Source: a virus
Direction: 5' to 3' (one strand)
Length of the DNA: 64,000 bases
Virus record (IMG/VR): IMGVR_UViG_3300032561_000012
Location: 1-64,000 of that record
Shown here piece after piece: positions 1-64,000 of the stretch. Numbering within the stretch: position 1 is the stretch's first letter; every line of letters starts with the position of its first letter. A model generated the notes under the pieces. It saw only the letters and a program-made list of their open reading frames with translations, had not been told where the DNA came from and ran no database searches. A program made the position numbers and the translations under genes.

Positions 1-1257
1 AGCCACAACCTGCATATAAGGGCTACGATCCCACCCAGGAGGCATATCGAAGTACTCGTGAACAAGCTCCTCAAGTATAACAGGCGCAAAAGGTCTAAAC
101 TTTTGTCTACGTTTGATTTCATTTACTTGATCCTTAATGTCTGGACCTCTAGGGTCCGCTAATAAACTACGGTTACCAAGGGCTCTAGGTCCAAACTCTG
201 CCCGCCCGCTGGCTACCCCAACAATTTTGTTAGTAACCAACTCGGAAATGATATCTTTAACAGGATAACGGCCAGCAATATTAGTGCCCAAGAAAGCATT
301 ATCCCAAACCAATCTTCTGCCCACTGCCATTGCAGCCGCGCCAAGGCTACTGCCAGCATCACCAGGATTAGGCATAATCCAAATGTTATCAAAATACTCT
401 CCTAGAATTCTATTTGCACTACAGTTAAGTGCTACTCCGCCGCAGTATACTAAATTTTCACTATAACCAATATCACTGGCTTTAATCATTATATTACCAA
501 TTAAGTCTTCTGTCAACTCTTGTACCTGCGCGGCCATGTCCATAGGGTCATTGGGATAGACTATGTCATCAGTTAATCCTAGGTGTAGATTCTGTTTGAA
601 CACGATGTTTTTTTCATCGTGTAATAGAGATGCTCTTAGTCGCAAACTACGAAGATCTACCACCTGACCCCATCCAGCCATGCCCATTAAGATATATTCT
701 TCATCTAGTGGTTTGAGTCCAGCTTGCTTGGTAAAGGCACTGTACATCAGACCAATGCTGTGCGGATACTTTTGCCCCCACAATTTTTTATACACGGCCT
801 TGCCACGGTCATCATAGTAACTATGCCAGATACTAATAGTGTCCCACTCGCCTATTGCATCAATGACAACCACCGTGGCATCTGTAAATGAGCTTGTTTG
901 AAAACCTGCGGCCGCATGTGTTAAGTGATGGTTGTAACTCTTAATAGGTAATTTATCTAGACTTAACTTAGGTAATTGTTGTTTTAATATACCTGAGACA
1001 GTCCATGGTGTTTTTAATTCACTCCACTGGCCAGCATACAATTGACGAGCCTTTTTAACCCACGGACGCTCATAGTATGCTATACGGTCTATGGATCCAT
1101 ACTTAAGCGCATCTTTGATTAATGGTTCATTTAAGTTACTGTCGTGTTTACGTTTGCTGTATCGTTCAGCATGTCCAGCAAACAGTATCTTCCCATCATC
1201 ATTGATGAGAGTTACTGCCGCATCATGAAACCCCGCAGAAATTCCTAAGATATTCAT
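1..1257 (-). CDS. NodU/CmcH-family carbamoyltransferase, partial (3' end outside window)
   Basis: The minus-strand frame is open from an ATG at 1257 to the window edge, giving 419 codons without a stop. It begins MNILGISAGFHDAAV, shows HHLTHAAAGF near residue 115 and EFGPRALGNRSLLADPR near residues 353-370. These match the N-terminal (ASKHA-like) and C-terminal (YrdC-like) domains of NodU/CmcH carbamoyltransferases. The family moves a carbamoyl group from carbamoyl phosphate, through an adenylated intermediate, onto a sugar or other hydroxyl. Family members usually run to about 550-600 residues, so roughly a quarter is missing here. The start lies 35 nt inside the preceding SGNH-like gene, which implies translational coupling. 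By context it would decorate a product of the downstream-named cassette; the substrate cannot be read from sequence. Confidence 0.88.
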   Translation of the reverse strand, partial: MNILGISAGFHDAAVTLINDDGKILFAGHAERYSKRKHDSNLNEPLIKDALKYGSIDRIAYYERPWVKKARQLYAGQWSELKTPWTVSGILKQQLPKLSLDKLPIKSYNHHLTHAAAGFQTSSFTDATVVVIDAIGEWDTISIWHSYYDDRGKAVYKKLWGQKYPHSIGLMYSAFTKQAGLKPLDEEYILMGMAGWGQVVDLRSLRLRASLLHDEKNIVFKQNLHLGLTDDIVYPNDPMDMAAQVQELTEDLIGNIMIKASDIGYSENLVYCGGVALNCSANRILGEYFDNIWIMPNPGDAGSSLGAAAMAVGRRLVWDNAFLGTNIAGRYPVKDIISELVTNKIVGVASGRAEFGPRALGNRSLLADPRGPDIKDQVNEIKRRQKFRPFAPVILEELVHEYFDMPPGWDRSPYMQVVA

Positions 1258-1984
1258 ATATTATTTTTTCAGCCTCAACGTGTGCAGGTTCCAATGGATG
1301 TGTAGTAGCAAAAGGAAATTTGTTCTGTTCTGCCCATTCATAAAACCCTAGGTTTGTAGGAAACCACATCCAATTACGATAATTTAATTGCTGTAATAAA
1401 GTAGTCAGTGTTGCATCATTTTTAAAATGACTGGTGTTATTCAAACTATGATCTACCATGGTAAACAGATAAGGTATTTTTTTCAATTCTAAATATTGTT
1501 GCATCATAACTATCTCGCATAATGATGCGTATAATTCCCAATATTCAAATGTACCTACATAGTGATAAAATACTTTGGCAAACTGAAATATTCCTTTTTC
1601 TTTATCTTTGGCTATTTTAGACACATGCCAGTCAAAGACCACAGGATTATCGTTGTGAAAGTATTCTTTAATAGACTTTGAATCGTCTATTATAGACCAT
1701 GAAGTTAACTGTTCCCACTCGTCTGCAATTCTAAATTCGTATCTTCCAGGAAATGTCCAAGTAATTAACACTAAGCCAATATCATCTTTCATTGCTTCGC
1801 AGGCATTCATAGTTTCTCTGCGTATAGCACTATTTGATCTACCTGGCATTGCCGCGCAATGATAGTCCATGCTTAGACGTTTGGCCAGCAGTGCTGGATA
1901 TGTATGTTGGCTAGGACAAAACTTGCAGTCAGCAAGTTCATTGCCGTAGGTAAAACTATCACCGCCAGCAATTAACGTAGCCAC
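1223..1984 (-). CDS. SGNH/GDSL hydrolase-like protein A
   Basis: This 253-residue protein opens with ATLIAGGDSFTYGNELAD. GDSFTYG corresponds to block I of SGNH hydrolases, which carries the nucleophilic serine. Near the C-terminus THPLEPAHVEAEKI resembles the block V region with the catalytic histidine, although the usual Asp is not obvious there. There is no signal peptide, so it should act in the cytoplasm. Families of this fold are esterases, deacetylases or O-acyltransferases. It overlaps the gene on either side (13 nt with protein B, 35 nt with the carbamoyltransferase). It is a divergent paralogue of the next two SGNH-like genes. A role in acyl or acetyl editing of a glycan is inferred only from its neighbours. 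Confidence 0.8.
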   Translation of the reverse strand: MATLIAGGDSFTYGNELADCKFCPSQHTYPALLAKRLSMDYHCAAMPGRSNSAIRRETMNACEAMKDDIGLVLITWTFPGRYEFRIADEWEQLTSWSIIDDSKSIKEYFHNDNPVVFDWHVSKIAKDKEKGIFQFAKVFYHYVGTFEYWELYASLCEIVMMQQYLELKKIPYLFTMVDHSLNNTSHFKNDATLTTLLQQLNYRNWMWFPTNLGFYEWAEQNKFPFATTHPLEPAHVEAEKIIYEYLRNFCGVS

Positions 1985-2616
1985 GACAGTTGTTCCATAT
2001 AATTGTAAATTTTGTCTGCTACCCTAGCATGTCCTTGTTCTAAAAAATGCTTACGAGGACCTTGAGGTGTACTGTCAGTCCATTCCATCATTGACTGATC
2101 AGGCCACCCTAGAAAATATTTTAATTCAATTTGACCTATTAGATCTTTATGCACAAGACTTTTTCTTTCTGTACTCTGATGATTTCCAAATGCGTCTAAC
2201 ATCAGATATTTTTTATTATGTGTTTTTAAATAGTTTTGTAATAATATATTGTTAATCAAATACTGTCTATATAGGTATTGGTCATTGTGATTCCAATTGA
2301 TATGATCTATTAGCCATTTTCTCCAAGGTGCTAGATGCTCATGTGGCAGTGGGCTACACCCTGGCCATAGGTCATATGTACCCGCACTGTCTGACCATTC
2401 TATCCTAGCAAAATGGCTCCATGCTATGACTACCATATCATAGTTATTAATTTGTTCTATACAGGTTCTAACCATACGAGTATTGCCAGTCCCTGGTTTT
2501 GCTAAGTTAGTTACTTCATAGCCTATTTTTTCTGCCAATAGATAAGGCCAAGCAGAATTTAAATCTGCTAGTTCTTCCCCGTAGGTAAAACTATCTCCAA
2601 CTGTTAATAATCGCAT
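1972..2616 (-). CDS. SGNH/GDSL hydrolase-like protein B
   Basis: The 214-residue protein starts MRLLTVGDSFTYGEELAD, with the same GDSFTYGxELAD block I as its neighbour. It continues with an SGNH-like G-x-N region (KPGTGNTRMVR) and ends with HFLEQGHARVADKIYNYM, where the histidine before A-x-V-A fits block V. The ATG overlaps the stop of the 33-residue peptide gene by one base (TAATG). The 3' end overlaps protein A by 13 nt. The three SGNH genes in a row look like local duplications that have since diverged. Enzyme activity is predicted from the family motif, and the substrate is unknown. Confidence 0.8.
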   Translation of the reverse strand: MRLLTVGDSFTYGEELADLNSAWPYLLAEKIGYEVTNLAKPGTGNTRMVRTCIEQINNYDMVVIAWSHFARIEWSDSAGTYDLWPGCSPLPHEHLAPWRKWLIDHINWNHNDQYLYRQYLINNILLQNYLKTHNKKYLMLDAFGNHQSTERKSLVHKDLIGQIELKYFLGWPDQSMMEWTDSTPQGPRKHFLEQGHARVADKIYNYMEQLSWLR

Positions 2617-2717
2617 TATTTGTAAATAAAAGGATCTCTTTTACGAAGTTCTTTTAACTTCTTACGATAGTGTAATTCTAATTTGATACGATTATAAAGA
2701 TTTCGTAACCACTTCAT
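2616..2717 (-). CDS. 33-residue basic peptide
   Basis: A short minus-strand frame runs from ATG at 2717 to TAA at 2618-2616 and encodes a 33-residue peptide ending in KELRKRDPFIYK. It starts inside the end of protein C (26-nt overlap) and stops in a TAATG overlap with protein B, so the whole operon is coupled through it. Those two overlaps are the main evidence that it is translated. The peptide is strongly basic and predicted helical, with alternating aromatic/aliphatic and Lys/Arg residues. It lacks the leader-core look, Cys, or Ser/Thr-rich tail of a typical RiPP precursor. It has no known function; a small adaptor or membrane-surface peptide is possible. Confidence 0.65.
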   Translation of the reverse strand: MKWLRNLYNRIKLELHYRKKLKELRKRDPFIYK

Positions 2718-3255
2718 TGAATTTCTCCTTAAGTAATTCATGCGCAGCTAAATGTGCGGCTTCTAGAGGGTGCCCGTCTGAACCCATACTGTACTTATTT
2801 TCTATTGCCCATTGGTAAAATCCTCTTGGTCTACAGGTGTCATGAGGATCTGTTCCTGCCGGAAACATATACCAATGGTCCCACGCTATCTGCGGATTAT
2901 CAGAGACTACACAGTTATCTACACAGGTAAACAAATAAGGAATATTATTCAATGTTAAATAATTTTGCAGTTCTAGTATTTCACTGTCACTGTCTAATTT
3001 GTTGTCTCTACTAGGCCAACTCCAACATACTATCACTAGGTGTTTGAGGTTAAATTCAACCAGTGGCATACAAGTATCTATCACTCTACGACATATTTCT
3101 TTATTGCCCAACCCAGGATATGCTGAGCACACATAGTTATTACCTGACAGCAGCGCCGTGAATGTTTTACGGCTGTAACCATCAGGCCCGCCATGTGGGC
3201 TGTCTGCAAGCTCACTGCCCCATATATGACTATCACCCCCTGCTACTGTAATCAT
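2692..3255 (-). CDS. SGNH/GDSL hydrolase-like protein C
   Basis: This 187-residue protein begins MITVAGGDSHIWGSELAD, a variant of block I in which GDS is kept and FTYG is replaced by HIWG. It ends with a well-formed block V-like segment, SDGHPLEAAHLAAHELL, holding Asp and His. It is shorter than protein A by about 65 residues, chiefly in the middle. The start lies 23 nt inside the preceding 388-residue gene. Of the three paralogues this one best preserves the D-x-H-P element. Hydrolase or acyltransferase chemistry is inferred from the family. Confidence 0.78.
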   Translation of the reverse strand: MITVAGGDSHIWGSELADSPHGGPDGYSRKTFTALLSGNNYVCSAYPGLGNKEICRRVIDTCMPLVEFNLKHLVIVCWSWPSRDNKLDSDSEILELQNYLTLNNIPYLFTCVDNCVVSDNPQIAWDHWYMFPAGTDPHDTCRPRGFYQWAIENKYSMGSDGHPLEAAHLAAHELLKEKFNEVVTKSL

Positions 3256-4399
3256 ATCCTGGTTTCATCATTGCTATTTGTTGTTGTTTATAGTCTGAAT
3301 CTGTCCAACAATAGTCAAAAGTATTAGCAATTCCATTGACTTCTATACGGTATATGTCTAGGTAGTTTGACATCTTAGTCCAGATCTCTTCAATGTTGTC
3401 AGTACCAAAACTGGCCATTAGATCTACACGACCAATTGGCAAATATCCTAAACTTAGTTTAGTGTCTGCAGGATCCAAATTGTTATCCACTAGCCATTGA
3501 GTAAATTCTGCTTGCTCTTTATCATGCCAAGGATACTTGCCGCCCTTGGTAACATCACGACTCCACTCTACATCAAATTCACCACTGTAATATTGTAGCT
3601 GTGTGATAGCGTCACAGACTGTACGATCCAAATTTGGGGCATGCTCATCACGCCATACTTCAAATAGAGTTTTGCCTATTTGTGTCCAATGCATATAGAC
3701 TCTGCCAAATTCTCTATCATACCCATTAGATAAAAATCCTTGACGATGTTGGTCTAATAGTGGATAGCGTTTGACTAACGGAAAAGTAGTTATCTGACTA
3801 GGGCGTATCCAGTCTGGGGCCATGGCTTTTTTACGTTGGCTTAGTATTAGGTTTTCTAACTCATGACATATGGTATTCAATTCGCGTATTGCATACTTTG
3901 TTTCATAGTCAGCATATTTGTAGTAGGGGCTTAAGTTATCCACAGTGCCCTGTAACAATTCAAAATGATTATGCAGTTGATTTAATATACCATGTTTTGG
4001 ACTCAATCCAATATTAGCATCATCTTTGATGTATAGATCAGGTAGATTATATTCAGCTGGAAACCTTACAGTATTTGGATGAAACCATTCTTCAATGATA
4101 TAAGGGCGCAGACCGTGATCTTGCCACACTTTAGTTTGATTAAATCTATTAATGGTTTCAATTGATGTGTTTAATTCACTGCAAAGAAACTCTAATGTAC
4201 GTTTGCTGTCAGGCCAACCTAGAAAACAAAAGTTTTTTTCTAAAAGTAGTTTTGAATTGAGTATTTCTTGTAGTGCTGATATCCAATCTTGTGCAAGTTT
4301 GTGATCATCAGCAATGATATAATAGTCAAGAAAATCCGTTTTGTCTAACGGATTGCGTAGAGTTACTTTAACCGATTGATTGGTACCATTCAAATACAT
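3233..4399 (-). CDS. Hypothetical protein of the radical SAM/SGNH cassette
   Basis: I do not recognise this 388-residue protein. It is soluble and rich in aromatic and charged residues. A segment near residue 60, CFLGWPDSKRTLEFLC, contains two Cys and a tryptophan motif; the C-terminal half contains WTQIGKTLFEVWRDEH and DVEWSRDVTKGGKYPW. The C-terminal tail (residues ~370-388) is basic. It overlaps the radical SAM gene upstream by 32 nt and SGNH protein C downstream by 23 nt, so it belongs to the same translational unit. Because it sits between the radical SAM set and the SGNH set, a partner or substrate-binding role is plausible. The sequence alone does not show one. Confidence 0.75.
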   Translation of the reverse strand: MYLNGTNQSVKVTLRNPLDKTDFLDYYIIADDHKLAQDWISALQEILNSKLLLEKNFCFLGWPDSKRTLEFLCSELNTSIETINRFNQTKVWQDHGLRPYIIEEWFHPNTVRFPAEYNLPDLYIKDDANIGLSPKHGILNQLHNHFELLQGTVDNLSPYYKYADYETKYAIRELNTICHELENLILSQRKKAMAPDWIRPSQITTFPLVKRYPLLDQHRQGFLSNGYDREFGRVYMHWTQIGKTLFEVWRDEHAPNLDRTVCDAITQLQYYSGEFDVEWSRDVTKGGKYPWHDKEQAEFTQWLVDNNLDPADTKLSLGYLPIGRVDLMASFGTDNIEEIWTKMSNYLDIYRIEVNGIANTFDYCWTDSDYKQQQIAMMKPGYDYSSRG

Positions 4400-5702
4400 C
4401 GCGTCTTTCCAATAAAATATCAGCCAAAATTAAGTCATCTTGGCGAATCGTTTCTAATTGTAACACACGATGCTTGCCTTTGTCAAGAGCAATCTGCCAT
4501 TCATTGGGCCACTGTTCTTGGAAGGTTGGGCGAGTTTTAAGCTGTATTAACATGTCCCTAAGTTGGCTATTTGCTAGTCCAATGCTATCGGGTCCGCCAT
4601 CCAAAAGTTCATCTATCCAAGGGTGTAATATTGACTTGGGTAGGGCCAAGGGTGACATGATAATATTAGGGCTAAAACTAAAGACAACTTTGGCTAAGAT
4701 GTCTACACCCAATTCTGTTGCTAACTGCTCAATATTACGAAGTTCAAACATACCCGGCAGGGTAAGTGTGAAGTCTAACCTCATCTGACGGCGGTGCGTA
4801 GCGATTCCAAGGCCTTCCTTAAAGTTATCAACCCACGCTTGATAGTCGAGACCTGTGCGTATATATTCTCCAATTCTGCCTGTACCATCAAGGCTTGCAC
4901 ATATTTGCCAGTCACGTAGCCTGCTGAGAATATCAGTATAGAGATTGACGCCGCGATAATTGACGCGACTAAGATTTGTGTTGTATCTAGCATAAACATT
5001 TTTACCATCTCCCAGTTCAACAATGCGCTGCATATAGCGCCAATGTTGTTCGTACATCAAGGGCTCACCGCCAACCCAATATACTTCCTCGATTTGATGA
5101 TTCTCTACCGCAGATGAAAATTCTTCTTCAATCTGCCCGTCCTGGAATGCTTCAATTTGACGTTTGATAGTAGGCTGCATCCAATTATTCTTTGGATCAC
5201 CCCAATTGATCATGTTATGTTGTCTTTGTTCACTCTCCCACGCACTAGACAACATATCACCGCACATACGACACTTAAAGTTGCAGAGATTACTAAAACG
5301 ATAATCCCAACTTACAGGCCGCATAGTTGTCGTTCCCTCTGCGTCTGTAGTGTCCCATATACTATTGTACTTATGAGCAAACAGTTGATCAAAATAACTA
5401 CGGTAAACGCTTGTGTTCAATAATTTATCATTGCAGACTTCACATTCAGGTAAGGTTTCACCTGCCATCATACGCACACGCACATCTTTCATATGTTCGC
5501 TGTTCCAGTGTTCCTCTAGAGTAATAGGAATATACTTGCCTGTACCACTAGCAGTGTCAATATACTGTTTAAAGTTTTGTGCAGGCTCGCGACTAGCACA
5601 ACACATTCGTCGCTCAGTCTGCGGACTTAGGTATGTGTGTACCCAAGGTGCTAGGCAAAGTGTCTTAGGTTTGTCCATATCCCATGGCCTTGGCAATTTC
5701 AT
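4368..5702 (-). CDS. Radical SAM protein 1 (N-terminal twitch/SPASM-like cysteines)
   Basis: The 444-residue protein has the radical SAM cluster motif C-x3-C-x2-C at C140, C144 and C147 (FSNLCNFKCRMCG) and the GGEP motif in VYWVGGEPLMYE near residue 212. These bind the [4Fe-4S] cluster and S-adenosylmethionine. Upstream of the core are C16, the pair C34-C35, and C87-x2-C90, a set like an auxiliary iron-sulfur (twitch or SPASM) site, but placed N-terminal instead of C-terminal. The enzyme should generate a 5'-deoxyadenosyl radical; the substrate is unknown. It overlaps its neighbours on both sides (32 and 38 nt) and is the last of six consecutive radical SAM genes. Confidence 0.9.
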   Translation of the reverse strand: MKLPRPWDMDKPKTLCLAPWVHTYLSPQTERRMCCASREPAQNFKQYIDTASGTGKYIPITLEEHWNSEHMKDVRVRMMAGETLPECEVCNDKLLNTSVYRSYFDQLFAHKYNSIWDTTDAEGTTTMRPVSWDYRFSNLCNFKCRMCGDMLSSAWESEQRQHNMINWGDPKNNWMQPTIKRQIEAFQDGQIEEEFSSAVENHQIEEVYWVGGEPLMYEQHWRYMQRIVELGDGKNVYARYNTNLSRVNYRGVNLYTDILSRLRDWQICASLDGTGRIGEYIRTGLDYQAWVDNFKEGLGIATHRRQMRLDFTLTLPGMFELRNIEQLATELGVDILAKVVFSFSPNIIMSPLALPKSILHPWIDELLDGGPDSIGLANSQLRDMLIQLKTRPTFQEQWPNEWQIALDKGKHRVLQLETIRQDDLILADILLERRDVFEWYQSIG

Positions 5703-6849
5703 TGTGTGAGTTTAAGAAACTTTGTTCTCTATATTTGTCCGTGGTCTGCATTTTTTGCAAAAATTCTTCACCGTCACTGCCTTGACCATTACGAATAAAT
5801 TTCACTATACGCATGATCTCTGCACGATGCTTGGGATGAAACTGATGATTTTCTAATCTATCGATCACTAACGCCTGCGCCGCGGGAGTCATGCGGCTGA
5901 TACACATGTGCCAGGGATCATGTAACATATTAAAGTATACATGATCAAATGTTTGGTCTTCAATCCAACGACAAATCTCTGGCAGATAGTAGACATTTTG
6001 TATGTTTACTGTTAGACATAACTGTGTTGAAAATTTAGCACTACGCATTGAATTAAATTTAACTAAATTGTTTTGTACTATATTCCAATCAGCGCCATAA
6101 CGCTCATATTCAAATCGTTCTTTAGTATTGTCAATGCTAAATGCTACTTCAACATGTTTAAAATGACTCCATATGTTATAGCAGTCAGGAAACACAGTGC
6201 CATTGGTGTTGTAGTGTATTTCAATATTTTTAGCATAGTCGTGATCTACAGCATATTGTAATAGATCAAAATGCTGTTGAATAAGGAAAGGTTCGCCACC
6301 TGTGAATTCAAAGTATTTAATGTTAGGCAGTAGAGCTTTTAGGTTATCCCAGAATTGAGGATTTTCTCTAGGCCAAGCACCATCAGTGAGAAACTTGTAA
6401 GCAAGATGTTCTTTACGATTAATACCTGGTACGTAGTCCATCTCTTCTTTAGCCCACTTACTACTTGACCAACTTCCACAAATACGGCACTTAAGATTAC
6501 AGATATTGCCCAACTTAAGGTCAATAAACCACAACTGATCAGGATTGACATTGTTAAAATCCACAAGATCATAGTATTCCTTTAGTCTAATGCGACTGTT
6601 CATGCGCTTGCTAGTACGTCCAGCGGCTTCTTCATCCCAGCAACGCTGGCAGGTACTAGGCTTATTACCAGCGAGAAAATCCTTGCGTAGATCCTGCATG
6701 TAGTCACTGTGATATATTTCTTCAAGAGTATGCTCTCTGAGATTATACCCAGAGATTTCATCTTTGGCTAAACAGCAAGGACGAGCTGTGCCTATAGGAC
6801 TGGTTTCAATACTAATCCAAGGTAGCATACAAATTTTTTCAGGCAACAT
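5665..6849 (-). CDS. Radical SAM protein 2 (N-terminal twitch/SPASM-like cysteines)
   Basis: The 394-residue protein carries C117, C121 and C124 (GNICNLKCRICG) as the radical SAM cluster site and FTGGEPF about 70 residues later. N-terminal auxiliary cysteines are C7, C25-C26 and C67-x2-C70, in the contexts CMLPW, ARPCC and CQRCW. These repeat the pattern of radical SAM proteins 1 and 3. It overlaps radical SAM 3 by 11 nt and radical SAM 1 by 38 nt. Sequence identity to the neighbours looks low outside the motifs, so this is an old paralogue, not a recent copy. A distinct substrate or step is inferred. Confidence 0.9.
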   Translation of the reverse strand: MLPEKICMLPWISIETSPIGTARPCCLAKDEISGYNLREHTLEEIYHSDYMQDLRKDFLAGNKPSTCQRCWDEEAAGRTSKRMNSRIRLKEYYDLVDFNNVNPDQLWFIDLKLGNICNLKCRICGSWSSSKWAKEEMDYVPGINRKEHLAYKFLTDGAWPRENPQFWDNLKALLPNIKYFEFTGGEPFLIQQHFDLLQYAVDHDYAKNIEIHYNTNGTVFPDCYNIWSHFKHVEVAFSIDNTKERFEYERYGADWNIVQNNLVKFNSMRSAKFSTQLCLTVNIQNVYYLPEICRWIEDQTFDHVYFNMLHDPWHMCISRMTPAAQALVIDRLENHQFHPKHRAEIMRIVKFIRNGQGSDGEEFLQKMQTTDKYREQSFLNSHNEIAKAMGYGQT

Positions 6850-8152
6850 AAGTTCTCAATGTTTGTAATTCTGGGAATGTAGCTTCAAATGATTCTTTAC
6901 GATACGCATCATGTATGTCGTTCACACGAAAGAATTCACCTAGTAAATGTGTTTTAGAATTGTTTTGGTACATAAAGTTAATTATGCCTTCATAGCCACT
7001 GACTGCACGCTTTAAATGGTCCTGGGGTGTCAGCCACTCAATATGGTCAACAATCTTATTGCGTATGTGATCTTTTAATACACTAGGCAGTACATCAATT
7101 CTGTCGCGCTCTGGACCTTGTAGAATATTAATATTCCAGTCTTGTGCTTTGATGTATCCTTTATTGACCCACTCTCGATGAAAGTCAGGTAAGTGATGTA
7201 CATTGTATAGGCTAACTGTACTACTTACATAAAAGTCTGTAGTTGGGCATACTTCCAACATCTGTTCACGATTGCGTTCAATTTGATCCCATTTAGTACC
7301 TTTACGAATATATTCAGCACGTGGACCCATAGCATCCAAACTAGCACCAACACTGACATTCTTGAACAGCTTCCAATAGTCAAGTACATTATCATCTTTT
7401 AAGTTTAAGCGACTAAAGTTTGTGTTATAGATTAGCTTAACATCAAACATTTCACGTTTAACTAGTTCTTTAAGTATACGATAATGCTCTTCCATCATCA
7501 TGGGTTCGCCGCCAGCAAAGTATACCTGTTCTAAGTAAGGTATATGTGGTTCTAACTGTTCCCACATGTCTAATTCAGTGCGACCTGCAAACATGATCTT
7601 AGGATAGTTACGTTTGCCGTATAGGTCTTCTTCCTCAGTGTACCAACTTGAACTAAACCAACCACCACAGGTTCTGCAGGTAAAGTTACATAGGTTACTA
7701 AACCGCACATCATAGTAGCGTAACTTAAAGTCGTCATATGAGCCATCTGGTTTAGTAGCATCAACTAGACCAATATGATGACCAAAGTTTTTATTAGTAC
7801 TGTTACGCATACTCATAAATCCTGATGCTTCTTGTTCGTAGCACTTAGTACATTCTTTGCATGGTTTTTCTGCTAGCATATTTGCACGCATTTCTTTATA
7901 TGCAGATTGATTCCACACTACTTCCATACTATCTTGTTTAAAGTTGCCAATTGGATATTTGTCATCGCCCAAACAACAAGGATAAGCACGACCATCAGGA
8001 AAGGCATGCATGTGTATCCAAGGAATCATACAGAATCGATCACTAGCAGTTAGGCGATCTAACTGATCAGGTCGTAGATCAGCTTCATCTATATACACAG
8101 GCTTGCGTGTATGATAGTTATGATTTTTATAATATTCTGTTTCTTTACTCAT
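6839..8152 (-). CDS. Radical SAM protein 3 (N-terminal twitch/SPASM-like cysteines)
   Basis: The 437-residue protein has C155, C159 and C162 (FSNLCNFTCRTCGG) and the SAM-binding element YFAGGEPMMMEE. Auxiliary cysteines are C41 (CMIPW), C59-C60 (YPCC), C98, C101 and C104. It has about 35 extra N-terminal residues before the first auxiliary cysteine compared with radical SAM 2. The core around FSNLCNF is close to radical SAM 1, so proteins 1, 2 and 3 form one subgroup. The start overlaps the preceding gene by 4 nt (ATGA type). It is a predicted cytoplasmic iron-sulfur enzyme with unknown substrate. Confidence 0.9.
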   Translation of the reverse strand: MSKETEYYKNHNYHTRKPVYIDEADLRPDQLDRLTASDRFCMIPWIHMHAFPDGRAYPCCLGDDKYPIGNFKQDSMEVVWNQSAYKEMRANMLAEKPCKECTKCYEQEASGFMSMRNSTNKNFGHHIGLVDATKPDGSYDDFKLRYYDVRFSNLCNFTCRTCGGWFSSSWYTEEEDLYGKRNYPKIMFAGRTELDMWEQLEPHIPYLEQVYFAGGEPMMMEEHYRILKELVKREMFDVKLIYNTNFSRLNLKDDNVLDYWKLFKNVSVGASLDAMGPRAEYIRKGTKWDQIERNREQMLEVCPTTDFYVSSTVSLYNVHHLPDFHREWVNKGYIKAQDWNINILQGPERDRIDVLPSVLKDHIRNKIVDHIEWLTPQDHLKRAVSGYEGIINFMYQNNSKTHLLGEFFRVNDIHDAYRKESFEATFPELQTLRTYVA

Positions 8153-9525
8153 AGAGTATCATACCATTCAGCTAATTGTGGAAAGGTATGTCTGAAGTCT
8201 TTGCCACGTCGTTGATCATACTGTTCATAGAAGTTCTTAAAGTCACGTTGTAATACTTCACGTGATAATGCACCACTGTGTGGACTATCTACTGTCTGTA
8301 GGTATTCAACCAATCTATCAAGTTGATTGAATTCATATTCGTGTAGATATTCACGGGCAGCATTTCCAAATCGTCCTAGTTCATGGGCAAACTCTACACG
8401 CATCTCTAAAGGCAATATCAATGGACTTTGGAAACTAGGGAATCGTAAAATGTTTAGGCTAAAGTTGATACTATCTTTGCCGTATTTCTTTTTAAGATTT
8501 ACAATGCTCCATAAAAATTCAGTTAGACTTGGTAAGCATAGGGCATTGATGGTACACATAACATGTAGGCCGCGCAATTTACCACTATCCAATAGATAAC
8601 TAACATTGCTAGCCCACTGATTCCAATCCAAGCCATCACGTATATAAATTGCGTGACGACCAATACTTTCATTGCTGGTGTACAAATCAAGTTCAATACC
8701 TTGTGTGGCATCTAATAGTCTCTCCAACTTATCTTGTTCAAATCCTAGGTTACTGTTAATAGCAAGTCTGGTAGAGCTTTTTCCTCTATTTGCTTGGAAC
8801 CACTCAATTAGTCTCCAAGTATATCCACTCATCAAGGGCTCTCCGCCTGTGATGCGTAGTTCTTTTAGGGTTTTGTGGAGGTCTGATTCCCACCAACGGA
8901 AGAACGCTTCCACGTAGGGATTAACTTGATCAATAGTATACAGTTGACTACTATCGTGAGTGTGAGTAAAGTGATTGCGTCCGTCAGATACGAGATGTTC
9001 ATAGGCTCCATTGCGTTTAATATCTCGTACCCAGGTAGTACTAAAAGCAGGGTTACAATAGCTACAAGCAAACTGGCATGTTCTATCGAAAGCGATTTCC
9101 AATGTTTGTAGGTCAACATCGCGATCAGGGCTAGTATTAAAAGCTTCATCTAAGTCTTTATCCTCATATATTACAGTTTTATAAACACGATCACTAATTG
9201 GCTCGGGCACATCTACCCCAGCATACTTAGGATCCTTGTACATGTCTTCAATTTTCCAGCAGTACTCACAACCCTTAGGGCGAAGTCCATCTTGCATCAA
9301 TGCACGATCATTTTTCTTTTCACGAGTGTTGTGCAGAGCTTTGGGATTAACCAATACCTGTTCAACACTGACCTGATGTGGCAATGGGTGGTGACAACTA
9401 GTAGTTTGTCCTGAACCTAACCATATAGTAGCATTGTACCATTTGGCCGCACAGAAGCTCTCTGACTTAATGTCAATTACTCTACGCTTGTATTGTAAGT
9501 CTGTTTCTTTAGCTAGCTTCGGCAT
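8149..9525 (-). CDS. Radical SAM protein 4 (CxHP subgroup)
   Basis: This 458-residue protein has the cluster motif C150, C154, C157 (FDRTCQFACSYCNP) and LRITGGEPLMSG. The N-terminal auxiliary set differs from proteins 1-3: C25, then C44 in SCHHPLPH where the others have a CC pair, then C86-x2-C89 (GCEYCW). A shared ALHNTREKKND element follows the histidine-rich motif. Together with radical SAM 5 it forms a second subgroup in which His may replace one Cys ligand. It overlaps radical SAM 3 by 4 nt and radical SAM 5 by 17 nt. Chemistry is certain at the family level; the reaction is not. Confidence 0.9.
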   Translation of the reverse strand: MPKLAKETDLQYKRRVIDIKSESFCAAKWYNATIWLGSGQTTSCHHPLPHQVSVEQVLVNPKALHNTREKKNDRALMQDGLRPKGCEYCWKIEDMYKDPKYAGVDVPEPISDRVYKTVIYEDKDLDEAFNTSPDRDVDLQTLEIAFDRTCQFACSYCNPAFSTTWVRDIKRNGAYEHLVSDGRNHFTHTHDSSQLYTIDQVNPYVEAFFRWWESDLHKTLKELRITGGEPLMSGYTWRLIEWFQANRGKSSTRLAINSNLGFEQDKLERLLDATQGIELDLYTSNESIGRHAIYIRDGLDWNQWASNVSYLLDSGKLRGLHVMCTINALCLPSLTEFLWSIVNLKKKYGKDSINFSLNILRFPSFQSPLILPLEMRVEFAHELGRFGNAAREYLHEYEFNQLDRLVEYLQTVDSPHSGALSREVLQRDFKNFYEQYDQRRGKDFRHTFPQLAEWYDTL

Positions 9526-10927
9526 GGTATTTGCACTCCTGCCAAAATTCTTTCATTTGTGGAAACACATCTAAGAATGTTTCATCACGTGCATCTTTTG
9601 TTGTAGCACCACGACGTTTATCATATTCATTAAAGAAGCGATAAAAATCAGCACGCTGTTCATGTAGATACTTGTCAGTGAGTTTCTTACCTTTCTTCAT
9701 CCAATCTAGGTCACGTTCTAGGCGTTGGATTTCATAGTCTTTGAATCCATCAAAACGAAGTTCACCTTCCTTAAGTTGATGTTGCTTCATATACTTGACT
9801 ACATCAGCTAATATCACAGTATAGCTTTCTGGAAGAATTTGTAGACTCTGCCAACTAGGTGTACGTAGTACAGGAGTATCAAACCAAACACGTTGATAAG
9901 TTGAACTATATGTCTTACGCAAAAACAAGATCTCTTCTAACAAACGTTTTAGTCCTAAAATGCTCAGATTGTTCATGGTAATAATAAACGTTAGGCTATT
10001 GCGTCCTGGAATTTCTTCTAAGAAACGAGTAGTATAGTCAACTACCCTACTAGGATTTAAGCCACGACGAATATAACTAGCATGTTCTGGAATACCAGTG
10101 TCAAGGCTTACATACTGCATGAAGTGTTCAATCTTTGTGCCTTCACATAACTGTTTGACTTTGTCTATATACTTGTTAAACAGTTCTGGTTCTACGCTAA
10201 AGTTACTAGTAACATCTACGTGTAAGTCACTCTTAGGTGCCGCTAGGATATAGTCAAACACACGATGCGTGTTCTTGTCCATTAGAGGTTCACCACCAGT
10301 CATTCTAAAATGTTTTAGTTTAGGGTATAGTTCAGGCCACCAAGCCCAAAACGCATCTACATAAGGATTATCATCTTTAACTGGAATAGGTTTGCGTCGA
10401 CCTTGGAAGTGTTCTGGAGCATTATGTGGCTTGCTGGTAGGATATGCACCCCAGCGGTCAATATCCTTTTGCCATTCTGTGCTGAACTGTGGACTGCAAT
10501 AGCTACATGCTAGATTACAGCCGTGACTAAAGTTTACTTCTACATAACTAGGAGTAACATCAGCGTCCCATGGTAGATCTTTAATAGTGTCGTAGTGTTC
10601 TGCCGCCCAGGGTTCACCACTACGATAGTGACGATCACTTAAGTGTCCAGCATCCTCCATAGTCCAGCAGTAGTTACACTCTTTAGGGCGAGTACCCTCT
10701 AGCATTTTCTTACGTTGTTCTTTCTTATATGCTGTGTTATGTAAGGCGCTAGGATGAAACACTAAAGGGGCCGCATCAATCTCATGTAAGGGAGGATGGT
10801 AACAGCTATTGTTTAATCCTGTAGGTAAATGTAGGCTTACCTGTTGCCATTTAGCCAAGCAAAGACTAGGACCTAGTTTGTCCTTCATCTCTTCTGCACT
10901 TGACATGAATACGCTTTTATTAGCCAT
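9509..10927 (-). CDS. Radical SAM protein 5 (CxHP subgroup)
   Basis: The 472-residue protein has C137, C141, C144 (FSHGCNLACSYCSP) and RMTGGEPLMDKN. Auxiliary residues are C23, C42 in SCYHPPLHE, and C84-x2-C87 (ECNYCW), followed by EDAGH. The ALHNTAYKKEQR segment matches ALHNTREKKND in radical SAM 4, so the two are direct paralogues with about the same length. Their C-terminal regions also share FYRFFNEYDKRRG / FKNFYEQYDQRRG. The start overlaps the stop of radical SAM 6 by 8 nt. The pair probably acts on related substrates or in successive steps, which is inference. Confidence 0.9.
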   Translation of the reverse strand: MANKSVFMSSAEEMKDKLGPSLCLAKWQQVSLHLPTGLNNSCYHPPLHEIDAAPLVFHPSALHNTAYKKEQRKKMLEGTRPKECNYCWTMEDAGHLSDRHYRSGEPWAAEHYDTIKDLPWDADVTPSYVEVNFSHGCNLACSYCSPQFSTEWQKDIDRWGAYPTSKPHNAPEHFQGRRKPIPVKDDNPYVDAFWAWWPELYPKLKHFRMTGGEPLMDKNTHRVFDYILAAPKSDLHVDVTSNFSVEPELFNKYIDKVKQLCEGTKIEHFMQYVSLDTGIPEHASYIRRGLNPSRVVDYTTRFLEEIPGRNSLTFIITMNNLSILGLKRLLEEILFLRKTYSSTYQRVWFDTPVLRTPSWQSLQILPESYTVILADVVKYMKQHQLKEGELRFDGFKDYEIQRLERDLDWMKKGKKLTDKYLHEQRADFYRFFNEYDKRRGATTKDARDETFLDVFPQMKEFWQECKYHAEAS

Positions 10928-12041
10928 TGTTATTTACTACCTGTTTATAAGCAACCTGTGAAAATGGAAGATAATCAAAAAGATTTTCTTTACGGATCTT
11001 ATCCAATAGCAATATGCTTGCTATAGTATTTAAAAACAAAGATTGTCCTTGATTTTTCTGTATTTTATTCTTAGCATACATTAATTGAGATATACTTTCT
11101 TGTGACAATGGCATCGTTAATGCTTGATCAACTTGTTGATTAGCCAATTCAATTAACTCTGGCGGTAGACAATCTACCGAATAGTAATCTGGAAATTCTA
11201 ATACAGATAACCACATGTCAATTCCTATATTGTTAAAATATTTTACATATTCATCTAAGAACCAAATATTTAAATTACTAACAACATTATCAGTTGTAAG
11301 TTTTAAATTGTCCATTTTATCTCGATGTTCTACCAGATCTTGAATATTTTTTTCTATCAAAGCCCAATTGGATCCTGATCGAAGACTATTAAGTTTTTCG
11401 CCAACAGCATCTATACTAATATGATAATCAACTATACCAAAATGTTTCCAATAATCAAATATAGATTTATCTTTATATTTTAACGTAGATACATTACTAT
11501 TGTATCTCAATGAGACATTTTGACTTTTTTCTTGTTTGATATATTCGTCTAATACTTCCCAATGGCAGGGATTTAATAAAGGTTCTCCCCCTGTAAAATA
11601 AATTTCTGTTACAGAATCATTTACTATTATGTCTAGATAGTCTGTTAAATCAGTAAAACTATCAATTTCAATCCCAAATTCTTTTTCCCATAGACTACTT
11701 GAGTGTGGCCCGCAGGTACGACAAGATAGATTACATACCTTAGAATTTCTTATATCAATATATTGATATCCAGTCCATGGCTGTTTACGATGATTCAGAC
11801 CTTGTCTATAACTTTTAACGTTGTTTGCTTCTTGTTTTGTGCATATACGGCATTCAGCAGGAGCACAATTTGTTTGTTTAATACGTTCTTTAAGATCAGC
11901 AAAAGGATTTCCTGTTTTTAAATCAGTAATATTTTTCCTGTAAGAATGATCAATTACACAACAGGGAGCAATTTTATTATTAGGAAAAAATGTAATGCCG
12001 TTGGTAATAGCTGCACAGGTCCATTGTTCTTTGCTTGTCAT
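10920..12041 (-). CDS. Radical SAM protein 6 (N-terminal twitch/SPASM-like cysteines)
   Basis: At 373 residues this is the shortest of the cassette. The radical SAM cysteines are C103, C107 and C110 (SKVCNLSCRTCGPH); the SAM-binding element is YFTGGEPLLNP. Auxiliary cysteines C9, C27-C28 and C59, C64, C67 lie upstream. The coding sequence is visibly richer in A and T than radical SAM 3-5, with many AAA, TTT and ATA codons, which suggests separate acquisition. It overlaps the glycosyltransferase gene by 4 nt and radical SAM 5 by 8 nt. It is the first radical SAM gene to be transcribed in the operon. Confidence 0.9.
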   Translation of the reverse strand: MTSKEQWTCAAITNGITFFPNNKIAPCCVIDHSYRKNITDLKTGNPFADLKERIKQTNCAPAECRICTKQEANNVKSYRQGLNHRKQPWTGYQYIDIRNSKVCNLSCRTCGPHSSSLWEKEFGIEIDSFTDLTDYLDIIVNDSVTEIYFTGGEPLLNPCHWEVLDEYIKQEKSQNVSLRYNSNVSTLKYKDKSIFDYWKHFGIVDYHISIDAVGEKLNSLRSGSNWALIEKNIQDLVEHRDKMDNLKLTTDNVVSNLNIWFLDEYVKYFNNIGIDMWLSVLEFPDYYSVDCLPPELIELANQQVDQALTMPLSQESISQLMYAKNKIQKNQGQSLFLNTIASILLLDKIRKENLFDYLPFSQVAYKQVVNNNG

Positions 12042-12937
12042 TCTCTAACCATTGGTCCTTGATTTTTAAAGTTACTCTTATAATGATGTTTAAAAAATTT
12101 GCTTTCTTCTGGATCCATATCCACAATAGGTAAACCTAAACGTTGCCGTAGTGTATCACCTATTACCTTGCAGTGATCTATAGCAATATCCTCATGGTTG
12201 TATTCATTCCATAGGTCTTCAAGTGTATCAAAGTCTTGTACCCAACGATATTCCCAATCGCATAGCATTGTTAAGTATGTGCCCAAGCGTGCGCCATATA
12301 TTGCCCAGAAGCCATTTTCTACATCTGCGCCTACTGTTTGCCAAATGCACAAATGGTCATAGTTACGTGAGTGTACACGTTGCTCAAACTCAGATAAATT
12401 AGGCTTTGCACCGCGATCTAAACACATCTTAACGCCTTCACGGAAGCCTGCACGCCATGCCTGGAAAGCTGTTTGATTAGGATATGTTGTTGAATAACAA
12501 TCTGCCATAGCCCAGTAGTTGGGATAGAAACAAAACTCTACATCATTCTTAGCGTCGCCGTCTGATGCTTCATGTGTTCGCATGTTATACACAAACTCTT
12601 TGGTCCAGCAACTTAGTCCTCCGTTTCCGTACTGTAGCCCATTAATATGGTTGCGAGCACGCCAACGAAATACTTTATCGCTATTAGCATCAGTAAGAGC
12701 AAGCTGAAGGTTAAAAAATCCTGGATCGGGTATATTATCACCGTCAACAACCACAAAACGATCAGTGTCGCTGATGTCAGCACATGCCTTGTGTGCGGCG
12801 TCACTGCCCTTAACTCCGTCAACCCTTTTTGCCCATGGTACCATGTTTTGAATCTTAATCCAATTTTGTTCTTTATTAGGTTCATCATATGTTAGGTATA
12901 TTACATCCAAGTCTGCTATGTCAATTAGTTGTGTCAT
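12038..12937 (-). CDS. GT-A-type glycosyltransferase-like protein
   Basis: The 299-residue protein starts with a Rossmann-like strand-loop (LDVIYLTYDEPN) and has RFVVVDGDNIPDPGFF near residues 83-99. The DGDN motif fits the metal- and nucleotide-sugar-binding D-x-D of GT-A glycosyltransferases. YGNGGLSCWTKEFV near residue 125 resembles the acceptor or sugar loop of those enzymes. No signal peptide or transmembrane segment is seen. It is not closely similar to the two glycosyltransferase-like genes upstream. It overlaps radical SAM 6 by 4 nt and the 120-residue orphan by 17 nt. Donor and acceptor are unknown. Confidence 0.72.
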   Translation of the reverse strand: MTQLIDIADLDVIYLTYDEPNKEQNWIKIQNMVPWAKRVDGVKGSDAAHKACADISDTDRFVVVDGDNIPDPGFFNLQLALTDANSDKVFRWRARNHINGLQYGNGGLSCWTKEFVYNMRTHEASDGDAKNDVEFCFYPNYWAMADCYSTTYPNQTAFQAWRAGFREGVKMCLDRGAKPNLSEFEQRVHSRNYDHLCIWQTVGADVENGFWAIYGARLGTYLTMLCDWEYRWVQDFDTLEDLWNEYNHEDIAIDHCKVIGDTLRQRLGLPIVDMDPEESKFFKHHYKSNFKNQGPMVRE

Positions 12938-13283
12938 AATATTCTATAGTTGAGTATTCTTCATTTTTTTCTAAAATCAATCCTGCATGATTTTTAACCA
13001 CGGCATATCCGTGATCGCTTTTCTTTAATTTTACACTAATTCCTAGGTCAAGAGCAATCTTTTCTAGACGATTTCTTTCTAAATTTACATAATACCTACT
13101 GGCATTATCGTATACATCCTTTTCTACAACCAAGTATTTGGTATTTTCTGGGTGTTGTTGCATAGTACACATAGTAATCTTACCCGTGTCATCATAATGA
13201 ACCCTATATTCAATGGGTTCAGGTACTATAACTCCAAAACTAGCCAGGGCCTGATTAAACTCTTCTTCCCAACTCATCTTCAT
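12921..13283 (-). CDS. Hypothetical protein, 120 residues
   Basis: I do not recognise this small protein. It reads as a compact alpha/beta domain: EYRVHYDDTGKITMC, then KYLVVEKDVYDN, then a helix and VKLKKSDHGYAVV. The start MKMSWEEEFNQAL lies 29 nt inside the preceding glycosyltransferase-like gene, and the stop overlaps the next gene by 17 nt. The double overlap supports real translation. A related reading is a phage-wide small accessory protein of the glycosyltransferase group. No catalytic motif can be pointed to. Confidence 0.7.
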   Translation of the reverse strand: MKMSWEEEFNQALASFGVIVPEPIEYRVHYDDTGKITMCTMQQHPENTKYLVVEKDVYDNASRYYVNLERNRLEKIALDLGISVKLKKSDHGYAVVKNHAGLILEKNEEYSTIEYYDTTN

Positions 13284-14121
13284 ATTCCTTAACTATATCA
13301 TCTGTGATCCATGACTTTTCATAATAGTGTAGTGGGTGATATTGATTTATATTATTAATACGCACCATTGGCAAATCCAATTCATAGACCAGTGCTTCGT
13401 GCCAGGGTATAGATCTACTCAATCCGTTAATGTCTGGTTTCATATGTACAAAATTAATAAAATCTATTGCAGGTAACAGACATTTTTCAACTCCTAGAGT
13501 TTTGGCTGCTATAGAGTAAACCACATCAGTGGTAGGTATTTTGTCTCGACAATTTTTTAATACATTATCTCTGATGTAATTCCAATTGGTAAAAATTTGT
13601 TCTGCGTATCTAAAAAAATCTGCAGAATCTTGACTATATCTAAAATACATTAGTCCGCTGTAGACATCTGGCAAGTCATTATCATCAAACAAACGTCTAT
13701 AACTACGCACTACGCTAGGTTGTTCTAGGTAATCTTTACATCCCTGACTAAGCGCAATGTTCTTTAATCTGAACGTAGTCCACCAGTGCGCTATGCTGCG
13801 AGTAAAAATCAAATCACTTTCTAATTTAATTGTTTCTTTAAACGGTGTTAGATAAAATACCTGCCACTCATTTGACAATTTCCACTCAGAATCTTTTGCC
13901 AGATCCTGTTCTAGTAGAATAACATAGTCAAAAACTCTGCGGTGTTGTTCTGTAATCTGTTCCATGGTTGCTGAGTCAACTATAACAGCATATTGACTGC
14001 CGGGCATGGTTAGCTTTATGCTCATGGCCTGCACATAGGCCAGACGTAGGTAATCAACGGTAGTATTTTGTGCTATTGACACAAACCCTTGTTGTGCCTG
14101 ATGAGGTGTTATTCTGTGCAT
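13255..14121 (-). CDS. Glycosyltransferase-like protein (family-8-like fold)
   Basis: The 288-residue protein contains YAVIVDSATMEQIT early, then FYLTPFKETIKLESDLIFTR near residues 90-108. LESDLIF corresponds in position to the D-x-D segment of GT-A/GT8-like enzymes, here as E-S-D. The middle (DVYSGLMYFRYSQDSADFF) resembles the acceptor-side region with a conserved aromatic. It is a paralogue of the next gene, which has ILIDGDYLV at the same place. The degenerate DxD makes catalytic activity uncertain. Overlaps are 13 nt upstream and 29 nt downstream. Confidence 0.65.
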   Translation of the reverse strand: MHRITPHQAQQGFVSIAQNTTVDYLRLAYVQAMSIKLTMPGSQYAVIVDSATMEQITEQHRRVFDYVILLEQDLAKDSEWKLSNEWQVFYLTPFKETIKLESDLIFTRSIAHWWTTFRLKNIALSQGCKDYLEQPSVVRSYRRLFDDNDLPDVYSGLMYFRYSQDSADFFRYAEQIFTNWNYIRDNVLKNCRDKIPTTDVVYSIAAKTLGVEKCLLPAIDFINFVHMKPDINGLSRSIPWHEALVYELDLPMVRINNINQYHPLHYYEKSWITDDIVKEYEDELGRRV

Positions 14122-14918
14122 ATTGTTTTTACAAAATTATCAAAATCATCTGACAACAAATATTCTTTATCCATAACGTGAATATTCTGTTGTGGTACCA
14201 GTACAGCTTTATTAGTTTCTTTAATTGTTATTAAACCCTTGTCAATTGACATTGATTTTATTGGATCATTGTAGGTAAACATTGACCACGGAATTAGAGT
14301 ATTGGGATTTTGATTATACCCGTTTAATAGATTATTGGCTATGGTAAATGCAAAGTCATTTCTAAAAGCCCCATGTTTAACATGATATAGATTCCAGTAG
14401 TATAGATAATTTCTTTGTACACGCCCTACTAGATTAAAAAACATCTGTGCTGTTGGTGTCTTTTTAAATACCGCGGCAGTGGCCCATTGATAGACTAATC
14501 CGTATGCGCCCATCTTATCAGGCCAAGCACCAAGTTGTGTTTGATTTTGTGCTGTGATTTTATAATCAAAATCTTGCTCAAATAATTTCAATAGATTGCA
14601 ATCTAAAACCAAATAATCGCCGTCAATTAAAATAGTTTCATCATACGGGCTTAGATCATATGCACGATATCTATTGCCGTTTTTCCATGCTGTGCCTTCT
14701 TTAGTTCTAATATTTGGCATGGTATTGCTGATGCAAATAACATTGTCAAATATATCACTGGCAATCTCAGAGTCAGTTATCAGTGTTACAGGTAGATTAA
14801 GTGTGTGAGCAATTAATTGACTAGAACGTTTGGCTATTTTTACATAGTCAACTGTGTCTGTATTAAAAGCAAATAATACAACACCTCTAGACTTTGCGGG
14901 CACGTTTGATTTCTGCAT
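14109..14918 (-). CDS. Glycosyltransferase-like protein (family-8-like fold)
   Basis: The 269-residue protein has GVVLFAFNTDTVDYVKIAK at its N-terminus, LPVTLITDSEIA near residue 45 and ETILIDGDYLVLDCN near residue 95. The DGD motif is a good GT-A D-x-D. NVICISNTMPNIRTKEG is similar to the nucleotide-sugar-binding loop seen in phage and bacterial GT8-like proteins. It shares its layout with the 13255-14121 protein, so the two are paralogues, and this one keeps the intact motif. It overlaps the 104-residue gene by 32 nt. It could glycosylate a small product, host polysaccharide or virion protein; the sequence does not decide. Confidence 0.68.
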   Translation of the reverse strand: MQKSNVPAKSRGVVLFAFNTDTVDYVKIAKRSSQLIAHTLNLPVTLITDSEIASDIFDNVICISNTMPNIRTKEGTAWKNGNRYRAYDLSPYDETILIDGDYLVLDCNLLKLFEQDFDYKITAQNQTQLGAWPDKMGAYGLVYQWATAAVFKKTPTAQMFFNLVGRVQRNYLYYWNLYHVKHGAFRNDFAFTIANNLLNGYNQNPNTLIPWSMFTYNDPIKSMSIDKGLITIKETNKAVLVPQQNIHVMDKEYLLSDDFDNFVKTICTE

Positions 14919-15201
14919 GCTGGATATGCCACATATTCATTACCATTTGATAATGTTGTTTACATAACCCTAAGAATTCTAATCTATTAACTAGGATTGG
15001 ATTTTGGTATGTGTCTTCTAAGAAGAGCTCATCTTCACCCCAGGTGACTACAAAAGAATACAGCTCAGGAGTTGCTTTAAACAACCCACCATTATAGGCA
15101 AAATGTAAATCAGTTTGAATTTTTTCGCGTAGAATACGCTTGTTGGTTTGGTAATCTGTTGCTAAACGGATTTGGTCTACAATTTTTTCTAAGTCGCTCA
15201 T
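14887..15201 (-). CDS. Hypothetical protein, 104 residues
   Basis: This small soluble protein starts MSDLEKIVDQIRLATDYQ and contains KIQTDLHFAYNGGLFKATPEL, a helix followed by a beta element, then a C-terminal helix with several His. It resembles a small conserved protein of uncharacterised function common near structural genes in T4-like environmental phages; this is from memory and not tested. It is the first gene of the accessory operon. It lies 37 nt downstream of the fibre gene, with no late-promoter element of its own, so read-through from the fibre genes is likely. A 5-bp hairpin (AGTCT-GCT-AGACT) sits in the 37-nt gap. Confidence 0.72.
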   Translation of the reverse strand: MSDLEKIVDQIRLATDYQTNKRILREKIQTDLHFAYNGGLFKATPELYSFVVTWGEDELFLEDTYQNPILVNRLEFLGLCKQHYQMVMNMWHIQHAEIKRARKV

Positions 15202-15238
15202 ACTAGTAATTATCTAGTCTAGCAGACTTAGAAAAATA

Positions 15239-16198
15239 TTATGAGATTGTTACAGTACCCCAGGTATTAGTTAGGTATGTGGTTTCTGGATAAACAACAT
15301 TGATTTGAGCATTGTGGGTAAATCCAACAGTATTATTAAAATGTGAGTTACCGCCTACTGTAGAGCAATAGGTATAGAATGTAACTGTAATTGTTGATCC
15401 ATTATCGCTATGTGAACCTTGAAGTCCATTAGTGTTAACAGCAATATAAACATAGTCACCATCATAAACATAGGTAGAATTAGCTGATGTAATTTTTGCC
15501 ACTACCTGAGCTGAGGTGCTCATATTCCAATAACCTAAGCCAGTGTTATTAGTACTAACTGTACCGCCACTACCAGAATAGCTAGTAGTAGTTCCCTTAA
15601 TAGTGATACCTGTTAAGTTAGTTCCCCATAGGGTTACAAAGTCAGCTGAATGGCTTGTACCATTTGATCCTGTTGGTGTATTTACAACAACGTTGATTTG
15701 CCCGCCTGCGTTAAAGAAATAGCGTGCTTGGTCAGCACTGGCAAAAGTTACAGTTCTTGTGATTGTACTTGTTTGTGCGGCACTAGAAGTATCTGTAAAT
15801 GATATTGCAGTACCATAGTTACTGCCAGTAGTTGTAGTACCTTGCGCATAAGCAGTTGCACGTGTTGTATTAACTTGTGTAACTGCGGCAGCTACGTTTG
15901 AAAAATACGTGATAGTTTGGCCAGCTGTCATATTGATGTTAGCACCGCCTAGGCCCCCACCAATTTGTGTTTGTCCTTGGTGTGCTAATGCGGCGTTAGT
16001 AGTATAGACTAATCCTGCCCATTGTACGGCTGTAACTGTACCGCCTGTTGAAACTGATGCAATTAAACTAGTGCTTTGGCCGTATCCCCAGGTACTGCTA
16101 CCAACTCCCCATACATAAGCAACATTGCCGCCAGCAGTTGTTTGTGCTAGTCCATTGTAGTCCGTTGCTTGAATTAATCCACCAGAAGCGTATGCCAT
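15239..16198 (-). CDS. Virion structural protein, probably fibre or decoration
   Basis: This 319-residue protein is rich in Thr, Ser, Gly and Asn and poor in charged residues, a composition typical of beta-rich phage fibre proteins. It starts MAYASGGLIQATDYNG and has VWGVGSSTWGYGQS near residue 30, a pattern I associate with a small family of phage structural proteins. No enzymatic motif is visible. A good ribosome site (GATAGGAAC) precedes the ATG by a few bases. It is the last gene of the adhesin block and is followed by the accessory operon. A role in the distal tail is inferred from composition and position. Confidence 0.72.
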   Translation of the reverse strand: MAYASGGLIQATDYNGLAQTTAGGNVAYVWGVGSSTWGYGQSTSLIASVSTGGTVTAVQWAGLVYTTNAALAHQGQTQIGGGLGGANINMTAGQTITYFSNVAAAVTQVNTTRATAYAQGTTTTGSNYGTAISFTDTSSAAQTSTITRTVTFASADQARYFFNAGGQINVVVNTPTGSNGTSHSADFVTLWGTNLTGITIKGTTTSYSGSGGTVSTNNTGLGYWNMSTSAQVVAKITSANSTYVYDGDYVYIAVNTNGLQGSHSDNGSTITVTFYTYCSTVGGNSHFNNTVGFTHNAQINVVYPETTYLTNTWGTVTIS

Positions 16199-16212
16199 GT
16201 TCCTATCCCGTT

Positions 16213-17622
16213 TTAACTATTTAGTTTGACGATGGCTTCAATTGTACCCTCGTCTAATGTTGTTTTATTATCTAAACTACGTCCAATGACGTTGAATGCT
16301 GTGATTTCACTGCGTAGAGCTGATCTAGCTAAGCCATTGCCTGCCGACACTAGGCGATCACCTTTTTTAACCATACCAATAACACGCACAGGCACACGTC
16401 CTTGAACTGCCACTGGCGGGTGTGTTAGATCGTTACCTGCTGATCCATTCATTAGATAAGCTGCACGTGTACTAATAACTCCAAATACATCTTCTGTTAG
16501 GTCTTCTGCGGCTGCTGTAATTTCTTTAGCACCACCAAGTGCTACCACTGTGCCAGCTGGATATGCTGTATCAGCTTCAAATCGTTCTGCCAAGTCAGCG
16601 TATTGTGCAGTAATAGATGTACCAACTAGGTAGTTAGCATACACATTACCAAATTTACTGCCTGTAGATCCAATATTAATACCAGCACCGCTTGGTAGTA
16701 AGGTATTTTGTAATGTTGTGGTACCTGCAACTACAAGAGGTCCAGCAAACGTACTTGTTAGGCTACTTGCAGTTAATGTTAATATTGTTTGGTTAACACC
16801 GCTTTGATTAACTTGGAATAATATGTTTTTGTTTGAGGTAGTTTCTTGTAGAACAGCTGATGCTCCGCCTGCGTTAATCACTAGATCTGAGTTAACAGTT
16901 AATCCAGCTGTTGATAATGCGTATGCCGTTGTGAATGCTGTTTGGTCTGACATGTAGTGACTGGCTGCCAATCCACCTAGTGAATTTGCACCTTGTGTTG
17001 CGCCAGTGAATTGTGCGCCTGTCAATGATGCTTGACTAATCAAATTCAATCCAGGAATAATTGTAGTAAATCCTGGAATAGCTGTTTGTGGGGTAAATGT
17101 AGTATCTTTACTTAGAATAGCAATAGCTTGGTTACTAATGTAGAATATAACTACTACATGACTAGCTGAACTTGAATCTAAAATTGTTTGTGTAACAGGA
17201 CCGCTAGTGCCTGCTGTGCTAGTATATGCTGGGCCGATGGTAATCCATGCTGAACCAGACCATACTTTTAATTGTGCGTTAGTTGTGTCCCACCAAATAT
17301 CACCAGTAACGCTAACTGATGCACTAGGTGCTGTTGATTGTGAGATTGAGCTTGAAATAGGTTTCCAAATGTTGTTAGCACTGTTATATACTTTTAAGAT
17401 CTCGTTAACACTGTCGTACCAAAGTTGACCTGTTAAAGGTGCTGTTGGGGGAGTACTGTTGCTGAAATTTTCTAATATTTCAACATAGTTTTCGTTTAAG
17501 AAAATACCGTAACCAGCATAGTTTTTACCAATTAGGGTTATACTAGTTGCTGTGGTATTAACTGTACCATCTGCGACAGTTGCTAGTGTTCTACCAGCTG
17601 TTGTTGTGACTGTATATGACAT
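16213..17622 (-). CDS. Modular tail-fibre protein 1
   Basis: The 469-residue protein begins with a module of about 150 residues containing SLTLIGKxYxGYG-like, FLNENYVEILENFSN and LTGQLWYDS elements, shared with fibre proteins 2 and 3. The middle is Ser/Thr/Ala-rich. The C-terminal ~130 residues start YADLAERFEADTAYPAG and end AIVKLNS, with internal VQGRVPVRVIG. This looks like the fibre end domain seen in T4-like aquatic phages and related to peptidase G2-type intramolecular-chaperone ends; autoproteolysis is possible but unproven. A GATAAATA late promoter lies 25 nt upstream of the ATG. Confidence 0.8.
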   Translation of the reverse strand: MSYTVTTTAGRTLATVADGTVNTTATSITLIGKNYAGYGIFLNENYVEILENFSNSTPPTAPLTGQLWYDSVNEILKVYNSANNIWKPISSSISQSTAPSASVSVTGDIWWDTTNAQLKVWSGSAWITIGPAYTSTAGTSGPVTQTILDSSSASHVVVIFYISNQAIAILSKDTTFTPQTAIPGFTTIIPGLNLISQASLTGAQFTGATQGANSLGGLAASHYMSDQTAFTTAYALSTAGLTVNSDLVINAGGASAVLQETTSNKNILFQVNQSGVNQTILTLTASSLTSTFAGPLVVAGTTTLQNTLLPSGAGINIGSTGSKFGNVYANYLVGTSITAQYADLAERFEADTAYPAGTVVALGGAKEITAAAEDLTEDVFGVISTRAAYLMNGSAGNDLTHPPVAVQGRVPVRVIGMVKKGDRLVSAGNGLARSALRSEITAFNVIGRSLDNKTTLDEGTIEAIVKLNS

Positions 17623-17647
17623 TTTTCTAACCTATTTAATATTATAT

Positions 17648-17655
17648 TATTTATC
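17648..17655 (-). promoter_or_regulatory. Late promoter element GATAAATA
   Basis: GATAAATA on the minus strand, 25 nt upstream of the start of fibre protein 1. It matches the T4 gp55-dependent late promoter TATAAATA except for the first base. The spacing leaves room for a short leader. Confidence 0.7.
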
Positions 17656-17678
17656 ACACTTTAATCCAAGGGTTTAGA

Positions 17679-18527
17679 TTAATATGTAATGTTAATGTAC
17701 CCATTTCCGCCAGATGTATAGTCTGCGCCGCCATTAGAGCCTATACCTATAGTTGCTCCTCCTGGTACTAGACTTTGTCCATTTATGCCGCTAGATCCAG
17801 CAGAACTATTATCTGCTCCGGCTGATCCGCCTGCGCCGCCTAATGGATAGCCGCCTCCGCCACCACCACCACCACCGCCGTCGTAACCAGCACTTCCACC
17901 AGTACCACCAATTGATGTTCCAGAATAACTTGTAGCACCTTGGGGGCCGCCTGCTACATTATTACTACCTCCAGTACCACCCCCGCCACCTGCGGCAACA
18001 ATTATTGGGCTTCCATTTAATAACACTACAGATGCGGCGCCGCCGCCACCGCCACCGCCTGATCCGCCATGTGGGCCAGCATTACCGCCTGGGCCGCCGT
18101 TATAATTACTATAATCTGTACCACCTGCGCCGCTTCCACCACCGCCGCTAGTAGTCCCGTTTGTGCCACCACCGCCTGGTAGTAGAGTATAGACTGTGCC
18201 TGGAGTTGTAGACGTTGTATAAGTTATGATGTTACCAGCATAGCCCGCATGACCTGGGCCACCGCCATCATCTCCACCACCACCACCACCGCCGCCTATA
18301 ACGGTAAACGTCAGTGAAAATATACCAGCTGGAACTGTAAAACTGTTGGTTGTATTAGGTGTACTATAGGTAACGTTGCCAGATCCGTAGTTACCAAAAA
18401 CCTGTTGCCATACGCCGTTGGTTTTAGTGTAAATTCGTTTGATAGGTTGCCATACGCCGTTGGCTTTGGCATAGACTGCCTGCGCCTGTCTTTGTACTCC
18501 ACTGGCTTTAACGTAGGTATTTGGCAT
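17679..18527 (-). CDS. Glycine-rich adhesin-like tail protein
   Basis: The 282-residue protein has two parts. The first ~50 residues contain three imperfect repeats of the type Y-x-K-x-x-G-V-W/Q (AVYAKANGVWQP, RIYTKTNGVWQQ). From about residue 80 to the end it is dominated by glycine runs alternating with short hydrophobic strands, ending GGNGYINITY. That layout resembles glycine-rich domains with packed polyglycine-II helices, as in the distal receptor-binding adhesin gp38 of some T4-like phages. It is a candidate receptor-binding tip, encoded between two fibre genes. The DNA is GC-rich for the genome because of Gly codons. Confidence 0.75.
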   Translation of the reverse strand: MPNTYVKASGVQRQAQAVYAKANGVWQPIKRIYTKTNGVWQQVFGNYGSGNVTYSTPNTTNSFTVPAGIFSLTFTVIGGGGGGGGDDGGGPGHAGYAGNIITYTTSTTPGTVYTLLPGGGGTNGTTSGGGGSGAGGTDYSNYNGGPGGNAGPHGGSGGGGGGGAASVVLLNGSPIIVAAGGGGGTGGSNNVAGGPQGATSYSGTSIGGTGGSAGYDGGGGGGGGGGYPLGGAGGSAGADNSSAGSSGINGQSLVPGGATIGIGSNGGADYTSGGNGYINITY

Positions 18528-18529
18528 AA

Positions 18530-19843
18530 TTAGTACTGATAGATAATATCGCCATTATTACCTGTAGAGTTAGATGGTACGCCATTGGCAATGGATTGTA
18601 TGGTTTTAGTGCCTTGGCTATTTGATCCAACATTAGAAGCATTTAATGGACTTTGCACATAGTTGATTACCCAGTCTTGTCTAGCAGCTAAATTACCACC
18701 AATGGTCACTGCGCCGCCCACTGTTAAACTGCCAGTGGCTATTACGCTATCTGCACTTAAATTACCAACTAGGTTACCGTATAGTGTTGTGGCATATAAA
18801 TTATTAAATCTTGTAGCCGATGCGCCAATGTCAACTGTTCCATTGTATTGAGGAACCATTGCGGCCTGTAAAGTTGTTATTCCACCTAATGTAGTAGTTG
18901 TGTTAGCAGTAAAGGCACCTTGTGCTGTTAATGCTCCGGTAACCACCGCCGCATCGTTGATAGTTACGACTCCAGTACTAGCACCAATAGCAATAGCCGC
19001 AACATTTGCGCCATTTTGATTGACGTAGAAATTAAGATCTCTGTTATTCTGTACTGTACGAATAGCTACTCTATTACTGGCAGATTCAAGAGTTGCTGTT
19101 AAGTCACTGGCAATAACAAACCCACCGCCTGCTGTTATTTGATATTGAGTGGCAGCATTTTGGTCACTGCGTAAAAATTGATTGCTGGTTACACCGTTTA
19201 ATGTTAATGCGTTACTAGCAGAGCCTGTAAATTGACTGCCTGCTAACGCTGATGTATCAACTAAATTCAATCCAGGATTAATAGTAACAAAGCCAGCAAT
19301 AGCCGATTGTGGGGTAAACACTGAATCATTGCTGATAATAGCAACAATATTGTTATTAACTTTTAATTCAACTACAGTATGACTAACACTGCTACTGTCA
19401 ATAATGGTAGTAGTAATAGCACCTGAACCAGTTGAGGTGTTTGGTGGGCCAATTAAGATCCATCCGTTGGTAGCGCCACTGAAAACATATAATTGATTAT
19501 GAACATTATCCCACCATAGGTCACCTATGGTGCTGGTCACCGCAGTCGGAGCAACTGCCGCTGAAATACTGCTACTAATTGGTTTCCATTGACTTAAACT
19601 AGTATTCCAAACTTTTAAAGTATTAGTACTTGTGTCATACCAAAGTTGTCCAGTAAGTGGACTATTAGGTGCAGTATTAGCCGCAAAATTCTCTAAAATG
19701 TGTACAAAGTTTTCGTTTAAGAATGCACCATATCCAGCATAGTCTCTACCTATCAATGTGATGCTTAACGCCGCAGTGTTAATCGTTGCGTCTTGCACTG
19801 TAGCTATAGGAGCACCTTGCGTTGTGGTTATGTAATATGCCAT
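18530..19843 (-). CDS. Modular tail-fibre protein 2
   Basis: The 437-residue protein carries the same N-terminal module as proteins 1 and 3: LIGRDYAGYGAFLNENFVH near residues 30-48, LTGQLWYDT, and a second IGDLWWDN copy. The rest diverges. It has an AIAGFVTINPGLNLVD segment also seen in protein 1 (AIPGFTTIIPGLNLIS), then beta-rich repeats (TTTLGGITTLQAAMVPQYNG, IGASATRFNNLYATTLYGN). It lacks the AERFEAD end domain of protein 1. It stops 2 nt before the ATG of the glycine-rich adhesin gene, which indicates co-expression. Confidence 0.8.
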   Translation of the reverse strand: MAYYITTTQGAPIATVQDATINTAALSITLIGRDYAGYGAFLNENFVHILENFAANTAPNSPLTGQLWYDTSTNTLKVWNTSLSQWKPISSSISAAVAPTAVTSTIGDLWWDNVHNQLYVFSGATNGWILIGPPNTSTGSGAITTTIIDSSSVSHTVVELKVNNNIVAIISNDSVFTPQSAIAGFVTINPGLNLVDTSALAGSQFTGSASNALTLNGVTSNQFLRSDQNAATQYQITAGGGFVIASDLTATLESASNRVAIRTVQNNRDLNFYVNQNGANVAAIAIGASTGVVTINDAAVVTGALTAQGAFTANTTTTLGGITTLQAAMVPQYNGTVDIGASATRFNNLYATTLYGNLVGNLSADSVIATGSLTVGGAVTIGGNLAARQDWVINYVQSPLNASNVGSNSQGTKTIQSIANGVPSNSTGNNGDIIYQY

Positions 19844-19856
19844 TATTTTACCTTAA

Positions 19857-21218
19857 TTAACTAGATAGTTGGAACCAGAAGTCCCCGTTGTTACTACCAG
19901 CATCATTTACTCCTAGAACAGGAGCAGAGTTGCTGACAAATTTAGCTGAACCACCCCACCATTGTGCGGCATTCTTTACAAATCCTGTAGTCGCTACTGC
20001 GGCATTACCTGAACCATTGTAGGTATCTGGTTGTGTTACTGCGGTTGCTCCACCAAATAAATTAAATCCTGATTGTGAAGCTGTGGCTACTGTTGATCCA
20101 TCAATAGACAATGTCATTGAGCCAACATCAGTATCAGTAATACTTAAAATACTGTTTGATTGGTAAATTGCGTTAGTTTTAAATCCTGAATTGTTAACTA
20201 CAAAAGATGTAGTAGCAATCATAGCATTAGCTGTACCAGCTGGTGCTGTTGGTGCTGTTGGTACACCTGTTAACGCAGCGTTAATAAAGCTGTTGTCAAC
20301 GTATTGTTTAGTAGCAACACCTAGTGGTTGTGCAGGGTCATTGGCAACGTAAACGTTGCCATCTAAGCCGCTAATATAAAGAGCTTTTTCTTGTCCATTG
20401 ACTAATGAGTTAACGTGGAAGCTGACATTGCCACCTAGATACGTGTTATATAATCTACCAGTTCCTGTTGTTGTAACATTAGCAAAGAATGTTCCTAATG
20501 TACCCAATTGAATACCAACATTACTTTGTAATGTTAGACTACCTGAGCCTACATTGTTTAGATCACTACGGAAATAACTAGCCGCTGGATATGCGCCTAG
20601 ATAGCTAGCATTATTAGCTGTGCCATAGATAGTATAACTACTATTCATGTTATAGCCAGCTTGGATAACTGTATTAAAACCTGAGATAGGTGTAGCTAAC
20701 GTAAATGTTGCTGAGCTAATAATTGCAGTGCGAGTACCATCTAAGTAAATTGATACCACATCGTGTGGATTACTACCAGTATCAAGTAATTGTTCCCATA
20801 CTGCACCACTACCGTTGCGTTGTGGGCCTACTAAGACCCAACTGGTGCTGCCAAGACAAACATAAAGTTGGTTGTATGTGGTATCTAGATAAAAGCTACC
20901 TGCTACTGCTGAAATTGTAGGAACACCGCTTGATGATCCAGTAATTGCTGTGCCTACAGGTACCCATGCATTGGATCCGTTGTAGACATACATTACGTTG
21001 CTGGTTGAATTGTACCACAGTTGTCCCACTTGCGGACTTGTTGGACTTGTGCTATTGGAAAAGTTTACCAATAGTGCCAATTGATCAGTGACCATGATCT
21101 GGCCATAGTTACTGTAGTTACGTCCCACCAGCGTCAAGCTAGTAGTGGTATTGTCTACGGTACCATCTGCAATAGTGCCTAGCGTTTGTCCATTGGGTAG
21201 TGTTATATTGTACGACAT
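19857..21218 (-). CDS. Modular tail-fibre protein 3
   Basis: The 453-residue protein has the shared module (TSLTLVGRNYSNYGQIM, LLVNFSNSTSPTSPQVG, QLWYNSTSN, AGSFYLDTTYNQLYVC) but lacks the FLNENY element. The central part has AKQYVDNSFINAALTG and VPTAPTAPAGTAN, typical of phage fibre shaft sequences; the QYVD element may start a trimeric segment. It ends NDAGSNNGDFWFQLSS, similar to the NGDIIYQY end of protein 2, so proteins 2 and 3 share both ends. All three are predicted receptor-interaction or fibre-tip proteins. Confidence 0.8.
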   Translation of the reverse strand: MSYNITLPNGQTLGTIADGTVDNTTTSLTLVGRNYSNYGQIMVTDQLALLVNFSNSTSPTSPQVGQLWYNSTSNVMYVYNGSNAWVPVGTAITGSSSGVPTISAVAGSFYLDTTYNQLYVCLGSTSWVLVGPQRNGSGAVWEQLLDTGSNPHDVVSIYLDGTRTAIISSATFTLATPISGFNTVIQAGYNMNSSYTIYGTANNASYLGAYPAASYFRSDLNNVGSGSLTLQSNVGIQLGTLGTFFANVTTTGTGRLYNTYLGGNVSFHVNSLVNGQEKALYISGLDGNVYVANDPAQPLGVATKQYVDNSFINAALTGVPTAPTAPAGTANAMIATTSFVVNNSGFKTNAIYQSNSILSITDTDVGSMTLSIDGSTVATASQSGFNLFGGATAVTQPDTYNGSGNAAVATTGFVKNAAQWWGGSAKFVSNSAPVLGVNDAGSNNGDFWFQLSS

Positions 21219-21231
21219 TTTATTATCCTAG

Positions 21232-21846
21232 TTATGCTGTCAAATTAGTTAGCGTTTGAATTCTCACAGTATAATCGATCTGTATAAGTCTATTCAGTGC
21301 CTTCTGCACTGGACTGAAAATCACGTGTGTTAGCAGTGGTAACCCTGCACCTAATCCACTGGCTCCTGCTACTGAACCAAATAAGCCCAATTCGTCAAAT
21401 ACAAAGTCGCCGTTAAGCGTTTGGCTGTTATCATATACTGCTTGCCCGCTAGGTTCACCGTAGTCTAACAAACAGGTCACTACAATGTCAGTGTAGACTA
21501 ACCCTGGTGTGTGGTTAATAGTAATATTGTTACGCAATGGGTCTGTATTGGCCGCATTGGTATTGTCTACAATTTTGTAGTATGTTGGGTTATACAAGTC
21601 AGCGTTTTGTACGTTGGTATTTGTAGGCAAGTAAGTAATAACACCTGTAGGGTCAACTGTAGTCCCACCATTACCAAAGTGCATTTCAGTAATAAAATTA
21701 GTACCTTTGTTGGCTACGTTTTGTGCTAGAGCAACACTCATGTTTTCATAATGGATAGCATTACACTTATCAACAAAGACTTCTTTGGTGATAGGATTGT
21801 GGATTTTTACAAATCCTTTAATGCTTAAATTAGTTGTTGAGTGCAT
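21232..21846 (-). CDS. Virion structural protein, 204 residues
   Basis: The protein starts with a short module KGFVKIHNPITKEVFVDKCN (residues ~10-30) that is echoed in the small gene just upstream. It continues with NKGTNFITEMHFGNGGTTVDP and a beta-rich domain ending TVRIQTLTNLTA. It has no signal peptide, enzyme motif or transmembrane segment. Position between fibre genes suggests a fibre connector or collar-type structural protein. Family assignment is not possible by eye. Confidence 0.68.
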   Translation of the reverse strand: MHSTTNLSIKGFVKIHNPITKEVFVDKCNAIHYENMSVALAQNVANKGTNFITEMHFGNGGTTVDPTGVITYLPTNTNVQNADLYNPTYYKIVDNTNAANTDPLRNNITINHTPGLVYTDIVVTCLLDYGEPSGQAVYDNSQTLNGDFVFDELGLFGSVAGASGLGAGLPLLTHVIFSPVQKALNRLIQIDYTVRIQTLTNLTA

Positions 21847-21847
21847 C

Positions 21848-21976
21848 TTATGCTCTTCCCTTTACAAATACCTGTTTAGTCTGTGGATCAAATATTTTAA
21901 TGTGTGCTTCTACACGAATACCACCGCGCTCGTCTGGAGCTTTTTTTGGTTGTTCAGTTTGTGTATTAGTGGTCAT
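21848..21976 (-). CDS. Small protein, 42 (or 51) residues, module paralogue
   Basis: A minus-strand frame encodes a peptide that ends VEAHIKIFDPQTKQVFVKGRA, then TAA at 21850-21848, 1 nt before the ATG of the 204-residue gene. The peptide matches the N-terminal module of that larger protein (KIHNPITKEVFVDK). Two starts are possible: ATG at 21976 (42 residues) or ATG at 22003 (51 residues). I prefer 21976, because the late-promoter element lies just upstream and would overlap the longer frame. The sequence APDERGGI before the module looks like a flexible lead-in. It may be a small structural or assembly protein. Confidence 0.6.
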   Translation of the reverse strand: MTTNTQTEQPKKAPDERGGIRVEAHIKIFDPQTKQVFVKGRA

Positions 21977-21981
21977 ACTCT

Positions 21982-21989
21982 TATTTATC
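21982..21989 (-). promoter_or_regulatory. Late promoter element CGATAAATA
   Basis: GATAAATA (preceded by C) on the minus strand, five bases before the ATG at 21976. The same five-base spacing is seen at gp25, so a leaderless or very short-leader transcript is possible. It is inside the longer version of the small gene. Confidence 0.6.
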
Positions 21990-22011
21990 GCGTTTTTATC
22001 CATGATTATTC

Positions 22012-23187
22012 TTACCAAATTGCCAAGTTAGCACGGCGCCATGTATTAGTAGCAATACATACATAAACATAGCCGCCATCGTAGGTAATTTGTCCTTTGG
22101 TGCCCACTGAGTTATTAGCTGTTGGAACATAAACGTTACTAACTGTTAGATTACCACCAATTGTAACTCCTGTGTTGGCAAAAGTAGTGACTACGTTTGC
22201 GGCTAGCGTGCCACCTACGTGTACCTTAACTGTGGTACCTAAGGTATCTGTACCAAGCGTTAAATTGCCAGTGTTTACATACAAGTATCCGTCATCTTTA
22301 CCACTGATAGTCCATGCGCTAGACACAAAGTTATTACCATTGATACCCATGTCAATGTACTTGCTACTGTCTGTACCGTCTGGAGCAGTAGCAATAAAGT
22401 CTGCACTGTTGTTAGTGCCCACGCTGTCAATATTTTGGATATTTAATTGTACAAAGCTATTAGCAGTGTTAACGGCATTTACTACCACATTACCAAATGC
22501 TATTGGGCTTGGGAACCCTACGTTTAACGCACCAAACACTGAGGTATTACCAGTGATGCTTAATGGGCCAATATTTCCAATGTAAGTTGGTAAGTAAGCG
22601 GCTACTTTGGTGTTACTGTAAAATGATTGGCTATTAACATATCCTGTCATAGCTGTGTTAGCTGTGTTGGCCGCAGTATTAGCCGCAGTTACCTGTTGAT
22701 TAATATAACTAACCACGCTGGTATTAGCAATATTGGCCGCTGTGTTAGCCGCTGTTACTTGACTGTTAACATACCCTGTCATTATAATGTTAGCAGTGTT
22801 TGCTGATGTGTTGGCCGCAGTTACTTGACTGCTAACATATCCTAACATGCCTATATTAGCTGAGGCAATGGCAGTTGCTTGTATGGTGTTGCCTCGATCA
22901 ACGTAACCCTTCATGCCAACGTTGGCCGCAGTGATAGCAGTATTTTCACCGCTGGTTGCGGCATCAACGTAGCCTTTCATTCCAACATTGGCTGCAGTAA
23001 TTGAAGCGTTTACTGTTGCAATGTTAGCTGTAAGAGCTGTGTATAAGTTACTGGTAAAATATGTACGCAGTGTACTTACATTAGCTTGTAACGTAGTCAG
23101 TGTGTTGGCAACATAGTCAATTACAGGAATACTTGTGGTATCTGCAGCTATGGTTAAATTTCCTAATTGGCTAATCTTAATTGTCAT
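22012..23187 (-). CDS. Repeat-bearing fibre protein (22-residue coiled-coil repeat)
   Basis: The 391-residue protein has a lead domain (MTIKISQLGNLTIAADT), about six tandem 22-residue repeats around residues 55-190 (pattern TAANTAANTANxxMTGYVNSQ, ending GYV), then a beta-rich distal part. It ends GQITYDGGYVYVCIATNTWRRANLAIW, an end segment with aromatic residues common in phage fibres. A 22-residue period equals two 11-residue hendecads, which favours a right-handed or trimeric coiled coil. It stops 8 nt before the longer start of the small gene downstream. It is the first gene after the giant baseplate protein and has its own late promoter. Confidence 0.78.
   Translation of the reverse strand: MTIKISQLGNLTIAADTTSIPVIDYVANTLTTLQANVSTLRTYFTSNLYTALTANIATVNASITAANVGMKGYVDAATSGENTAITAANVGMKGYVDRGNTIQATAIASANIGMLGYVSSQVTAANTSANTANIIMTGYVNSQVTAANTAANIANTSVVSYINQQVTAANTAANTANTAMTGYVNSQSFYSNTKVAAYLPTYIGNIGPLSITGNTSVFGALNVGFPSPIAFGNVVVNAVNTANSFVQLNIQNIDSVGTNNSADFIATAPDGTDSSKYIDMGINGNNFVSSAWTISGKDDGYLYVNTGNLTLGTDTLGTTVKVHVGGTLAANVVTTFANTGVTIGGNLTVSNVYVPTANNSVGTKGQITYDGGYVYVCIATNTWRRANLAIW
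22620..23015 (-). repeat. Tandem 66-bp coding repeats (22 residues each)
   Basis: About six consecutive 66-bp units inside the 22012-23187 gene encode 22-residue repeats ending in GYV. The units differ at many third positions, so selection is on the protein, and the array is not a recent slippage product. Boundaries are approximate. Confidence 0.75.
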
Positions 23188-23189
23188 TT

Positions 23190-26100
23190 TTATGTCTCAG
23201 TGTAAATTGTTACATTGCCTTCAGTGGCTATCATCATATTTATCGCATTTTCAGTTGTTATAGCATTATTCATTCCTGGAATTATATTGCTATAAGTTGC
23301 TGGGTATGCCTTCATAACGTTTGCAGCCAATGTATCGCTGCCATTCAACCCTGTACCATCTAGGGCTGTACCAGTACCGTTGTTGTAGAATACATTAGCA
23401 TAGGTAATTAGATTACCGTAAGTGGTATTTGGTATTATTTGACTAGCACTAGCATCAAACGCACTAGCACCAGCAAGGTGTGTAGCAGCCGCTGTGCCTT
23501 GTGTACCTCTACGTATTTGTCCTAGAGTATTTGTTACTACGTTAGCAGTCCAGTAAGTAATACGTTCAGCGTCAATGAATATCACACCAGGTTTTAAATT
23601 AACTGGGTCTGGCATAGTCAGTGCAGCCGCGTTAGCAACAAAAATATTGCCGTCTGTTAGGCCTAAACTATGTGTTAGTACAGTTGTGTTGGCGCTGCTG
23701 ATACGTAGATAACTAGGTTTGTTAATCATGTTATCAAATATTCTATAGCCTAAAGTAACATTAGCACCATTTACAGTTACATTTGAAGTATAGATACGCA
23801 TGTCTAATGTGTCAAATGTAATACCTGGCACTAGTTCTTCTGGAGCATGGCTATAGTATCTGTCAATATATTGTCCGCCACTTAGAACGATCTCTTCTGG
23901 TGTATTACCAGCCAGTTCCTCTGTGACATAGTTACTTTGATAGATTGTATCTAGAACATTAGTTGACAGTAAAGGTATACCGTCTTGGCTGTATTGTACG
24001 CTGTCATAACTGCTAAGGTCCCATGTGCGACCAAATCCTGGACTTAGATCAAATCCTGCGCCAACCACTGGGCTACTTGGATATGTAATACCAGTTAGCA
24101 GTTGATCTAATGCATTGTATGTTGCTGTAATAGTAGTATCTGTAGCCAAGCTGACGTTGACACTTAGTGAAATTTGTGTTACACTAGTAATAACATTGCT
24201 CAAGTTAATTGTAACATTAGAAACTATGTTAGTAATGTATCCTGCTGTGACATTAGCACCACTGATAGTCATACCTTTTAATAGGTTACTTGCTGGGAAC
24301 ACATAGATAGTATTTGCACTTACCGCTGCATTAGCTACAGTAATTGGCACTGTAATTGTGTCAACCACTGGCATTACATTGCTAGGTTCATAGTAACCTA
24401 CAATACGATCACTGGCATTAGTAAACAGGTTAGCCGCATATACTGTATAATCGCCTGAGAAGAATGTTCCAGATGTAATTATATTTGATTTAACCTGATA
24501 TGCTTGACGTACTAGTACATTACCTTCAGGTTGTGCATAGGTTACAATTTGTCCTGCAATGTAATTGGTATATGGTTGCCATTGCTGAACTGTACTTGAA
24601 TATGTAGTACGGTCAAATTTGATTGCTGTGTCAAAAGTTCTAACCAATGGGTAAGCATTACCAGTTAGTAACGGTGTGTTGTTAGTGAATGGCAATTTAA
24701 CCAATTGTGCATAAGCAGTAGCTGACACACTTGAGGTACCGTTAATAGTAACCACAGGTGTGGTAATATATCCGCTACCTGGGTTAGTAACTGTGATACT
24801 AACCACAGTTAAATTAGCATTACCAGTAACCGGTCCGCTCATAACTGCGGTAGCAGTTGCTCCTGATCCTTTACCGTCAACACTTGAAATAGTTACCTGA
24901 GGAACAAAACTATAGTTTGCTCCTGTTGTTTCTACTATAACTGCACCGACCTGTAGTGTACGGTTATCGTACCATTGATTATAAGGGAATGTCTGCCAGG
25001 TAGCTTCATCTTCGCTGGTGTATGGTACTTCGCCGCTTGGACTACGGAATATGCCGTAGCCTGTGCTGGTGTCATAGTATGCTGGCAAATCAAAGTCAGT
25101 AACACTACCACTATAAGTATCGTTGCCGGTGTAGTCAATTAAGTATTCACGTACTTTAGTTCTATATGGTTTTACTTCGTTAATATAGTCTTGATAGTAG
25201 GTTTGATTATCAACAATATAACTTGGGAATTGGCTTAGTGTACGCAATTTGTGTGTTACACTGATAAAACTTGATTTAAATAGCCAATCAACATAGTTTT
25301 GTTCTGTTAGCAAGTAGTTTACTAAGATAAAGAACAAGTTATTAAATTCACCTTGTAATTGGTCAATAAAGATATCATTGTTCAGCGCCTGTACAATAGC
25401 ACGAATTTCATTGTTAGGGTCTTGGTCAAATCTGCTACTGTCAAAGTCTTGATTACCAAAACCTAAGGCATTATTAACAAAGTCACCAAGGCTGGTATTT
25501 AATTGTATAGTACCGTTTTGAATACCAACTACTTGGAATGTGCCATCAGTATTAACAACAAACAATCTCCAAGTACCATTACCAGTGGCATCACTTACAT
25601 AGATGATTTCACCAGCCGCTGGTTTCAATGCCAAAGCATCATTGGTTGTCATTACAGAAAAATTAGGTTTAGTTGCTGCACTATATCCTGTAGCATACCA
25701 ATCAGTGTAGGTCCAATACAAGCTAGTCTTGTAGGCCTGTACTTGTTCAATCTGCCAAAGTTTATCGGCAGTTAATACATACAACACCCAAAGACCGTTT
25801 TGTGTACTGTCGCTGGTCACTAATACCAGATAGCCCGGTGCTAATGACATAGTATCAATATAATTTAATTCTTCAACTGTTGATACACTTTGATCGTATG
25901 CACCCAATTTGTAATCAGGTTGCGGATCTTCTGCATACATGCCTGCTAGACTGTATTGTTCAACAATAGGATTAGCAATTAAAATACTATTTGCATACTG
26001 TACCATTTCTACCACAGCGGTTAGTCTGCCTTTGAACATACTTTGTCTTGGGCGTATGTCAATACCATAACGATCAGCGTCGCTGAGTGTTGGATCAGGT

Positions 26101-29100
26101 ACTGTTTGACCAATGCTGTCTAATCCAGCCAAACTGTCAACTAGTTTATTGACAATTTTTACAGGTATTGGGTCACTAGGATTACCTTTTTGTACTAGTT
26201 CGTATTCGCTGTGTATCATATCACTGTTGATCAACAGTTGATAGTCTAAGTGCATGATGGTATTGTCAGCTGACAAGTACGATCCTACATTGTAGAATGC
26301 AATGGCCTGCGGACTGATTACCGCTGCATAAGCTAGGCCTTGATTCTTAGGATTCTGTATATAGTCTGCTATCACACTAGTAGGCAAATGTCTAGTAGGA
26401 TTATTAGGATCTACAGTAGTTTTGCCTGTGACCCAATAATAGTAGTTAGTAGTGATAATATTTGTAGTTGGATCTACATAGGTAATCTCTACATAAGCAC
26501 TGTTATCAGCATATTTAGGTTGACCGTCGCCACCGTTAGCCACGTACTGACTTGGTAGGTAGATACTCTTTACCCACTCACAAACTTCAATAACAGCACC
26601 TGGGAATAAATTACCCCAATTGATACTACGATATGTTATTTTATCATTGAGGTTAGTATCTTGTTCATAGTCTATGTAGCGAACTTGACTTAGGTTCCAC
26701 CAAACTCGCCCAACTTGTAGATCACCCCAGTAGACATTTGAATTGATGTCTGCATTGGCATTAGTACCTACATTGTATTGTGCAGGATCATATTCTGTCT
26801 TGTAACTGATTTCTTGCTCAGCTTCGCCTAGTATACGACCTTTAGCTGGATCAATGAATTGTAGATCATCAATAATTGTATTGGTTAGATTATTGTATAG
26901 ATATGCTCTGGTTAAACTGTCTGGATCAACTTTAGCCTGTTGATATCTAATCAATCCCCAACCGCGAGCCAGCGTTGGGTTTTCAAATATGTACACAGCG
27001 CCTGTGCCGCTAGGTTCACCATTGACTGTAGCACCTGGTGCCGAAACAACAACAAAGGTTTCTTTAACATCAAGAGAGTAACCAAACTCTGCACCTGATG
27101 CTAATAGTCCTGGATCTAGGTTTTGACAGTATTGATATCTACCTGGAGTATATACGTCATCGCGCGGATCATCGTACAGTTCATAAATGTAAGTACTACC
27201 ACTGCCAGGAATACTGTCAAACCATTTGGTTGTGGTACGATCAAATGTAGTACTGTTAGTAGTAGTAGCAACATCAAATGTAGTGTATCTATGTGTAGTA
27301 CCACGTGCCGCACCAATAACCAACATGTAGGCATTTTGTGCAATCTTAACTTGGCTACCAAAGTATTCGCCAGGTTGACCAAATGGATTAACAATAATCT
27401 GCATGAATGCGAATAGTCTAAGGTCAGCATCAGCATATACACCTGGACTACCAGGAGTACGTATACCTGACAGAATACGCAGTTGGTCTTTAGCTACAGT
27501 AACATCTGAGTTTAAGCGCAATAGACCATTTTGATTGACCGCACTAACACCTAAGATTTGTGCATCGTTAACATCTTTAACAATACTGTCTAAGCTGGCC
27601 ATTGGGTAAGCTGTGGTTGTAATTGATGTGTTAGCCCAGATGTGGCTGTTATTATTCCATACTGGATTTACAATAGCAACAACATTAGCACCTGTTGAAC
27701 TTTGGCCATAGTTGAATAAGATATTACCAGTGTAGTTTGTAACTGTGACAAATTGACTATTGGTTACGTTGGCCAATACTACTACATTAGCATAAACTCC
27801 ACTGCCTTGATTTTGACTGATGGTCTGACCAGCCACGGCTGTGATATTACTGCTGAGTGCTAGTATATTAGCCGCCTGTCCGTTATAGGTCGTTGGCATC
27901 ATACGTGCTGATACAATAACTTCAAAGTTTTGTAAACGTATACTATCGCCAGGTGTGAATACTGGATTTACAGCATAGCCAGTGTTGGTACCGTATAAGC
28001 GACCTCTGTTATGGAATTTCCAAATAGCACCACTGTTGTATTCTGTACCATTGGCATAGTAAGGGGCACCTGTATAGATTGCACAGTTAATACCGCAAAC
28101 TGTTAGACTGGTACCAAATGCTGCACCTGCTTGTAAGGCTGTTAGAGTATTTTCTAAGCTGTCAACTCCAATTAATCTTTCTAATAGATTAAAGTCATTG
28201 ACTTCAATGTATAACACATGACCTACTTCTGGTGGGTCAATAAATTCAATAGTATAAGTACCTGTTACTGTGTAGTTAGTAACTTCATTACCGTCAATAG
28301 TTACTTTATAAACTGGACCAATTGGATTTCTAGTTGTGTAGATTAATCCACCTGTGGTTTTAAATGCTTCTATCACACGATCGTAGATGTAAATACAACC
28401 TGCACCTACTAGTAGATTGCCACCTTCGCCTGCTACAGTATCACCAGGTGCACCAATAGCAATCTGTGCGCCATCAAAGCTAGCTGACAGTGAGTGACCA
28501 AAATTAGCAAAGGTATTTGCTGGATTTGGATTTTGAATATTCTTAACTAGTTTATAGTAAGGTTGTTGCACAATACTGATGTCACTTTGTACTACATTTG
28601 CAGTAAAGTAAACTGTACTACCACTTAAGGTATAGTCTTGGTTAGGAATATATGTTTTGTTACTGCTGGTAATTAATAGCGATGTAGCATCGTTAGCGGC
28701 ATACGGAGTAAATGTCAACGGAATACTATTAGTAACACTGGCATTTACAACATTAGTTACATAAACTCCTGCATCAACACTTTGAATGCTGATATTGCCA
28801 GCTACATAGGTGTTGCCAATTAAGACATTAGAGCCTATGGCAAAATTGCTAACTAAATTTGTCAATACAACTACACTAGAATTACTTACTGTTGCAGCCA
28901 ATGAGCCTTGTGCGCCTGACACTGATTGGTTAATCAATTGAGTAGCTGTTGCTGAAATATTACCGCTGAGAGTTAGGGTAACTTGATCTTTAACTGACAC
29001 TGTTTGTTGTTGGAATGGAACAAAACGACTTAGGCCGTAGGCATAAACATTGTTGTTACCTGCCGCTCCCACGTATAACCATTCACCGTCTTGATTAAAC

Positions 29101-32100
29101 TGTATGCTAGACCCAAACAAATCACCTACATTGCCACCTACTATGATTTGCTTACGATCAAATGTACTTGAACTTACAGTCTTGCTGTAGATGTACACAT
29201 ATCCTGTATTGCCTGAAGTACCGCTGTTAGGTGCCCCCACAGCCAATACATCACTGTTATTAGCATCAACAGATAAGTCTACAGCCTGACCAAATGCGCT
29301 GGTGTTTGTACCAAGTGGTTGTACAGTTACACCTTCAGCAAACGTGCCTGCGTAATTTTTTAAGAATGTGTTAACAGATCCCACGCCGTTTAAAGCAGTT
29401 GGCGATCCCACAGCTACCACAAGGTTGTCTGCGCTCATAGCTACGCTAGTGCCAAAACCGTCGCCTTGGGTGTATTCATTAACACCTTTAGTCACCTGTT
29501 GTGTGAAATTCCAAGGATGTGCTTTTTCATAGACATTCCAAAGATGTTCAACTGTAGCCACAGGACTTCCCATGGCCAATGTTGTAGCGGCATTATCATC
29601 AATCCAGATCTTTTCTCCTACTTGCCATCCGTGTGGCGGATTACCTGCATAACCATATAGACGTGCATCTTCCATGTATTGGAAACGCATACTGTCTAAT
29701 CTATATAAGATACCAGACCCTGTTTGTGTAGTCAGTGATGAGACGTTTGAAGGACTACCAAGATATTTTACCATGATGTTGTTGAGATCAACAACTTTGT
29801 ACACTTGATAGAAACCATCAAATGCTGTGCTAAAATTCTTAATTAAAAACACACTGCCTTCAGTAGTGGCTGTACCTGCTACAAAATTATGCGGTGCTTG
29901 TGTGGTAAAGGTAATATAATTGTTTAGACTATTAGCTACCTGAGTTACCAAATTGTTTGTTTCAGTTACACGATAGACATTCCAATCACGTTTAAAGTCT
30001 TTGGCTACCCAAATACGATATCCACTGCCCATGCTGGCAATATTATTGTCTAGGTCAACGTAATTAGCAAGATCAAATATAGTTAGATCAACGTCTTGTG
30101 AGTTAACATATCCTGCTGTAGGAATATCGTTGTCATAGTTACTGTGACTGGTTCTAATTAAAGCAATGTTGCCATTATAGGTACCGTATGATCCATATAG
30201 TTGACTTTGATTGAATACAGCAACACCATCACCTAGATTATTATTTTCTGCTGTGACAAACTGCGCTACACTTGGGTTTACACCAAATGCTTTTTCATTC
30301 AATGGAATTTCAATATAAGGATTGCTGTCTAGTGCTCCGTAAGCACCCACACGTATAGCCCACTCTTCATAGAATTTAATGTCACTGGTCAAGTTATTAA
30401 ATGTAGCACGCAACATTTGATTAACAGCATTTGCTGAACCTTTTTGTGCAATATACCCTTTGTAGAATTCTATTTGTGTGGTTTTAGTTAGGCCCAGGTC
30501 ACTAAGATATTGACGAGGCTTGTAGCCAATTAATGTATGGCTGTAAGTTAAATTGTCTTTGTCTTTGATCTCACCGTAGCTGTCATAGTATGACTGTGCT
30601 TCTACAGCCAATGTTGAGAAGTTAGGTAATAGGCCTTTTTGTATTTGATTGCTGGTCAACTGACTCCAATATTGGAATTGGAAAGTTGGGCTAGCAATGA
30701 TATCTTGCAAGGCTGTATAGTATTGACTCTTGTATTCAACGATATCACCTTGAAGGTAATCTTGTCCTTGATTCCAACTGTCGACTACACCTGAACTATA
30801 GATAAATCCAGGAGCATATAAACTACCGTCCCACGCAGCAGTTTTCTGACCAATTAGTTTTAGACGGTATTGACGATTACCTGTTTCTGGTTGATATATC
30901 ACATCATCAAACACTGTGGTGTTGTCAAATATCAAAATATGTTCGTACTGTACTAGGTCAACTTCAACATATCCAATAACACTTGCTGGATCAGTCAGTG
31001 ATAATTTAAATGTTGTAGGAGTACGTAAGACCGAGTAGTTGTTATTTCTAACTAGGTTAAAGTTTTGATCAATAACTTTACTACCGTACTGACTATCAGT
31101 AATACCAGCAGTAATACTGTTGACACTGATAGCAGTTAAAGTATCTGCCACAGGACTTAAGACTAAGATACTACCTGGTTTCCAGCCCTGTTGTGCCCAG
31201 TATAAGAATTCTTTAACTGATAAGTTCCAGTCACGTATTTCACCTAAGTTAGGATCTACAAGTCCAAATGTAAAGCCCTGTGCTACCAAATAACGTTGGT
31301 AGCTGATTAAGAAGTCAGCTATCTGTTGTTGTGTGCTAAATTCAAAACCGTATGGAACTTTTAGTTTTAAGTTTTGATAGTTATTGAATAGTGTAGCTGT
31401 GCTGTTCAACACTGTGGTCTTATTAGCATTACTATTAACCACACTAGGGATAATTGTAAAGTAACTGTTTTGTAAATCATAGCCACGAACACTGTAACCA
31501 TTTGTGGTCTTTTCTACAATAACTGCACTGTAGATTAATTTACCTACAGGTACTGGGCCTTCTACAGTCCATACTTTGTAGTTTTCGTTAGGTATGACAA
31601 TACTGTTATTAGTACTGGTTGGACTGACCTGTTCTGCTAATACCTCAAGATATTTTTGATCAGTGAAGCCTGCAGCCGCATAGGCTAGGTTAACAGTAAA
31701 TGATTTAATAAATGGGCTGATGTATGATTCAGGATTGATACCTTGATTACGTAGGTATTCTGCTATCCAGTTAATGTATCCTGCACCACGATACACTGTG
31801 CCTGAGCTAGTATCACCATTGAAGTCAACTTGATCTTGTGTTATGTGATGATTAGTGTTACGTGTTAAATACTGCTCTGACCCTATCACTAATCCACTGC
31901 TAGTATCTTGAAGAGTGTTTAATTGATTAAATTGAGAATAATTGTAAGTATCAATCAACAACCCAAAATATTTACCTGGTTTAGCCAGTGCAATAGCCTG
32001 TTGAACTGCGTATGGGAATTCGCTACTTGAGCGCCAAGCATACTCTACTGGACCATATTGGCCCACTGCCCAACTCTGTGCCATTTTTCTGCTGTTGATT

Positions 32101-35100
32101 GATTTGGCCATTATCTGTGCTGGACTTAGCAAGTTACCGTTTTGATCTACAGGGATGACCTGACTTAGGCCAGGGCGAACATAGTGCGGATCAATACCTG
32201 CTCTAGCACCTTGTACAATCAACCCAGCTTCTAGGTCATTCCATAGTAATGTGTTACCGCCGGTATAAGGTGCAGGACCGTAATAGCTTTCCCACCAAGT
32301 AGGCATAGTAGCAAACCCTAGCATTTCCCATGGTGTTAGGTGTGGGCGTAGTGTGTCGTAGTAGTATTGATAGCAAGCACGCCACGATCCTGGTAGAGCC
32401 TCACCAGTAAGTTTATCAGGTTGGCCAGCATAGTTCCAAGTAAAGCTGTCATTGCTTTCAAATGTACTGTTGGTGCTGAAATCTAATTTATTATTACCAA
32501 TCCAATTTAAGAAACTATTTGATGCCAGTTGATTGATTTCAGCCAGGCTATATGCTTCAGGTACACGTCTAAATTTGCCTGGTACCACTGATAAGATATC
32601 ACCGTAGGTACCTGTATCAGGTAGTTTAATATTGTTGAATATACGTAGTTCTAATTCTAATAAGAACTGATCTCTATAGTCATTGAACACAGGTGTTACA
32701 CTGCCATCGTGGCCGCGTATAACATCTGTAGGTGTTCTATAGGTATTGTCATAGAATACTTCTGGTACATATGGTGGCCATAAGCCTAACTTAGTAGGAG
32801 TTTCTGGAATATAGTTACCATCAGTGTTGCTGTATTCGTTGATGGTAATAATGTCACCAACATTTAATGTTGTTAAGAATGTTATTGCTGGTACTGTTGA
32901 ACTAAATTCAAAGTCTTGATTATTGACCACTTGCTGACCATTGACATAGACTAATACTGCTTGATTGCTTAACTGTTGGTCGTTGAATACGTTAGTTAAT
33001 TGATAGTCAGTGACTAAAGGATCAAATACAGTATAGGTTAAGGTAGTCTTTAATGGACCATAAGGTACCATGTCACTGTAGTAGAATGGGAATGATTTAT
33101 TCTTAACAGCATTGATCTTAGTTAAAATTAAATCAACACTGGCCGCAGGATCTGTAGGAATAATACCTGGTAAACTAACTGCTAGTTCTAAAAATTTATT
33201 TTTAAATTTAGTATATTCTTGTTGAGCAAAGCGCAAGGCATTGATAAAGTTAGCGTTGTCATCTACTAGGAATATTGACAGTGGTGCAGGTGCTGAGTGT
33301 TGTAGCAGTGTACCGCCTTGGGCTTTGATATCAATATCACGTAGGTTACTACTGCCAAGAATATTACCTATAACTGAATTGCTGTTCTGTGCCAGCGCAA
33401 CTAAATGGTTACGAACCTGTCCTAGGGTCAATGTATTAATATCTACGTTCTGTGCATTAACGTCTAGATTCTGTGGTACTTGGTAGAAGCCAAGTTGGCT
33501 GACTTGATCACTATAGACTAGAATATCAATTTGGTCACCAGTGGTCAGTGTTGCAGAAACTGTAACTGCACTATTGGCCAACGCCCATTGACTAGATTGT
33601 AAGTACGTGTAATTTTGAAATACTTTTAAGTAAGGTATAGTTGCAGATGTATTTGGTACTACATCAATAGGGAATGAGCTAGTAGTACCATCATAGGTAT
33701 AGCTGATCTGTTGATACTGTTTACTGTTTTCTGGAACTGTCTTCCAGGTATTTTTAGGTTGCAGTGTTTGGCTGTCAACTATAGTTTGTAGATAGCCAAG
33801 GTTAATTAGCTCTGTTTGTACTACTCCAGAAGCATCTGAATAGGTAAATGAGTCTGTGTTAAAGTAATTTTGAAACTCAATATCGCCTTGGGTACTGAAG
33901 TTTCTATAGGTCAATGAGAACCCTAGTACAGGATCAACAAAGCCAGTGGAATTAACTAAATACCCAAATAACCAAGTACCTTTAAATGTACTTCTAGTAT
34001 AGGTAGAAAAACTCTTGCCACTAACATCTAACACTTCAAATAGCGGAAATTGATTAACCGCGGTCTTTTGTTGGCTGCTATTCCATTGCACACCATTGTA
34101 CCACCACTCACTACCTGCGTATTGACCAGTTGCTACTGTGGTAGTATCATATGGTAATACATCTCCGTCTGCAGCTTTGACTAATTCAATATGATATGGA
34201 CCTGTAGGTGCTCCATCTAGATCAACTGAATACTGTACTAGTTTGACCAGATAAATCTTATTCTTAACCAATGGATCTTGATCAGCAGCAAATATCACAC
34301 GCAGGCCATTGGGGTATATTGGTTTACCGTTAGCGTCTAATAATGGTATACCAAATGCAGTTGAATATGTCTGGCCTTGCAGTTGCGTAAATGCATCTGT
34401 GGTAGTGGTGTCTAAAATATCAATCGCATCTAGTCCACGGCGGCCATAGTTAAACAATAATGTATCTGCATCAAATTGAATAATAGGTCGTTGGCCACGA
34501 GAATTTTGGTCAAATGATGGTAGTACACCATTGTAGTTTGCTGTGGCAGTGATAACGTCAACATGGAACCAACGATTGTTACGTGACCAAGCATTACGAT
34601 CTACACTACTGCGATTAATAGTAATGTAGTCTGGGAACAAGGTATTAGGATACAATAAAGTATTTTCTTTAATGTAGGCCTCTGGGGTTATCATTTGGTC
34701 TACAGGGACTAAACGTATACCACTGTTGTATAATGCTTGATTACCAACTTCTTCTACGTAGTATTGATTATTTTGATATTCAGCTGGCGTTACATCTGTG
34801 CCAAATTGAATTTTTAATCCTGAAGTAAAATTAACTCCATTTGGACTAGTATAATTTTGTTGTCCTAGGATGTCAGCATCTACATCAATGGCCCAGTTGT
34901 TGTATTCAACAACTTTGATCTTTTCAAAAATATTATAATTTGTGCCGTCTTGTATCCACAAGGTATCTAGGCCAGCAGTTAACAGCGGCATTGGATAGAA
35001 TAACCCGTCAAGATCTTTGTAGAATTCTCTGTTGGCATTAACTACACCAAATTTAATGTAGACCTTTTGATTCACTGCCACTGCTTGATCAGGAATTAAC

Positions 35101-36200
35101 TGTATTAGTAGGTCATTAGTGCCATCTGCATTTTTAATTCCTGCATCAACTAACACAACTTTCCATACGTTGTATCTCAACGATGAGCTGACAATAGTAC
35201 CTGCGTTATAACCTGGTACTACATTACCTGAGTGATCATGTACTACTGGAGCAGTCCAATCAGCATCGCCACCTTTGTGTGGCCAAGTGCTGACACTAGA
35301 AAAAACTAGTTTCTTACCTGTGAGCTGTTGAACAATACCGTTGTATTGTGGGTACTCTGTAGTAAACTGACTGACTGTTTTATTCTGCCAGGTATTGTAT
35401 GGTACTGGCGTAGAGTAGTCTATATTGTCTACTACCTGCATGCCTGAGAACTTGTCTTGTGCCGTGCTTTGCGGAACATTGAATGAAATAGTACCAACAT
35501 CAATACCATTGTTAGTTACGCCATAGACGTCGCGTGAGCTGATAGTAGGAGTAGCATTTACTTTACCTGCTAGAGCTAGATTGCCTCGTTCGCTTTGAAT
35601 CCAAAAAGGTACACCAGGTTGATTGACTATAAATTTATACTCGCCACCGCGTGCCAGAGTAATACTATAGTCTACTGTGCCAGTCTGATCAGTAAAAATA
35701 TACTGAAGATTGTTAGGATCACGAGTGACTGTGTATGTTGTAGTCAGTGGCAGACCTGAGGTGTTAACAGCCACAGCATCAGGACCATTAGGCAACCAGT
35801 AGTATTGACTAAAGTTAACAAACTTGTCATATGAAATTAATGGATCAAAACTGTAGTATTCTTGTTCCCATAGGCGACTTTGATTATTAGTGAATCCGCC
35901 ATAGTAATTGATTTGATTTAGTAAATCGCGATAGCTAGCAAAGAATTTAATATTCTGTTGTTGATCTTTGATTACCAAGCTAGGTTCAAGCTGATAGTCT
36001 TGACGATCAGCTGTAGGTTCAATTATGTAGCTATCACCGCTCTTATATGTAGGAGCAAATGTGCGTCCTATGTAACCATATAAGTTTGTTAAATTAGGTT
36101 CACTGACCAGTTGATCCATTGTAGCTGATAAGAACTTTTGATTCGTATCAGTTTGGAATACACTAGGTAAAAATTTAAGCGTTTTTCTTGTTACGGCCAT
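23190..36200 (-). CDS. Giant baseplate/tail protein with seven FG-GAP repeats (gp7/gp8 position)
   Basis: One uninterrupted frame of 4336 residues. The N-terminus (RKTLKFLPSVFQTDTNQKFL) and the Tyr/Asn/Thr-rich body look like a virion protein. Seven FG-GAP-type repeats lie near residues 2250, 2304, 2361, 2568, 2694, 2946 and 3040: each has FGxS/A then a strand and an (I/V)GAP-like turn, such as FGQAVDLSVDANNSDVLAVG and FGHSLSAS...IAIGAP. Seven is the number of blades in integrin-alpha-type beta-propellers; large insertions separate blades 3-6. The C-terminal ~600 residues include Ig/adhesin-like repeats (NPGSGYITTPVVTINGT). In T4 order, gp7 and gp8 follow gp6; this protein takes that place but is four times larger than T4 gp7. 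Start ATG is preceded by GAGAGTATA. Confidence 0.85.
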   Translation of the reverse strand: MAVTRKTLKFLPSVFQTDTNQKFLSATMDQLVSEPNLTNLYGYIGRTFAPTYKSGDSYIIEPTADRQDYQLEPSLVIKDQQQNIKFFASYRDLLNQINYYGGFTNNQSRLWEQEYYSFDPLISYDKFVNFSQYYWLPNGPDAVAVNTSGLPLTTTYTVTRDPNNLQYIFTDQTGTVDYSITLARGGEYKFIVNQPGVPFWIQSERGNLALAGKVNATPTISSRDVYGVTNNGIDVGTISFNVPQSTAQDKFSGMQVVDNIDYSTPVPYNTWQNKTVSQFTTEYPQYNGIVQQLTGKKLVFSSVSTWPHKGGDADWTAPVVHDHSGNVVPGYNAGTIVSSSLRYNVWKVVLVDAGIKNADGTNDLLIQLIPDQAVAVNQKVYIKFGVVNANREFYKDLDGLFYPMPLLTAGLDTLWIQDGTNYNIFEKIKVVEYNNWAIDVDADILGQQNYTSPNGVNFTSGLKIQFGTDVTPAEYQNNQYYVEEVGNQALYNSGIRLVPVDQMITPEAYIKENTLLYPNTLFPDYITINRSSVDRNAWSRNNRWFHVDVITATANYNGVLPSFDQNSRGQRPIIQFDADTLLFNYGRRGLDAIDILDTTTTDAFTQLQGQTYSTAFGIPLLDANGKPIYPNGLRVIFAADQDPLVKNKIYLVKLVQYSVDLDGAPTGPYHIELVKAADGDVLPYDTTTVATGQYAGSEWWYNGVQWNSSQQKTAVNQFPLFEVLDVSGKSFSTYTRSTFKGTWLFGYLVNSTGFVDPVLGFSLTYRNFSTQGDIEFQNYFNTDSFTYSDASGVVQTELINLGYLQTIVDSQTLQPKNTWKTVPENSKQYQQISYTYDGTTSSFPIDVVPNTSATIPYLKVFQNYTYLQSSQWALANSAVTVSATLTTGDQIDILVYSDQVSQLGFYQVPQNLDVNAQNVDINTLTLGQVRNHLVALAQNSNSVIGNILGSSNLRDIDIKAQGGTLLQHSAPAPLSIFLVDDNANFINALRFAQQEYTKFKNKFLELAVSLPGIIPTDPAASVDLILTKINAVKNKSFPFYYSDMVPYGPLKTTLTYTVFDPLVTDYQLTNVFNDQQLSNQAVLVYVNGQQVVNNQDFEFSSTVPAITFLTTLNVGDIITINEYSNTDGNYIPETPTKLGLWPPYVPEVFYDNTYRTPTDVIRGHDGSVTPVFNDYRDQFLLELELRIFNNIKLPDTGTYGDILSVVPGKFRRVPEAYSLAEINQLASNSFLNWIGNNKLDFSTNSTFESNDSFTWNYAGQPDKLTGEALPGSWRACYQYYYDTLRPHLTPWEMLGFATMPTWWESYYGPAPYTGGNTLLWNDLEAGLIVQGARAGIDPHYVRPGLSQVIPVDQNGNLLSPAQIMAKSINSRKMAQSWAVGQYGPVEYAWRSSSEFPYAVQQAIALAKPGKYFGLLIDTYNYSQFNQLNTLQDTSSGLVIGSEQYLTRNTNHHITQDQVDFNGDTSSGTVYRGAGYINWIAEYLRNQGINPESYISPFIKSFTVNLAYAAAGFTDQKYLEVLAEQVSPTSTNNSIVIPNENYKVWTVEGPVPVGKLIYSAVIVEKTTNGYSVRGYDLQNSYFTIIPSVVNSNANKTTVLNSTATLFNNYQNLKLKVPYGFEFSTQQQIADFLISYQRYLVAQGFTFGLVDPNLGEIRDWNLSVKEFLYWAQQGWKPGSILVLSPVADTLTAISVNSITAGITDSQYGSKVIDQNFNLVRNNNYSVLRTPTTFKLSLTDPASVIGYVEVDLVQYEHILIFDNTTVFDDVIYQPETGNRQYRLKLIGQKTAAWDGSLYAPGFIYSSGVVDSWNQGQDYLQGDIVEYKSQYYTALQDIIASPTFQFQYWSQLTSNQIQKGLLPNFSTLAVEAQSYYDSYGEIKDKDNLTYSHTLIGYKPRQYLSDLGLTKTTQIEFYKGYIAQKGSANAVNQMLRATFNNLTSDIKFYEEWAIRVGAYGALDSNPYIEIPLNEKAFGVNPSVAQFVTAENNNLGDGVAVFNQSQLYGSYGTYNGNIALIRTSHSNYDNDIPTAGYVNSQDVDLTIFDLANYVDLDNNIASMGSGYRIWVAKDFKRDWNVYRVTETNNLVTQVANSLNNYITFTTQAPHNFVAGTATTEGSVFLIKNFSTAFDGFYQVYKVVDLNNIMVKYLGSPSNVSSLTTQTGSGILYRLDSMRFQYMEDARLYGYAGNPPHGWQVGEKIWIDDNAATTLAMGSPVATVEHLWNVYEKAHPWNFTQQVTKGVNEYTQGDGFGTSVAMSADNLVVAVGSPTALNGVGSVNTFLKNYAGTFAEGVTVQPLGTNTSAFGQAVDLSVDANNSDVLAVGAPNSGTSGNTGYVYIYSKTVSSSTFDRKQIIVGGNVGDLFGSSIQFNQDGEWLYVGAAGNNNVYAYGLSRFVPFQQQTVSVKDQVTLTLSGNISATATQLINQSVSGAQGSLAATVSNSSVVVLTNLVSNFAIGSNVLIGNTYVAGNISIQSVDAGVYVTNVVNASVTNSIPLTFTPYAANDATSLLITSSNKTYIPNQDYTLSGSTVYFTANVVQSDISIVQQPYYKLVKNIQNPNPANTFANFGHSLSASFDGAQIAIGAPGDTVAGEGGNLLVGAGCIYIYDRVIEAFKTTGGLIYTTRNPIGPVYKVTIDGNEVTNYTVTGTYTIEFIDPPEVGHVLYIEVNDFNLLERLIGVDSLENTLTALQAGAAFGTSLTVCGINCAIYTGAPYYANGTEYNSGAIWKFHNRGRLYGTNTGYAVNPVFTPGDSIRLQNFEVIVSARMMPTTYNGQAANILALSSNITAVAGQTISQNQGSGVYANVVVLANVTNSQFVTVTNYTGNILFNYGQSSTGANVVAIVNPVWNNNSHIWANTSITTTAYPMASLDSIVKDVNDAQILGVSAVNQNGLLRLNSDVTVAKDQLRILSGIRTPGSPGVYADADLRLFAFMQIIVNPFGQPGEYFGSQVKIAQNAYMLVIGAARGTTHRYTTFDVATTTNSTTFDRTTTKWFDSIPGSGSTYIYELYDDPRDDVYTPGRYQYCQNLDPGLLASGAEFGYSLDVKETFVVVSAPGATVNGEPSGTGAVYIFENPTLARGWGLIRYQQAKVDPDSLTRAYLYNNLTNTIIDDLQFIDPAKGRILGEAEQEISYKTEYDPAQYNVGTNANADINSNVYWGDLQVGRVWWNLSQVRYIDYEQDTNLNDKITYRSINWGNLFPGAVIEVCEWVKSIYLPSQYVANGGDGQPKYADNSAYVEITYVDPTTNIITTNYYYWVTGKTTVDPNNPTRHLPTSVIADYIQNPKNQGLAYAAVISPQAIAFYNVGSYLSADNTIMHLDYQLLINSDMIHSEYELVQKGNPSDPIPVKIVNKLVDSLAGLDSIGQTVPDPTLSDADRYGIDIRPRQSMFKGRLTAVVEMVQYANSILIANPIVEQYSLAGMYAEDPQPDYKLGAYDQSVSTVEELNYIDTMSLAPGYLVLVTSDSTQNGLWVLYVLTADKLWQIEQVQAYKTSLYWTYTDWYATGYSAATKPNFSVMTTNDALALKPAAGEIIYVSDATGNGTWRLFVVNTDGTFQVVGIQNGTIQLNTSLGDFVNNALGFGNQDFDSSRFDQDPNNEIRAIVQALNNDIFIDQLQGEFNNLFFILVNYLLTEQNYVDWLFKSSFISVTHKLRTLSQFPSYIVDNQTYYQDYINEVKPYRTKVREYLIDYTGNDTYSGSVTDFDLPAYYDTSTGYGIFRSPSGEVPYTSEDEATWQTFPYNQWYDNRTLQVGAVIVETTGANYSFVPQVTISSVDGKGSGATATAVMSGPVTGNANLTVVSITVTNPGSGYITTPVVTINGTSSVSATAYAQLVKLPFTNNTPLLTGNAYPLVRTFDTAIKFDRTTYSSTVQQWQPYTNYIAGQIVTYAQPEGNVLVRQAYQVKSNIITSGTFFSGDYTVYAANLFTNASDRIVGYYEPSNVMPVVDTITVPITVANAAVSANTIYVFPASNLLKGMTISGANVTAGYITNIVSNVTINLSNVITSVTQISLSVNVSLATDTTITATYNALDQLLTGITYPSSPVVGAGFDLSPGFGRTWDLSSYDSVQYSQDGIPLLSTNVLDTIYQSNYVTEELAGNTPEEIVLSGGQYIDRYYSHAPEELVPGITFDTLDMRIYTSNVTVNGANVTLGYRIFDNMINKPSYLRISSANTTVLTHSLGLTDGNIFVANAAALTMPDPVNLKPGVIFIDAERITYWTANVVTNTLGQIRRGTQGTAAATHLAGASAFDASASQIIPNTTYGNLITYANVFYNNGTGTALDGTGLNGSDTLAANVMKAYPATYSNIIPGMNNAITTENAINMMIATEGNVTIYTET
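23237..23244 (-). promoter_or_regulatory. Late promoter element CGATAAATA
   Basis: GATAAATA preceded by C on the minus strand, inside the end of the giant gene and 50 nt upstream of the repeat-fibre ATG at 23187. It would give the fibre block separate late transcription. Confidence 0.65.
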
Positions 36201-36215
36201 TATACTCTCAATATG

Positions 36216-39200
36216 TTATGAACTTACAACTGCGCCAGTTTGATTCAACTGAGCAGCGGTAATTGCTGTAATTATTTTCACGTCTGCCACTGTGGCTGCA
36301 CTGGTTACTATTTCATTGATGTTACAATTAACCTGCATTAAACTACCAAACACGCTGGATTCATTTGCAGGTACAATCGTAATACTTGCTACATTAGGAA
36401 CTAATTGAACATGTAGGTATGCGGCTAATTCACTGAAGTAGAATGTTTCACCAAAGTCCCAATTGGCCACATCAAAATAACTATTAATTGCTGCAATCAC
36501 TTGGCTTTGTACTTCATTGTCACTGATAACCACATTAGGATTCTTAATCACTAAGAAATTTGCCTGTAGTGTAGGATCTGCTTTGGCTCCAAACAAAGGT
36601 TTAAATGCCGCAGGATTATAAATGATAGTGTCACTGATGGCTTTGTAATTGTCTAGGCCACTGTAAGCAGTATCAAGTTCTTCACTGGTAGGTGCTGTTG
36701 GTTTGCTGATTAATCCAGTAGTGTCTTGTACCCATGCAAGATAGTCTGTGCTATATTGTTGCGTTAGAATATACAAGTCAATGATGTTGTTTGGGCTAGG
36801 ATCAATACGGCGATTATTTGGACTATTATGGCGATACTGGAAGTAGATACTTTGGCGTCCTACTTTAGCCACATATCCTGACACAGGATTGAGTGTGTAA
36901 ACAGCGCCACTAACACTCAATTGATAAAAACTATCAATTGGTGGTATATAGAACAGTTGTCCTGCTTGGTAGGTTGTTGCAGCTACCTGTGCATCGCGCA
37001 GTGATTGATATGTTGATACCACAGTACTATTGTCTACACTGGTCTGTACAATAAAATTATCATAGCCAGTGGTTTCTTGGAAGTAAACGTACTTGCTGTC
37101 AATGTTGGTTTCTGGGCTAACAATCAATTCAAACAGTTCAGGATTATCTGGGATGCCGTCATTGTTGACATCACTGAATGTAATTAAAATACGATTTTGA
37201 TCTACATAGCCATCAACTTCAGTAATAGCTTTATAGATATACCAAATGTAGTCAAGTGCCAGTGGATTACTGTCATCGGGATTACTATTAACTTTTAACA
37301 CTTTGATCTGATCGTGTACAGTTTGTCCTGTTGTGGTATCAAAGATCTTAGTCGTGCCGTCATAGTAGAAGTCTGTTTCTAATACGCTTTCAAACACATA
37401 GTTTAGGCCGCGATAGCTAACTGTGTAGGTTTTACCCACAGTTGTAAATGCGATAAGCCAGCTTGAATCTAACCCTGTACCAGATGTATCACCAGCATGA
37501 GCTAAACTAAAATCATTAGCAGTGTTTAAGTCGCCTGGTAGTACCATTTGCCAGCTGGCTAAACCTACATCATAGCGTAGACCAAAGTTAGCATAGGCTT
37601 GAATATAGCTGACCATTGCAGCTACAATGCTGTTAGAAAATGTTACATTGAATACTGCAAACACTTTGTCAGCAATAGCACCTGTAGGAACATTTTGGCT
37701 GATAGTCACTGGACCACTGCCATTAGGTAAATTACCCTGTCCTCCATTTGTACCATCACCTACTACTAATTCTACTGCACCATAGATATAGTATTTGTCA
37801 CCAGGCTTGCTAGGTGTACCTGTTTGTATAGTATTTGTAGCGTCAAAGTAGTTACCTAGGCCTGCTGAATAACGAATAATACTACCTTGTACTATGTATT
37901 TGTTATTGCTGGTCACTGATGAGCCAATTTGTAAGATCTTACCTGATGCATCTGTAAAGTATCCTGTACTACCGTTAGCAATCACAGTTGATTTATTCCA
38001 GTAGATATTAGTCAATGCTATCAAAGGATAGTTAGCATAGAAAAATTGTGTAGTCTCAGGTGCTTGCGCAATTGGTGCTACCTTGTCATAGATCACACGA
38101 TAGATGTCATTGGTAGTGGTGTAGCTGAAACTGAATGTATTGATAAAAGGATCACGATATAAGATACCATCATCTGCAAAAATGTTAGTGCTGGAATATT
38201 TGCCTGTTACATCAATAACATCAAGATAACGACTAATGCCGCTACTGGTACGGTTAACTGCTTTGATCTTTAAAATATTACTGAATAATGTGTAAGGTAA
38301 GATATTATAATCTTCACCTGTGATCATACGATTCTGTGTGTAGAACTGTTGTGGTGCTTTCTGACGTACATCGTCAAGACTTTCACGTGTGGCTGAATTT
38401 GCCACTGTGTACTGTAGACTGGCTGTGATTGTAATGGTTTCGACACGGCCACTTGCACTGATATAGTTAATAGGAACTACTACACCCTGCATTTCGTCAG
38501 GAGTAATTTTGTATTGTAGGCCATTGCTGGTTCTGTAATACACACGGAAATTGCCTTGTGGAATATTACTAAATGAGCCATCACCAAATACTAGATCAAT
38601 TTGATCACCTGCACGACTGTTAACTTGATAGATATTTCTATTAGTGCTTTGATTGTAGATAACATTGGTATTGGCCACAGCTGGAACCTGTTCCCACAAT
38701 GTGCCTAGATTGCCATTGGTGTCTACACTGTATAACCAAATGTCACTGTTGTTAATATTGTTAGTATTGATACTGTATACACGATTAGGCACACTTTCAG
38801 CAAAGTTAAAGTCTTGGCTTTGTAGTTTACCCTGTACAAAATACAAGAAGTAACCAGTATTAACTGATCCATTACCTAGGTTGTCATTTTTGTATAAGAA
38901 ATTAAACGGTGCATTCAGATATGGATTTACTTCATATATGTATGATTGTCCTGCTGAAGTTGGGCTTACCATTTCAAACGGCATACCGGTGCCCGCCACT
39001 GTGGCATTGAAACTATATGTAGCTAACACATTAGGTATTAGATTAATCTGATATTCATCATTGGTGATGCCATTGATTAACTGGCTAGCACTAGGCTTAC
39101 CAATAGCTTGATTGCTGATCAATGCAGCATTTAAGATTAAGGTAAATTGTTCTTGCCAGTTACCGTTGCCTGCATCTGCCCAGTTAATCACTAGGTTTGA

Positions 39201-39611
39201 TAGATTAATACCATTGCTGTCGTAAATTGTTTCAGTTGTGCTAACTGATGTAAATTTTAAGAATCCACGACTGTTGATATTGCGTTTAGGGTTATAGCTA
39301 ATTAAGCGAGCTAGTTTAAGAATACTGTCACGACGTTGTGCTGTGTCAATAAAGTTTTCACGTGCGTTTAAGTCGCCACGGAAAGCCAATGATTGGCCTA
39401 AAAAGGCAATCATATCAATTAAGGCAATGAACTCACTTGACTCAATGAAGTCATTAAAGTCTTCTGGATAGTAAAGCTGTAGGTAGCTTACCATTGAAGC
39501 ACGAAGTGTTTCGTAATCGTAACTTTGGAAGTCAGCGTTACGGAATGTTTGATATAGTTTAGTCCAGTCTTCAGCGACTAATAAACTGGTTTGTCGTGTG
39601 GTGGTTGCCAT
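36216..39611 (-). CDS. 6: Baseplate wedge subunit gp6
   Basis: The 1131-residue protein begins with the strongly conserved gp6 region: EDWTKLYQTFRNADF, ASMVSYLQLYYPEDFNDFIESSEF, FLGQSLAFRGDLNARENF and ARLISYNPKRNINSRG. gp6 forms the ring of the T4 baseplate inner wedge with gp25 and gp53 and holds the baseplate-J fold. T4 gp6 is 660 residues, so this one is nearly twice as long; the extra is in the central beta-rich part. The N-terminus is reliable: a late promoter and AGGGAATAAAG precede the ATG. Ends 15 nt upstream of the giant protein's ATG. Confidence 0.93.
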   Translation of the reverse strand: MATTTRQTSLLVAEDWTKLYQTFRNADFQSYDYETLRASMVSYLQLYYPEDFNDFIESSEFIALIDMIAFLGQSLAFRGDLNARENFIDTAQRRDSILKLARLISYNPKRNINSRGFLKFTSVSTTETIYDSNGINLSNLVINWADAGNGNWQEQFTLILNAALISNQAIGKPSASQLINGITNDEYQINLIPNVLATYSFNATVAGTGMPFEMVSPTSAGQSYIYEVNPYLNAPFNFLYKNDNLGNGSVNTGYFLYFVQGKLQSQDFNFAESVPNRVYSINTNNINNSDIWLYSVDTNGNLGTLWEQVPAVANTNVIYNQSTNRNIYQVNSRAGDQIDLVFGDGSFSNIPQGNFRVYYRTSNGLQYKITPDEMQGVVVPINYISASGRVETITITASLQYTVANSATRESLDDVRQKAPQQFYTQNRMITGEDYNILPYTLFSNILKIKAVNRTSSGISRYLDVIDVTGKYSSTNIFADDGILYRDPFINTFSFSYTTTNDIYRVIYDKVAPIAQAPETTQFFYANYPLIALTNIYWNKSTVIANGSTGYFTDASGKILQIGSSVTSNNKYIVQGSIIRYSAGLGNYFDATNTIQTGTPSKPGDKYYIYGAVELVVGDGTNGGQGNLPNGSGPVTISQNVPTGAIADKVFAVFNVTFSNSIVAAMVSYIQAYANFGLRYDVGLASWQMVLPGDLNTANDFSLAHAGDTSGTGLDSSWLIAFTTVGKTYTVSYRGLNYVFESVLETDFYYDGTTKIFDTTTGQTVHDQIKVLKVNSNPDDSNPLALDYIWYIYKAITEVDGYVDQNRILITFSDVNNDGIPDNPELFELIVSPETNIDSKYVYFQETTGYDNFIVQTSVDNSTVVSTYQSLRDAQVAATTYQAGQLFYIPPIDSFYQLSVSGAVYTLNPVSGYVAKVGRQSIYFQYRHNSPNNRRIDPSPNNIIDLYILTQQYSTDYLAWVQDTTGLISKPTAPTSEELDTAYSGLDNYKAISDTIIYNPAAFKPLFGAKADPTLQANFLVIKNPNVVISDNEVQSQVIAAINSYFDVANWDFGETFYFSELAAYLHVQLVPNVASITIVPANESSVFGSLMQVNCNINEIVTSAATVADVKIITAITAAQLNQTGAVVSS

Positions 39612-39631
39612 CTTTATTCCCTAATATAATG

Positions 39632-39639
39632 TATTTATC
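39632..39639 (-). promoter_or_regulatory. Late promoter element GATAAATA
   Basis: GATAAATA on the minus strand, 21 nt upstream of gp6. It lies in the 54-bp gap after gp25, so gp6 and the giant gene can be transcribed separately from gp25. Confidence 0.7.
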
Positions 39640-39643
39640 AGGT

Positions 39644-39660
39644 TTAAAAACTGCGCAGTT
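39644..39660 (-). terminator. Weak stem-loop with T-tract after gp25
   Basis: On the minus strand AACTGCGCAGTT followed by a run of T forms a short (4 bp) hairpin just after the gp25 stop. It is weak and may only attenuate transcription. Confidence 0.35.
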
Positions 39661-39665
39661 AATAA

Positions 39666-40043
39666 TTAGTGTGCTGTAAGGGTATTGGTTGCGTTGTTGA
39701 AGTTCATTAGCATGGTATTAACTTGATTAGTTAGTACATAGCGTAATTGTACTTCAATTTGTATGCCTTGATCATATTCTGTGATAACAATATTATCAAA
39801 ACTCACACGCGGATCATAGGTAGCCACTGATTGTACATCTTGGCTGATCACTGATTTTAGGTCTTCTGTAAAAGGCTCGTGTAAGACATTCCAAATAATA
39901 GTACCAAAATTTGGATTCATTAGCTTTTCGCCCTTGCGGATATTAAAATGATTAAGTATATCGCGTTTAATCAAGTCAAAATCTGTCAAGCGCCAGTTTC
40001 TTGTGCCTGCTAGTGTACTAAAACCTTTATATGTGTTTGCCAT
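39666..40043 (-). CDS. 25: Baseplate wedge subunit gp25
   Basis: The 125-residue protein fits the GPW/gp25 family in length and sequence: DFDLIKRDILNHFNIRKGEKLMNPNFGT, then IWNVLHEPFTEDLKSVI and VQLRYVLTNQ. gp25 sits at the centre of the inner baseplate and links wedge to sheath; homologues occur in contractile systems. The glutamate in GEK is the usual family mark. The ATG at 40043 has no Shine-Dalgarno sequence; GATAAATA lies five bases before it and overlaps the gp5 stop. It is placed between gp5 and gp6. Confidence 0.93.
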   Translation of the reverse strand: MANTYKGFSTLAGTRNWRLTDFDLIKRDILNHFNIRKGEKLMNPNFGTIIWNVLHEPFTEDLKSVISQDVQSVATYDPRVSFDNIVITEYDQGIQIEVQLRYVLTNQVNTMLMNFNNATNTLTAH

Positions 40044-40048
40044 ACAAA

Positions 40049-40056
40049 TATTTATC
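40049..40056 (-). promoter_or_regulatory. Late promoter element GATAAATA
   Basis: GATAAATA on the minus strand overlaps the gp5 stop codon and ends five bases before the gp25 ATG. If the start point follows the T4 rule, the transcript would begin at or near the ATG. Confidence 0.6.
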
Positions 40057-42130
40057 CGGCATTTACTGTTGATAATTGTGGCGCAAGTACCTGCACAGCA
40101 TATTTGCCTTTGTTAAAATATGTGGCTCCAGTGGTGCCATAAGCATCTGCACCGCTTTTACCGTTGCGATAATCGCGTGCCCCGCCAGGGCCTAATAGGT
40201 GTGCCACAGCCAACATACCTGCTACGTCTTCTGGTGATTGATCAGATGTAACACAGCCCAATTTACACATACTGGTGTAATTGCGTTTGGTATAAGCACA
40301 CATTGCGGCTTCTTGTTCTGCTGGACTACCTAAGAATGTCTGTAGGCTATCCATGCCGTTTTTGCCAGTCCAATTATTGGGATTGTTTAACTGTGCGTTT
40401 GACTTACAGGTACTCTTGACATAACGGCCATCAACCAGTGCAGGCCAACCAAATTGATATTTGCCTACGTAGCCAATGCTGTTGACTGTGTTATATTTGC
40501 CACCACTTTCACTCTTACCAATAGTGGTGTAGTAGGCAGTAAGTTGTGCAGAAGTCAGACTACCAATAGTACAGTCACAAGGTGGTTGGTTGCGTAGATC
40601 AGTTGCGGTTGCAGGATTTTTTATTCCTGTGTCTTGTGCTTGTTTAGTAGCATCTACAGGTGCATTATATGTTCCAGGCTGTATACCTGGACTTTGTGGC
40701 ACAAAGAATGCTGCGGCTGTGGTTCTAGTAAATGGTTCGTGTGTTGGCGCAACCGTAACAATCGTATCTAATGTGCCAGGATTAATTACCCATTGTCCTA
40801 CAGTGTTTTGTGCTGTATCAGGCAAACTCTGATGTTGAATACCTTTTACTTCTTTGGCTGATTTTGATTTTCCTGACTGTGCGTACCATCCGCTGCCATC
40901 TACAGCAACCACCCCACCTGATTTAAGTGATACTTGTCCTGTGGCATCTACAATAAATTCTCCGCCAAGTTTTAACTGTGTTGCTCCTGCTTGTAGATTA
41001 AATGCACCTGGACTTAGTATGTTAGTCGTTGACGTGTTCATTTGGAATGTGCTGGTGGCATTCATATTGATATTCTGTGCATTAAAGTTAATGTCAGCAT
41101 CACTGTGGAAGTTAATAGTTCCAAGACTTCTAACATTAAAATTACTGCCAGCAAATATATTCAATGCGCCATCACTGCCTAACTCAATCCAATTATCACC
41201 ATTGGCATTGGCAATATAAAGAATATTGTTAGTGTCATTCATCAGGATTTGATGTCCACCTGCTGAACGCAGACGTATCAATTGATCTATGCCTAGGGCT
41301 GTACCATCATCCATAACAAATGAATGTCCACCTTTACGTGTTTTAACAGTAAAGTAGTCAGGAGGTAAGTTGCCGCTGTTTAATTTAGTAACATATTCTT
41401 TGTCGTCTGCTGGATCGTTGACAAATGGACGGCCTGGGGTGGATATACCAAATACCTGACTAGGGCTTTCGCGCTGACTTGAGCTTGAAATAGCACCACG
41501 CACTGGATCTTTTTCAAGACCCTGTTGTTGTAGTATACCGTATTGGAATTTGTGTATGGGTTTATTGTTATTGTAGAAACTTGAATTAGTAACATCTGCT
41601 GTCTGATACTCATTGAATTCCACTACAGGAACAATGTCACCTTGTTTGTATGTGTTGTTTTCGTTTTTACCAAGACTAGTAGTATCTACATTAGGAGTAC
41701 CAGCAATAGCTGGAATCATATAGTGACTTAGGCTTGAGTCAACACAGGCCAACCAGTATCCACGTAAAGGATCCCCTGCGATAAACAGAACAATCACTTC
41801 AACTTCAAGGTCTGGTGGTACTGCCCACATACCATAGCTGTGTGACACAGTTTCAAAACTGTTGGTTGTTGGAGACTGTGCTCCAGACTTCTGTACTTGA
41901 CTGGTATAGCCCATGAATGGACTAGCATATGACACTGTGCGCCAATTGTTAGGATCATCAGCAGGTCCGCCTAGATCAGGAATATATACCTGTAGTCGAC
42001 CACTGCGTGTTGGATCTAGATTGTTTTTAACCACACCAATGTATGGATACGGATCAACACGTGTGCCGCTGGCTTCTTCTCTGCGTAGATTTTTTGCTAC
42101 TTTACTTGCTATTCTATGATCGATTGCCAT
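40052..42130 (-). CDS. 5: Baseplate hub gp5-like protein with lysozyme-like C-terminus
   Basis: The 692-residue protein has an OB-fold start typical of gp5/VgrG (YPYIGVVKNNLDPTRSGRLQVYIPDLGG, residues ~26-53). The middle (residues ~260-400) shows short repeats of NINF/NAQNINMNAT type, like the beta-helical spike. From about residue 535 is a Cys-containing lysozyme/transglycosylase-like domain: GKSESGGKYNTV, GYVGKYQFGWPAL, with the Glu of SESGG as likely catalytic residue. In T4 gp5 the lysozyme lies in the middle; here the enzyme seems to be at the C-terminus, after the needle. It should puncture the outer membrane and cut peptidoglycan on infection. Confidence 0.85.
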   Translation of the reverse strand: MAIDHRIASKVAKNLRREEASGTRVDPYPYIGVVKNNLDPTRSGRLQVYIPDLGGPADDPNNWRTVSYASPFMGYTSQVQKSGAQSPTTNSFETVSHSYGMWAVPPDLEVEVIVLFIAGDPLRGYWLACVDSSLSHYMIPAIAGTPNVDTTSLGKNENNTYKQGDIVPVVEFNEYQTADVTNSSFYNNNKPIHKFQYGILQQQGLEKDPVRGAISSSSQRESPSQVFGISTPGRPFVNDPADDKEYVTKLNSGNLPPDYFTVKTRKGGHSFVMDDGTALGIDQLIRLRSAGGHQILMNDTNNILYIANANGDNWIELGSDGALNIFAGSNFNVRSLGTINFHSDADINFNAQNINMNATSTFQMNTSTTNILSPGAFNLQAGATQLKLGGEFIVDATGQVSLKSGGVVAVDGSGWYAQSGKSKSAKEVKGIQHQSLPDTAQNTVGQWVINPGTLDTIVTVAPTHEPFTRTTAAAFFVPQSPGIQPGTYNAPVDATKQAQDTGIKNPATATDLRNQPPCDCTIGSLTSAQLTAYYTTIGKSESGGKYNTVNSIGYVGKYQFGWPALVDGRYVKSTCKSNAQLNNPNNWTGKNGMDSLQTFLGSPAEQEAAMCAYTKRNYTSMCKLGCVTSDQSPEDVAGMLAVAHLLGPGGARDYRNGKSGADAYGTTGATYFNKGKYAVQVLAPQLSTVNAG

Positions 42131-42137
42131 TTTTTAA

Positions 42138-45100
42138 TTATCCTGTAACTGCTGCTTGGCCAGGAACTTGATTCCCTTTAATACTTATTGGTGTAAAATT
42201 AGGAACGATTGCTTGTGGTTCTGTTTGATCTGTAATAACAGCACTAGGCGCTGTTTCGTTTACGGCCATCAAATCCTGTTGTCCAGGAGTAAATCCTCCG
42301 CCGCTGGTTTCTGTTTGATCACCATAGTAGCCTCCAGAATAGTCAGGGCCAATGGCCTGAGTAATCTGTTGGTCTTGGCCAGGTGTTTGATTATTAGCAC
42401 TGTCTGCAGCAGAAGCAGTGCTTGGGTCTGGACCACCTCCAGCTACTTCTACAGTAGGCACAGGAGTTGGTGGAGTTACACCAGGAGTTATTTGAGCTGT
42501 TGGTGTTCTATTGTCACTGGTTTGATTATTTTGTCCATTGACATAATCGTATGCCTGCTGTCTTACCAATCTAACCAGTTCTAGTTCTTGTGTAAATTGT
42601 CCGTTGGTAAAGTGACTAGATACTTTAGTTACTATGTACAGTCCTGAAAACACACTCTGTTTGTAGTTGGTGTTAAACTTCATAAACCCAGTGGTTTCGT
42701 CAATGTCTGACGGAATTCTAAACAATAGCTGTACGTAAAGTCCGCCCTTGTCCATGACTAAACTACTGTTACCAGCAGTTAAACGTGGATCTGTACTGGG
42801 TTTAGATGCAACATTAAATCCTTCTAGCGGAGGTCTATAGAACACATCATCCTGTTTAATGTAGTCAGGATCTCCAATGATTTTTAATTTAACATTCAGC
42901 ATGTCAGCTTGACTGTTGGTCATGATGCTGGCTTCTAGATCCACTGACGCAGTTTCTTTGGCTGTGCTAGCACCACCAGTGGCATTGCTTCTAGAGTTTT
43001 GTACTACTGGTTTCATTACCAGTGGCATCACAGCATCATATTGACTGCTGGCCGCAGTGGTAGTCGTAGGAGCATTACCACCGCCGTTGTAGTTTGGATA
43101 GTTTTGTGTTTGATTATCCGTGGTGTTGCTGGCCGCAGTTGGATTAACATCTGTTAGACTATTTCTATAGGCAGTGACCTGATTAAAGTATAGTGCATTA
43201 AATTTAATATCAAAATCTAAAACGTCATCATTTTGTCCTGTATACAGATAGTTGTAGTATTTCACAGGATATAGTTGCACACCTTGTGGGCCTATGTCAG
43301 CACGTAGATTGTAAATTTTATATGGTATTACACTGTAGGTAATTTCTCTGGCCCACACACGTTTACGTACATCAAAATCTAATAGTCTGACTGTAGGAAT
43401 AATTTTAAACCAATACAGTGGTTTATCTTTTAATGCTTCTTTCTTGCTGGCATAGTCAGGATCTTCAGGCACAATCAATTGATTCTGTATGTAATCGCTA
43501 TTTCTAACTATGTAGTCAATGAGCCTGTCAATAGTTGTGCCTGCTTGTATTTGAAATATAGCTTTAGTAGGATCATATAACGCTACGTTTGGGGTAGCTG
43601 GTGCCGCTGGAGCTGGTATTGTAGTTGTTACTCCAAGTCTAGCATTCTGTTGAGTAGCGTAGTCTTGCATACGTTTAGCATAGGCTGCATCTGACTCACC
43701 AGGTGCTTTGATAAAATATGTTTTGTCATATGAACCAGCAATGGCATTATTTGTTGTAGTGGCAGAAGCCGTGGCTGCTTTAATTGCGGCATTTTGAGTA
43801 TTAGCATAATCTCTCATACGTTTAGCATAGGCTGCATCTGACTCACCAGGTGCTTTGATAAAGTATGTCTGATCTACTACCCCTGAAGTGTAGGTTGGTG
43901 TTGCACTGGTAGTAGCAGGTGTGGGGTTGGCTGTGGTTGTTTTAACCGTGCCGCCAACTGTCTGTCCTAGATCAGCACGCTTCATAGCCACAATGTCACC
44001 TGGGGTTTGATTGCCCTTCATTGATGTTTCTTTTGGTGTATGTCTAAGTTGATCTGTAAATAAACTGTCGCCTATGCTGATGGTTGTACCATCATCTAGT
44101 GTGGTCTTAGGAAATTCAAATCTATAGACATCAGCTACACTGATTTTATTATACTGCACCAACGCCTGCATCCATTGATTAATCGCACTGCCATAACTTG
44201 AGAATTTATTATATGCTGGAGGGGTTGATGGTGTTGGTTTAGCAGTGGCAGTGTTAGGCTGCGGAGTAGTTGGGATTGACGCAAATCTATTTTTCCCTGT
44301 GGTCTGCGTTGCTGAATTTGTTGGGGCAGGTGTTGATCCATTGGCCGCCTGCACTTCTGCTCTGACTGCGTTTAGTGCTGTGACTTCATCAGCAGTTGTG
44401 CCTTCTACACTTTGGAAAAAGTTAGCCACAGTGCTGGCAGTAATTTCAAAGTTTGCAGGAGTTGAACAGGTAGACATATCATATGCTGAATGATGGAATG
44501 GCACATAGGTGATTTTATATTCTGCACCTTTGACTGTTACTCTGATTTCCAAATTGGTGATTTTACATGGTACACGTTTTCTTAGATCTTCAATTGAGCC
44601 CAAGATACTGCCATCATCGCCCATGGCAAAGAAATCAATTTGAATTAGATATGGCATATCTAAATAGTTTTGTGCATTGATGTCTTTGGCCGCTAACAAT
44701 AATCTTTCTACAAAGGTAAATCCATAGGGTTCAATTAAGGTAAATGACCCTTCTATGGCATTGGTATTTCTACTAAGGTCATTAGGCGCAATAACTGTGG
44801 TCATGCTAAAGTCTTCAAAATAGAAGTCTTCACTAAAGAATTGATTTCTAGGAAAATTATCGGGACTGTAACGGCCAGCACTGGCCACTAGAACATTTTT
44901 TGGTGTATAGGTTTGAGTTTCTACAGTATGATTATAGTCTGAATCTGATAGTAGATGTAAACTTAGACCGTAGATATAGCTAGGATAGTCTTTTAATCTA
45001 TTAGGCAAAGGTTTGTTAGTATTAGTATCAGGTGTTGCTGTAGTAGGTTTACTAGGAGCATTAGGACTATTATAGTTTGGTGCTGTGTTTAAATTTTGTG

Positions 45101-45458
45101 TAGTATCTGCCGCAGGATTAGGTGCTGTGTCTGCTACACTTGCTTCATTGGCCACAGGTCCTGTTGTTATAGTTTCAGCACTAGGATCAAATCCGCCGCC
45201 ACTGGCTTCATTTTGATCACCGTAGTATCCACCTGCATAACTTGGTGCAAGATTTTGTTGTTCGCTGGCAGACAATGCCGCAGGACCTGGAACATTGTTA
45301 GCCGTAGCTATAGTAGAACCGCCGCCACTGGCTTCTGTTTGTTCGCCATAGTAGCCGCCTGAATAGTCAGGTGCTAGGCCTGTAACACTAGGAGGAGGTG
45401 AACTAGGAGTATTGACTAACTGGGTTTCAGCGTTATCTTGAGTAATCACGTCAGTCAT
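42138..45458 (-). CDS. Baseplate hub-like protein with repeated YSGGYYGxQxE motifs
   Basis: This 1106-residue protein has three copies of a tyrosine-glycine motif, P-x-Y-x-GGYYG-x-Q-x-E-x-SGGG, two near residues 30 and 75 and one near 1040. A 17-residue motif, YFIKAPGESDAAYAKRM, occurs twice (about residues 535 and 580). Between them are beta-rich domains (YKITYVPFHHSAYDM, YYNYLYTGQNDDVLDFDIKFNALYF, KVSSHFTNGQFTQELELVR) resembling the gp27/late-control-D hub fold. Pro/Thr-rich linkers separate the domains. Position next to gp53 and gp5 fits a hub or hub-associated role; gp27 identity is only inferred. Confidence 0.75.
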   Translation of the reverse strand: MTDVITQDNAETQLVNTPSSPPPSVTGLAPDYSGGYYGEQTEASGGGSTIATANNVPGPAALSASEQQNLAPSYAGGYYGDQNEASGGGFDPSAETITTGPVANEASVADTAPNPAADTTQNLNTAPNYNSPNAPSKPTTATPDTNTNKPLPNRLKDYPSYIYGLSLHLLSDSDYNHTVETQTYTPKNVLVASAGRYSPDNFPRNQFFSEDFYFEDFSMTTVIAPNDLSRNTNAIEGSFTLIEPYGFTFVERLLLAAKDINAQNYLDMPYLIQIDFFAMGDDGSILGSIEDLRKRVPCKITNLEIRVTVKGAEYKITYVPFHHSAYDMSTCSTPANFEITASTVANFFQSVEGTTADEVTALNAVRAEVQAANGSTPAPTNSATQTTGKNRFASIPTTPQPNTATAKPTPSTPPAYNKFSSYGSAINQWMQALVQYNKISVADVYRFEFPKTTLDDGTTISIGDSLFTDQLRHTPKETSMKGNQTPGDIVAMKRADLGQTVGGTVKTTTANPTPATTSATPTYTSGVVDQTYFIKAPGESDAAYAKRMRDYANTQNAAIKAATASATTTNNAIAGSYDKTYFIKAPGESDAAYAKRMQDYATQQNARLGVTTTIPAPAAPATPNVALYDPTKAIFQIQAGTTIDRLIDYIVRNSDYIQNQLIVPEDPDYASKKEALKDKPLYWFKIIPTVRLLDFDVRKRVWAREITYSVIPYKIYNLRADIGPQGVQLYPVKYYNYLYTGQNDDVLDFDIKFNALYFNQVTAYRNSLTDVNPTAASNTTDNQTQNYPNYNGGGNAPTTTTAASSQYDAVMPLVMKPVVQNSRSNATGGASTAKETASVDLEASIMTNSQADMLNVKLKIIGDPDYIKQDDVFYRPPLEGFNVASKPSTDPRLTAGNSSLVMDKGGLYVQLLFRIPSDIDETTGFMKFNTNYKQSVFSGLYIVTKVSSHFTNGQFTQELELVRLVRQQAYDYVNGQNNQTSDNRTPTAQITPGVTPPTPVPTVEVAGGGPDPSTASAADSANNQTPGQDQQITQAIGPDYSGGYYGDQTETSGGGFTPGQQDLMAVNETAPSAVITDQTEPQAIVPNFTPISIKGNQVPGQAAVTG

Positions 45459-45461
45459 TTG

Positions 45462-45764
45462 TTACAATCCCAATGCTGATGTTAGATTCTGTTTCTGTGG
45501 TACGTAGATAACAACACCTGGCACAAAGTCAAAAATTGGATCTTGTATAACATTAGGATTTCTAACAGCAAATACCCACCATAGGCCTGGATCTCCATAT
45601 AAGTCAAAGGCCAACAGATCAGGACGATTACCATATATCTTATCAATTTGGTATTGTACATCTGTAGAATTAATTGGTATGTTAGGAATATTAGCCACAT
45701 CTAAGAAAAAACTGTAGATGTCTGTGTTAGCATACGGGCTGGTCTTGTTATAAGCCACGGTCAT
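45462..45764 (-). CDS. 53: Baseplate wedge subunit gp53
   Basis: The 100-residue protein shows the gp53 core: YGNRPDLLAFDLYGDPGLWWVFAVRNPNVIQDPIFDF and PGVVIYVP. gp53 binds gp6 and completes the inner baseplate ring; the DLYG-x-PxLWW region is the family mark. T4 gp53 is 196 residues, so this is a short form, as in many T4-like aquatic phages. Its ATG overlaps the stop of the gp48/54-like gene by one base (TAATG) and its stop is 3 nt before the next start. Confidence 0.88.
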   Translation of the reverse strand: MTVAYNKTSPYANTDIYSFFLDVANIPNIPINSTDVQYQIDKIYGNRPDLLAFDLYGDPGLWWVFAVRNPNVIQDPIFDFVPGVVIYVPQKQNLTSALGL

Positions 45765-46786
45765 TAGATGAATCCTCCGACACCTGTTTTGGTGTCTTTG
45801 ATTAATTTACCCTGCGCAAAGTCAGTTAGGTTAAATCTATTGTGTAAATTATTGCGACTATACATTGGGCGTAGAGTCACTGCAATGGTACTGGTAGTAG
45901 GCACACGAGTATGTGTGGTTATGGTACTAAATCCTGTGGTGTTGCCTGCAGCCACAATGGCTTTAGTTGCCGCTGTTGTAGCCTGTGTACTAGACTGCAA
46001 CAGACTAGGTACTGTACCTGGATCCAGTGCGCTGGTATCTACACTACTGTTTGGTCCTTGTGTATTTTGTGGACTTTCTGTAGATGTTGTTAGACTAGTT
46101 TGGCTAATTGGCACTTGTATGTAGTCAGCTTCATTTGGTAAGGTATGAGTGAAACTAGTAATCACGCAAGGAACGTGCGGGAAGTAGTGACTGCCGTAGC
46201 CGTCTAAGAATACAATAGGTGGAGGATTGCCTACGTTAGCGCCTTGACCAAAGAACATTTTAGTCACACTACGGAAGAAGTAGACTGCGGCCATTAGATA
46301 TTGTCCGTCTGCCACTGTCTGTACAGTAAATTCACCAGATACCTGTATGTCTGCCACTTCTGAATAGTTGTAGAAATGTGCGGGATAATTACTATGTGTA
46401 AGCTGTGCAGTGCTGTAGTTGGCGTTATGTGTCACTGCAATCTGTGGTGTGTATGGCCAAATAACTCCGTTAGTTTCTACCAATGGATACATCAATGAAT
46501 TTGCTGGGATTCCAGGATCTTGATAGAATATTTGTGCGCTAGGTGCTAGACTTACACGCACACGCCAATCATCTTCAGCAGCCGCAGTTGCTCCGCCCTG
46601 TGCGCTAGCTGATTGAAAGCCAATATTAGGTACATTTACAGGAGCACTAGAAGCGCCGCCAGGCAACAGTCCAGCAACACTTAGTCTGCTGGTACTGGGA
46701 TTTAGTAAATCAAATGCAGTGTTACTGCCGCCACCTAGGCCTGGTACGCTGCCTGATTGTCCAAATAATCCGCCAAATATTGACAT
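45764..46786 (-). CDS. gp48/gp54-like baseplate-tube protein
   Basis: The 340-residue protein (start at 46786, MSIFGGLFGQSGSV) has a Gly/Ser/Ala-rich lead, then DWRVRVSLAPSAQIFY, VIWPYTPQIAVTHNANYS, FYNYSEVADIQVSGEFTVQ and QYLMAAVYFFRSVTKMFFG. The order and content resemble tube-cap or tube-initiator proteins at the baseplate-tube boundary (gp48/gp54); the exact T4 counterpart is not certain. A longer frame begins 24 nt upstream at 46810. I prefer the inner ATG because AGAGG lies at the right distance and the TATAAATA promoter leaves no room for the longer one. Confidence 0.7.
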   Translation of the reverse strand: MSIFGGLFGQSGSVPGLGGGSNTAFDLLNPSTSRLSVAGLLPGGASSAPVNVPNIGFQSASAQGGATAAAEDDWRVRVSLAPSAQIFYQDPGIPANSLMYPLVETNGVIWPYTPQIAVTHNANYSTAQLTHSNYPAHFYNYSEVADIQVSGEFTVQTVADGQYLMAAVYFFRSVTKMFFGQGANVGNPPPIVFLDGYGSHYFPHVPCVITSFTHTLPNEADYIQVPISQTSLTTSTESPQNTQGPNSSVDTSALDPGTVPSLLQSSTQATTAATKAIVAAGNTTGFSTITTHTRVPTTSTIAVTLRPMYSRNNLHNRFNLTDFAQGKLIKDTKTGVGGFI

Positions 46787-46801
46787 GTTGTAAAATACCT
46801 C

Positions 46802-46830
46802 TTGTATCATGTATTTATAGGTTATATAAT
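46802..46830 (+). promoter_or_regulatory. Sigma70-like promoter for the gp55 operon
   Basis: TTGTAT (46802-46807), a 17-bp spacer, then TATAAT (46825-46830). The -10 is perfect and the -35 weak. It faces gp55, 30 nt upstream of the ATG, and shares the region with a late promoter on the other strand. Confidence 0.55.
46812..46819 (-). promoter_or_regulatory. Late promoter element TATAAATA
   Basis: A perfect T4 late consensus TATAAATA on the minus strand, 26 nt upstream of the chosen ATG at 46786. It faces the first gene of the baseplate block. Confidence 0.75.
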
Positions 46831-46859
46831 AGTAGTAGTTTAAAAGGAACCCCTGAACT

Positions 46860-47741
46860 ATGAGAAAGGTAAATTATCTTAATAATAAAGATATTCTTAA
46901 AGAAATTGCAAAAAGTAAGCTGACATACTGTAGTTTTATAGATGATTCAGTTAAAAATTATGATATGATTGTTACTGGTGTAGGAGCAATCACTAAAAAA
47001 GCAGTAACAGAAGCACGTAAGCTACGTGCAGAACGCCTAGCTAAAGAACAACAAGAAGCAGAACTACTGTTAGGAAATAAGCGCAAGCTAGATGAATTCC
47101 TAACTCCTGCCAAAGATATTCCAGTCACTGATGTGGTTTTTCGTGTGATGACCTGGGACCACATACCCATCGACGAAGCAAAACAAAAGAAAGCTGACGC
47201 TAAAGCCCAAGAAGAATACGATTCTGATGAAGATAACTTTGAAACAGAATACGACGAGCCTGTAGTAGTCAAAGGCGCAACCAAGTATACCAAAGTAAAC
47301 TTTCCTCCGTTCCAACACTACAAAGTAGATGAAGAATTAAATCCTATTTGTGTAGGTAAAAGTCATTGGAAAGGTGGTTTAGAAAAAGGCAAGTTCAGTA
47401 AAGATCATGGCACTATGACTGCTAAACTAGCACACATGTTTATTAAACTATGTGAACGCTATGCTACTAGGTCTAACTGGCGTGGTTATACTTATAATGA
47501 TGAAATGCGTAGCCAAGCATTATTACAACTAAGTCAAATCGGCCTACAATTTGATGAAGCAAAGAGTCAAAATCCATTTGCCTATTACACAGCGGCAATC
47601 ACCAACAGCTTTACCCGTGTTCTTAATATTGAAAAGCGCAATCAAAACATTCGTGATGATATTTTAGAAATGAATAATTATTCTCCAAGCTACACACGCC
47701 AAGGAGACTGGGGCGGAGGTGGTGGCCACTACGAAGAATAA
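46860..47741 (+). CDS. 55: Late-transcription sigma factor gp55
   Basis: The 293-residue protein has sigma region-2-like sequence at residues ~190-275: LAHMFIKLCERYATRSNWRGYTYNDEM, ALLQLSQIGLQFDEAKSQNPFAYYTAAITNSF and RVLNIEKRNQ. gp55 replaces the host sigma factor and directs polymerase to ATAAATA-type late promoters with clamp gp45 and gp33. T4 gp55 is 185 residues; the extra ~110 here are N-terminal and include a coiled Lys/Glu region (residues ~40-70) and an acidic stretch EEYDSDEDNFETEYDE. The C-terminus is Gly-rich. Start ATG follows AAAGGAAC. It heads an operon with gp47 and gp46. Confidence 0.92.
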   Translation: MRKVNYLNNKDILKEIAKSKLTYCSFIDDSVKNYDMIVTGVGAITKKAVTEARKLRAERLAKEQQEAELLLGNKRKLDEFLTPAKDIPVTDVVFRVMTWDHIPIDEAKQKKADAKAQEEYDSDEDNFETEYDEPVVVKGATKYTKVNFPPFQHYKVDEELNPICVGKSHWKGGLEKGKFSKDHGTMTAKLAHMFIKLCERYATRSNWRGYTYNDEMRSQALLQLSQIGLQFDEAKSQNPFAYYTAAITNSFTRVLNIEKRNQNIRDDILEMNNYSPSYTRQGDWGGGGGHYEE

Positions 47742-47792
47742 TTTGGCAATTCGCAATTTGCACTTTGACCTTAACTAACTTATACTATATAC

Positions 47793-48812
47793 ATGGCTAA
47801 CCTATTTAAAAAAGCGGCTGTTTGCACGGATATTCACTTTGGATTAAAGTCTAACAGCCAAACACACAACGACGATTGTCTTAATTTTATCAAGTGGTTT
47901 ATTGCTACCGCCAAAGCTGAAGGTTGTGAGACCTGCTTCTTTACAGGTGACTGGCATAATAACCGCGCGGCAATTAACATCGTCACACTTAATTACAGTC
48001 TACAAGCCCTGGAGTTATTAAATGCCGCTTTTGATCGTGTATATTTTATCCCTGGCAATCACGATCTCTACTATAGAGATAAGCGTGATGTACAAAGTGT
48101 CGAATGGGCAAAGCATCTACCCAATGTACAAATTGTTAACGATTGGTTTTCAGACGGTGACGTTGTCATTGCTCCTTGGCTCGTTGGTGACGATCACAAA
48201 CGGGTACCTAAACTAAAAGGTCAATACTGTTTTGGGCACTTTGAACTACCGCATTTCTACATGAATGCCATGGTACAGATGCCAGACACAGGTGAAATCC
48301 AAGCTGATGCTTTCCGAGGGTTTGATAAGGTGTTCAGTGGACACTTCCATAAGCGTCAAGAAAAAGGCAACATTGTCTACTTAGGTAACTGTTTCCCACA
48401 TAACTACGCAGATGCAGGCGATGATAGTCGTGGCATGATGATCATTGAATGGGGTAAAGAGCCAGAATATCGCACATGGGCTAACCAACCTAAATATAGA
48501 GTATATAATCTAAGTGATGTTCTACGCACTCCAGAAAATTTACTACTGCCAAACATGCACTGTCGTGTTAATCTAGACATTGACATCAGTTACGAAGAAG
48601 CAACATTTATCAAAGAAACATTTGTTGGTACATACAATCTGCGTGAATTAACACTACTACCTGTTAAAGATGTTACTGTTGGTAGTGACATTGTTATGGG
48701 TAATATACAATTTGAAAGTATTGACACCATTGTTACTAATCAATTGACTAATATTGCAGGTGATGGGCACTACGATCCTAACTTACTACTTGATATCTAT
48801 AGGCATCTATAA
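47793..48812 (+). CDS. 47: Recombination nuclease subunit gp47 (SbcD/Mre11-like)
   Basis: At 339 residues it equals the length of T4 gp47. Calcineurin-like phosphoesterase motifs are present in order: CTDIHFG (residues 11-17), GDWHNN (52-57), GNHDLYY (88-94) and GHFHKR near 184. These bind two metal ions. With gp46 it forms the complex that resects DNA ends for recombination-dependent replication. The frame ends in TAA immediately before the TTG of gp46. Confidence 0.95.
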   Translation: MANLFKKAAVCTDIHFGLKSNSQTHNDDCLNFIKWFIATAKAEGCETCFFTGDWHNNRAAINIVTLNYSLQALELLNAAFDRVYFIPGNHDLYYRDKRDVQSVEWAKHLPNVQIVNDWFSDGDVVIAPWLVGDDHKRVPKLKGQYCFGHFELPHFYMNAMVQMPDTGEIQADAFRGFDKVFSGHFHKRQEKGNIVYLGNCFPHNYADAGDDSRGMMIIEWGKEPEYRTWANQPKYRVYNLSDVLRTPENLLLPNMHCRVNLDIDISYEEATFIKETFVGTYNLRELTLLPVKDVTVGSDIVMGNIQFESIDTIVTNQLTNIAGDGHYDPNLLLDIYRHL

Positions 48813-50585
48813 TTGTTTAAAATCAAATATCTAACTGTTAAAAACTTTATGAGTGTAGGTAACGCTACACAGGCTGTTAACTTTGACCGCAGAGACTTAA
48901 CCTTAGTCTTAGGTGAAAACGTTGACCTAGGTGGTGATGACACAGGTGCACGTAATGGTACAGGTAAAACTACTATTATCAACGCACTGAGTTATGCTCT
49001 ATACGGACAAGCACTGACTAACATTCGTAAAGACAATCTAGTTAATAAAACCAATCAAAAGGCCATGCTGGTTACTATTGACTTTGAAGTTAATGGTGTT
49101 GAATATAGAATTGAGCGTGGTCGCAAATCTAATGTACTTAAATTCTATATTGGTGATCAAGAACAAGAAGCCAAGGACGATAACAGTCAAGGTGACAGCA
49201 GAGAAACACAGCAAGAAATAGAACGTTTATTAGGCATGAGTCACGAGATGTTCAAGCACGTGGTTGCATTGAACACCTACACTGAGCCATTTTTAGCACT
49301 AAAATCAAATGATCAACGTGCTATCATCGAACAACTGCTAGGTATTACCTTATTGAGTGAAAAAGCAGAAGCACTCAAAGAGCAAAGTAAGGCCACAAGG
49401 GACGCCATTCAGCAGGAAGAAGCCAACATCAAAGCTGTGTCTGATGCTAATAAACGTATTGAAGAGCAGATTGAAGCGGCACAGCGTCGTCAGATGCTAT
49501 GGTTAACTAAACACAAAGATGATGTTCGTAAACTACAAGAAGCACTTGACGAATTGCAAAAACTAGATATCGATGCAGAGATTCAAGCACATAAAGAACT
49601 GTCAGCGTACAATCAAAAAAGCAAAGACATTGCTGATTTAAACACTGCTATTCAACGATCTACACAGGATCTACAGCGCGAAGTCAAAGGCATTGCTAAC
49701 TTAACCAGTGATATAGAAACTCTTCGTGATCACAAGTGTAATACCTGCGGTCAGGATCTGCATGATGAAAAACATGCAGAATTGTTGTCTATCAAAGAAA
49801 GCAAACTACGTGATGCTGAGTTACAACAGAATACACATGCTAGTCAATTAGAAGAACTAATTGCAGCCAAAGCATCTATAGGTGAGCTAGGTGTTAAACC
49901 TACCACATTCTATGATACTGAAGCAGATGCTATTCAACATCGTAGCAGTGTTGCTGGATTACAGCAACAGTTAGCTGCTAAGTCAAAAGAAGAAGATCCT
50001 TATACAGAGCAGATTGCAGACATGAAAACCACTGCCCTGGCTGAGATTGACTATTCTATGATGAATGAACTGACTCGCCTTAAAGAACATCAAGAGTTCT
50101 TACACAAACTATTAACTAACAAAGATTCTTATATACGTAAACGTATTATTGATCAAAATTTAAGCTACCTAAACGCAAGATTAAGTCAATACCTAGATCG
50201 TATTGGTTTACCGCATACTGTGGTGTTTATGAACGACCTAAGCGTTAATATTACAGAACTAGGTCGTGAACTAGACTTTGATAACCTAAGTCGTGGTGAA
50301 CGCAATAGACTTATCCTTAGCTTGTCGTGGGCATTCCGTGATGTATGGGAAAGTTTATATCAACCAATTAACTTGTTGTTTATTGATGAATTAGTAGACA
50401 GCGGCATGGATGCATCAGGTGTAGAAAATGCCTTGGCTATTCTTAAAAAGATGTCGCGTGATGCACACAAATCAATTTGGTTAGTAAGTCATAGAGATGA
50501 ACTAGGCGGGCGTGTAAACAACATCCTTACAGTGGTAAAAGAAAATGGCTTTACCAGTTATAACACTGATGTTGAGATTGCATAG
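48813..50585 (+). CDS. 46: Recombination nuclease subunit gp46 (SbcC/Rad50-like ATPase)
   Basis: The 590-residue protein shows Walker A (GARNGTGKTTII), a long coiled coil with a CxxC zinc hook at C309 and C312 (CNTCGQ), the ABC signature (LSRGERNRL) and Walker B (LLFIDELVDSG), then WLVSHRDE. It is the ATPase partner of gp47. The start is TTG, directly after the gp47 stop, with no ATG in a better place before the Walker A. The gene stop overlaps the GTG start of the radical SAM gene. Confidence 0.95.
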   Translation: MFKIKYLTVKNFMSVGNATQAVNFDRRDLTLVLGENVDLGGDDTGARNGTGKTTIINALSYALYGQALTNIRKDNLVNKTNQKAMLVTIDFEVNGVEYRIERGRKSNVLKFYIGDQEQEAKDDNSQGDSRETQQEIERLLGMSHEMFKHVVALNTYTEPFLALKSNDQRAIIEQLLGITLLSEKAEALKEQSKATRDAIQQEEANIKAVSDANKRIEEQIEAAQRRQMLWLTKHKDDVRKLQEALDELQKLDIDAEIQAHKELSAYNQKSKDIADLNTAIQRSTQDLQREVKGIANLTSDIETLRDHKCNTCGQDLHDEKHAELLSIKESKLRDAELQQNTHASQLEELIAAKASIGELGVKPTTFYDTEADAIQHRSSVAGLQQQLAAKSKEEDPYTEQIADMKTTALAEIDYSMMNELTRLKEHQEFLHKLLTNKDSYIRKRIIDQNLSYLNARLSQYLDRIGLPHTVVFMNDLSVNITELGRELDFDNLSRGERNRLILSLSWAFRDVWESLYQPINLLFIDELVDSGMDASGVENALAILKKMSRDAHKSIWLVSHRDELGGRVNNILTVVKENGFTSYNTDVEIA

Positions 50586-51598
50586 TGAAATTAGCAACAT
50601 GGCATTGGCACATTGAAATATCTAGCAAGTGTACACTTAAGTGTCCGCGATGTGCTCGCACAGAAGTGCCTGACACATTAGTAAACACAGAATTAAGTTT
50701 AGACTTTTTTAAAAAGAACTTTACACCAGAGTTTATACAGAAAAACGTAGAAAAGATTACATTCTGCGGTGATGACGGTGATCCTATATATGCACACGAC
50801 CTAATTCCAGTCATTCGTTATATTAAAAGTGTTAAACCTGTTAAAATTGTTATAGTTACCAATGGTAGCTATAAGAAAACTGAATGGTGGCAACAATTAG
50901 GACTTGCTTTAGATGCTGATGATCATGTACACTTTAGTTTAGACGGGTGGGATCAAGCCAGCAACGAACAGTATAGAGTAAACAGTGATTGGTCTAGCAT
51001 CATAGCTGGTATTACTGCTTTTAATTTTACCACACAAGCATATACTACCTGGGATGCTATCGCATTTAGTTTTAATCAAGATCGTTTAGACTACATGCAA
51101 GAACTAGCACGTACACTAGAATTTGATCAGTTTCAATTGACTCGCAGTACTAAATTTAACAAAGTCTACACTGTATATCCAGAAGGCGACCCATTACAGC
51201 CTAGAAATGAGTTGATCAGCAGTAACTACAGGTTTCAACGAGAAATTATTAATCTTTCTGGGCGTAAAGAATCCACAGTAGGCTACGAAACTAATTTAAA
51301 CCTCTATCAATCAGCTGAGGAAATAAATGGAGTTAAAGCACTGTGTGGGATTGGGGCCAAAGGACTGTTTATCAACAGTCAAGGACATTTCTTTCCTTGC
51401 TGTTGGGTAGCAAATAGATATTCACACAATAATGAGTGGTTAGACTTAGCAAAAAGTTTTAATTTAAATGAAAAACCACTAGATATTGTGTTACAAGATT
51501 CATTCTGGGACAAAAAATTTGAAAATTTTTCCTGGACTGAGTGCAAGACTAAATGTAATATATCAGTAGTAAATCAACAATACGCAACCGAATGGTAA
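50585..51598 (+). CDS. Radical SAM protein 7 (C-terminal SPASM-like cysteines)
   Basis: A 337-residue protein from a GTG that overlaps the gp46 stop (TAGTG). C16, C20 and C23 (SSKCTLKCPRC) are the radical SAM site; CGDDGDP replaces GGEP. Auxiliary cysteines are at the C-terminus: LCGIGAKG near residue 255, the CC pair in FFPCCW, and TECKTKCN near 322. This is the normal SPASM order, unlike the six cassette members. It is inside a recombination operon, so its link to the minus-strand cassette is unclear. Its substrate is unknown. Confidence 0.88.
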   Translation: MKLATWHWHIEISSKCTLKCPRCARTEVPDTLVNTELSLDFFKKNFTPEFIQKNVEKITFCGDDGDPIYAHDLIPVIRYIKSVKPVKIVIVTNGSYKKTEWWQQLGLALDADDHVHFSLDGWDQASNEQYRVNSDWSSIIAGITAFNFTTQAYTTWDAIAFSFNQDRLDYMQELARTLEFDQFQLTRSTKFNKVYTVYPEGDPLQPRNELISSNYRFQREIINLSGRKESTVGYETNLNLYQSAEEINGVKALCGIGAKGLFINSQGHFFPCCWVANRYSHNNEWLDLAKSFNLNEKPLDIVLQDSFWDKKFENFSWTECKTKCNISVVNQQYATEW

Positions 51599-51608
51599 GG
51601 AGAATTGC

Positions 51609-51785
51609 ATGGCAGATAAACCACACCCAAGTAAACGACACAATAACCCAATGCAGTATAAGAGTGGTAAGGCCAGATTAGGTCCATTGAATGTCAAACA
51701 GCTTTCAGAATTGTTAAATAAAACACAACGTAAGAAAGATAAAGCAAAAATTACGAGAGAACTTGCTCGTAGACAAGCAGTATAA
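51609..51785 (+). CDS. Small basic protein, 58 residues
   Basis: The frame runs from ATG at 51609 (after AAGGAG) to TAA at 51785 and encodes a Lys/Arg-rich peptide (MADKPHPSKRHNN, LNVKQLSELLNKTQRKKDKAK, ITRELARRQAV). The second half is a clear amphipathic helix. It resembles small basic nucleic-acid-binding or ribosome-associated phage proteins, but no family is recognised. It is in the same operon as gp46 and the Hc1-like gene. Confidence 0.68.
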   Translation: MADKPHPSKRHNNPMQYKSGKARLGPLNVKQLSELLNKTQRKKDKAKITRELARRQAV

Positions 51786-51805
51786 TTTTTAAAAAGGAAA
51801 AGAAA

Positions 51806-51985
51806 ATGGCAACATTACATGAACAAATTTTAGAAGCAATTGAAACATACAAAGCAGAATCAGAAAAGTTTGACGGTAAGGGTGTTAAAGCCGCTGCCGC
51901 ACGTGCTCGTGGTGCATTAGGTGACTTAGGCAAACTAGCCAAAGCTCGTCGTGCAGAAATCCAAGAGAAGAAAAACAGTTTATAA
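51806..51985 (+). CDS. Histone H1/Hc1-like small protein, 59 residues
   Basis: The 59-residue protein (ATG at 51806, after AAAAGGAAAAG) has ESEKFDGKGVKAAAARARGALGDLGKLAKARRAEIQEKK. The K/A-R-A-R pattern and alternating Ala/Lys helix match the Hc1 (histone H1-like) family, which is common in T4-like aquatic phages; this is recall, not a search. It would bind nucleic acid. The stop abuts the TTG of the SGNH-like gene. Confidence 0.7.
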   Translation: MATLHEQILEAIETYKAESEKFDGKGVKAAAARARGALGDLGKLAKARRAEIQEKKNSL

Positions 51986-52690
51986 TTGAAAAAGATTTTA
52001 TACATCAACGGAGACAGTTATTCTGCACCAACTGAGTATGGGATGTATGGCAATGTTTTATCACATCAATATAATATTGGGTTAGTAAACAAAGCTGTCA
52101 TTGGTAGTTCAAACCACAGAATAATTCGATCTACTCTAGAAGATTGTATAAAATTTAAAAGACAAAATATAAACGTATATGTGATCATTGGCTTATCATT
52201 TTTCACACGTGAAGAAATATGGGCTAACACAGATAATGAATTTGTTAAAAGACTTAACGAATGCCCTGAAGGAAAATTTGTTACTTTAGACTCAGTTCGT
52301 AAAGAAGATTTAACTATTTTTGATAAACGACGATTAGTTGATTTAAATATTAATGTGCAGGTTGTACAATTACTTGTTAATATTTTTATGTTAACTAACA
52401 CATTAACTTTATTAAATATTCCTCATTTTATTTTTTCTGCGGCGCATAATCAGCCCAACAGTGAATTAAAATGGGGATATTTAAATCAATTAGAAGTTTA
52501 TCAAGATATTAAAAAAAGAAAGAATATTTTAGATATTTTTAATTTCAGTATCCCAACCTGGGCTAAAGAAAATAATGTAGATACTTCTGATACTGGGCAT
52601 TTAGTGAGTATTGGCACACATAAAATATTTGCTGATTATCTCTATGATAATCATCTATCAAAATTAAATTGGGACATCAATGATGTATGA
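51986..52690 (+). CDS. SGNH/GDSL hydrolase-like protein D
   Basis: The 234-residue protein starts at a TTG directly after the Hc1-like stop: KKILYINGDSYSAPTEYGMYG. GDSYS is block I; INVYVIIGLSFFTREEIW and DTSDTGHLVSIGTHKIFADYL supply later SGNH-like regions with candidate Asp and His. It is a fourth member of the GDS-x family seen in the minus-strand cassette. The gene is more A+T-rich than its neighbours, so it may be a later insertion. It overlaps the GIY-YIG gene by 11 nt. Confidence 0.72.
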   Translation: MKKILYINGDSYSAPTEYGMYGNVLSHQYNIGLVNKAVIGSSNHRIIRSTLEDCIKFKRQNINVYVIIGLSFFTREEIWANTDNEFVKRLNECPEGKFVTLDSVRKEDLTIFDKRRLVDLNINVQVVQLLVNIFMLTNTLTLLNIPHFIFSAAHNQPNSELKWGYLNQLEVYQDIKKRKNILDIFNFSIPTWAKENNVDTSDTGHLVSIGTHKIFADYLYDNHLSKLNWDINDV

Positions 52691-53114
52691 ATATCCGTGG
52701 ACTTACAATGGAAAAATATTTGAGTCTGAGGATATCAACAACTATTATGGCTTTATATATAGGATAACTAATACTGTTAACGGGCATGATTATGTTGGCA
52801 GAAAATACTTCAAAACCATCAAAAAGAGACCACCTCTAAAAGGCAAGAAAAACAAACGTAGGGAAACAGTTGAAACTGATTGGAAAACTTACTGGGGCAG
52901 TAGTCCTAGACTCCAAGCAGATATAGACAAACTAGGCCGGGACAAGTTCACACGTGAAATCATACATCTATGTGAGTCACGTGGCGAAACTAATTACTTG
53001 GAAGCCTATTATCAGTTTAAGGAAAATGTATTGTTACGTGAAAACAACTACAATGGCATTATTCAAGTTAGACTAGGTAAGAATTCCGTTAAAGATTTAA
53101 AGATTACAAAATAA
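52680..53114 (+). CDS. GIY-YIG endonuclease (Seg-like, stand-alone)
   Basis: The 144-residue protein has GIY as YGFIYRITNT and YIG as DYVGRKYF at residues ~23-44, followed by the KTYWGSS, FTREIIHLCESRGETNYLEAYYQF region typical of GIY-YIG nucleases with the catalytic Glu. It ends RLGKNSVKDLK. It may be a homing or defence/rescue nuclease. It overlaps the SGNH-like gene, so translation is coupled. A long structured, gene-free stretch follows directly on the same strand. The start could be 52680 or 52683 (ATGATG). Confidence 0.82.
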   Translation: MMYEYPWTYNGKIFESEDINNYYGFIYRITNTVNGHDYVGRKYFKTIKKRPPLKGKKNKRRETVETDWKTYWGSSPRLQADIDKLGRDKFTREIIHLCESRGETNYLEAYYQFKENVLLRENNYNGIIQVRLGKNSVKDLKITK

Positions 53115-53135
53115 CAGCCCTTTTGCAGATTAAGT

Positions 53136-53560
53136 TCTGTGTCATGAGGAGATGGTGCTCGCGTAATGGCCGCACTTGGAACGTCTAGAGTAGACTAGAC
53201 ACATGACGGCACGGCAATCAATTAGGTGTAAAAACCAAAAGATTCAGGCTCTGAAACAACTCAACCTGAGAGCAAAACAACAGTTGGCTAACTACGGCTG
53301 TTTGAGCTACCGCCAGAGAAATCTAGAGTAGGGAGTACAGGCTGACCGCTTCCGTGCTGATGATAGCAATCTCTTTTAGTTAGTGTGCGAGTAGGACTCA
53401 GATAAAGCTCTCGTTGCAATTTGCCTGTAATAGGTAAATTGTGACTGAAGGATCTAGATAAAGCATTTAAGAACGTACAATAGTTCAATATATCTTAGAT
53501 TAAAGAGATTAGAAGAAAAAGCATTGAGCGCAAGCGAAAATGCAGATGTCGTAGACATCT
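53136..53560 (+). ncRNA. Candidate structured non-coding RNA
   Basis: No reading frame of coding character is seen from 53115 to 53559. The plus strand holds many helices: GTCATG (53141-53146) with CATGAC (53202-53207) closing two inner stems; GCACGG (53209-53214) with CCGTGC (53352-53357) at long range; a 14-bp stem 53413-53426 with 53432-53445 using three G-U pairs; GAAC/GTTC (53471-53486); and 53521-53543, with a GCAA loop and tandem G-A pairs. The G-U pairs work only on the plus strand, which supports that direction. A perfect 7-bp hairpin lies at 53544-53560. I cannot assign an Rfam family. The last two stems also overlap the gp51 terminator region. Confidence 0.55.
53516..53543 (-). terminator. 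Intrinsic terminator after the gp26-gp51 genes
   Basis: On the minus strand, GCATT pairs with AATGC around an inner GC stem and is followed by TTTTTCTTC. It lies about 17 nt past the stop of the gp51-position gene. It also shapes the end of the plus-strand RNA. Confidence 0.6.
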
Positions 53561-53736
53561 TAAAAGAATGGAAACTTACTCTTTTTAGTTGTTTCTAAGT
53601 TATCTTTGATTATCTCACCAATAATGTCTCTTTCTGATTTACTTAACAGCATAGATTCATCATAGCTAAGACCACCACGCATGTACCAACACATTCTTAA
53701 GGCGTCTTCTTTAAAGGCTCTTACCTCTTTGTCCAT
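53560..53736 (-). CDS. gp51-position protein, 58 residues
   Basis: A minus-strand frame from ATG at 53736 to TAA at 53562-53560 encodes MDKEVRAFKEDALRMCWYM, then GGLSYDESMLLSKSERDII and a tail ETTKKSKFPFF. The frame is open further upstream (to SNEEEIVQQLEK), so a start at an unusual codon is possible. In T4, gene 51 directly follows gene 26; this protein has that place and a small helical build. gp51 acts in hub assembly. Similarity to T4 gp51 itself was not verified. Confidence 0.62.
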   Translation of the reverse strand: MDKEVRAFKEDALRMCWYMRGGLSYDESMLLSKSERDIIGEIIKDNLETTKKSKFPFF

Positions 53737-53774
53737 CTTTTCTAACTGCTGGACAATTTCTTCGTTACTTAGAG

Positions 53775-54623
53775 CTAAGAGCCTAGACCGAAAAAATTTG
53801 CGTAGTCAAACGTAACTTCTGTTTTATATTCATGCTGACATTCGTCACAGACATTATCATATGGTTTAAGACCAGCAGTACTGGCAATCTCAGCTAGTTT
53901 TTCCTGTACTTTGCGTACCGTTGCACTGCTGGTGCTAGAATAAAACTCTCTAATAAACCCGCTGTCAACTACCTTGGTTCCATCACTCATTAGAATATAT
54001 TCTGTGCTGGCTGTTAGGTTGTCTAGATTTAATTCAATTAGTTCTTCTGTAATGGCCTTAAGGTTAGCATCACGGTCTTCTTTGCTGATTTCATTTTCGC
54101 CTTGAGCTAGAACATTTAAAATACGTTGTTCTTTATATGTGATGCTGTTGGCGTTGTTGACTGCAAAATAGTTCTGTGGTTTAAGTTTGATAGTCAAATC
54201 AGGTTCTTGAATCAAATTATCAAAGTTTGGCATGGTGATTTGATCCAGGGCCGCGTTAAGATTAACAGTATGATCATTAGTGTGTTTGCACTTAGGACAA
54301 CTGGTATTGATGTCCATATCACTGCCATAACTGGCAATACGTATAGCAATCAAACAAGCATCAACGTCTACACTAGGCATAGCCCACGGGTCTTGAATAC
54401 TAGGAATACAGCTTTTGACTACTTCTACAATGGCTGATCCGTTGATTAAACTATCTGGTGTACGCAGGGTAATTTCATCTTTGGTAGTCATAGGGTACAC
54501 AGGCAGTTCACCTGTAGCACTGAGTGTTAGTGCGCCCTCAGGCCAATATTTGCCCTTACTAGGTAACTTTAAAAAGATCGCAGGTTGGCGAAAATGCTTG
54601 GCTAAAGGATTAGTTTGATTCAT
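53775..54623 (-). CDS. 26: Baseplate hub protein gp26
   Basis: The 282-residue protein (from ATG at 54623, MNQTNPLAKHFRQPAIFLKLPSKG...) has the T4 gp26 region: PVYPMTTKDEITLRTPDSLING, VKSCIPSIQDPWAMPSVDVD. Two zinc-finger-like CxxC pairs are visible, in TSCPKCKH and NVCDECQHEY. gp26 takes part in hub assembly. A frame starting at a TTG (54638) adds five residues; the ATG start is preferred because the N-terminus then matches the family. It is convergent with the structured RNA and divergent from the tape measure gene. Confidence 0.82.
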   Translation of the reverse strand: MNQTNPLAKHFRQPAIFLKLPSKGKYWPEGALTLSATGELPVYPMTTKDEITLRTPDSLINGSAIVEVVKSCIPSIQDPWAMPSVDVDACLIAIRIASYGSDMDINTSCPKCKHTNDHTVNLNAALDQITMPNFDNLIQEPDLTIKLKPQNYFAVNNANSITYKEQRILNVLAQGENEISKEDRDANLKAITEELIELNLDNLTASTEYILMSDGTKVVDSGFIREFYSSTSSATVRKVQEKLAEIASTAGLKPYDNVCDECQHEYKTEVTFDYANFFGLGS

Positions 54624-54636
54624 GGTGATTTTTTCC

Positions 54637-54644
54637 AATAAATA
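54637..54644 (+). promoter_or_regulatory. Late promoter element AATAAATA
   Basis: AATAAATA on the plus strand, 50 nt upstream of the tape measure ATG, in the divergent gp26-tape measure gap. It differs from the late consensus at the first base. Confidence 0.5.
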
Positions 54645-54693
54645 TATGATATACTACGTAATATTTAGCACCAATAAAGTGAGCATATAATAA

Positions 54694-56856
54694 ATGGATG
54701 AAGAAAAATTACTGGAGATGTTCCAGCGCCTGTTTGAAAAGATGGGAGCTTCTGTGGACAACTGGTCAGAAGAACTAGACAAATCCACTAAAGGTCAAAC
54801 TAAGCAAGAAAAATTAATTGACCGAATCACTAAACAGTTCACTAAACTTAACTCAGATCTTGAAAAAGGTCGTAAAAAGATCATTGACCTTGGCCCTACT
54901 ATCAAAGATCTTGATCAACAAATTGAAGATCTTGATGAAGGTGTAAAAAAATCTGAATTAGAAATAGAACGCCAACGTCTGGCCAACCAATTCCTCACAG
55001 CACAGTACAAAAAAGCCGCGGTACAACTAACATCAGCTATTGGCGATACACTGGTCAAGGGCATATTCAAAGGTACTAAAACACTAGTAAATGATCTGCA
55101 GAGCAACAGTAGTGGCATAGCACTAGCTGGCGATCTAATGACGCAGGCTATAGATTCGTCACAAGCTGGCATGACCGCAGTAGGAAAAACAGGCGAAGCT
55201 CTTGGGTCTGGTATGGCACAGCTTGGTGGCAAAACAGGCAAATTTGGTATAGCCTTATCTGCTGGGTCGGCCGCATTAGAATACTTTACAGCAGGTGTTG
55301 CTGAAGCTGCTAAAGCCGGCATTGACATGCTGGTTAAAGAAGTTGAAAAAACAGTCAAAGCATTTAATGACACAACAGCATCAGGCGCACTATTTGCACA
55401 CGGCATGGATGATCTGCGTGCAAACGCATCACGTGCTGGTCTAACAGTTGAACAGTTTGGTGCAGTGATTAAAAATAACAATGCGGCTCTAGCAGAATCT
55501 GGTATGACAGTAGAAACAGCAGCCAGAGCTGTAGCTGATGTTACTAGTAGATATGCTGTTCAAACAGGCAAAAGCGGATTAACCTTACAGCGTGAAATGC
55601 AAAACCTAGGTATTGGTTTCCAAGAACAAGCAGAAATCACAGCACAGGTTATTGCCAGTTATAAAAAAACAGGTGCGCAGGCTACTAACTCACAGGTAGC
55701 GGCAGCCACTGTTGAAATGGCTAAAAACATGAAAGCCATGTCAGACATCATGGGCGAAGAATACAAAGCACGACAAGATGCCGCTAAAAAACAAGCAGAG
55801 CAGTATGCATTCCAAGCTAAAGTTAACGAGATAGCTAGAAAAACTAACGATCCTGGATTGGTAAATCGTGTAAATCAAGCATTGGGTGCGATGAGCGAAA
55901 GTAATCGTAGAGCGGCTATTCAAGCCACAGTATTAGGTGGTGCTGTTACTGACGTAGCAGCCAATCTAACAGGTGCCGCGGCTGCAGGGCAAGATTTTGG
56001 TAATGCACTGTTAAGTGGCAGAACAGATATTAAATCTTTAACTGACGGTACTGCTAAACTCAATGATTCATTCCAAGCTGGCACTAGCGAAATGGGCGCA
56101 GCTATTAGCCGTGCTACTATTGCTACTGGTGACCTAGCAGATGTGTCACAGGCCTATGATCAACAGCAACAAGATTCATTTAAAATGAATACCAAGAATA
56201 GAGACAAAGCACTATCAGATGCAGACAAACTATCAGCGGCACACGGTGGCCTACAAGAAGAGGTAATGGGCGCAGAAAAATCTGCACAAGATTTGAAGAT
56301 GGCATTACAAAAAGAATTAACTCCCGCAATTAAGAGTTTTGCTAGTGTAGCCAATCAAATACTTGACGGAGTTAAGAAAACTCTAGCCAAAGCAGGCATA
56401 GGTAATCCAGGCGAAACAGGACGAGACTGGACAAAAATAGCAGAAGGTGCTGGATTAGCTATTGCAGGTGTAGTTGGTGGTATTGCAACATCATGGACTG
56501 GTGTTGGCGGAGTTGCTGGCGGTATTGCCGCAGAGCAAGGCGCATCAATGATGATGTCTGGGTGGAATGACCCAGTAGTCAAAAAAGCCGACGGGGGCAT
56601 TGCAGATGGTCCTGTAAGCGGTTATGCGGCTCAATTACACGGCACAGAAGCAGTGGTACCACTACCAGACGGTAAAAATATTCCAGTAGAAGTTAAACAA
56701 AACACAATGGGCGGAATTGATCCTAAGATGATGTCAGACATGCTGCATGAACTGAAAAAAGGTCACGAAATGACCAAACACAGCATGGATGAATTAGTGC
56801 GACATGCTAGAACCACCGCTGGCTACTCATCACAATTAGTTCAACTAGCTAGTTAA
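54694..56856 (+). CDS. Tail tape measure protein
   Basis: The 720-residue protein has a coiled-coil N-terminus (residues ~20-115, ending VKKSELEIERQRLANQF), long Ala/Gly-rich helices, and a hydrophobic glycine-rich segment near residues 585-615 (GLAIAGVVGGIATSW). The C-terminal DGGIADGPVSGYAAQLHGTEAVVPLPDG is typical of tape measure C-termini. It sets tail length and is delivered on infection. It is unlike T4 gp29 in detail and much longer; identity rests on the C-terminal motif and composition. It precedes the portal gene. Confidence 0.82.
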   Translation: MDEEKLLEMFQRLFEKMGASVDNWSEELDKSTKGQTKQEKLIDRITKQFTKLNSDLEKGRKKIIDLGPTIKDLDQQIEDLDEGVKKSELEIERQRLANQFLTAQYKKAAVQLTSAIGDTLVKGIFKGTKTLVNDLQSNSSGIALAGDLMTQAIDSSQAGMTAVGKTGEALGSGMAQLGGKTGKFGIALSAGSAALEYFTAGVAEAAKAGIDMLVKEVEKTVKAFNDTTASGALFAHGMDDLRANASRAGLTVEQFGAVIKNNNAALAESGMTVETAARAVADVTSRYAVQTGKSGLTLQREMQNLGIGFQEQAEITAQVIASYKKTGAQATNSQVAAATVEMAKNMKAMSDIMGEEYKARQDAAKKQAEQYAFQAKVNEIARKTNDPGLVNRVNQALGAMSESNRRAAIQATVLGGAVTDVAANLTGAAAAGQDFGNALLSGRTDIKSLTDGTAKLNDSFQAGTSEMGAAISRATIATGDLADVSQAYDQQQQDSFKMNTKNRDKALSDADKLSAAHGGLQEEVMGAEKSAQDLKMALQKELTPAIKSFASVANQILDGVKKTLAKAGIGNPGETGRDWTKIAEGAGLAIAGVVGGIATSWTGVGGVAGGIAAEQGASMMMSGWNDPVVKKADGGIADGPVSGYAAQLHGTEAVVPLPDGKNIPVEVKQNTMGGIDPKMMSDMLHELKKGHEMTKHSMDELVRHARTTAGYSSQLVQLAS

Positions 56857-56859
56857 GGC

Positions 56860-56867
56860 GATAAATA
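56860..56867 (+). promoter_or_regulatory. Late promoter element CGATAAATA
   Basis: GATAAATA preceded by C on the plus strand, 25 nt upstream of the portal ATG and just after the tape measure stop. AGAGAG lies at a good ribosome-site distance. Confidence 0.7.
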
Positions 56868-56891
56868 CTGTATCTTTAAAGAGAGCATAAT

Positions 56892-58616
56892 ATGGCCTGG
56901 AAAAAATATTTCAAAACAGCAAACTCAAATTCTGCGGGATTAATGAGTCCAATTGGTAGCGGTGGTAATCTACCAGATCCACGTTATAGCAACTATGCTA
57001 GCCAACTACCAGAAGTTTACATTGGACACCCAAATCGTACAGAACGCTACAATCAATACGAACAAATGGACATGGACAGTGAAGTAAACGCGGCACTAGA
57101 TATCCTTGCTGAGTTCATGACGCAACCTAATATTGAAAACGGCACAGGTTTTGATTTATTCTTTAAAGAAGATCCAACAGACAACGAAGTTAAGATACTT
57201 AAAGACCAATTACAACAATGGGTTAGTTTAAACGATCTTAACAAACGCCTATTCAAACTAGTGCGTAATACTATCAAATACGGTGATCAGGTATTCTTGC
57301 GTGACCCAGAAACATTTAAGTTATTTTGGACAGAAATGTTCAAAGTGACCAAGGTTATTGTTAACGAAGCAGAAGGCAAAAAGCCAGAGCAATATGTTAT
57401 CAAAGACCTAAACATCAATTTTCAAAACCTAACAGCCACAGCATTGAGCAGTAGTGATACCTTTGTTAATCACCCGCAGGTAGGTGGACCAAGTGGTAGT
57501 TATGTACAACCACAAACACCCTACAGTGGCGGCAGTCGTTTTAGTCACGCTAAAAATGAAGCTGTTATTGATGCAGAACACGTAGTACACCTAAGCCTAA
57601 CAGAAGGTTTGGACTTAAACTGGCCATTTGGTAACAGTGTATTAGAAAGTATCTTTAAGATCTTTAAACAAAAAGAACTACTAGAAGATGCTATTATTAT
57701 CTATCGTATACAACGTGCTCCAGAACGCAGAATCTTTAAGATTGACGTAGGTAACATGCCAACACACATGGCTATGGCCTATGTTGATCGTATCAAAAAT
57801 GAAATCCACCAACGTCGTATTCCTACGCAAACAGAAGGTGGACAAAACATGATGGATGCTACCTACAATCCATTATCAACTAACGAAGACTACTTTTTCC
57901 CAACTACAGCAGATGGTCGTGGATCAACAGTAGAAGTATTCCCAGGTGGACAAAACCTTGGTGAAATTACAGACTTGCGTTATTTTACTAACAAGATGTT
58001 CCGTGGTCTACGTATTCCCTCAAGCTACTTGCCAAACGGTATTGACGAAAGTGAACGCACATTCAGTGACGGTAAAACAACCACAGCACTTATTCAAGAA
58101 TGGCGTTTTAACCAATACTGTATGCGCCTACAACGTTTGATTGTTGAAAAACTAGACATGGAATTTAAAATGTTCATGCGCTGGAGAGGTGTAAACATTG
58201 ACAACAGCTTATTTGAACTACGTTTCAATGAACCACAAAACTTTGCCAAATATCGTCAAGCTGAGCTTGATCAAACACGTATTGCTACATTCACGAGCCT
58301 AGAAGGTATTGGGTATTTGAGCAAACGTTTCCTACTAGAACGTTACCTAGATCTAAGCGAAGAAGAAATGACACGCAACGATGAGCTATGGGCTCAGGAA
58401 AACGGTGTAGTAGAAGATACTACTGCTCCTGATGCTGGTCTACGTAGCGTTGGCGTAAGTAATGCAGGTATTCAACAGGATTTAGAAACTCTAACGCCAA
58501 ATCCTGAAGGACAACTGCCGGCTGGCGCAGTGCCAGGAGGCCCAGAAGAAGCAGGTGCTCCAGGTAGCGCACCAGCTGGCGGTGGTGGTGCTCCCGCTGG
58601 TGGATTAGGTTTGTAG
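56892..58616 (+). CDS. 20: Portal vertex protein gp20
   Basis: The 574-residue protein has the gp20 landmarks LPEVYIGHPNRTERYNQYEQMD, EVNAALDILAEFMTQ, EDAIIIYRIQRAPERRIFKIDVGN and QNLGEITDLRYFTNKMFRGLRIPSSYL. T4 gp20 is 524 residues; the extra is mostly a Gly/Ala/Pro-rich C-terminal tail. The dodecameric portal is the entry for DNA packaging and nucleates the prohead. It begins the head cassette 20-[67/68-like]-21-22-23 in T4 order. Confidence 0.96.
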   Translation: MAWKKYFKTANSNSAGLMSPIGSGGNLPDPRYSNYASQLPEVYIGHPNRTERYNQYEQMDMDSEVNAALDILAEFMTQPNIENGTGFDLFFKEDPTDNEVKILKDQLQQWVSLNDLNKRLFKLVRNTIKYGDQVFLRDPETFKLFWTEMFKVTKVIVNEAEGKKPEQYVIKDLNINFQNLTATALSSSDTFVNHPQVGGPSGSYVQPQTPYSGGSRFSHAKNEAVIDAEHVVHLSLTEGLDLNWPFGNSVLESIFKIFKQKELLEDAIIIYRIQRAPERRIFKIDVGNMPTHMAMAYVDRIKNEIHQRRIPTQTEGGQNMMDATYNPLSTNEDYFFPTTADGRGSTVEVFPGGQNLGEITDLRYFTNKMFRGLRIPSSYLPNGIDESERTFSDGKTTTALIQEWRFNQYCMRLQRLIVEKLDMEFKMFMRWRGVNIDNSLFELRFNEPQNFAKYRQAELDQTRIATFTSLEGIGYLSKRFLLERYLDLSEEEMTRNDELWAQENGVVEDTTAPDAGLRSVGVSNAGIQQDLETLTPNPEGQLPAGAVPGGPEEAGAPGSAPAGGGGAPAGGLGL

Positions 58617-58635
58617 GTTTTTGGTAAATAATAAC

Positions 58636-58860
58636 ATGAACCTACTAGAAGTCTTTGACCAAATGCCGCAGGGCTATCGCAGCGAAAAAGAAGATCATAC
58701 TGAGATAAAACTCAAAGATCTACGTAAAACCAAGCTGACTCTAAAGCAGATTAATCGCCTACGTATTATGAATGATGTACGTAAGTTAGAACACGAACAA
58801 AAGATCACAGGCGTACAAAAACAGTACAAAGCCCCTCCAGCTGAAGCGTCAGTAGCATAG
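58636..58860 (+). CDS. gp67-position small prohead protein
   Basis: The 74-residue protein starts MNLLEVFDQMPQGYRSEKEDH and has KDLRKTKLTLKQINRLRIMNDVRKLE, a basic helix. A TTG five codons earlier (58621) would extend it, but the ATG at 58636 has the better start. In T4, gp67 (prohead core) lies between gp20 and gp68/gp21; this is the same place. Sequence similarity to T4 gp67 is not clear by eye. Confidence 0.7.
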   Translation: MNLLEVFDQMPQGYRSEKEDHTEIKLKDLRKTKLTLKQINRLRIMNDVRKLEHEQKITGVQKQYKAPPAEASVA

Positions 58861-58992
58861 TTATCCTCCAAAACGATTCAAAAAACTAGCATTTAACCCC
58901 CTTTTCTGTAATAAAAAGTAAATATATTAACATAATACATTTACTCTCAAGTATTAGTCCGGATTTAATATTAATTTTTAAGGAGTTCTTAA

Positions 58993-59931
58993 ATGAGCAA
59001 CAAATACGAACAATTAGTCGAATTCATCATTAACGATGAAACAGACAAAGCTCGTGAACTTTTCCACAAGATCGTTGTAGAAAAATCACGTGATATCTAT
59101 GAAAGTCTAGTTGAAGAAGAAGACCTAGACGAAGTAATGGGTGGCAACGAAGTTGAAGAAATGGTTAACGACGTTCAAATGGACGAAGAAGGCATTTCAG
59201 AAGAAGAAGAAGAGTTTGGTGACGAAGAAGATTCTGAAGAAGACGAAGATGGTGCTTTTGATCACGACGAAGGTCACGAAGAAGCTGGTGAAGCTGAATT
59301 AGAAGATCGCGTGGTTGACCTAGAGTCAGCACTTGACGAACTTAAAGCAGAATTTGATGCACTAATGGCTGATGAACAACATGAACCAGAACATCATGAT
59401 GGTGTTGACGATCCAAATTTTGGCGGCGAAGAAGACATGATGTACGAGTCAGCTGAAGACGACGAAGAAGATGACGAAGAAGACGACGAAGAAGATTTAG
59501 AAGAATCTATCGTTCGTGAATACGTTGAAAACGTTGGTACACCTTACTCAGGTGAATTAGATGGTAAAGAAGGTAAAACAGTTGGTACAGGTAAAAGCTT
59601 CAAATCACCTATCCAAACTAAAGACCCTGTAGCATCTAAGAACGACATGGGTGGTTCAGCTAAGAATATCGCTACTGGTAAAGCTAATGCTAATCCAGAT
59701 GGCAACACACCAGCTAAAGAAGGTGCTGCAAACGCTTACAAGAAAGGCGAAACAAAAATGCCACACAGCGGTCAATTTAAAAACGTACCAGGCAGCAAGA
59801 AAGTTTGGGATGGTGGCGGAGATGGCGGTCACGGTGCTGAAAAGAAAGGCGCTGGTGAAGGTAAACTAGCTGGTAACGACGGTAGTCGCCCAATTGGCAA
59901 AACACCTGTTATCAAAACAACACCACGTTAA
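58993..59931 (+). CDS. Acidic prohead-core-like protein (gp68 position)
   Basis: The 312-residue protein has an Asp/Glu-dominated middle (residues ~45-170, with runs such as EEDDEEDDEED) and a Lys/Gly/Asn-rich C-terminal part. An ATG with AAGGAG precedes it. Its place between gp67-like and gp21 corresponds to T4 gp68. The bipolar charge is like a scaffold or core protein that is cleaved by gp21 and lost. The upstream 130 bp holds an A/T-rich stretch with GTAAATA but no perfect late element. Confidence 0.65.
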   Translation: MSNKYEQLVEFIINDETDKARELFHKIVVEKSRDIYESLVEEEDLDEVMGGNEVEEMVNDVQMDEEGISEEEEEFGDEEDSEEDEDGAFDHDEGHEEAGEAELEDRVVDLESALDELKAEFDALMADEQHEPEHHDGVDDPNFGGEEDMMYESAEDDEEDDEEDDEEDLEESIVREYVENVGTPYSGELDGKEGKTVGTGKSFKSPIQTKDPVASKNDMGGSAKNIATGKANANPDGNTPAKEGAANAYKKGETKMPHSGQFKNVPGSKKVWDGGGDGGHGAEKKGAGEGKLAGNDGSRPIGKTPVIKTTPR

Positions 59932-59950
59932 TTATTAGGAAACCATAGCA

Positions 59951-60592
59951 ATGGCATTTTATCTTAAAGAGAACTTAACTTTTGACGCAGCTAGAATGGA
60001 GGTTCTAACAGAATCTTCAGCTGACGGCAAAGGTAAGAATCTTTACATGAAAGGTATTTTCATTCAAGGTGGCGTTAAAAACCACAATGAACGTGTATAC
60101 CCAGTAACTGAGATTGAAAGAGCCGTTAGCACACTAAATGAACAAATCAAGGGTGGCTACAGCGTCTTAGGCGAAGTAGATCACCCTGATGATTTGAAAA
60201 TCAATTTAGATCGCGTGTCACATATGATTACTGATATGTGGATGGATGGTCCTAATGGTTTTGGCAAATTAAAGATTCTTCCTACTCCAATGGGTCAGTT
60301 AGTTCAGACCATGTTGGAATCAGGAGTAAAACTTGGTGTTTCATCTCGTGGTAGCGGCAACGTGAACGAGGGAGACGGCAAAGTAAGTGACTTTGAAATA
60401 GTCACAGTAGATGTAGTTGCGCAACCAAGCGCACCAAATGCATATCCAACAGCTATCTACGAGGGGTTGATGAATATGCGCGGTGGCAGTAAGGTATTCG
60501 AGATGGCAAAAGAAGCCAGCGCAGATCAAAAGGTACAAAAATATTTGAAAGAGCAAGTTACTCGCTTGATCAAAGATTTGAAAATTAAATAG
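59951..60592 (+). CDS. 21: Prohead core protease gp21
   Basis: The 213-residue protein matches the length of T4 gp21 (212). GEVDHPDD (H78) and GVSSRGSG (S131/S132) are the catalytic histidine and serine regions of this herpesvirus-assemblin-like protease family. NHNERVYP, KINLDRVSH and VVAQPSAPNAYP are other gp21 landmarks. It cleaves scaffold and capsid proteins during maturation. TTAGGAAA precedes the ATG. Confidence 0.95.
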   Translation: MAFYLKENLTFDAARMEVLTESSADGKGKNLYMKGIFIQGGVKNHNERVYPVTEIERAVSTLNEQIKGGYSVLGEVDHPDDLKINLDRVSHMITDMWMDGPNGFGKLKILPTPMGQLVQTMLESGVKLGVSSRGSGNVNEGDGKVSDFEIVTVDVVAQPSAPNAYPTAIYEGLMNMRGGSKVFEMAKEASADQKVQKYLKEQVTRLIKDLKIK

Positions 60593-60601
60593 GAGATCAC
60601 A

Positions 60602-61696
60602 ATGTTAGACGCTATCAAACCATTGTTGGAAAGCGGCATCATTAATGAAGATACTAAGCAAGCTATCAGCGAAGCTTGGGAATCACAAATTAATGAAGCA
60701 CGTGAAGCTGTTCGCTCTGAATTGCGCGAAGAGTTTGCACAACGCTATACACATGACAAACAAGTAATGGTTGAAGCTCTAGACAAAATGGTTACTGAAA
60801 GTCTCGCCGCTGAACTCAAAGAGTTCGCCGAAGAGAAACAAGCTCTTGTTGAAGACCGCGTGAAATTTAAACGTCACATGGTTGAATCAGCAGGTAAGTT
60901 TAATGACTTTATGGTTACTAAACTTGCAGAAGAAATCAAAGAACTACGTGCAGATAAGAAAGTTCAAAACGAAGCAGTAGCTAAGTTAGAACGTTTTGTT
61001 ATTCATGCGCTAGCTGAAGAGATCAAAGAGTTTGACCAAGACAAGCAAGCTGTTGTTGAAACTAAAGTAAAACTAGTAGCAGAAGCTAAACAAAAATTAG
61101 CTAAACTACAAGAAGCTTTTGTTGCTCGCAGTGCTAAACTTGTTAAGGAAGCAGTGGCAAACAATCTAGGCTCAGAACTAGCTCAACTTAAAGAAGATAT
61201 CCAAGCTGCTCGTGAGAACATGTTTGGTCGTCGCTTATTTGAAGCATTTGCTCAAGAATTCGCTGTTACACACTTAAGTGAAAACGCTGAATTCGCAAAA
61301 CTTAAAGCAGAAATTGCAACGAAAGATGCAGTGATCGCTGAAAGCAAAAAAGCACTAGCTGAAAAAGAAGTATTAGTTGAGTCAAAAGAAAAAGAAGTTC
61401 GAGTAATCAAAGAAAGTGTAACTCGCAAGGAAGCACTAAACGGTTTACTCAAAACATTAAACAAAGAGAAAGCTGAAGTAATGAGCAGCCTACTCGAGAA
61501 TGTGCAAACTGATCGTCTTCAGGCTGCATATGAAAAGTATCTACCAGCAGTTCTAAACAACACTCCAGCTGTTAAAGCTGAAAAAGCTGTATTAGCTGAG
61601 AGTCGTGTAGAAGTGACAGGTGATAAATCTGCTAAAACAGACGTAGAAGTTGCTACTAATGTAGTCGACATCAAACGTTTAGCAGGGCTAAAATAG
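60602..61696 (+). CDS. 22: Prohead scaffold gp22
   Basis: The 364-residue protein is almost wholly helical and charged, as a scaffold should be, with two related segments LAEEIKELRADK and LAEEIKEFDQDK around residues 105-145 and an N-terminus MLDAIKPLLESGIINED. T4 gp22 is 269 residues. It sits between gp21 and gp23 in T4 order. AGGAGATCACA precedes the ATG. Several L/I-x-E sites could be gp21 cleavage points. Confidence 0.88.
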   Translation: MLDAIKPLLESGIINEDTKQAISEAWESQINEAREAVRSELREEFAQRYTHDKQVMVEALDKMVTESLAAELKEFAEEKQALVEDRVKFKRHMVESAGKFNDFMVTKLAEEIKELRADKKVQNEAVAKLERFVIHALAEEIKEFDQDKQAVVETKVKLVAEAKQKLAKLQEAFVARSAKLVKEAVANNLGSELAQLKEDIQAARENMFGRRLFEAFAQEFAVTHLSENAEFAKLKAEIATKDAVIAESKKALAEKEVLVESKEKEVRVIKESVTRKEALNGLLKTLNKEKAEVMSSLLENVQTDRLQAAYEKYLPAVLNNTPAVKAEKAVLAESRVEVTGDKSAKTDVEVATNVVDIKRLAGLK

Positions 61697-61724
61697 TAGT
61701 AAATTTTAAAAGGAAAATAAAGAA

Positions 61725-62903
61725 ATGACAACCCAACTATTAGAAGGCCGTTGGAACGAGACCAAAGACGCCCTGTTAGAAGGTCTACAAGGTTCAAAAA
61801 GAACCTCAATGGCAATTATTTTGGAAAACACTAAGAAGCACTTGATGGAAACTGCAACTAGTGGTGCTACAGCAGTAGGTAACGTAGCAACATTAAACCG
61901 CGTGATTCTTCCAGTGATTCGTCGTGTAATGCCAACTGTTATCGCTAACGAAATCATCGGTGTTCAACCAATGACTGGCCCTGTAGCGCAAATCCACACT
62001 CTACGTGTGCGTTATGCTGACTCACAAGCTGCTGGTTCAATTGGTGGCGACGCTGCAAGTCCAGGCGATGAAGCATTATCACCATTCAAAATTGCTGTAG
62101 CATACTCAAGCCAAACTTCAACAGGTTTAGCTGCATCTACAAGCTCTTTAGAAGGTACACCAGGTAACAGAATCAACGTTCAAATCTTAAAACAAGTTGT
62201 TGAAGCGAAAACTCGCAAACTATCAGCTCGTTGGACATTTGAAGCTGCGCAAGATGCACAATCTATGCACGGTCTAGACGTTGAAGCTGAAATCATGGCT
62301 GCTCTAGCACAAGAAATCACTGTTGAAATCGACCAAGAGATTTTAAACAGCTTGTTAGCTTTAGCACCAAACACATACAACTACAACCAAGCTACTGTAT
62401 CAGGTACTGCTACATTCGTTGGTGACGAACACGCTGCTCTAGCTGTTCTAATCAATCGTTCAGCAAACTTGATTGCACAACGTACACGTCGTGGTGCTGG
62501 TAACTGGGCAGTTGTAAGTCCAGAAGCTTTAACAGTGTTACAATCTGCAACTACTTCAGCTTTTGCTCGTAGTACAGAAGGTACATTTGAAGCTCCAACA
62601 AACAACAAATTTGTTGGTACATTAAACAATGCTATGAAGATCTATGTAAACAGCTATGCTGCTACTGGTACTTCAGTATTGTTAGGTTATAAAGGTTCTA
62701 GCGAAGCTGATGCAGCTGCGTTTTATTGCCCTTATATTCCTCTAATGAGTTCTGGTGTTGTGTTGGATCCTAGCACATTTGAACCAGTAGTAGGTTTCAT
62801 GACACGTTATGGTTATGCTGAACTTACAAATACTGCTTCATCTCTAGGTAACGCAGCTGACTACTTAGAAACAATCGGTATCTCAAACCTATCATTCCAA
62901 TAA
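61725..62903 (+). CDS. 23: Major capsid protein gp23
   Basis: The 392-residue protein has the gp23 marks NVATLNRVILPVIRRVMPTVIANEIIGVQPM, KTRKLSARWTFEAAQDAQ and RRGAGNWAVVSPEAL, plus a C-terminal GFMTRYGYAELTN. It is shorter than T4 gp23 (521) and typical cyanophage gp23, so it is a compact form. LME-T at residues 40-43 fits the (L/I)-x-E consensus and could be the gp21 cleavage site. A bidirectional terminator follows 27 nt after the stop. Confidence 0.96.
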   Translation: MTTQLLEGRWNETKDALLEGLQGSKRTSMAIILENTKKHLMETATSGATAVGNVATLNRVILPVIRRVMPTVIANEIIGVQPMTGPVAQIHTLRVRYADSQAAGSIGGDAASPGDEALSPFKIAVAYSSQTSTGLAASTSSLEGTPGNRINVQILKQVVEAKTRKLSARWTFEAAQDAQSMHGLDVEAEIMAALAQEITVEIDQEILNSLLALAPNTYNYNQATVSGTATFVGDEHAALAVLINRSANLIAQRTRRGAGNWAVVSPEALTVLQSATTSAFARSTEGTFEAPTNNKFVGTLNNAMKIYVNSYAATGTSVLLGYKGSSEADAAAFYCPYIPLMSSGVVLDPSTFEPVVGFMTRYGYAELTNTASSLGNAADYLETIGISNLSFQ

Positions 62904-62929
62904 TATTGGTTTAGTAGTTTTAAGAAATA

Positions 62930-62957
62930 AAAATAGCACCTTCGGGTGCTATTTTTT
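62930..62957. terminator. Bidirectional intrinsic terminator
   Basis: AAAATAGCACC-TTCG-GGTGCTATTTT: an 11-bp stem with UUCG loop and T-tracts on both strands. It separates gp23 from the convergent 108-residue gene. Confidence 0.9.
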
Positions 62958-62960
62958 TAT

Positions 62961-63287
62961 CTAAGCATAATACTCAAAACGTTTTGTTATATCATAGCCA
63001 TCTTTGCGTTTAATATTTCTTACAGCTTGTAGCAGTACGTTAGCATCTTTTTGACAAAAGTTGGGATGCCTAAAATTCCACGCACGCTTGCTTTCTGCAC
63101 GTTCTAAACAGTATAACAAATCCATTTTAACATCAAAACTTTTAGTAGTTCTAAGCAATTCATTCATATCTTGTATGTCTAAAAAATATTCTACATAATT
63201 CTTAGTAGCGTTAATAGTATTGTAGTTAGTAGCACCACCTTTAAAAACAGGTTTAACACCTTTGTATTTTGCAGTATACCAAGTCAT
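62961..63287 (-). CDS. Hypothetical protein, 108 residues
   Basis: I do not recognise this small protein. It starts MTWYTAKYKGVKPVFKGG and has NFCQKDANVLLQAVRNIKRK near residue 75. It reads as a soluble, mixed alpha/beta protein with many Lys and Tyr. It is isolated on the minus strand between gp23 and the next operon, and its 3' end shares the bidirectional terminator. Upstream, AGGAGC precedes the ATG. Confidence 0.68.
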   Translation of the reverse strand: MTWYTAKYKGVKPVFKGGATNYNTINATKNYVEYFLDIQDMNELLRTTKSFDVKMDLLYCLERAESKRAWNFRHPNFCQKDANVLLQAVRNIKRKDGYDITKRFEYYA

Positions 63288-63372
63288 TATCTGCTCCTAG
63301 TAAAAAGAAATGCTAGTATAACATATTTTGGTTAAAAAGTCAAGCATAATTATTGAGTATCAATGGATTACA

Positions 63373-63380
63373 TATAAATA
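63373..63380 (+). promoter_or_regulatory. Late promoter element TATAAATA
   Basis: A perfect TATAAATA on the plus strand, 38 nt upstream of the ATG at 63419. It is inside the longer frame that begins at 63353, and argues for the inner start. Confidence 0.72.
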
Positions 63381-63418
63381 CAGTTACTATACTATCAAAT
63401 TCCTTAAGGAGAATTCAA

Positions 63419-63823
63419 ATGGCAGATGAACAAGTAGTAGACCCAGTACCAACTCCAGCACAACTAGCGGCTGGTGCAACAGAACCAGTACCAGCTCCAA
63501 CTGTAGCAGAACCAGCGGTAGCACCAACTACTCCTGAAGTTGTGACTCATAGTGAAAGTTTATTGGCTAAAGTAGCTAAAGATTTGGAAAACAGCAAATT
63601 AGTAGTTGCGGCTGAACAGGCAAAACAAAAAGCCCTTTTAGCAGTAGTAGCAGATACTAAAGCTGGCATTGACAAACTACATGCTGACTTAACAGCATTT
63701 ACTTCAACAATTAAAGCTGAAGAACAAAAAGTTGTAAGTTGGACAGAAACACACAAAACTAAAGTGGCTGCGATTGTTATCGCTGTCGCAGTTCTTGCTT
63801 GGTTAGTAGTTACTAAACTATAA
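63419..63823 (+). CDS. C-tail-anchored structural or lysis-associated protein
   Basis: From ATG at 63419 (after AAGGAG) the 134-residue protein has a Pro/Ala/Val-rich acidic N-terminus (TEPVPAPTVAEPAVAPTTPE), a helix of about 60 residues (LLAKVAKDLENSKL onward) and one C-terminal hydrophobic segment VAAIVIAVAVLAWLVV ending TKL. The layout fits a tail-anchored membrane protein, such as a holin or antiholin, or a head decoration anchor. A longer frame (from 63353) is disfavoured by the promoter. No family is recognised. Confidence 0.72.
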   Translation: MADEQVVDPVPTPAQLAAGATEPVPAPTVAEPAVAPTTPEVVTHSESLLAKVAKDLENSKLVVAAEQAKQKALLAVVADTKAGIDKLHADLTAFTSTIKAEEQKVVSWTETHKTKVAAIVIAVAVLAWLVVTKL

Positions 63824-63836
63824 ACTAAAGTGATTC

Positions 63837-63862
63837 AAAAAGCCCCTTATAGGGGCTTTTTC
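63837..63862. terminator. Bidirectional intrinsic terminator
   Basis: AAAAAGCCCCT-TAT-AGGGGCTTTTT: an 11-bp stem with 3-nt loop and T-tract. It ends the C-tail-anchored gene. Confidence 0.9.
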
Positions 63863-63874
63863 TTTGGCTATTGC

Positions 63875-63882
63875 GATAAATA
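63875..63882 (+). promoter_or_regulatory. Late promoter element CGATAAATA
   Basis: GATAAATA preceded by C on the plus strand, just after a terminator and about 79 nt upstream of the partial gene at 63961. It gives that gene its own late transcript. Confidence 0.68.
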
Positions 63883-63960
63883 TACTTGTTCACTCAGACA
63901 AGAGAGTTTATGCAGCCCCACTGCGTAGGCCTAGAACGCCATTTATAAAGGAGAAAACAA

Positions 63961-64000
63961 ATGGGACGTCCAATTAAATTAACACAAAGCAGTTCAATTG
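63961..64000 (+). CDS. Partial gene, start of a structural protein (MGRPIKL...)
   Basis: ATG at 63961 follows AAAGGAG and encodes MGRPIKLTQSSSI before the window ends. A late promoter lies upstream, so a virion protein is likely. Too little is present to identify it. Confidence 0.6.
   Translation, partial: MGRPIKLTQSSSI

What the first reader, a model, noticed from the sequence alone, without database searches (positions are those of the whole stretch)
1..15201. Phage-borne cassette of six radical SAM proteins with glycosyltransferases, SGNH proteins and a carbamoyltransferase
Fifteen minus-strand genes, nearly all overlapping by 1-38 nt, combine six consecutive radical SAM enzymes, three glycosyltransferase-like proteins, three SGNH-like proteins, a NodU-type carbamoyltransferase and small orphans. 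Families are clear from motifs. That they form one pathway is inferred from overlap and order. The content looks like synthesis or decoration of a modified sugar, nucleotide or surface glycan, and it sits directly after the tail-fibre genes. I know of no characterised phage system with this composition. It is the best candidate here for an undescribed system.
Basis: partly seen in the sequence, partly recalled or inferred. Interest (0 to 1): 0.88.

Follow-up and report, generated by a model that had tools for sequence, protein, structure and literature searches.

The report
Jumbo-phage radical SAM glycan cassette
A group of giant, still uncultured water-borne phages keeps, right behind a tail-fibre gene, a fixed row of sugar-transferring and radical enzymes that probably builds and chemically tailors an unusual sugar coat, most likely on the phage's own tail fibres.

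Summary
NodU is cut off by the contig end. All six radical SAM (rSAM) proteins belong to NCBIfam N_Twi_rSAM, with catalytic and auxiliary-cluster cysteines intact. The cassette is strongly conserved. In 45 unique IMG/VR contigs spanning it, the order fibre-protein T - k - GT - GT - h - GT - R5 - R4 - R3 - R2 - R1 - ORF388 holds on one strand, apart from extra gene copies and a few losses. R1 and ORF388 go together: 142 contigs carry both, and two phages lack both. Carriers are one clade of jumbo T4-like phages (contigs to 374 kb, 11-16 N_Twi-type rSAMs in the large ones), plus one distant marine phage contig with 9 N_Twi and at least 8 other rSAMs in the same place. Cultured relatives tested lack it. 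ORF388 has a confidently predicted fold absent from PDB and seen only in uncharacterised phage proteins. Two glycosyltransferases are glycogenin/GT8-like, a third has a GT-A fold, and sugar-nucleotide genes follow. DNA hypermodification and RiPP readings are disfavoured. Best explanation: a virion (tail-fibre) glycan assembly and tailoring locus. Products and acceptor are unproven. I found no description of it.

The parts
1..1257 (-). NodU/TobZ-type O-carbamoyltransferase (N), 3' end cut off by contig end
   Evidence: PF02543 E 8e-37 and PF16861 E 5e-27; HHxxHA, GGVALN and EFGPRALG motifs here and in 115-118 of 118 relatives
1223..1984 (-). SGNH-like protein s1 (253 aa)
   Evidence: GDSFTYG motif and C-terminal HPLxxxH; DUF6071 only E 0.007
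1972..2616 (-). SGNH-like protein s2 (214 aa)
   Evidence: DUF6071 PF19547 E 1.3e-10, GDSL E 2e-4
2692..3255 (-). SGNH-like protein s3 (187 aa)
   Evidence: GDSH motif and GHPLxxxH tail; fused in frame to ORF388 in L055
3233..4399 (-). ORF388 (O): lineage-specific protein of a fold with no PDB match, partner candidate of R1
   Evidence: 69-sequence alignment with 34 invariant residues; AF2 pLDDT 91.7; no PDB match, phage-only relatives; always found with R1
4368..5702 (-). R1, N_Twi radical SAM
   Evidence: NF033640 288 bits; CxxxCxxC and four N-terminal Cys 100% conserved in 70 sequences; monophyletic
5665..6849 (-). R2, N_Twi radical SAM
   Evidence: NF033640 341 bits; Cys motifs conserved
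6839..8152 (-). R3, N_Twi radical SAM
   Evidence: NF033640 401 bits; weak PDB profile similarity to viperin and, for the twitch part, BtrN
8149..9525 (-). R4, N_Twi radical SAM
   Evidence: NF033640 270 bits; Cys motifs conserved
9509..10927 (-). R5, N_Twi radical SAM
   Evidence: NF033640 287 bits; near-monophyletic; present in all 45 spanning contigs
10920..12041 (-). R6, N_Twi radical SAM, accessory (5 of 45 contigs)
   Evidence: NF033640 231 bits
12038..12937 (-). g1, GT-A-fold glycosyltransferase-like protein, most conserved gene of the cassette among those aligned
   Evidence: mean column identity 70%; AF2 pLDDT 82; Foldseek to HddC, WrtF, RmlT, TarS/TarP, PBCV-1 GT
12921..13283 (-). 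h, conserved 120-aa protein of unknown function
   Evidence: in 39 of 45 spanning contigs; alignment A9
13255..14121 (-). g2, GT8/glycogenin-like glycosyltransferase
   Evidence: PDB profile hit glycogenin-1 E 1.8e-5; phrog_1903 in 17 of 29 members
14109..14918 (-). g3, GT8-like paralogue of g2
   Evidence: hhalign to g2 99.4%, E 2.6e-21, with DxDY motif
14887..15201 (-). k, conserved 104-aa protein of unknown function between T and the GTs
   Evidence: in 44 of 45 spanning contigs; alignment A8
15239..16198 (-). T, tail-fibre-like structural protein, constant first gene of the syntenic block (proposed acceptor)
   Evidence: 39 of 45 spanning contigs, others mostly cut at the locus edge; also first in G049:C6, G055 and G060

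Best explanation
The block T-k-g3-g2-h-g1-R5...R1-O-SGNH-NodU is one virion-linked unit that makes and installs a modified glycan, most likely on the tail-fibre protein T or its neighbours. Proposed order: the GT8-like g2/g3 attach and start the sugar, as glycogenin does on protein. g1 and accessory GTs extend it from NDP-sugars made with the downstream aminotransferase, epimerase and nucleotidyltransferase. The five or six N_Twi rSAM enzymes then carry out distinct radical steps on the sugars (oxidation, epimerisation, deoxygenation or C-C chemistry), with ORF388 as an obligate partner of R1. SGNH proteins adjust acyl groups and NodU O-carbamoylates hydroxyls. Shown: gene content, conservation, linkage, intact catalytic motifs and GT folds. 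Inferred: carbohydrate substrate of the rSAMs, acceptor, reaction order and expression with the late fibre genes.
For: Same order and strand in 45 unique contigs and the same T-k-GT-GT-x-g1-rSAM order in a distant marine phage contig. R1-R5 are distinct orthologous lines (R1, R4 and R5 cleanly, R3 mostly; R2 weakly resolved), so they are not interchangeable copies. Fe-S cysteines are 100% conserved. g2 matches glycogenin, g3 is homologous and g1 has a GT-A fold. DegT aminotransferase, NAD epimerase, PIG-L, Gfo/Idh and CTP_transf-like genes lie downstream or as inserts. MCP-selected contigs, chosen without reference to the cassette, also carry it: g1 in 11 of 16, and in 3 of 3 longer than 300 kb. 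O and R1 occur together in 142 contigs and are lost together in two phages. Nothing separates T from k but 37 nt with no terminator-like site on that strand. Natural fusions ORF388+SGNH and c0+rSAM.
Against: No virion or glycan data. Many twitch/SPASM rSAMs act on peptides. Synteny within one clade partly reflects descent. T has no recognised acceptor motif and no PDB relative. g1 fold matches are weak (best E 3e-3). Sugar-modifying rSAM precedent (BtrN) is only a weak profile match (E 0.07). No late-promoter consensus was found at the cassette.
Confidence: 0.45

Rival explanations
1. The same enzymes remodel the host cell surface polysaccharide during infection (superinfection exclusion or release), not the virion.
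For: Content resembles bacterial polysaccharide loci: DegT, epimerase, PIG-L, carbamoyltransferase, SGNH and several GTs.
Against: The constant left border is a tail-fibre-like gene with k, in nearly every spanning contig and in the distant contig; in the 357-kb genome further SGNH/c0 genes follow the capsid gene. I noticed no flippase, polymerase or acceptor-lipid transferase, though I did not search for them systematically.
Confidence: 0.2
2. The rSAM enzymes modify protein or peptide directly (post-translational modification of T or a small protein, RiPP-like), and the GTs are ancillary.
For: Many twitch/SPASM rSAMs modify peptides (established knowledge); weak NCBIfam resemblance to peptide maturases; T is always adjacent.
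Against: Genes overlap end to end, leaving little room for a precursor gene. The two small proteins have conserved, not hypervariable, C-termini. Carbamoyltransferase, SGNH, GT and sugar-nucleotide genes have no role in this scheme.
Confidence: 0.17
3. A diffusible small molecule (aminoglycoside-like natural product) is made: GTs, BtrN-like rSAM, TobZ-like carbamoyltransferase, StrB-like amidinotransferase.
For: Enzyme classes overlap with aminocyclitol antibiotic pathways; amidinotransferase-like and halogenase genes occur as accessories.
Against: No cyclitol synthase, transporter or resistance gene noticed; fixed link to the fibre gene T.
Confidence: 0.1
4. DNA hypermodification: NodU carbamoylates hydroxymethyl-pyrimidine in phage DNA, and GTs/rSAMs elaborate it.
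For: A phage NodU/TobZ-type enzyme makes 5-carbamoyloxymethylcytosine (PMC8670742); ThyA lies nearby.
Against: All 25 linked ThyA proteins keep Asn at the specificity position (PFN), whereas modified phages carry mostly Asp. In that paper carbamoyltransferases flanked by GTs are in unmodified contigs. NodU is accessory (37 of 45).
Confidence: 0.05

Closest known systems
Virion glycosylation by phage-encoded GTs (mycobacteriophage capsid/tail-tube glycans; cited in PMC12619734)
   Same: Phage-encoded GTs in or near structural genes, proposed to decorate virion proteins
   Different: Those systems, as I know them, have no rSAM enzymes, carbamoyltransferase or ORF388-like protein; here 5-17 rSAMs form the bulk
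Chlorovirus PBCV-1 and mimivirus self-encoded glycosylation (from general knowledge)
   Same: Large virus encoding its own GTs and sugar-nucleotide enzymes; g1 model weakly matches the PBCV-1 capsid GT 2p72
   Different: Eukaryotic viruses; no tandem rSAM array known to me; no sequence relationship of loci tested
N_Twi_rSAM family NF033640 (NCBIfam)
   Same: All six rSAMs are members above the curated cut-off
   Different: The family has only a structural name; a tandem orthologous array fixed behind a phage fibre gene is not part of its definition
5-carbamoyloxymethylcytosine system (MetaGPA, PMC8670742)
   Same: NodU/TobZ-type carbamoyltransferase in phage
   Different: Associated with a dCMP-type thymidylate synthase (Asp177), absent here
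Aminoglycoside tailoring (BtrN twitch rSAM dehydrogenase, TobZ carbamoyltransferase)
   Same: Same enzyme classes acting on sugar or cyclitol rings
   Different: No cyclitol pathway noticed; BtrN similarity only E 0.07 over the twitch part
Vibrio phage K566/K567/VS2 rSAM genes
   Same: Clustered N_Twi rSAMs in 250-kb myophages
   Different: About 22-25% identity, 4-6 copies, no ORF388; those regions were not checked further for GTs

Membership tests
N_Twi_rSAM (NF033640) | Score above curated cut-off of 170 bits | tested here: met
   231-401 bits for all six
N_Twi_rSAM (NF033640) | CxxxCxxC plus N-terminal twitch cysteines | tested here: met
   R1-R5: CxxxCxxC and a four-Cys N-terminal set 100% conserved in 70 sequences each; R6 in 5
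NodU/TobZ O-carbamoyltransferase | Carbam_trans_N and Carbam_trans_C domains with His/ATP motifs | tested here: met
   PF02543 and PF16861, motifs; C-terminus cut by contig end
GT8/glycogenin-like | Profile similarity and DxD-type site | tested here: met
   g2 to glycogenin E 1.8e-5 over 110 residues; g3 via g2 with DxDY; no activity shown
GT-A glycosyltransferase (g1) | Significant fold or sequence match | tested here: inconclusive
   Foldseek best E 3e-3, prob 0.99, nearly all top hits GT/nucleotidyltransferase; Pfam GT2 E 0.018
Phage virion glycosylation system | GTs linked to structural genes | tested here: met
   fixed link to T and fibre genes
Phage virion glycosylation system | Glycan covalently on a virion protein | not testable with these tools
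   needs virions
RiPP biosynthetic cluster | Precursor peptide gene with leader and variable core | tested here: not met
   almost no intergenic room; small proteins k, h lack a variable core
5cmC DNA modification | dCMP-type thymidylate synthase (Asp177) with carbamoyltransferase | tested here: not met
   25 of 25 have Asn; criterion from PMC8670742
SGNH hydrolase | GDS block I and C-terminal His | tested here: met
   motifs present in three proteins; only s2 has a solid Pfam match

The most novel reading that the evidence does not exclude
A radical SAM assembly line dedicated to tail fibres: each orthologous N_Twi enzyme installs a different radical-chemistry change on a fibre-bound glycan (or on the fibre itself), ORF388 is a new enzyme or scaffold fold serving R1, and turnover of accessory genes diversifies the phage's receptor-contact or shielding chemistry. 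This would be a kind of virion chemistry not described in any phage.
Probability: 0.35. Interest if true: 0.92.

Novelty: new variant of a known kind. Interest (0 to 1): 0.74.

Why it matters
If the reading is right, phages use multi-step radical chemistry to build virion-surface structures, which would change views of how tail fibres are diversified and shielded. It would also give a large set of orthologous rSAM enzymes, and a protein of unseen fold, with a defined genetic context. Even if the acceptor is wrong, the conserved unit gives the otherwise functionless N_Twi_rSAM family a testable setting.

Tried and rejected
DNA modification: rejected as main reading (canonical ThyA). RiPP cluster: no precursor. 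Known phage system: tblastn of ORF388, g1, T, k and c0, and of distant g3, k and h versions, against 50,697 phage records gave nothing; R3 and R6 hit only Vibrio phages at about 22-25%; NodU is common in cyanophages at 25-29%. Bacterial origin: ORF388 was found in only 3 short MAG contigs, which look phage-derived or are very short. Atu_ph07 carries an ORF388-like fold, but the sequence profile did not find it there. Search for g2-like phrog_1903 and for k in cyanophages: nothing. T and k/h in PHROGs: no informative family. T4 late promoter TATAAATA: only at 46812 and 63373, fewer than chance. A paper on another aquatic jumbo lineage (moraphages, PMC12619734) also reports core GTs but has no mention of radical SAM, and is placed near Lak phages.
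Full report
What is there. The window is the first 64 kb of an 84,542-base viral contig, so base 1 is the contig end and NodU is truncated. Sixteen minus-strand genes occupy 1-15201; 14 of 15 junctions overlap by 4-38 nt, with one 75-nt gap. The six consecutive rSAM proteins all exceed the curated cut-off of NF033640, N_Twi_rSAM, 'twitch domain-containing radical SAM protein'. In up to 70 relatives each, R1-R5 keep CxxxCxxC and a four-cysteine N-terminal auxiliary-cluster set without exception. They look catalytically competent.

It is a conserved cassette. Scans of IMG/VR with ORF388 and with R3 brought in loci that share one layout. After removing duplicate contigs, 45 span the region from T/k to ORF388. 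Presence among them: g3, g2, g1, R5, R4, R3, R1 and O in 45; k 44; R2 41; T 39; h 39; NodU 37; R6 5. All core genes are on one strand, and order is identical in 41; the other four differ only by an extra R3-like copy. These loci were chosen for having ORF388 or R3, so the presence of those two is built in; the rest is not. R1 directly precedes ORF388 in 141 of 145 contigs. R1 and ORF388 occur together in 142 unique contigs, ORF388 never without R1 in those IMG/VR contigs, and R1 without ORF388 only where the contig ends. In a more distant MAG-borne contig ORF388 does stand without an adjacent R1 (L142/G048).

An unbiased check. I also picked contigs by their major capsid protein alone. Of 16 longer ones, 11 carry g1 and 9 carry ORF388. 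All three longer than 300 kb carry the cassette. One of these, G055, has a reduced form: T-k-g3-g2-h-g1-R5, one further N_Twi rSAM and an R3-like gene on the opposite strand, without R1, ORF388 or NodU. L132 likewise lacks both R1 and ORF388. This marks T-k-g3-g2-(h)-g1-rSAM as the minimal unit and R1+ORF388 as a pair. Many of the shorter contigs are fragments, so absences in them show little.

Who carries it. The capsid protein is 74-92% identical among carriers whose record includes it (30 full-length matches). The best cultured matches are 63-68%: Sinorhizobium phage Phosso, Vibrio 2.275.O, PA5oct and UE-S1, all jumbo T4-like phages. These cultured relatives and Atu_ph07 have no g1, no ORF388 by sequence profile and no N_Twi rSAM above cut-off. 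Seven large carriers of 302-357 kb have 11-16 N_Twi-type matches each, and 14 well-known cellular genomes have none above the cut-off. A contig binned in a 'Rickettsiales' MAG (G049:C6) is evidently a marine phage: fibre genes, then T-k-g3-g2-(175 aa)-g1, followed by 9 N_Twi and at least 8 other rSAM genes. Thus the fibre+GT head is constant and the rSAM number varies. The host is unknown.

ORF388. It has 34 invariant columns across 69 sequences, many polar (H143, E147, H179, E180, E182, R199, R211, R229, K243, E247, D251, E252, D276, E278). The AlphaFold2 model is confident (mean pLDDT 91.7, pTM 0.88). No PDB fold matches (best E 0.26), and the only significant structural relatives are uncharacterised phage proteins, one in Agrobacterium jumbo phage Atu_ph07. 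In one contig it is fused in frame to SGNH187. A scaffold or enzyme acting with R1 is the simplest reading; this is inference.

Sugar chemistry. g2 matches glycogenin-1 by profile (E 1.8e-5). g3 is its paralogue. g1 is the most conserved of the cassette proteins aligned (70% mean column identity), and its model best matches HddC, WrtF, RmlT, TarS/TarP, RmlA and the PBCV-1 capsid GT, all weakly. Downstream or inserted genes include DegT aminotransferase, NAD epimerase, a CTP-transferase-like protein, PIG-L, Gfo/Idh, amidinotransferase-like, 2OG-oxygenase-like, B12-rSAM and tryptophan-halogenase genes; several of these names rest on sequence reading alone. An abundant accessory family (c0, about 361 aa) carries a TEK motif reminiscent of GT10 fucosyltransferases, with only a weak PDB hit (E 0.3).

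Mechanism. I favour a virion glycan locus: g2/g3 initiate on a fibre protein, g1 and accessory GTs extend, R1-R6 alter ring carbons, SGNH proteins handle acyl groups, NodU carbamoylates. The constant 5' border by T is the main reason to favour the virion over the host surface. The weak link is substrate: twitch rSAMs act on peptides as well as on sugars (BtrN). I put about 0.8 on 'one functional unit', 0.7 on 'carbohydrate', and 0.45 on 'on virion fibres with rSAM acting on the glycan'.

Rivals. DNA carbamoylation: the linked ThyA proteins retain Asn at the position where modified phages mostly have Asp (criterion from PMC8670742). RiPP-like peptide maturation: no room for a precursor gene, and k and h have conserved C-termini. 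Host polysaccharide remodelling and a diffusible aminoglycoside-like product remain open.

Novelty. Full-text searches for radical SAM with phage, jumbo or huge phage, carbamoyltransferase, or twitch found no description; most subscription papers and all bioRxiv preprints are not covered. Phage virion glycosylation is a known kind; a tandem orthologous rSAM array with a novel-fold partner fixed behind a fibre gene is a new variant at least.

Noticed in passing
window 63889-63963 +: freshwater-2 cis-regulatory RNA motif (RF02980, 53.4 bits) just upstream of a gene starting at 63961
   Followed up: no
window 50585-51598 +; contig 76747-78108 +: Two further radical SAM genes outside the cassette, one next to a gp46-like gene, one among tail genes; neither shows the N-terminal twitch pattern of R1-R6
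   Followed up: partly
window 51986-52690 +: Another SGNH-like protein (GDSYS motif) beside the rSAM at 50585
   Followed up: no
window 23190-36200 -: A single 4336-residue ORF in the tail region
   Followed up: no
L205 (G003 261467-264015): SGNH and c0-family genes lie directly downstream of the major capsid gene of a 357-kb relative
   Followed up: partly
L200-L201 (G003 172-183 kb): Second sugar-nucleotide cluster: three epimerases, likely FkbM-type and C-methyltransferases and split transketolase-like genes (by sequence reading)
   Followed up: no
L210/L211 (G049:C6): Contig in a 'Rickettsiales' MAG is phage and carries 9 N_Twi plus at least 8 other rSAM genes in tandem; likely misbinned
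   Followed up: yes
L055 9998-11632; L132 7615-9993: In-frame fusions ORF388+SGNH and c0+N_Twi rSAM (one phage each); sequencing error not excluded
   Followed up: partly
L091/L011: IMG/VR contig 3300032753_000026 encodes ORF388 and R3 identical (100%) to the window's, probably the same virus; it too ends within NodU
   Followed up: no
L049 11958-13532: Tryptophan-halogenase family gene (PF04820, E 2e-59) next to the cassette of one phage
   Followed up: no
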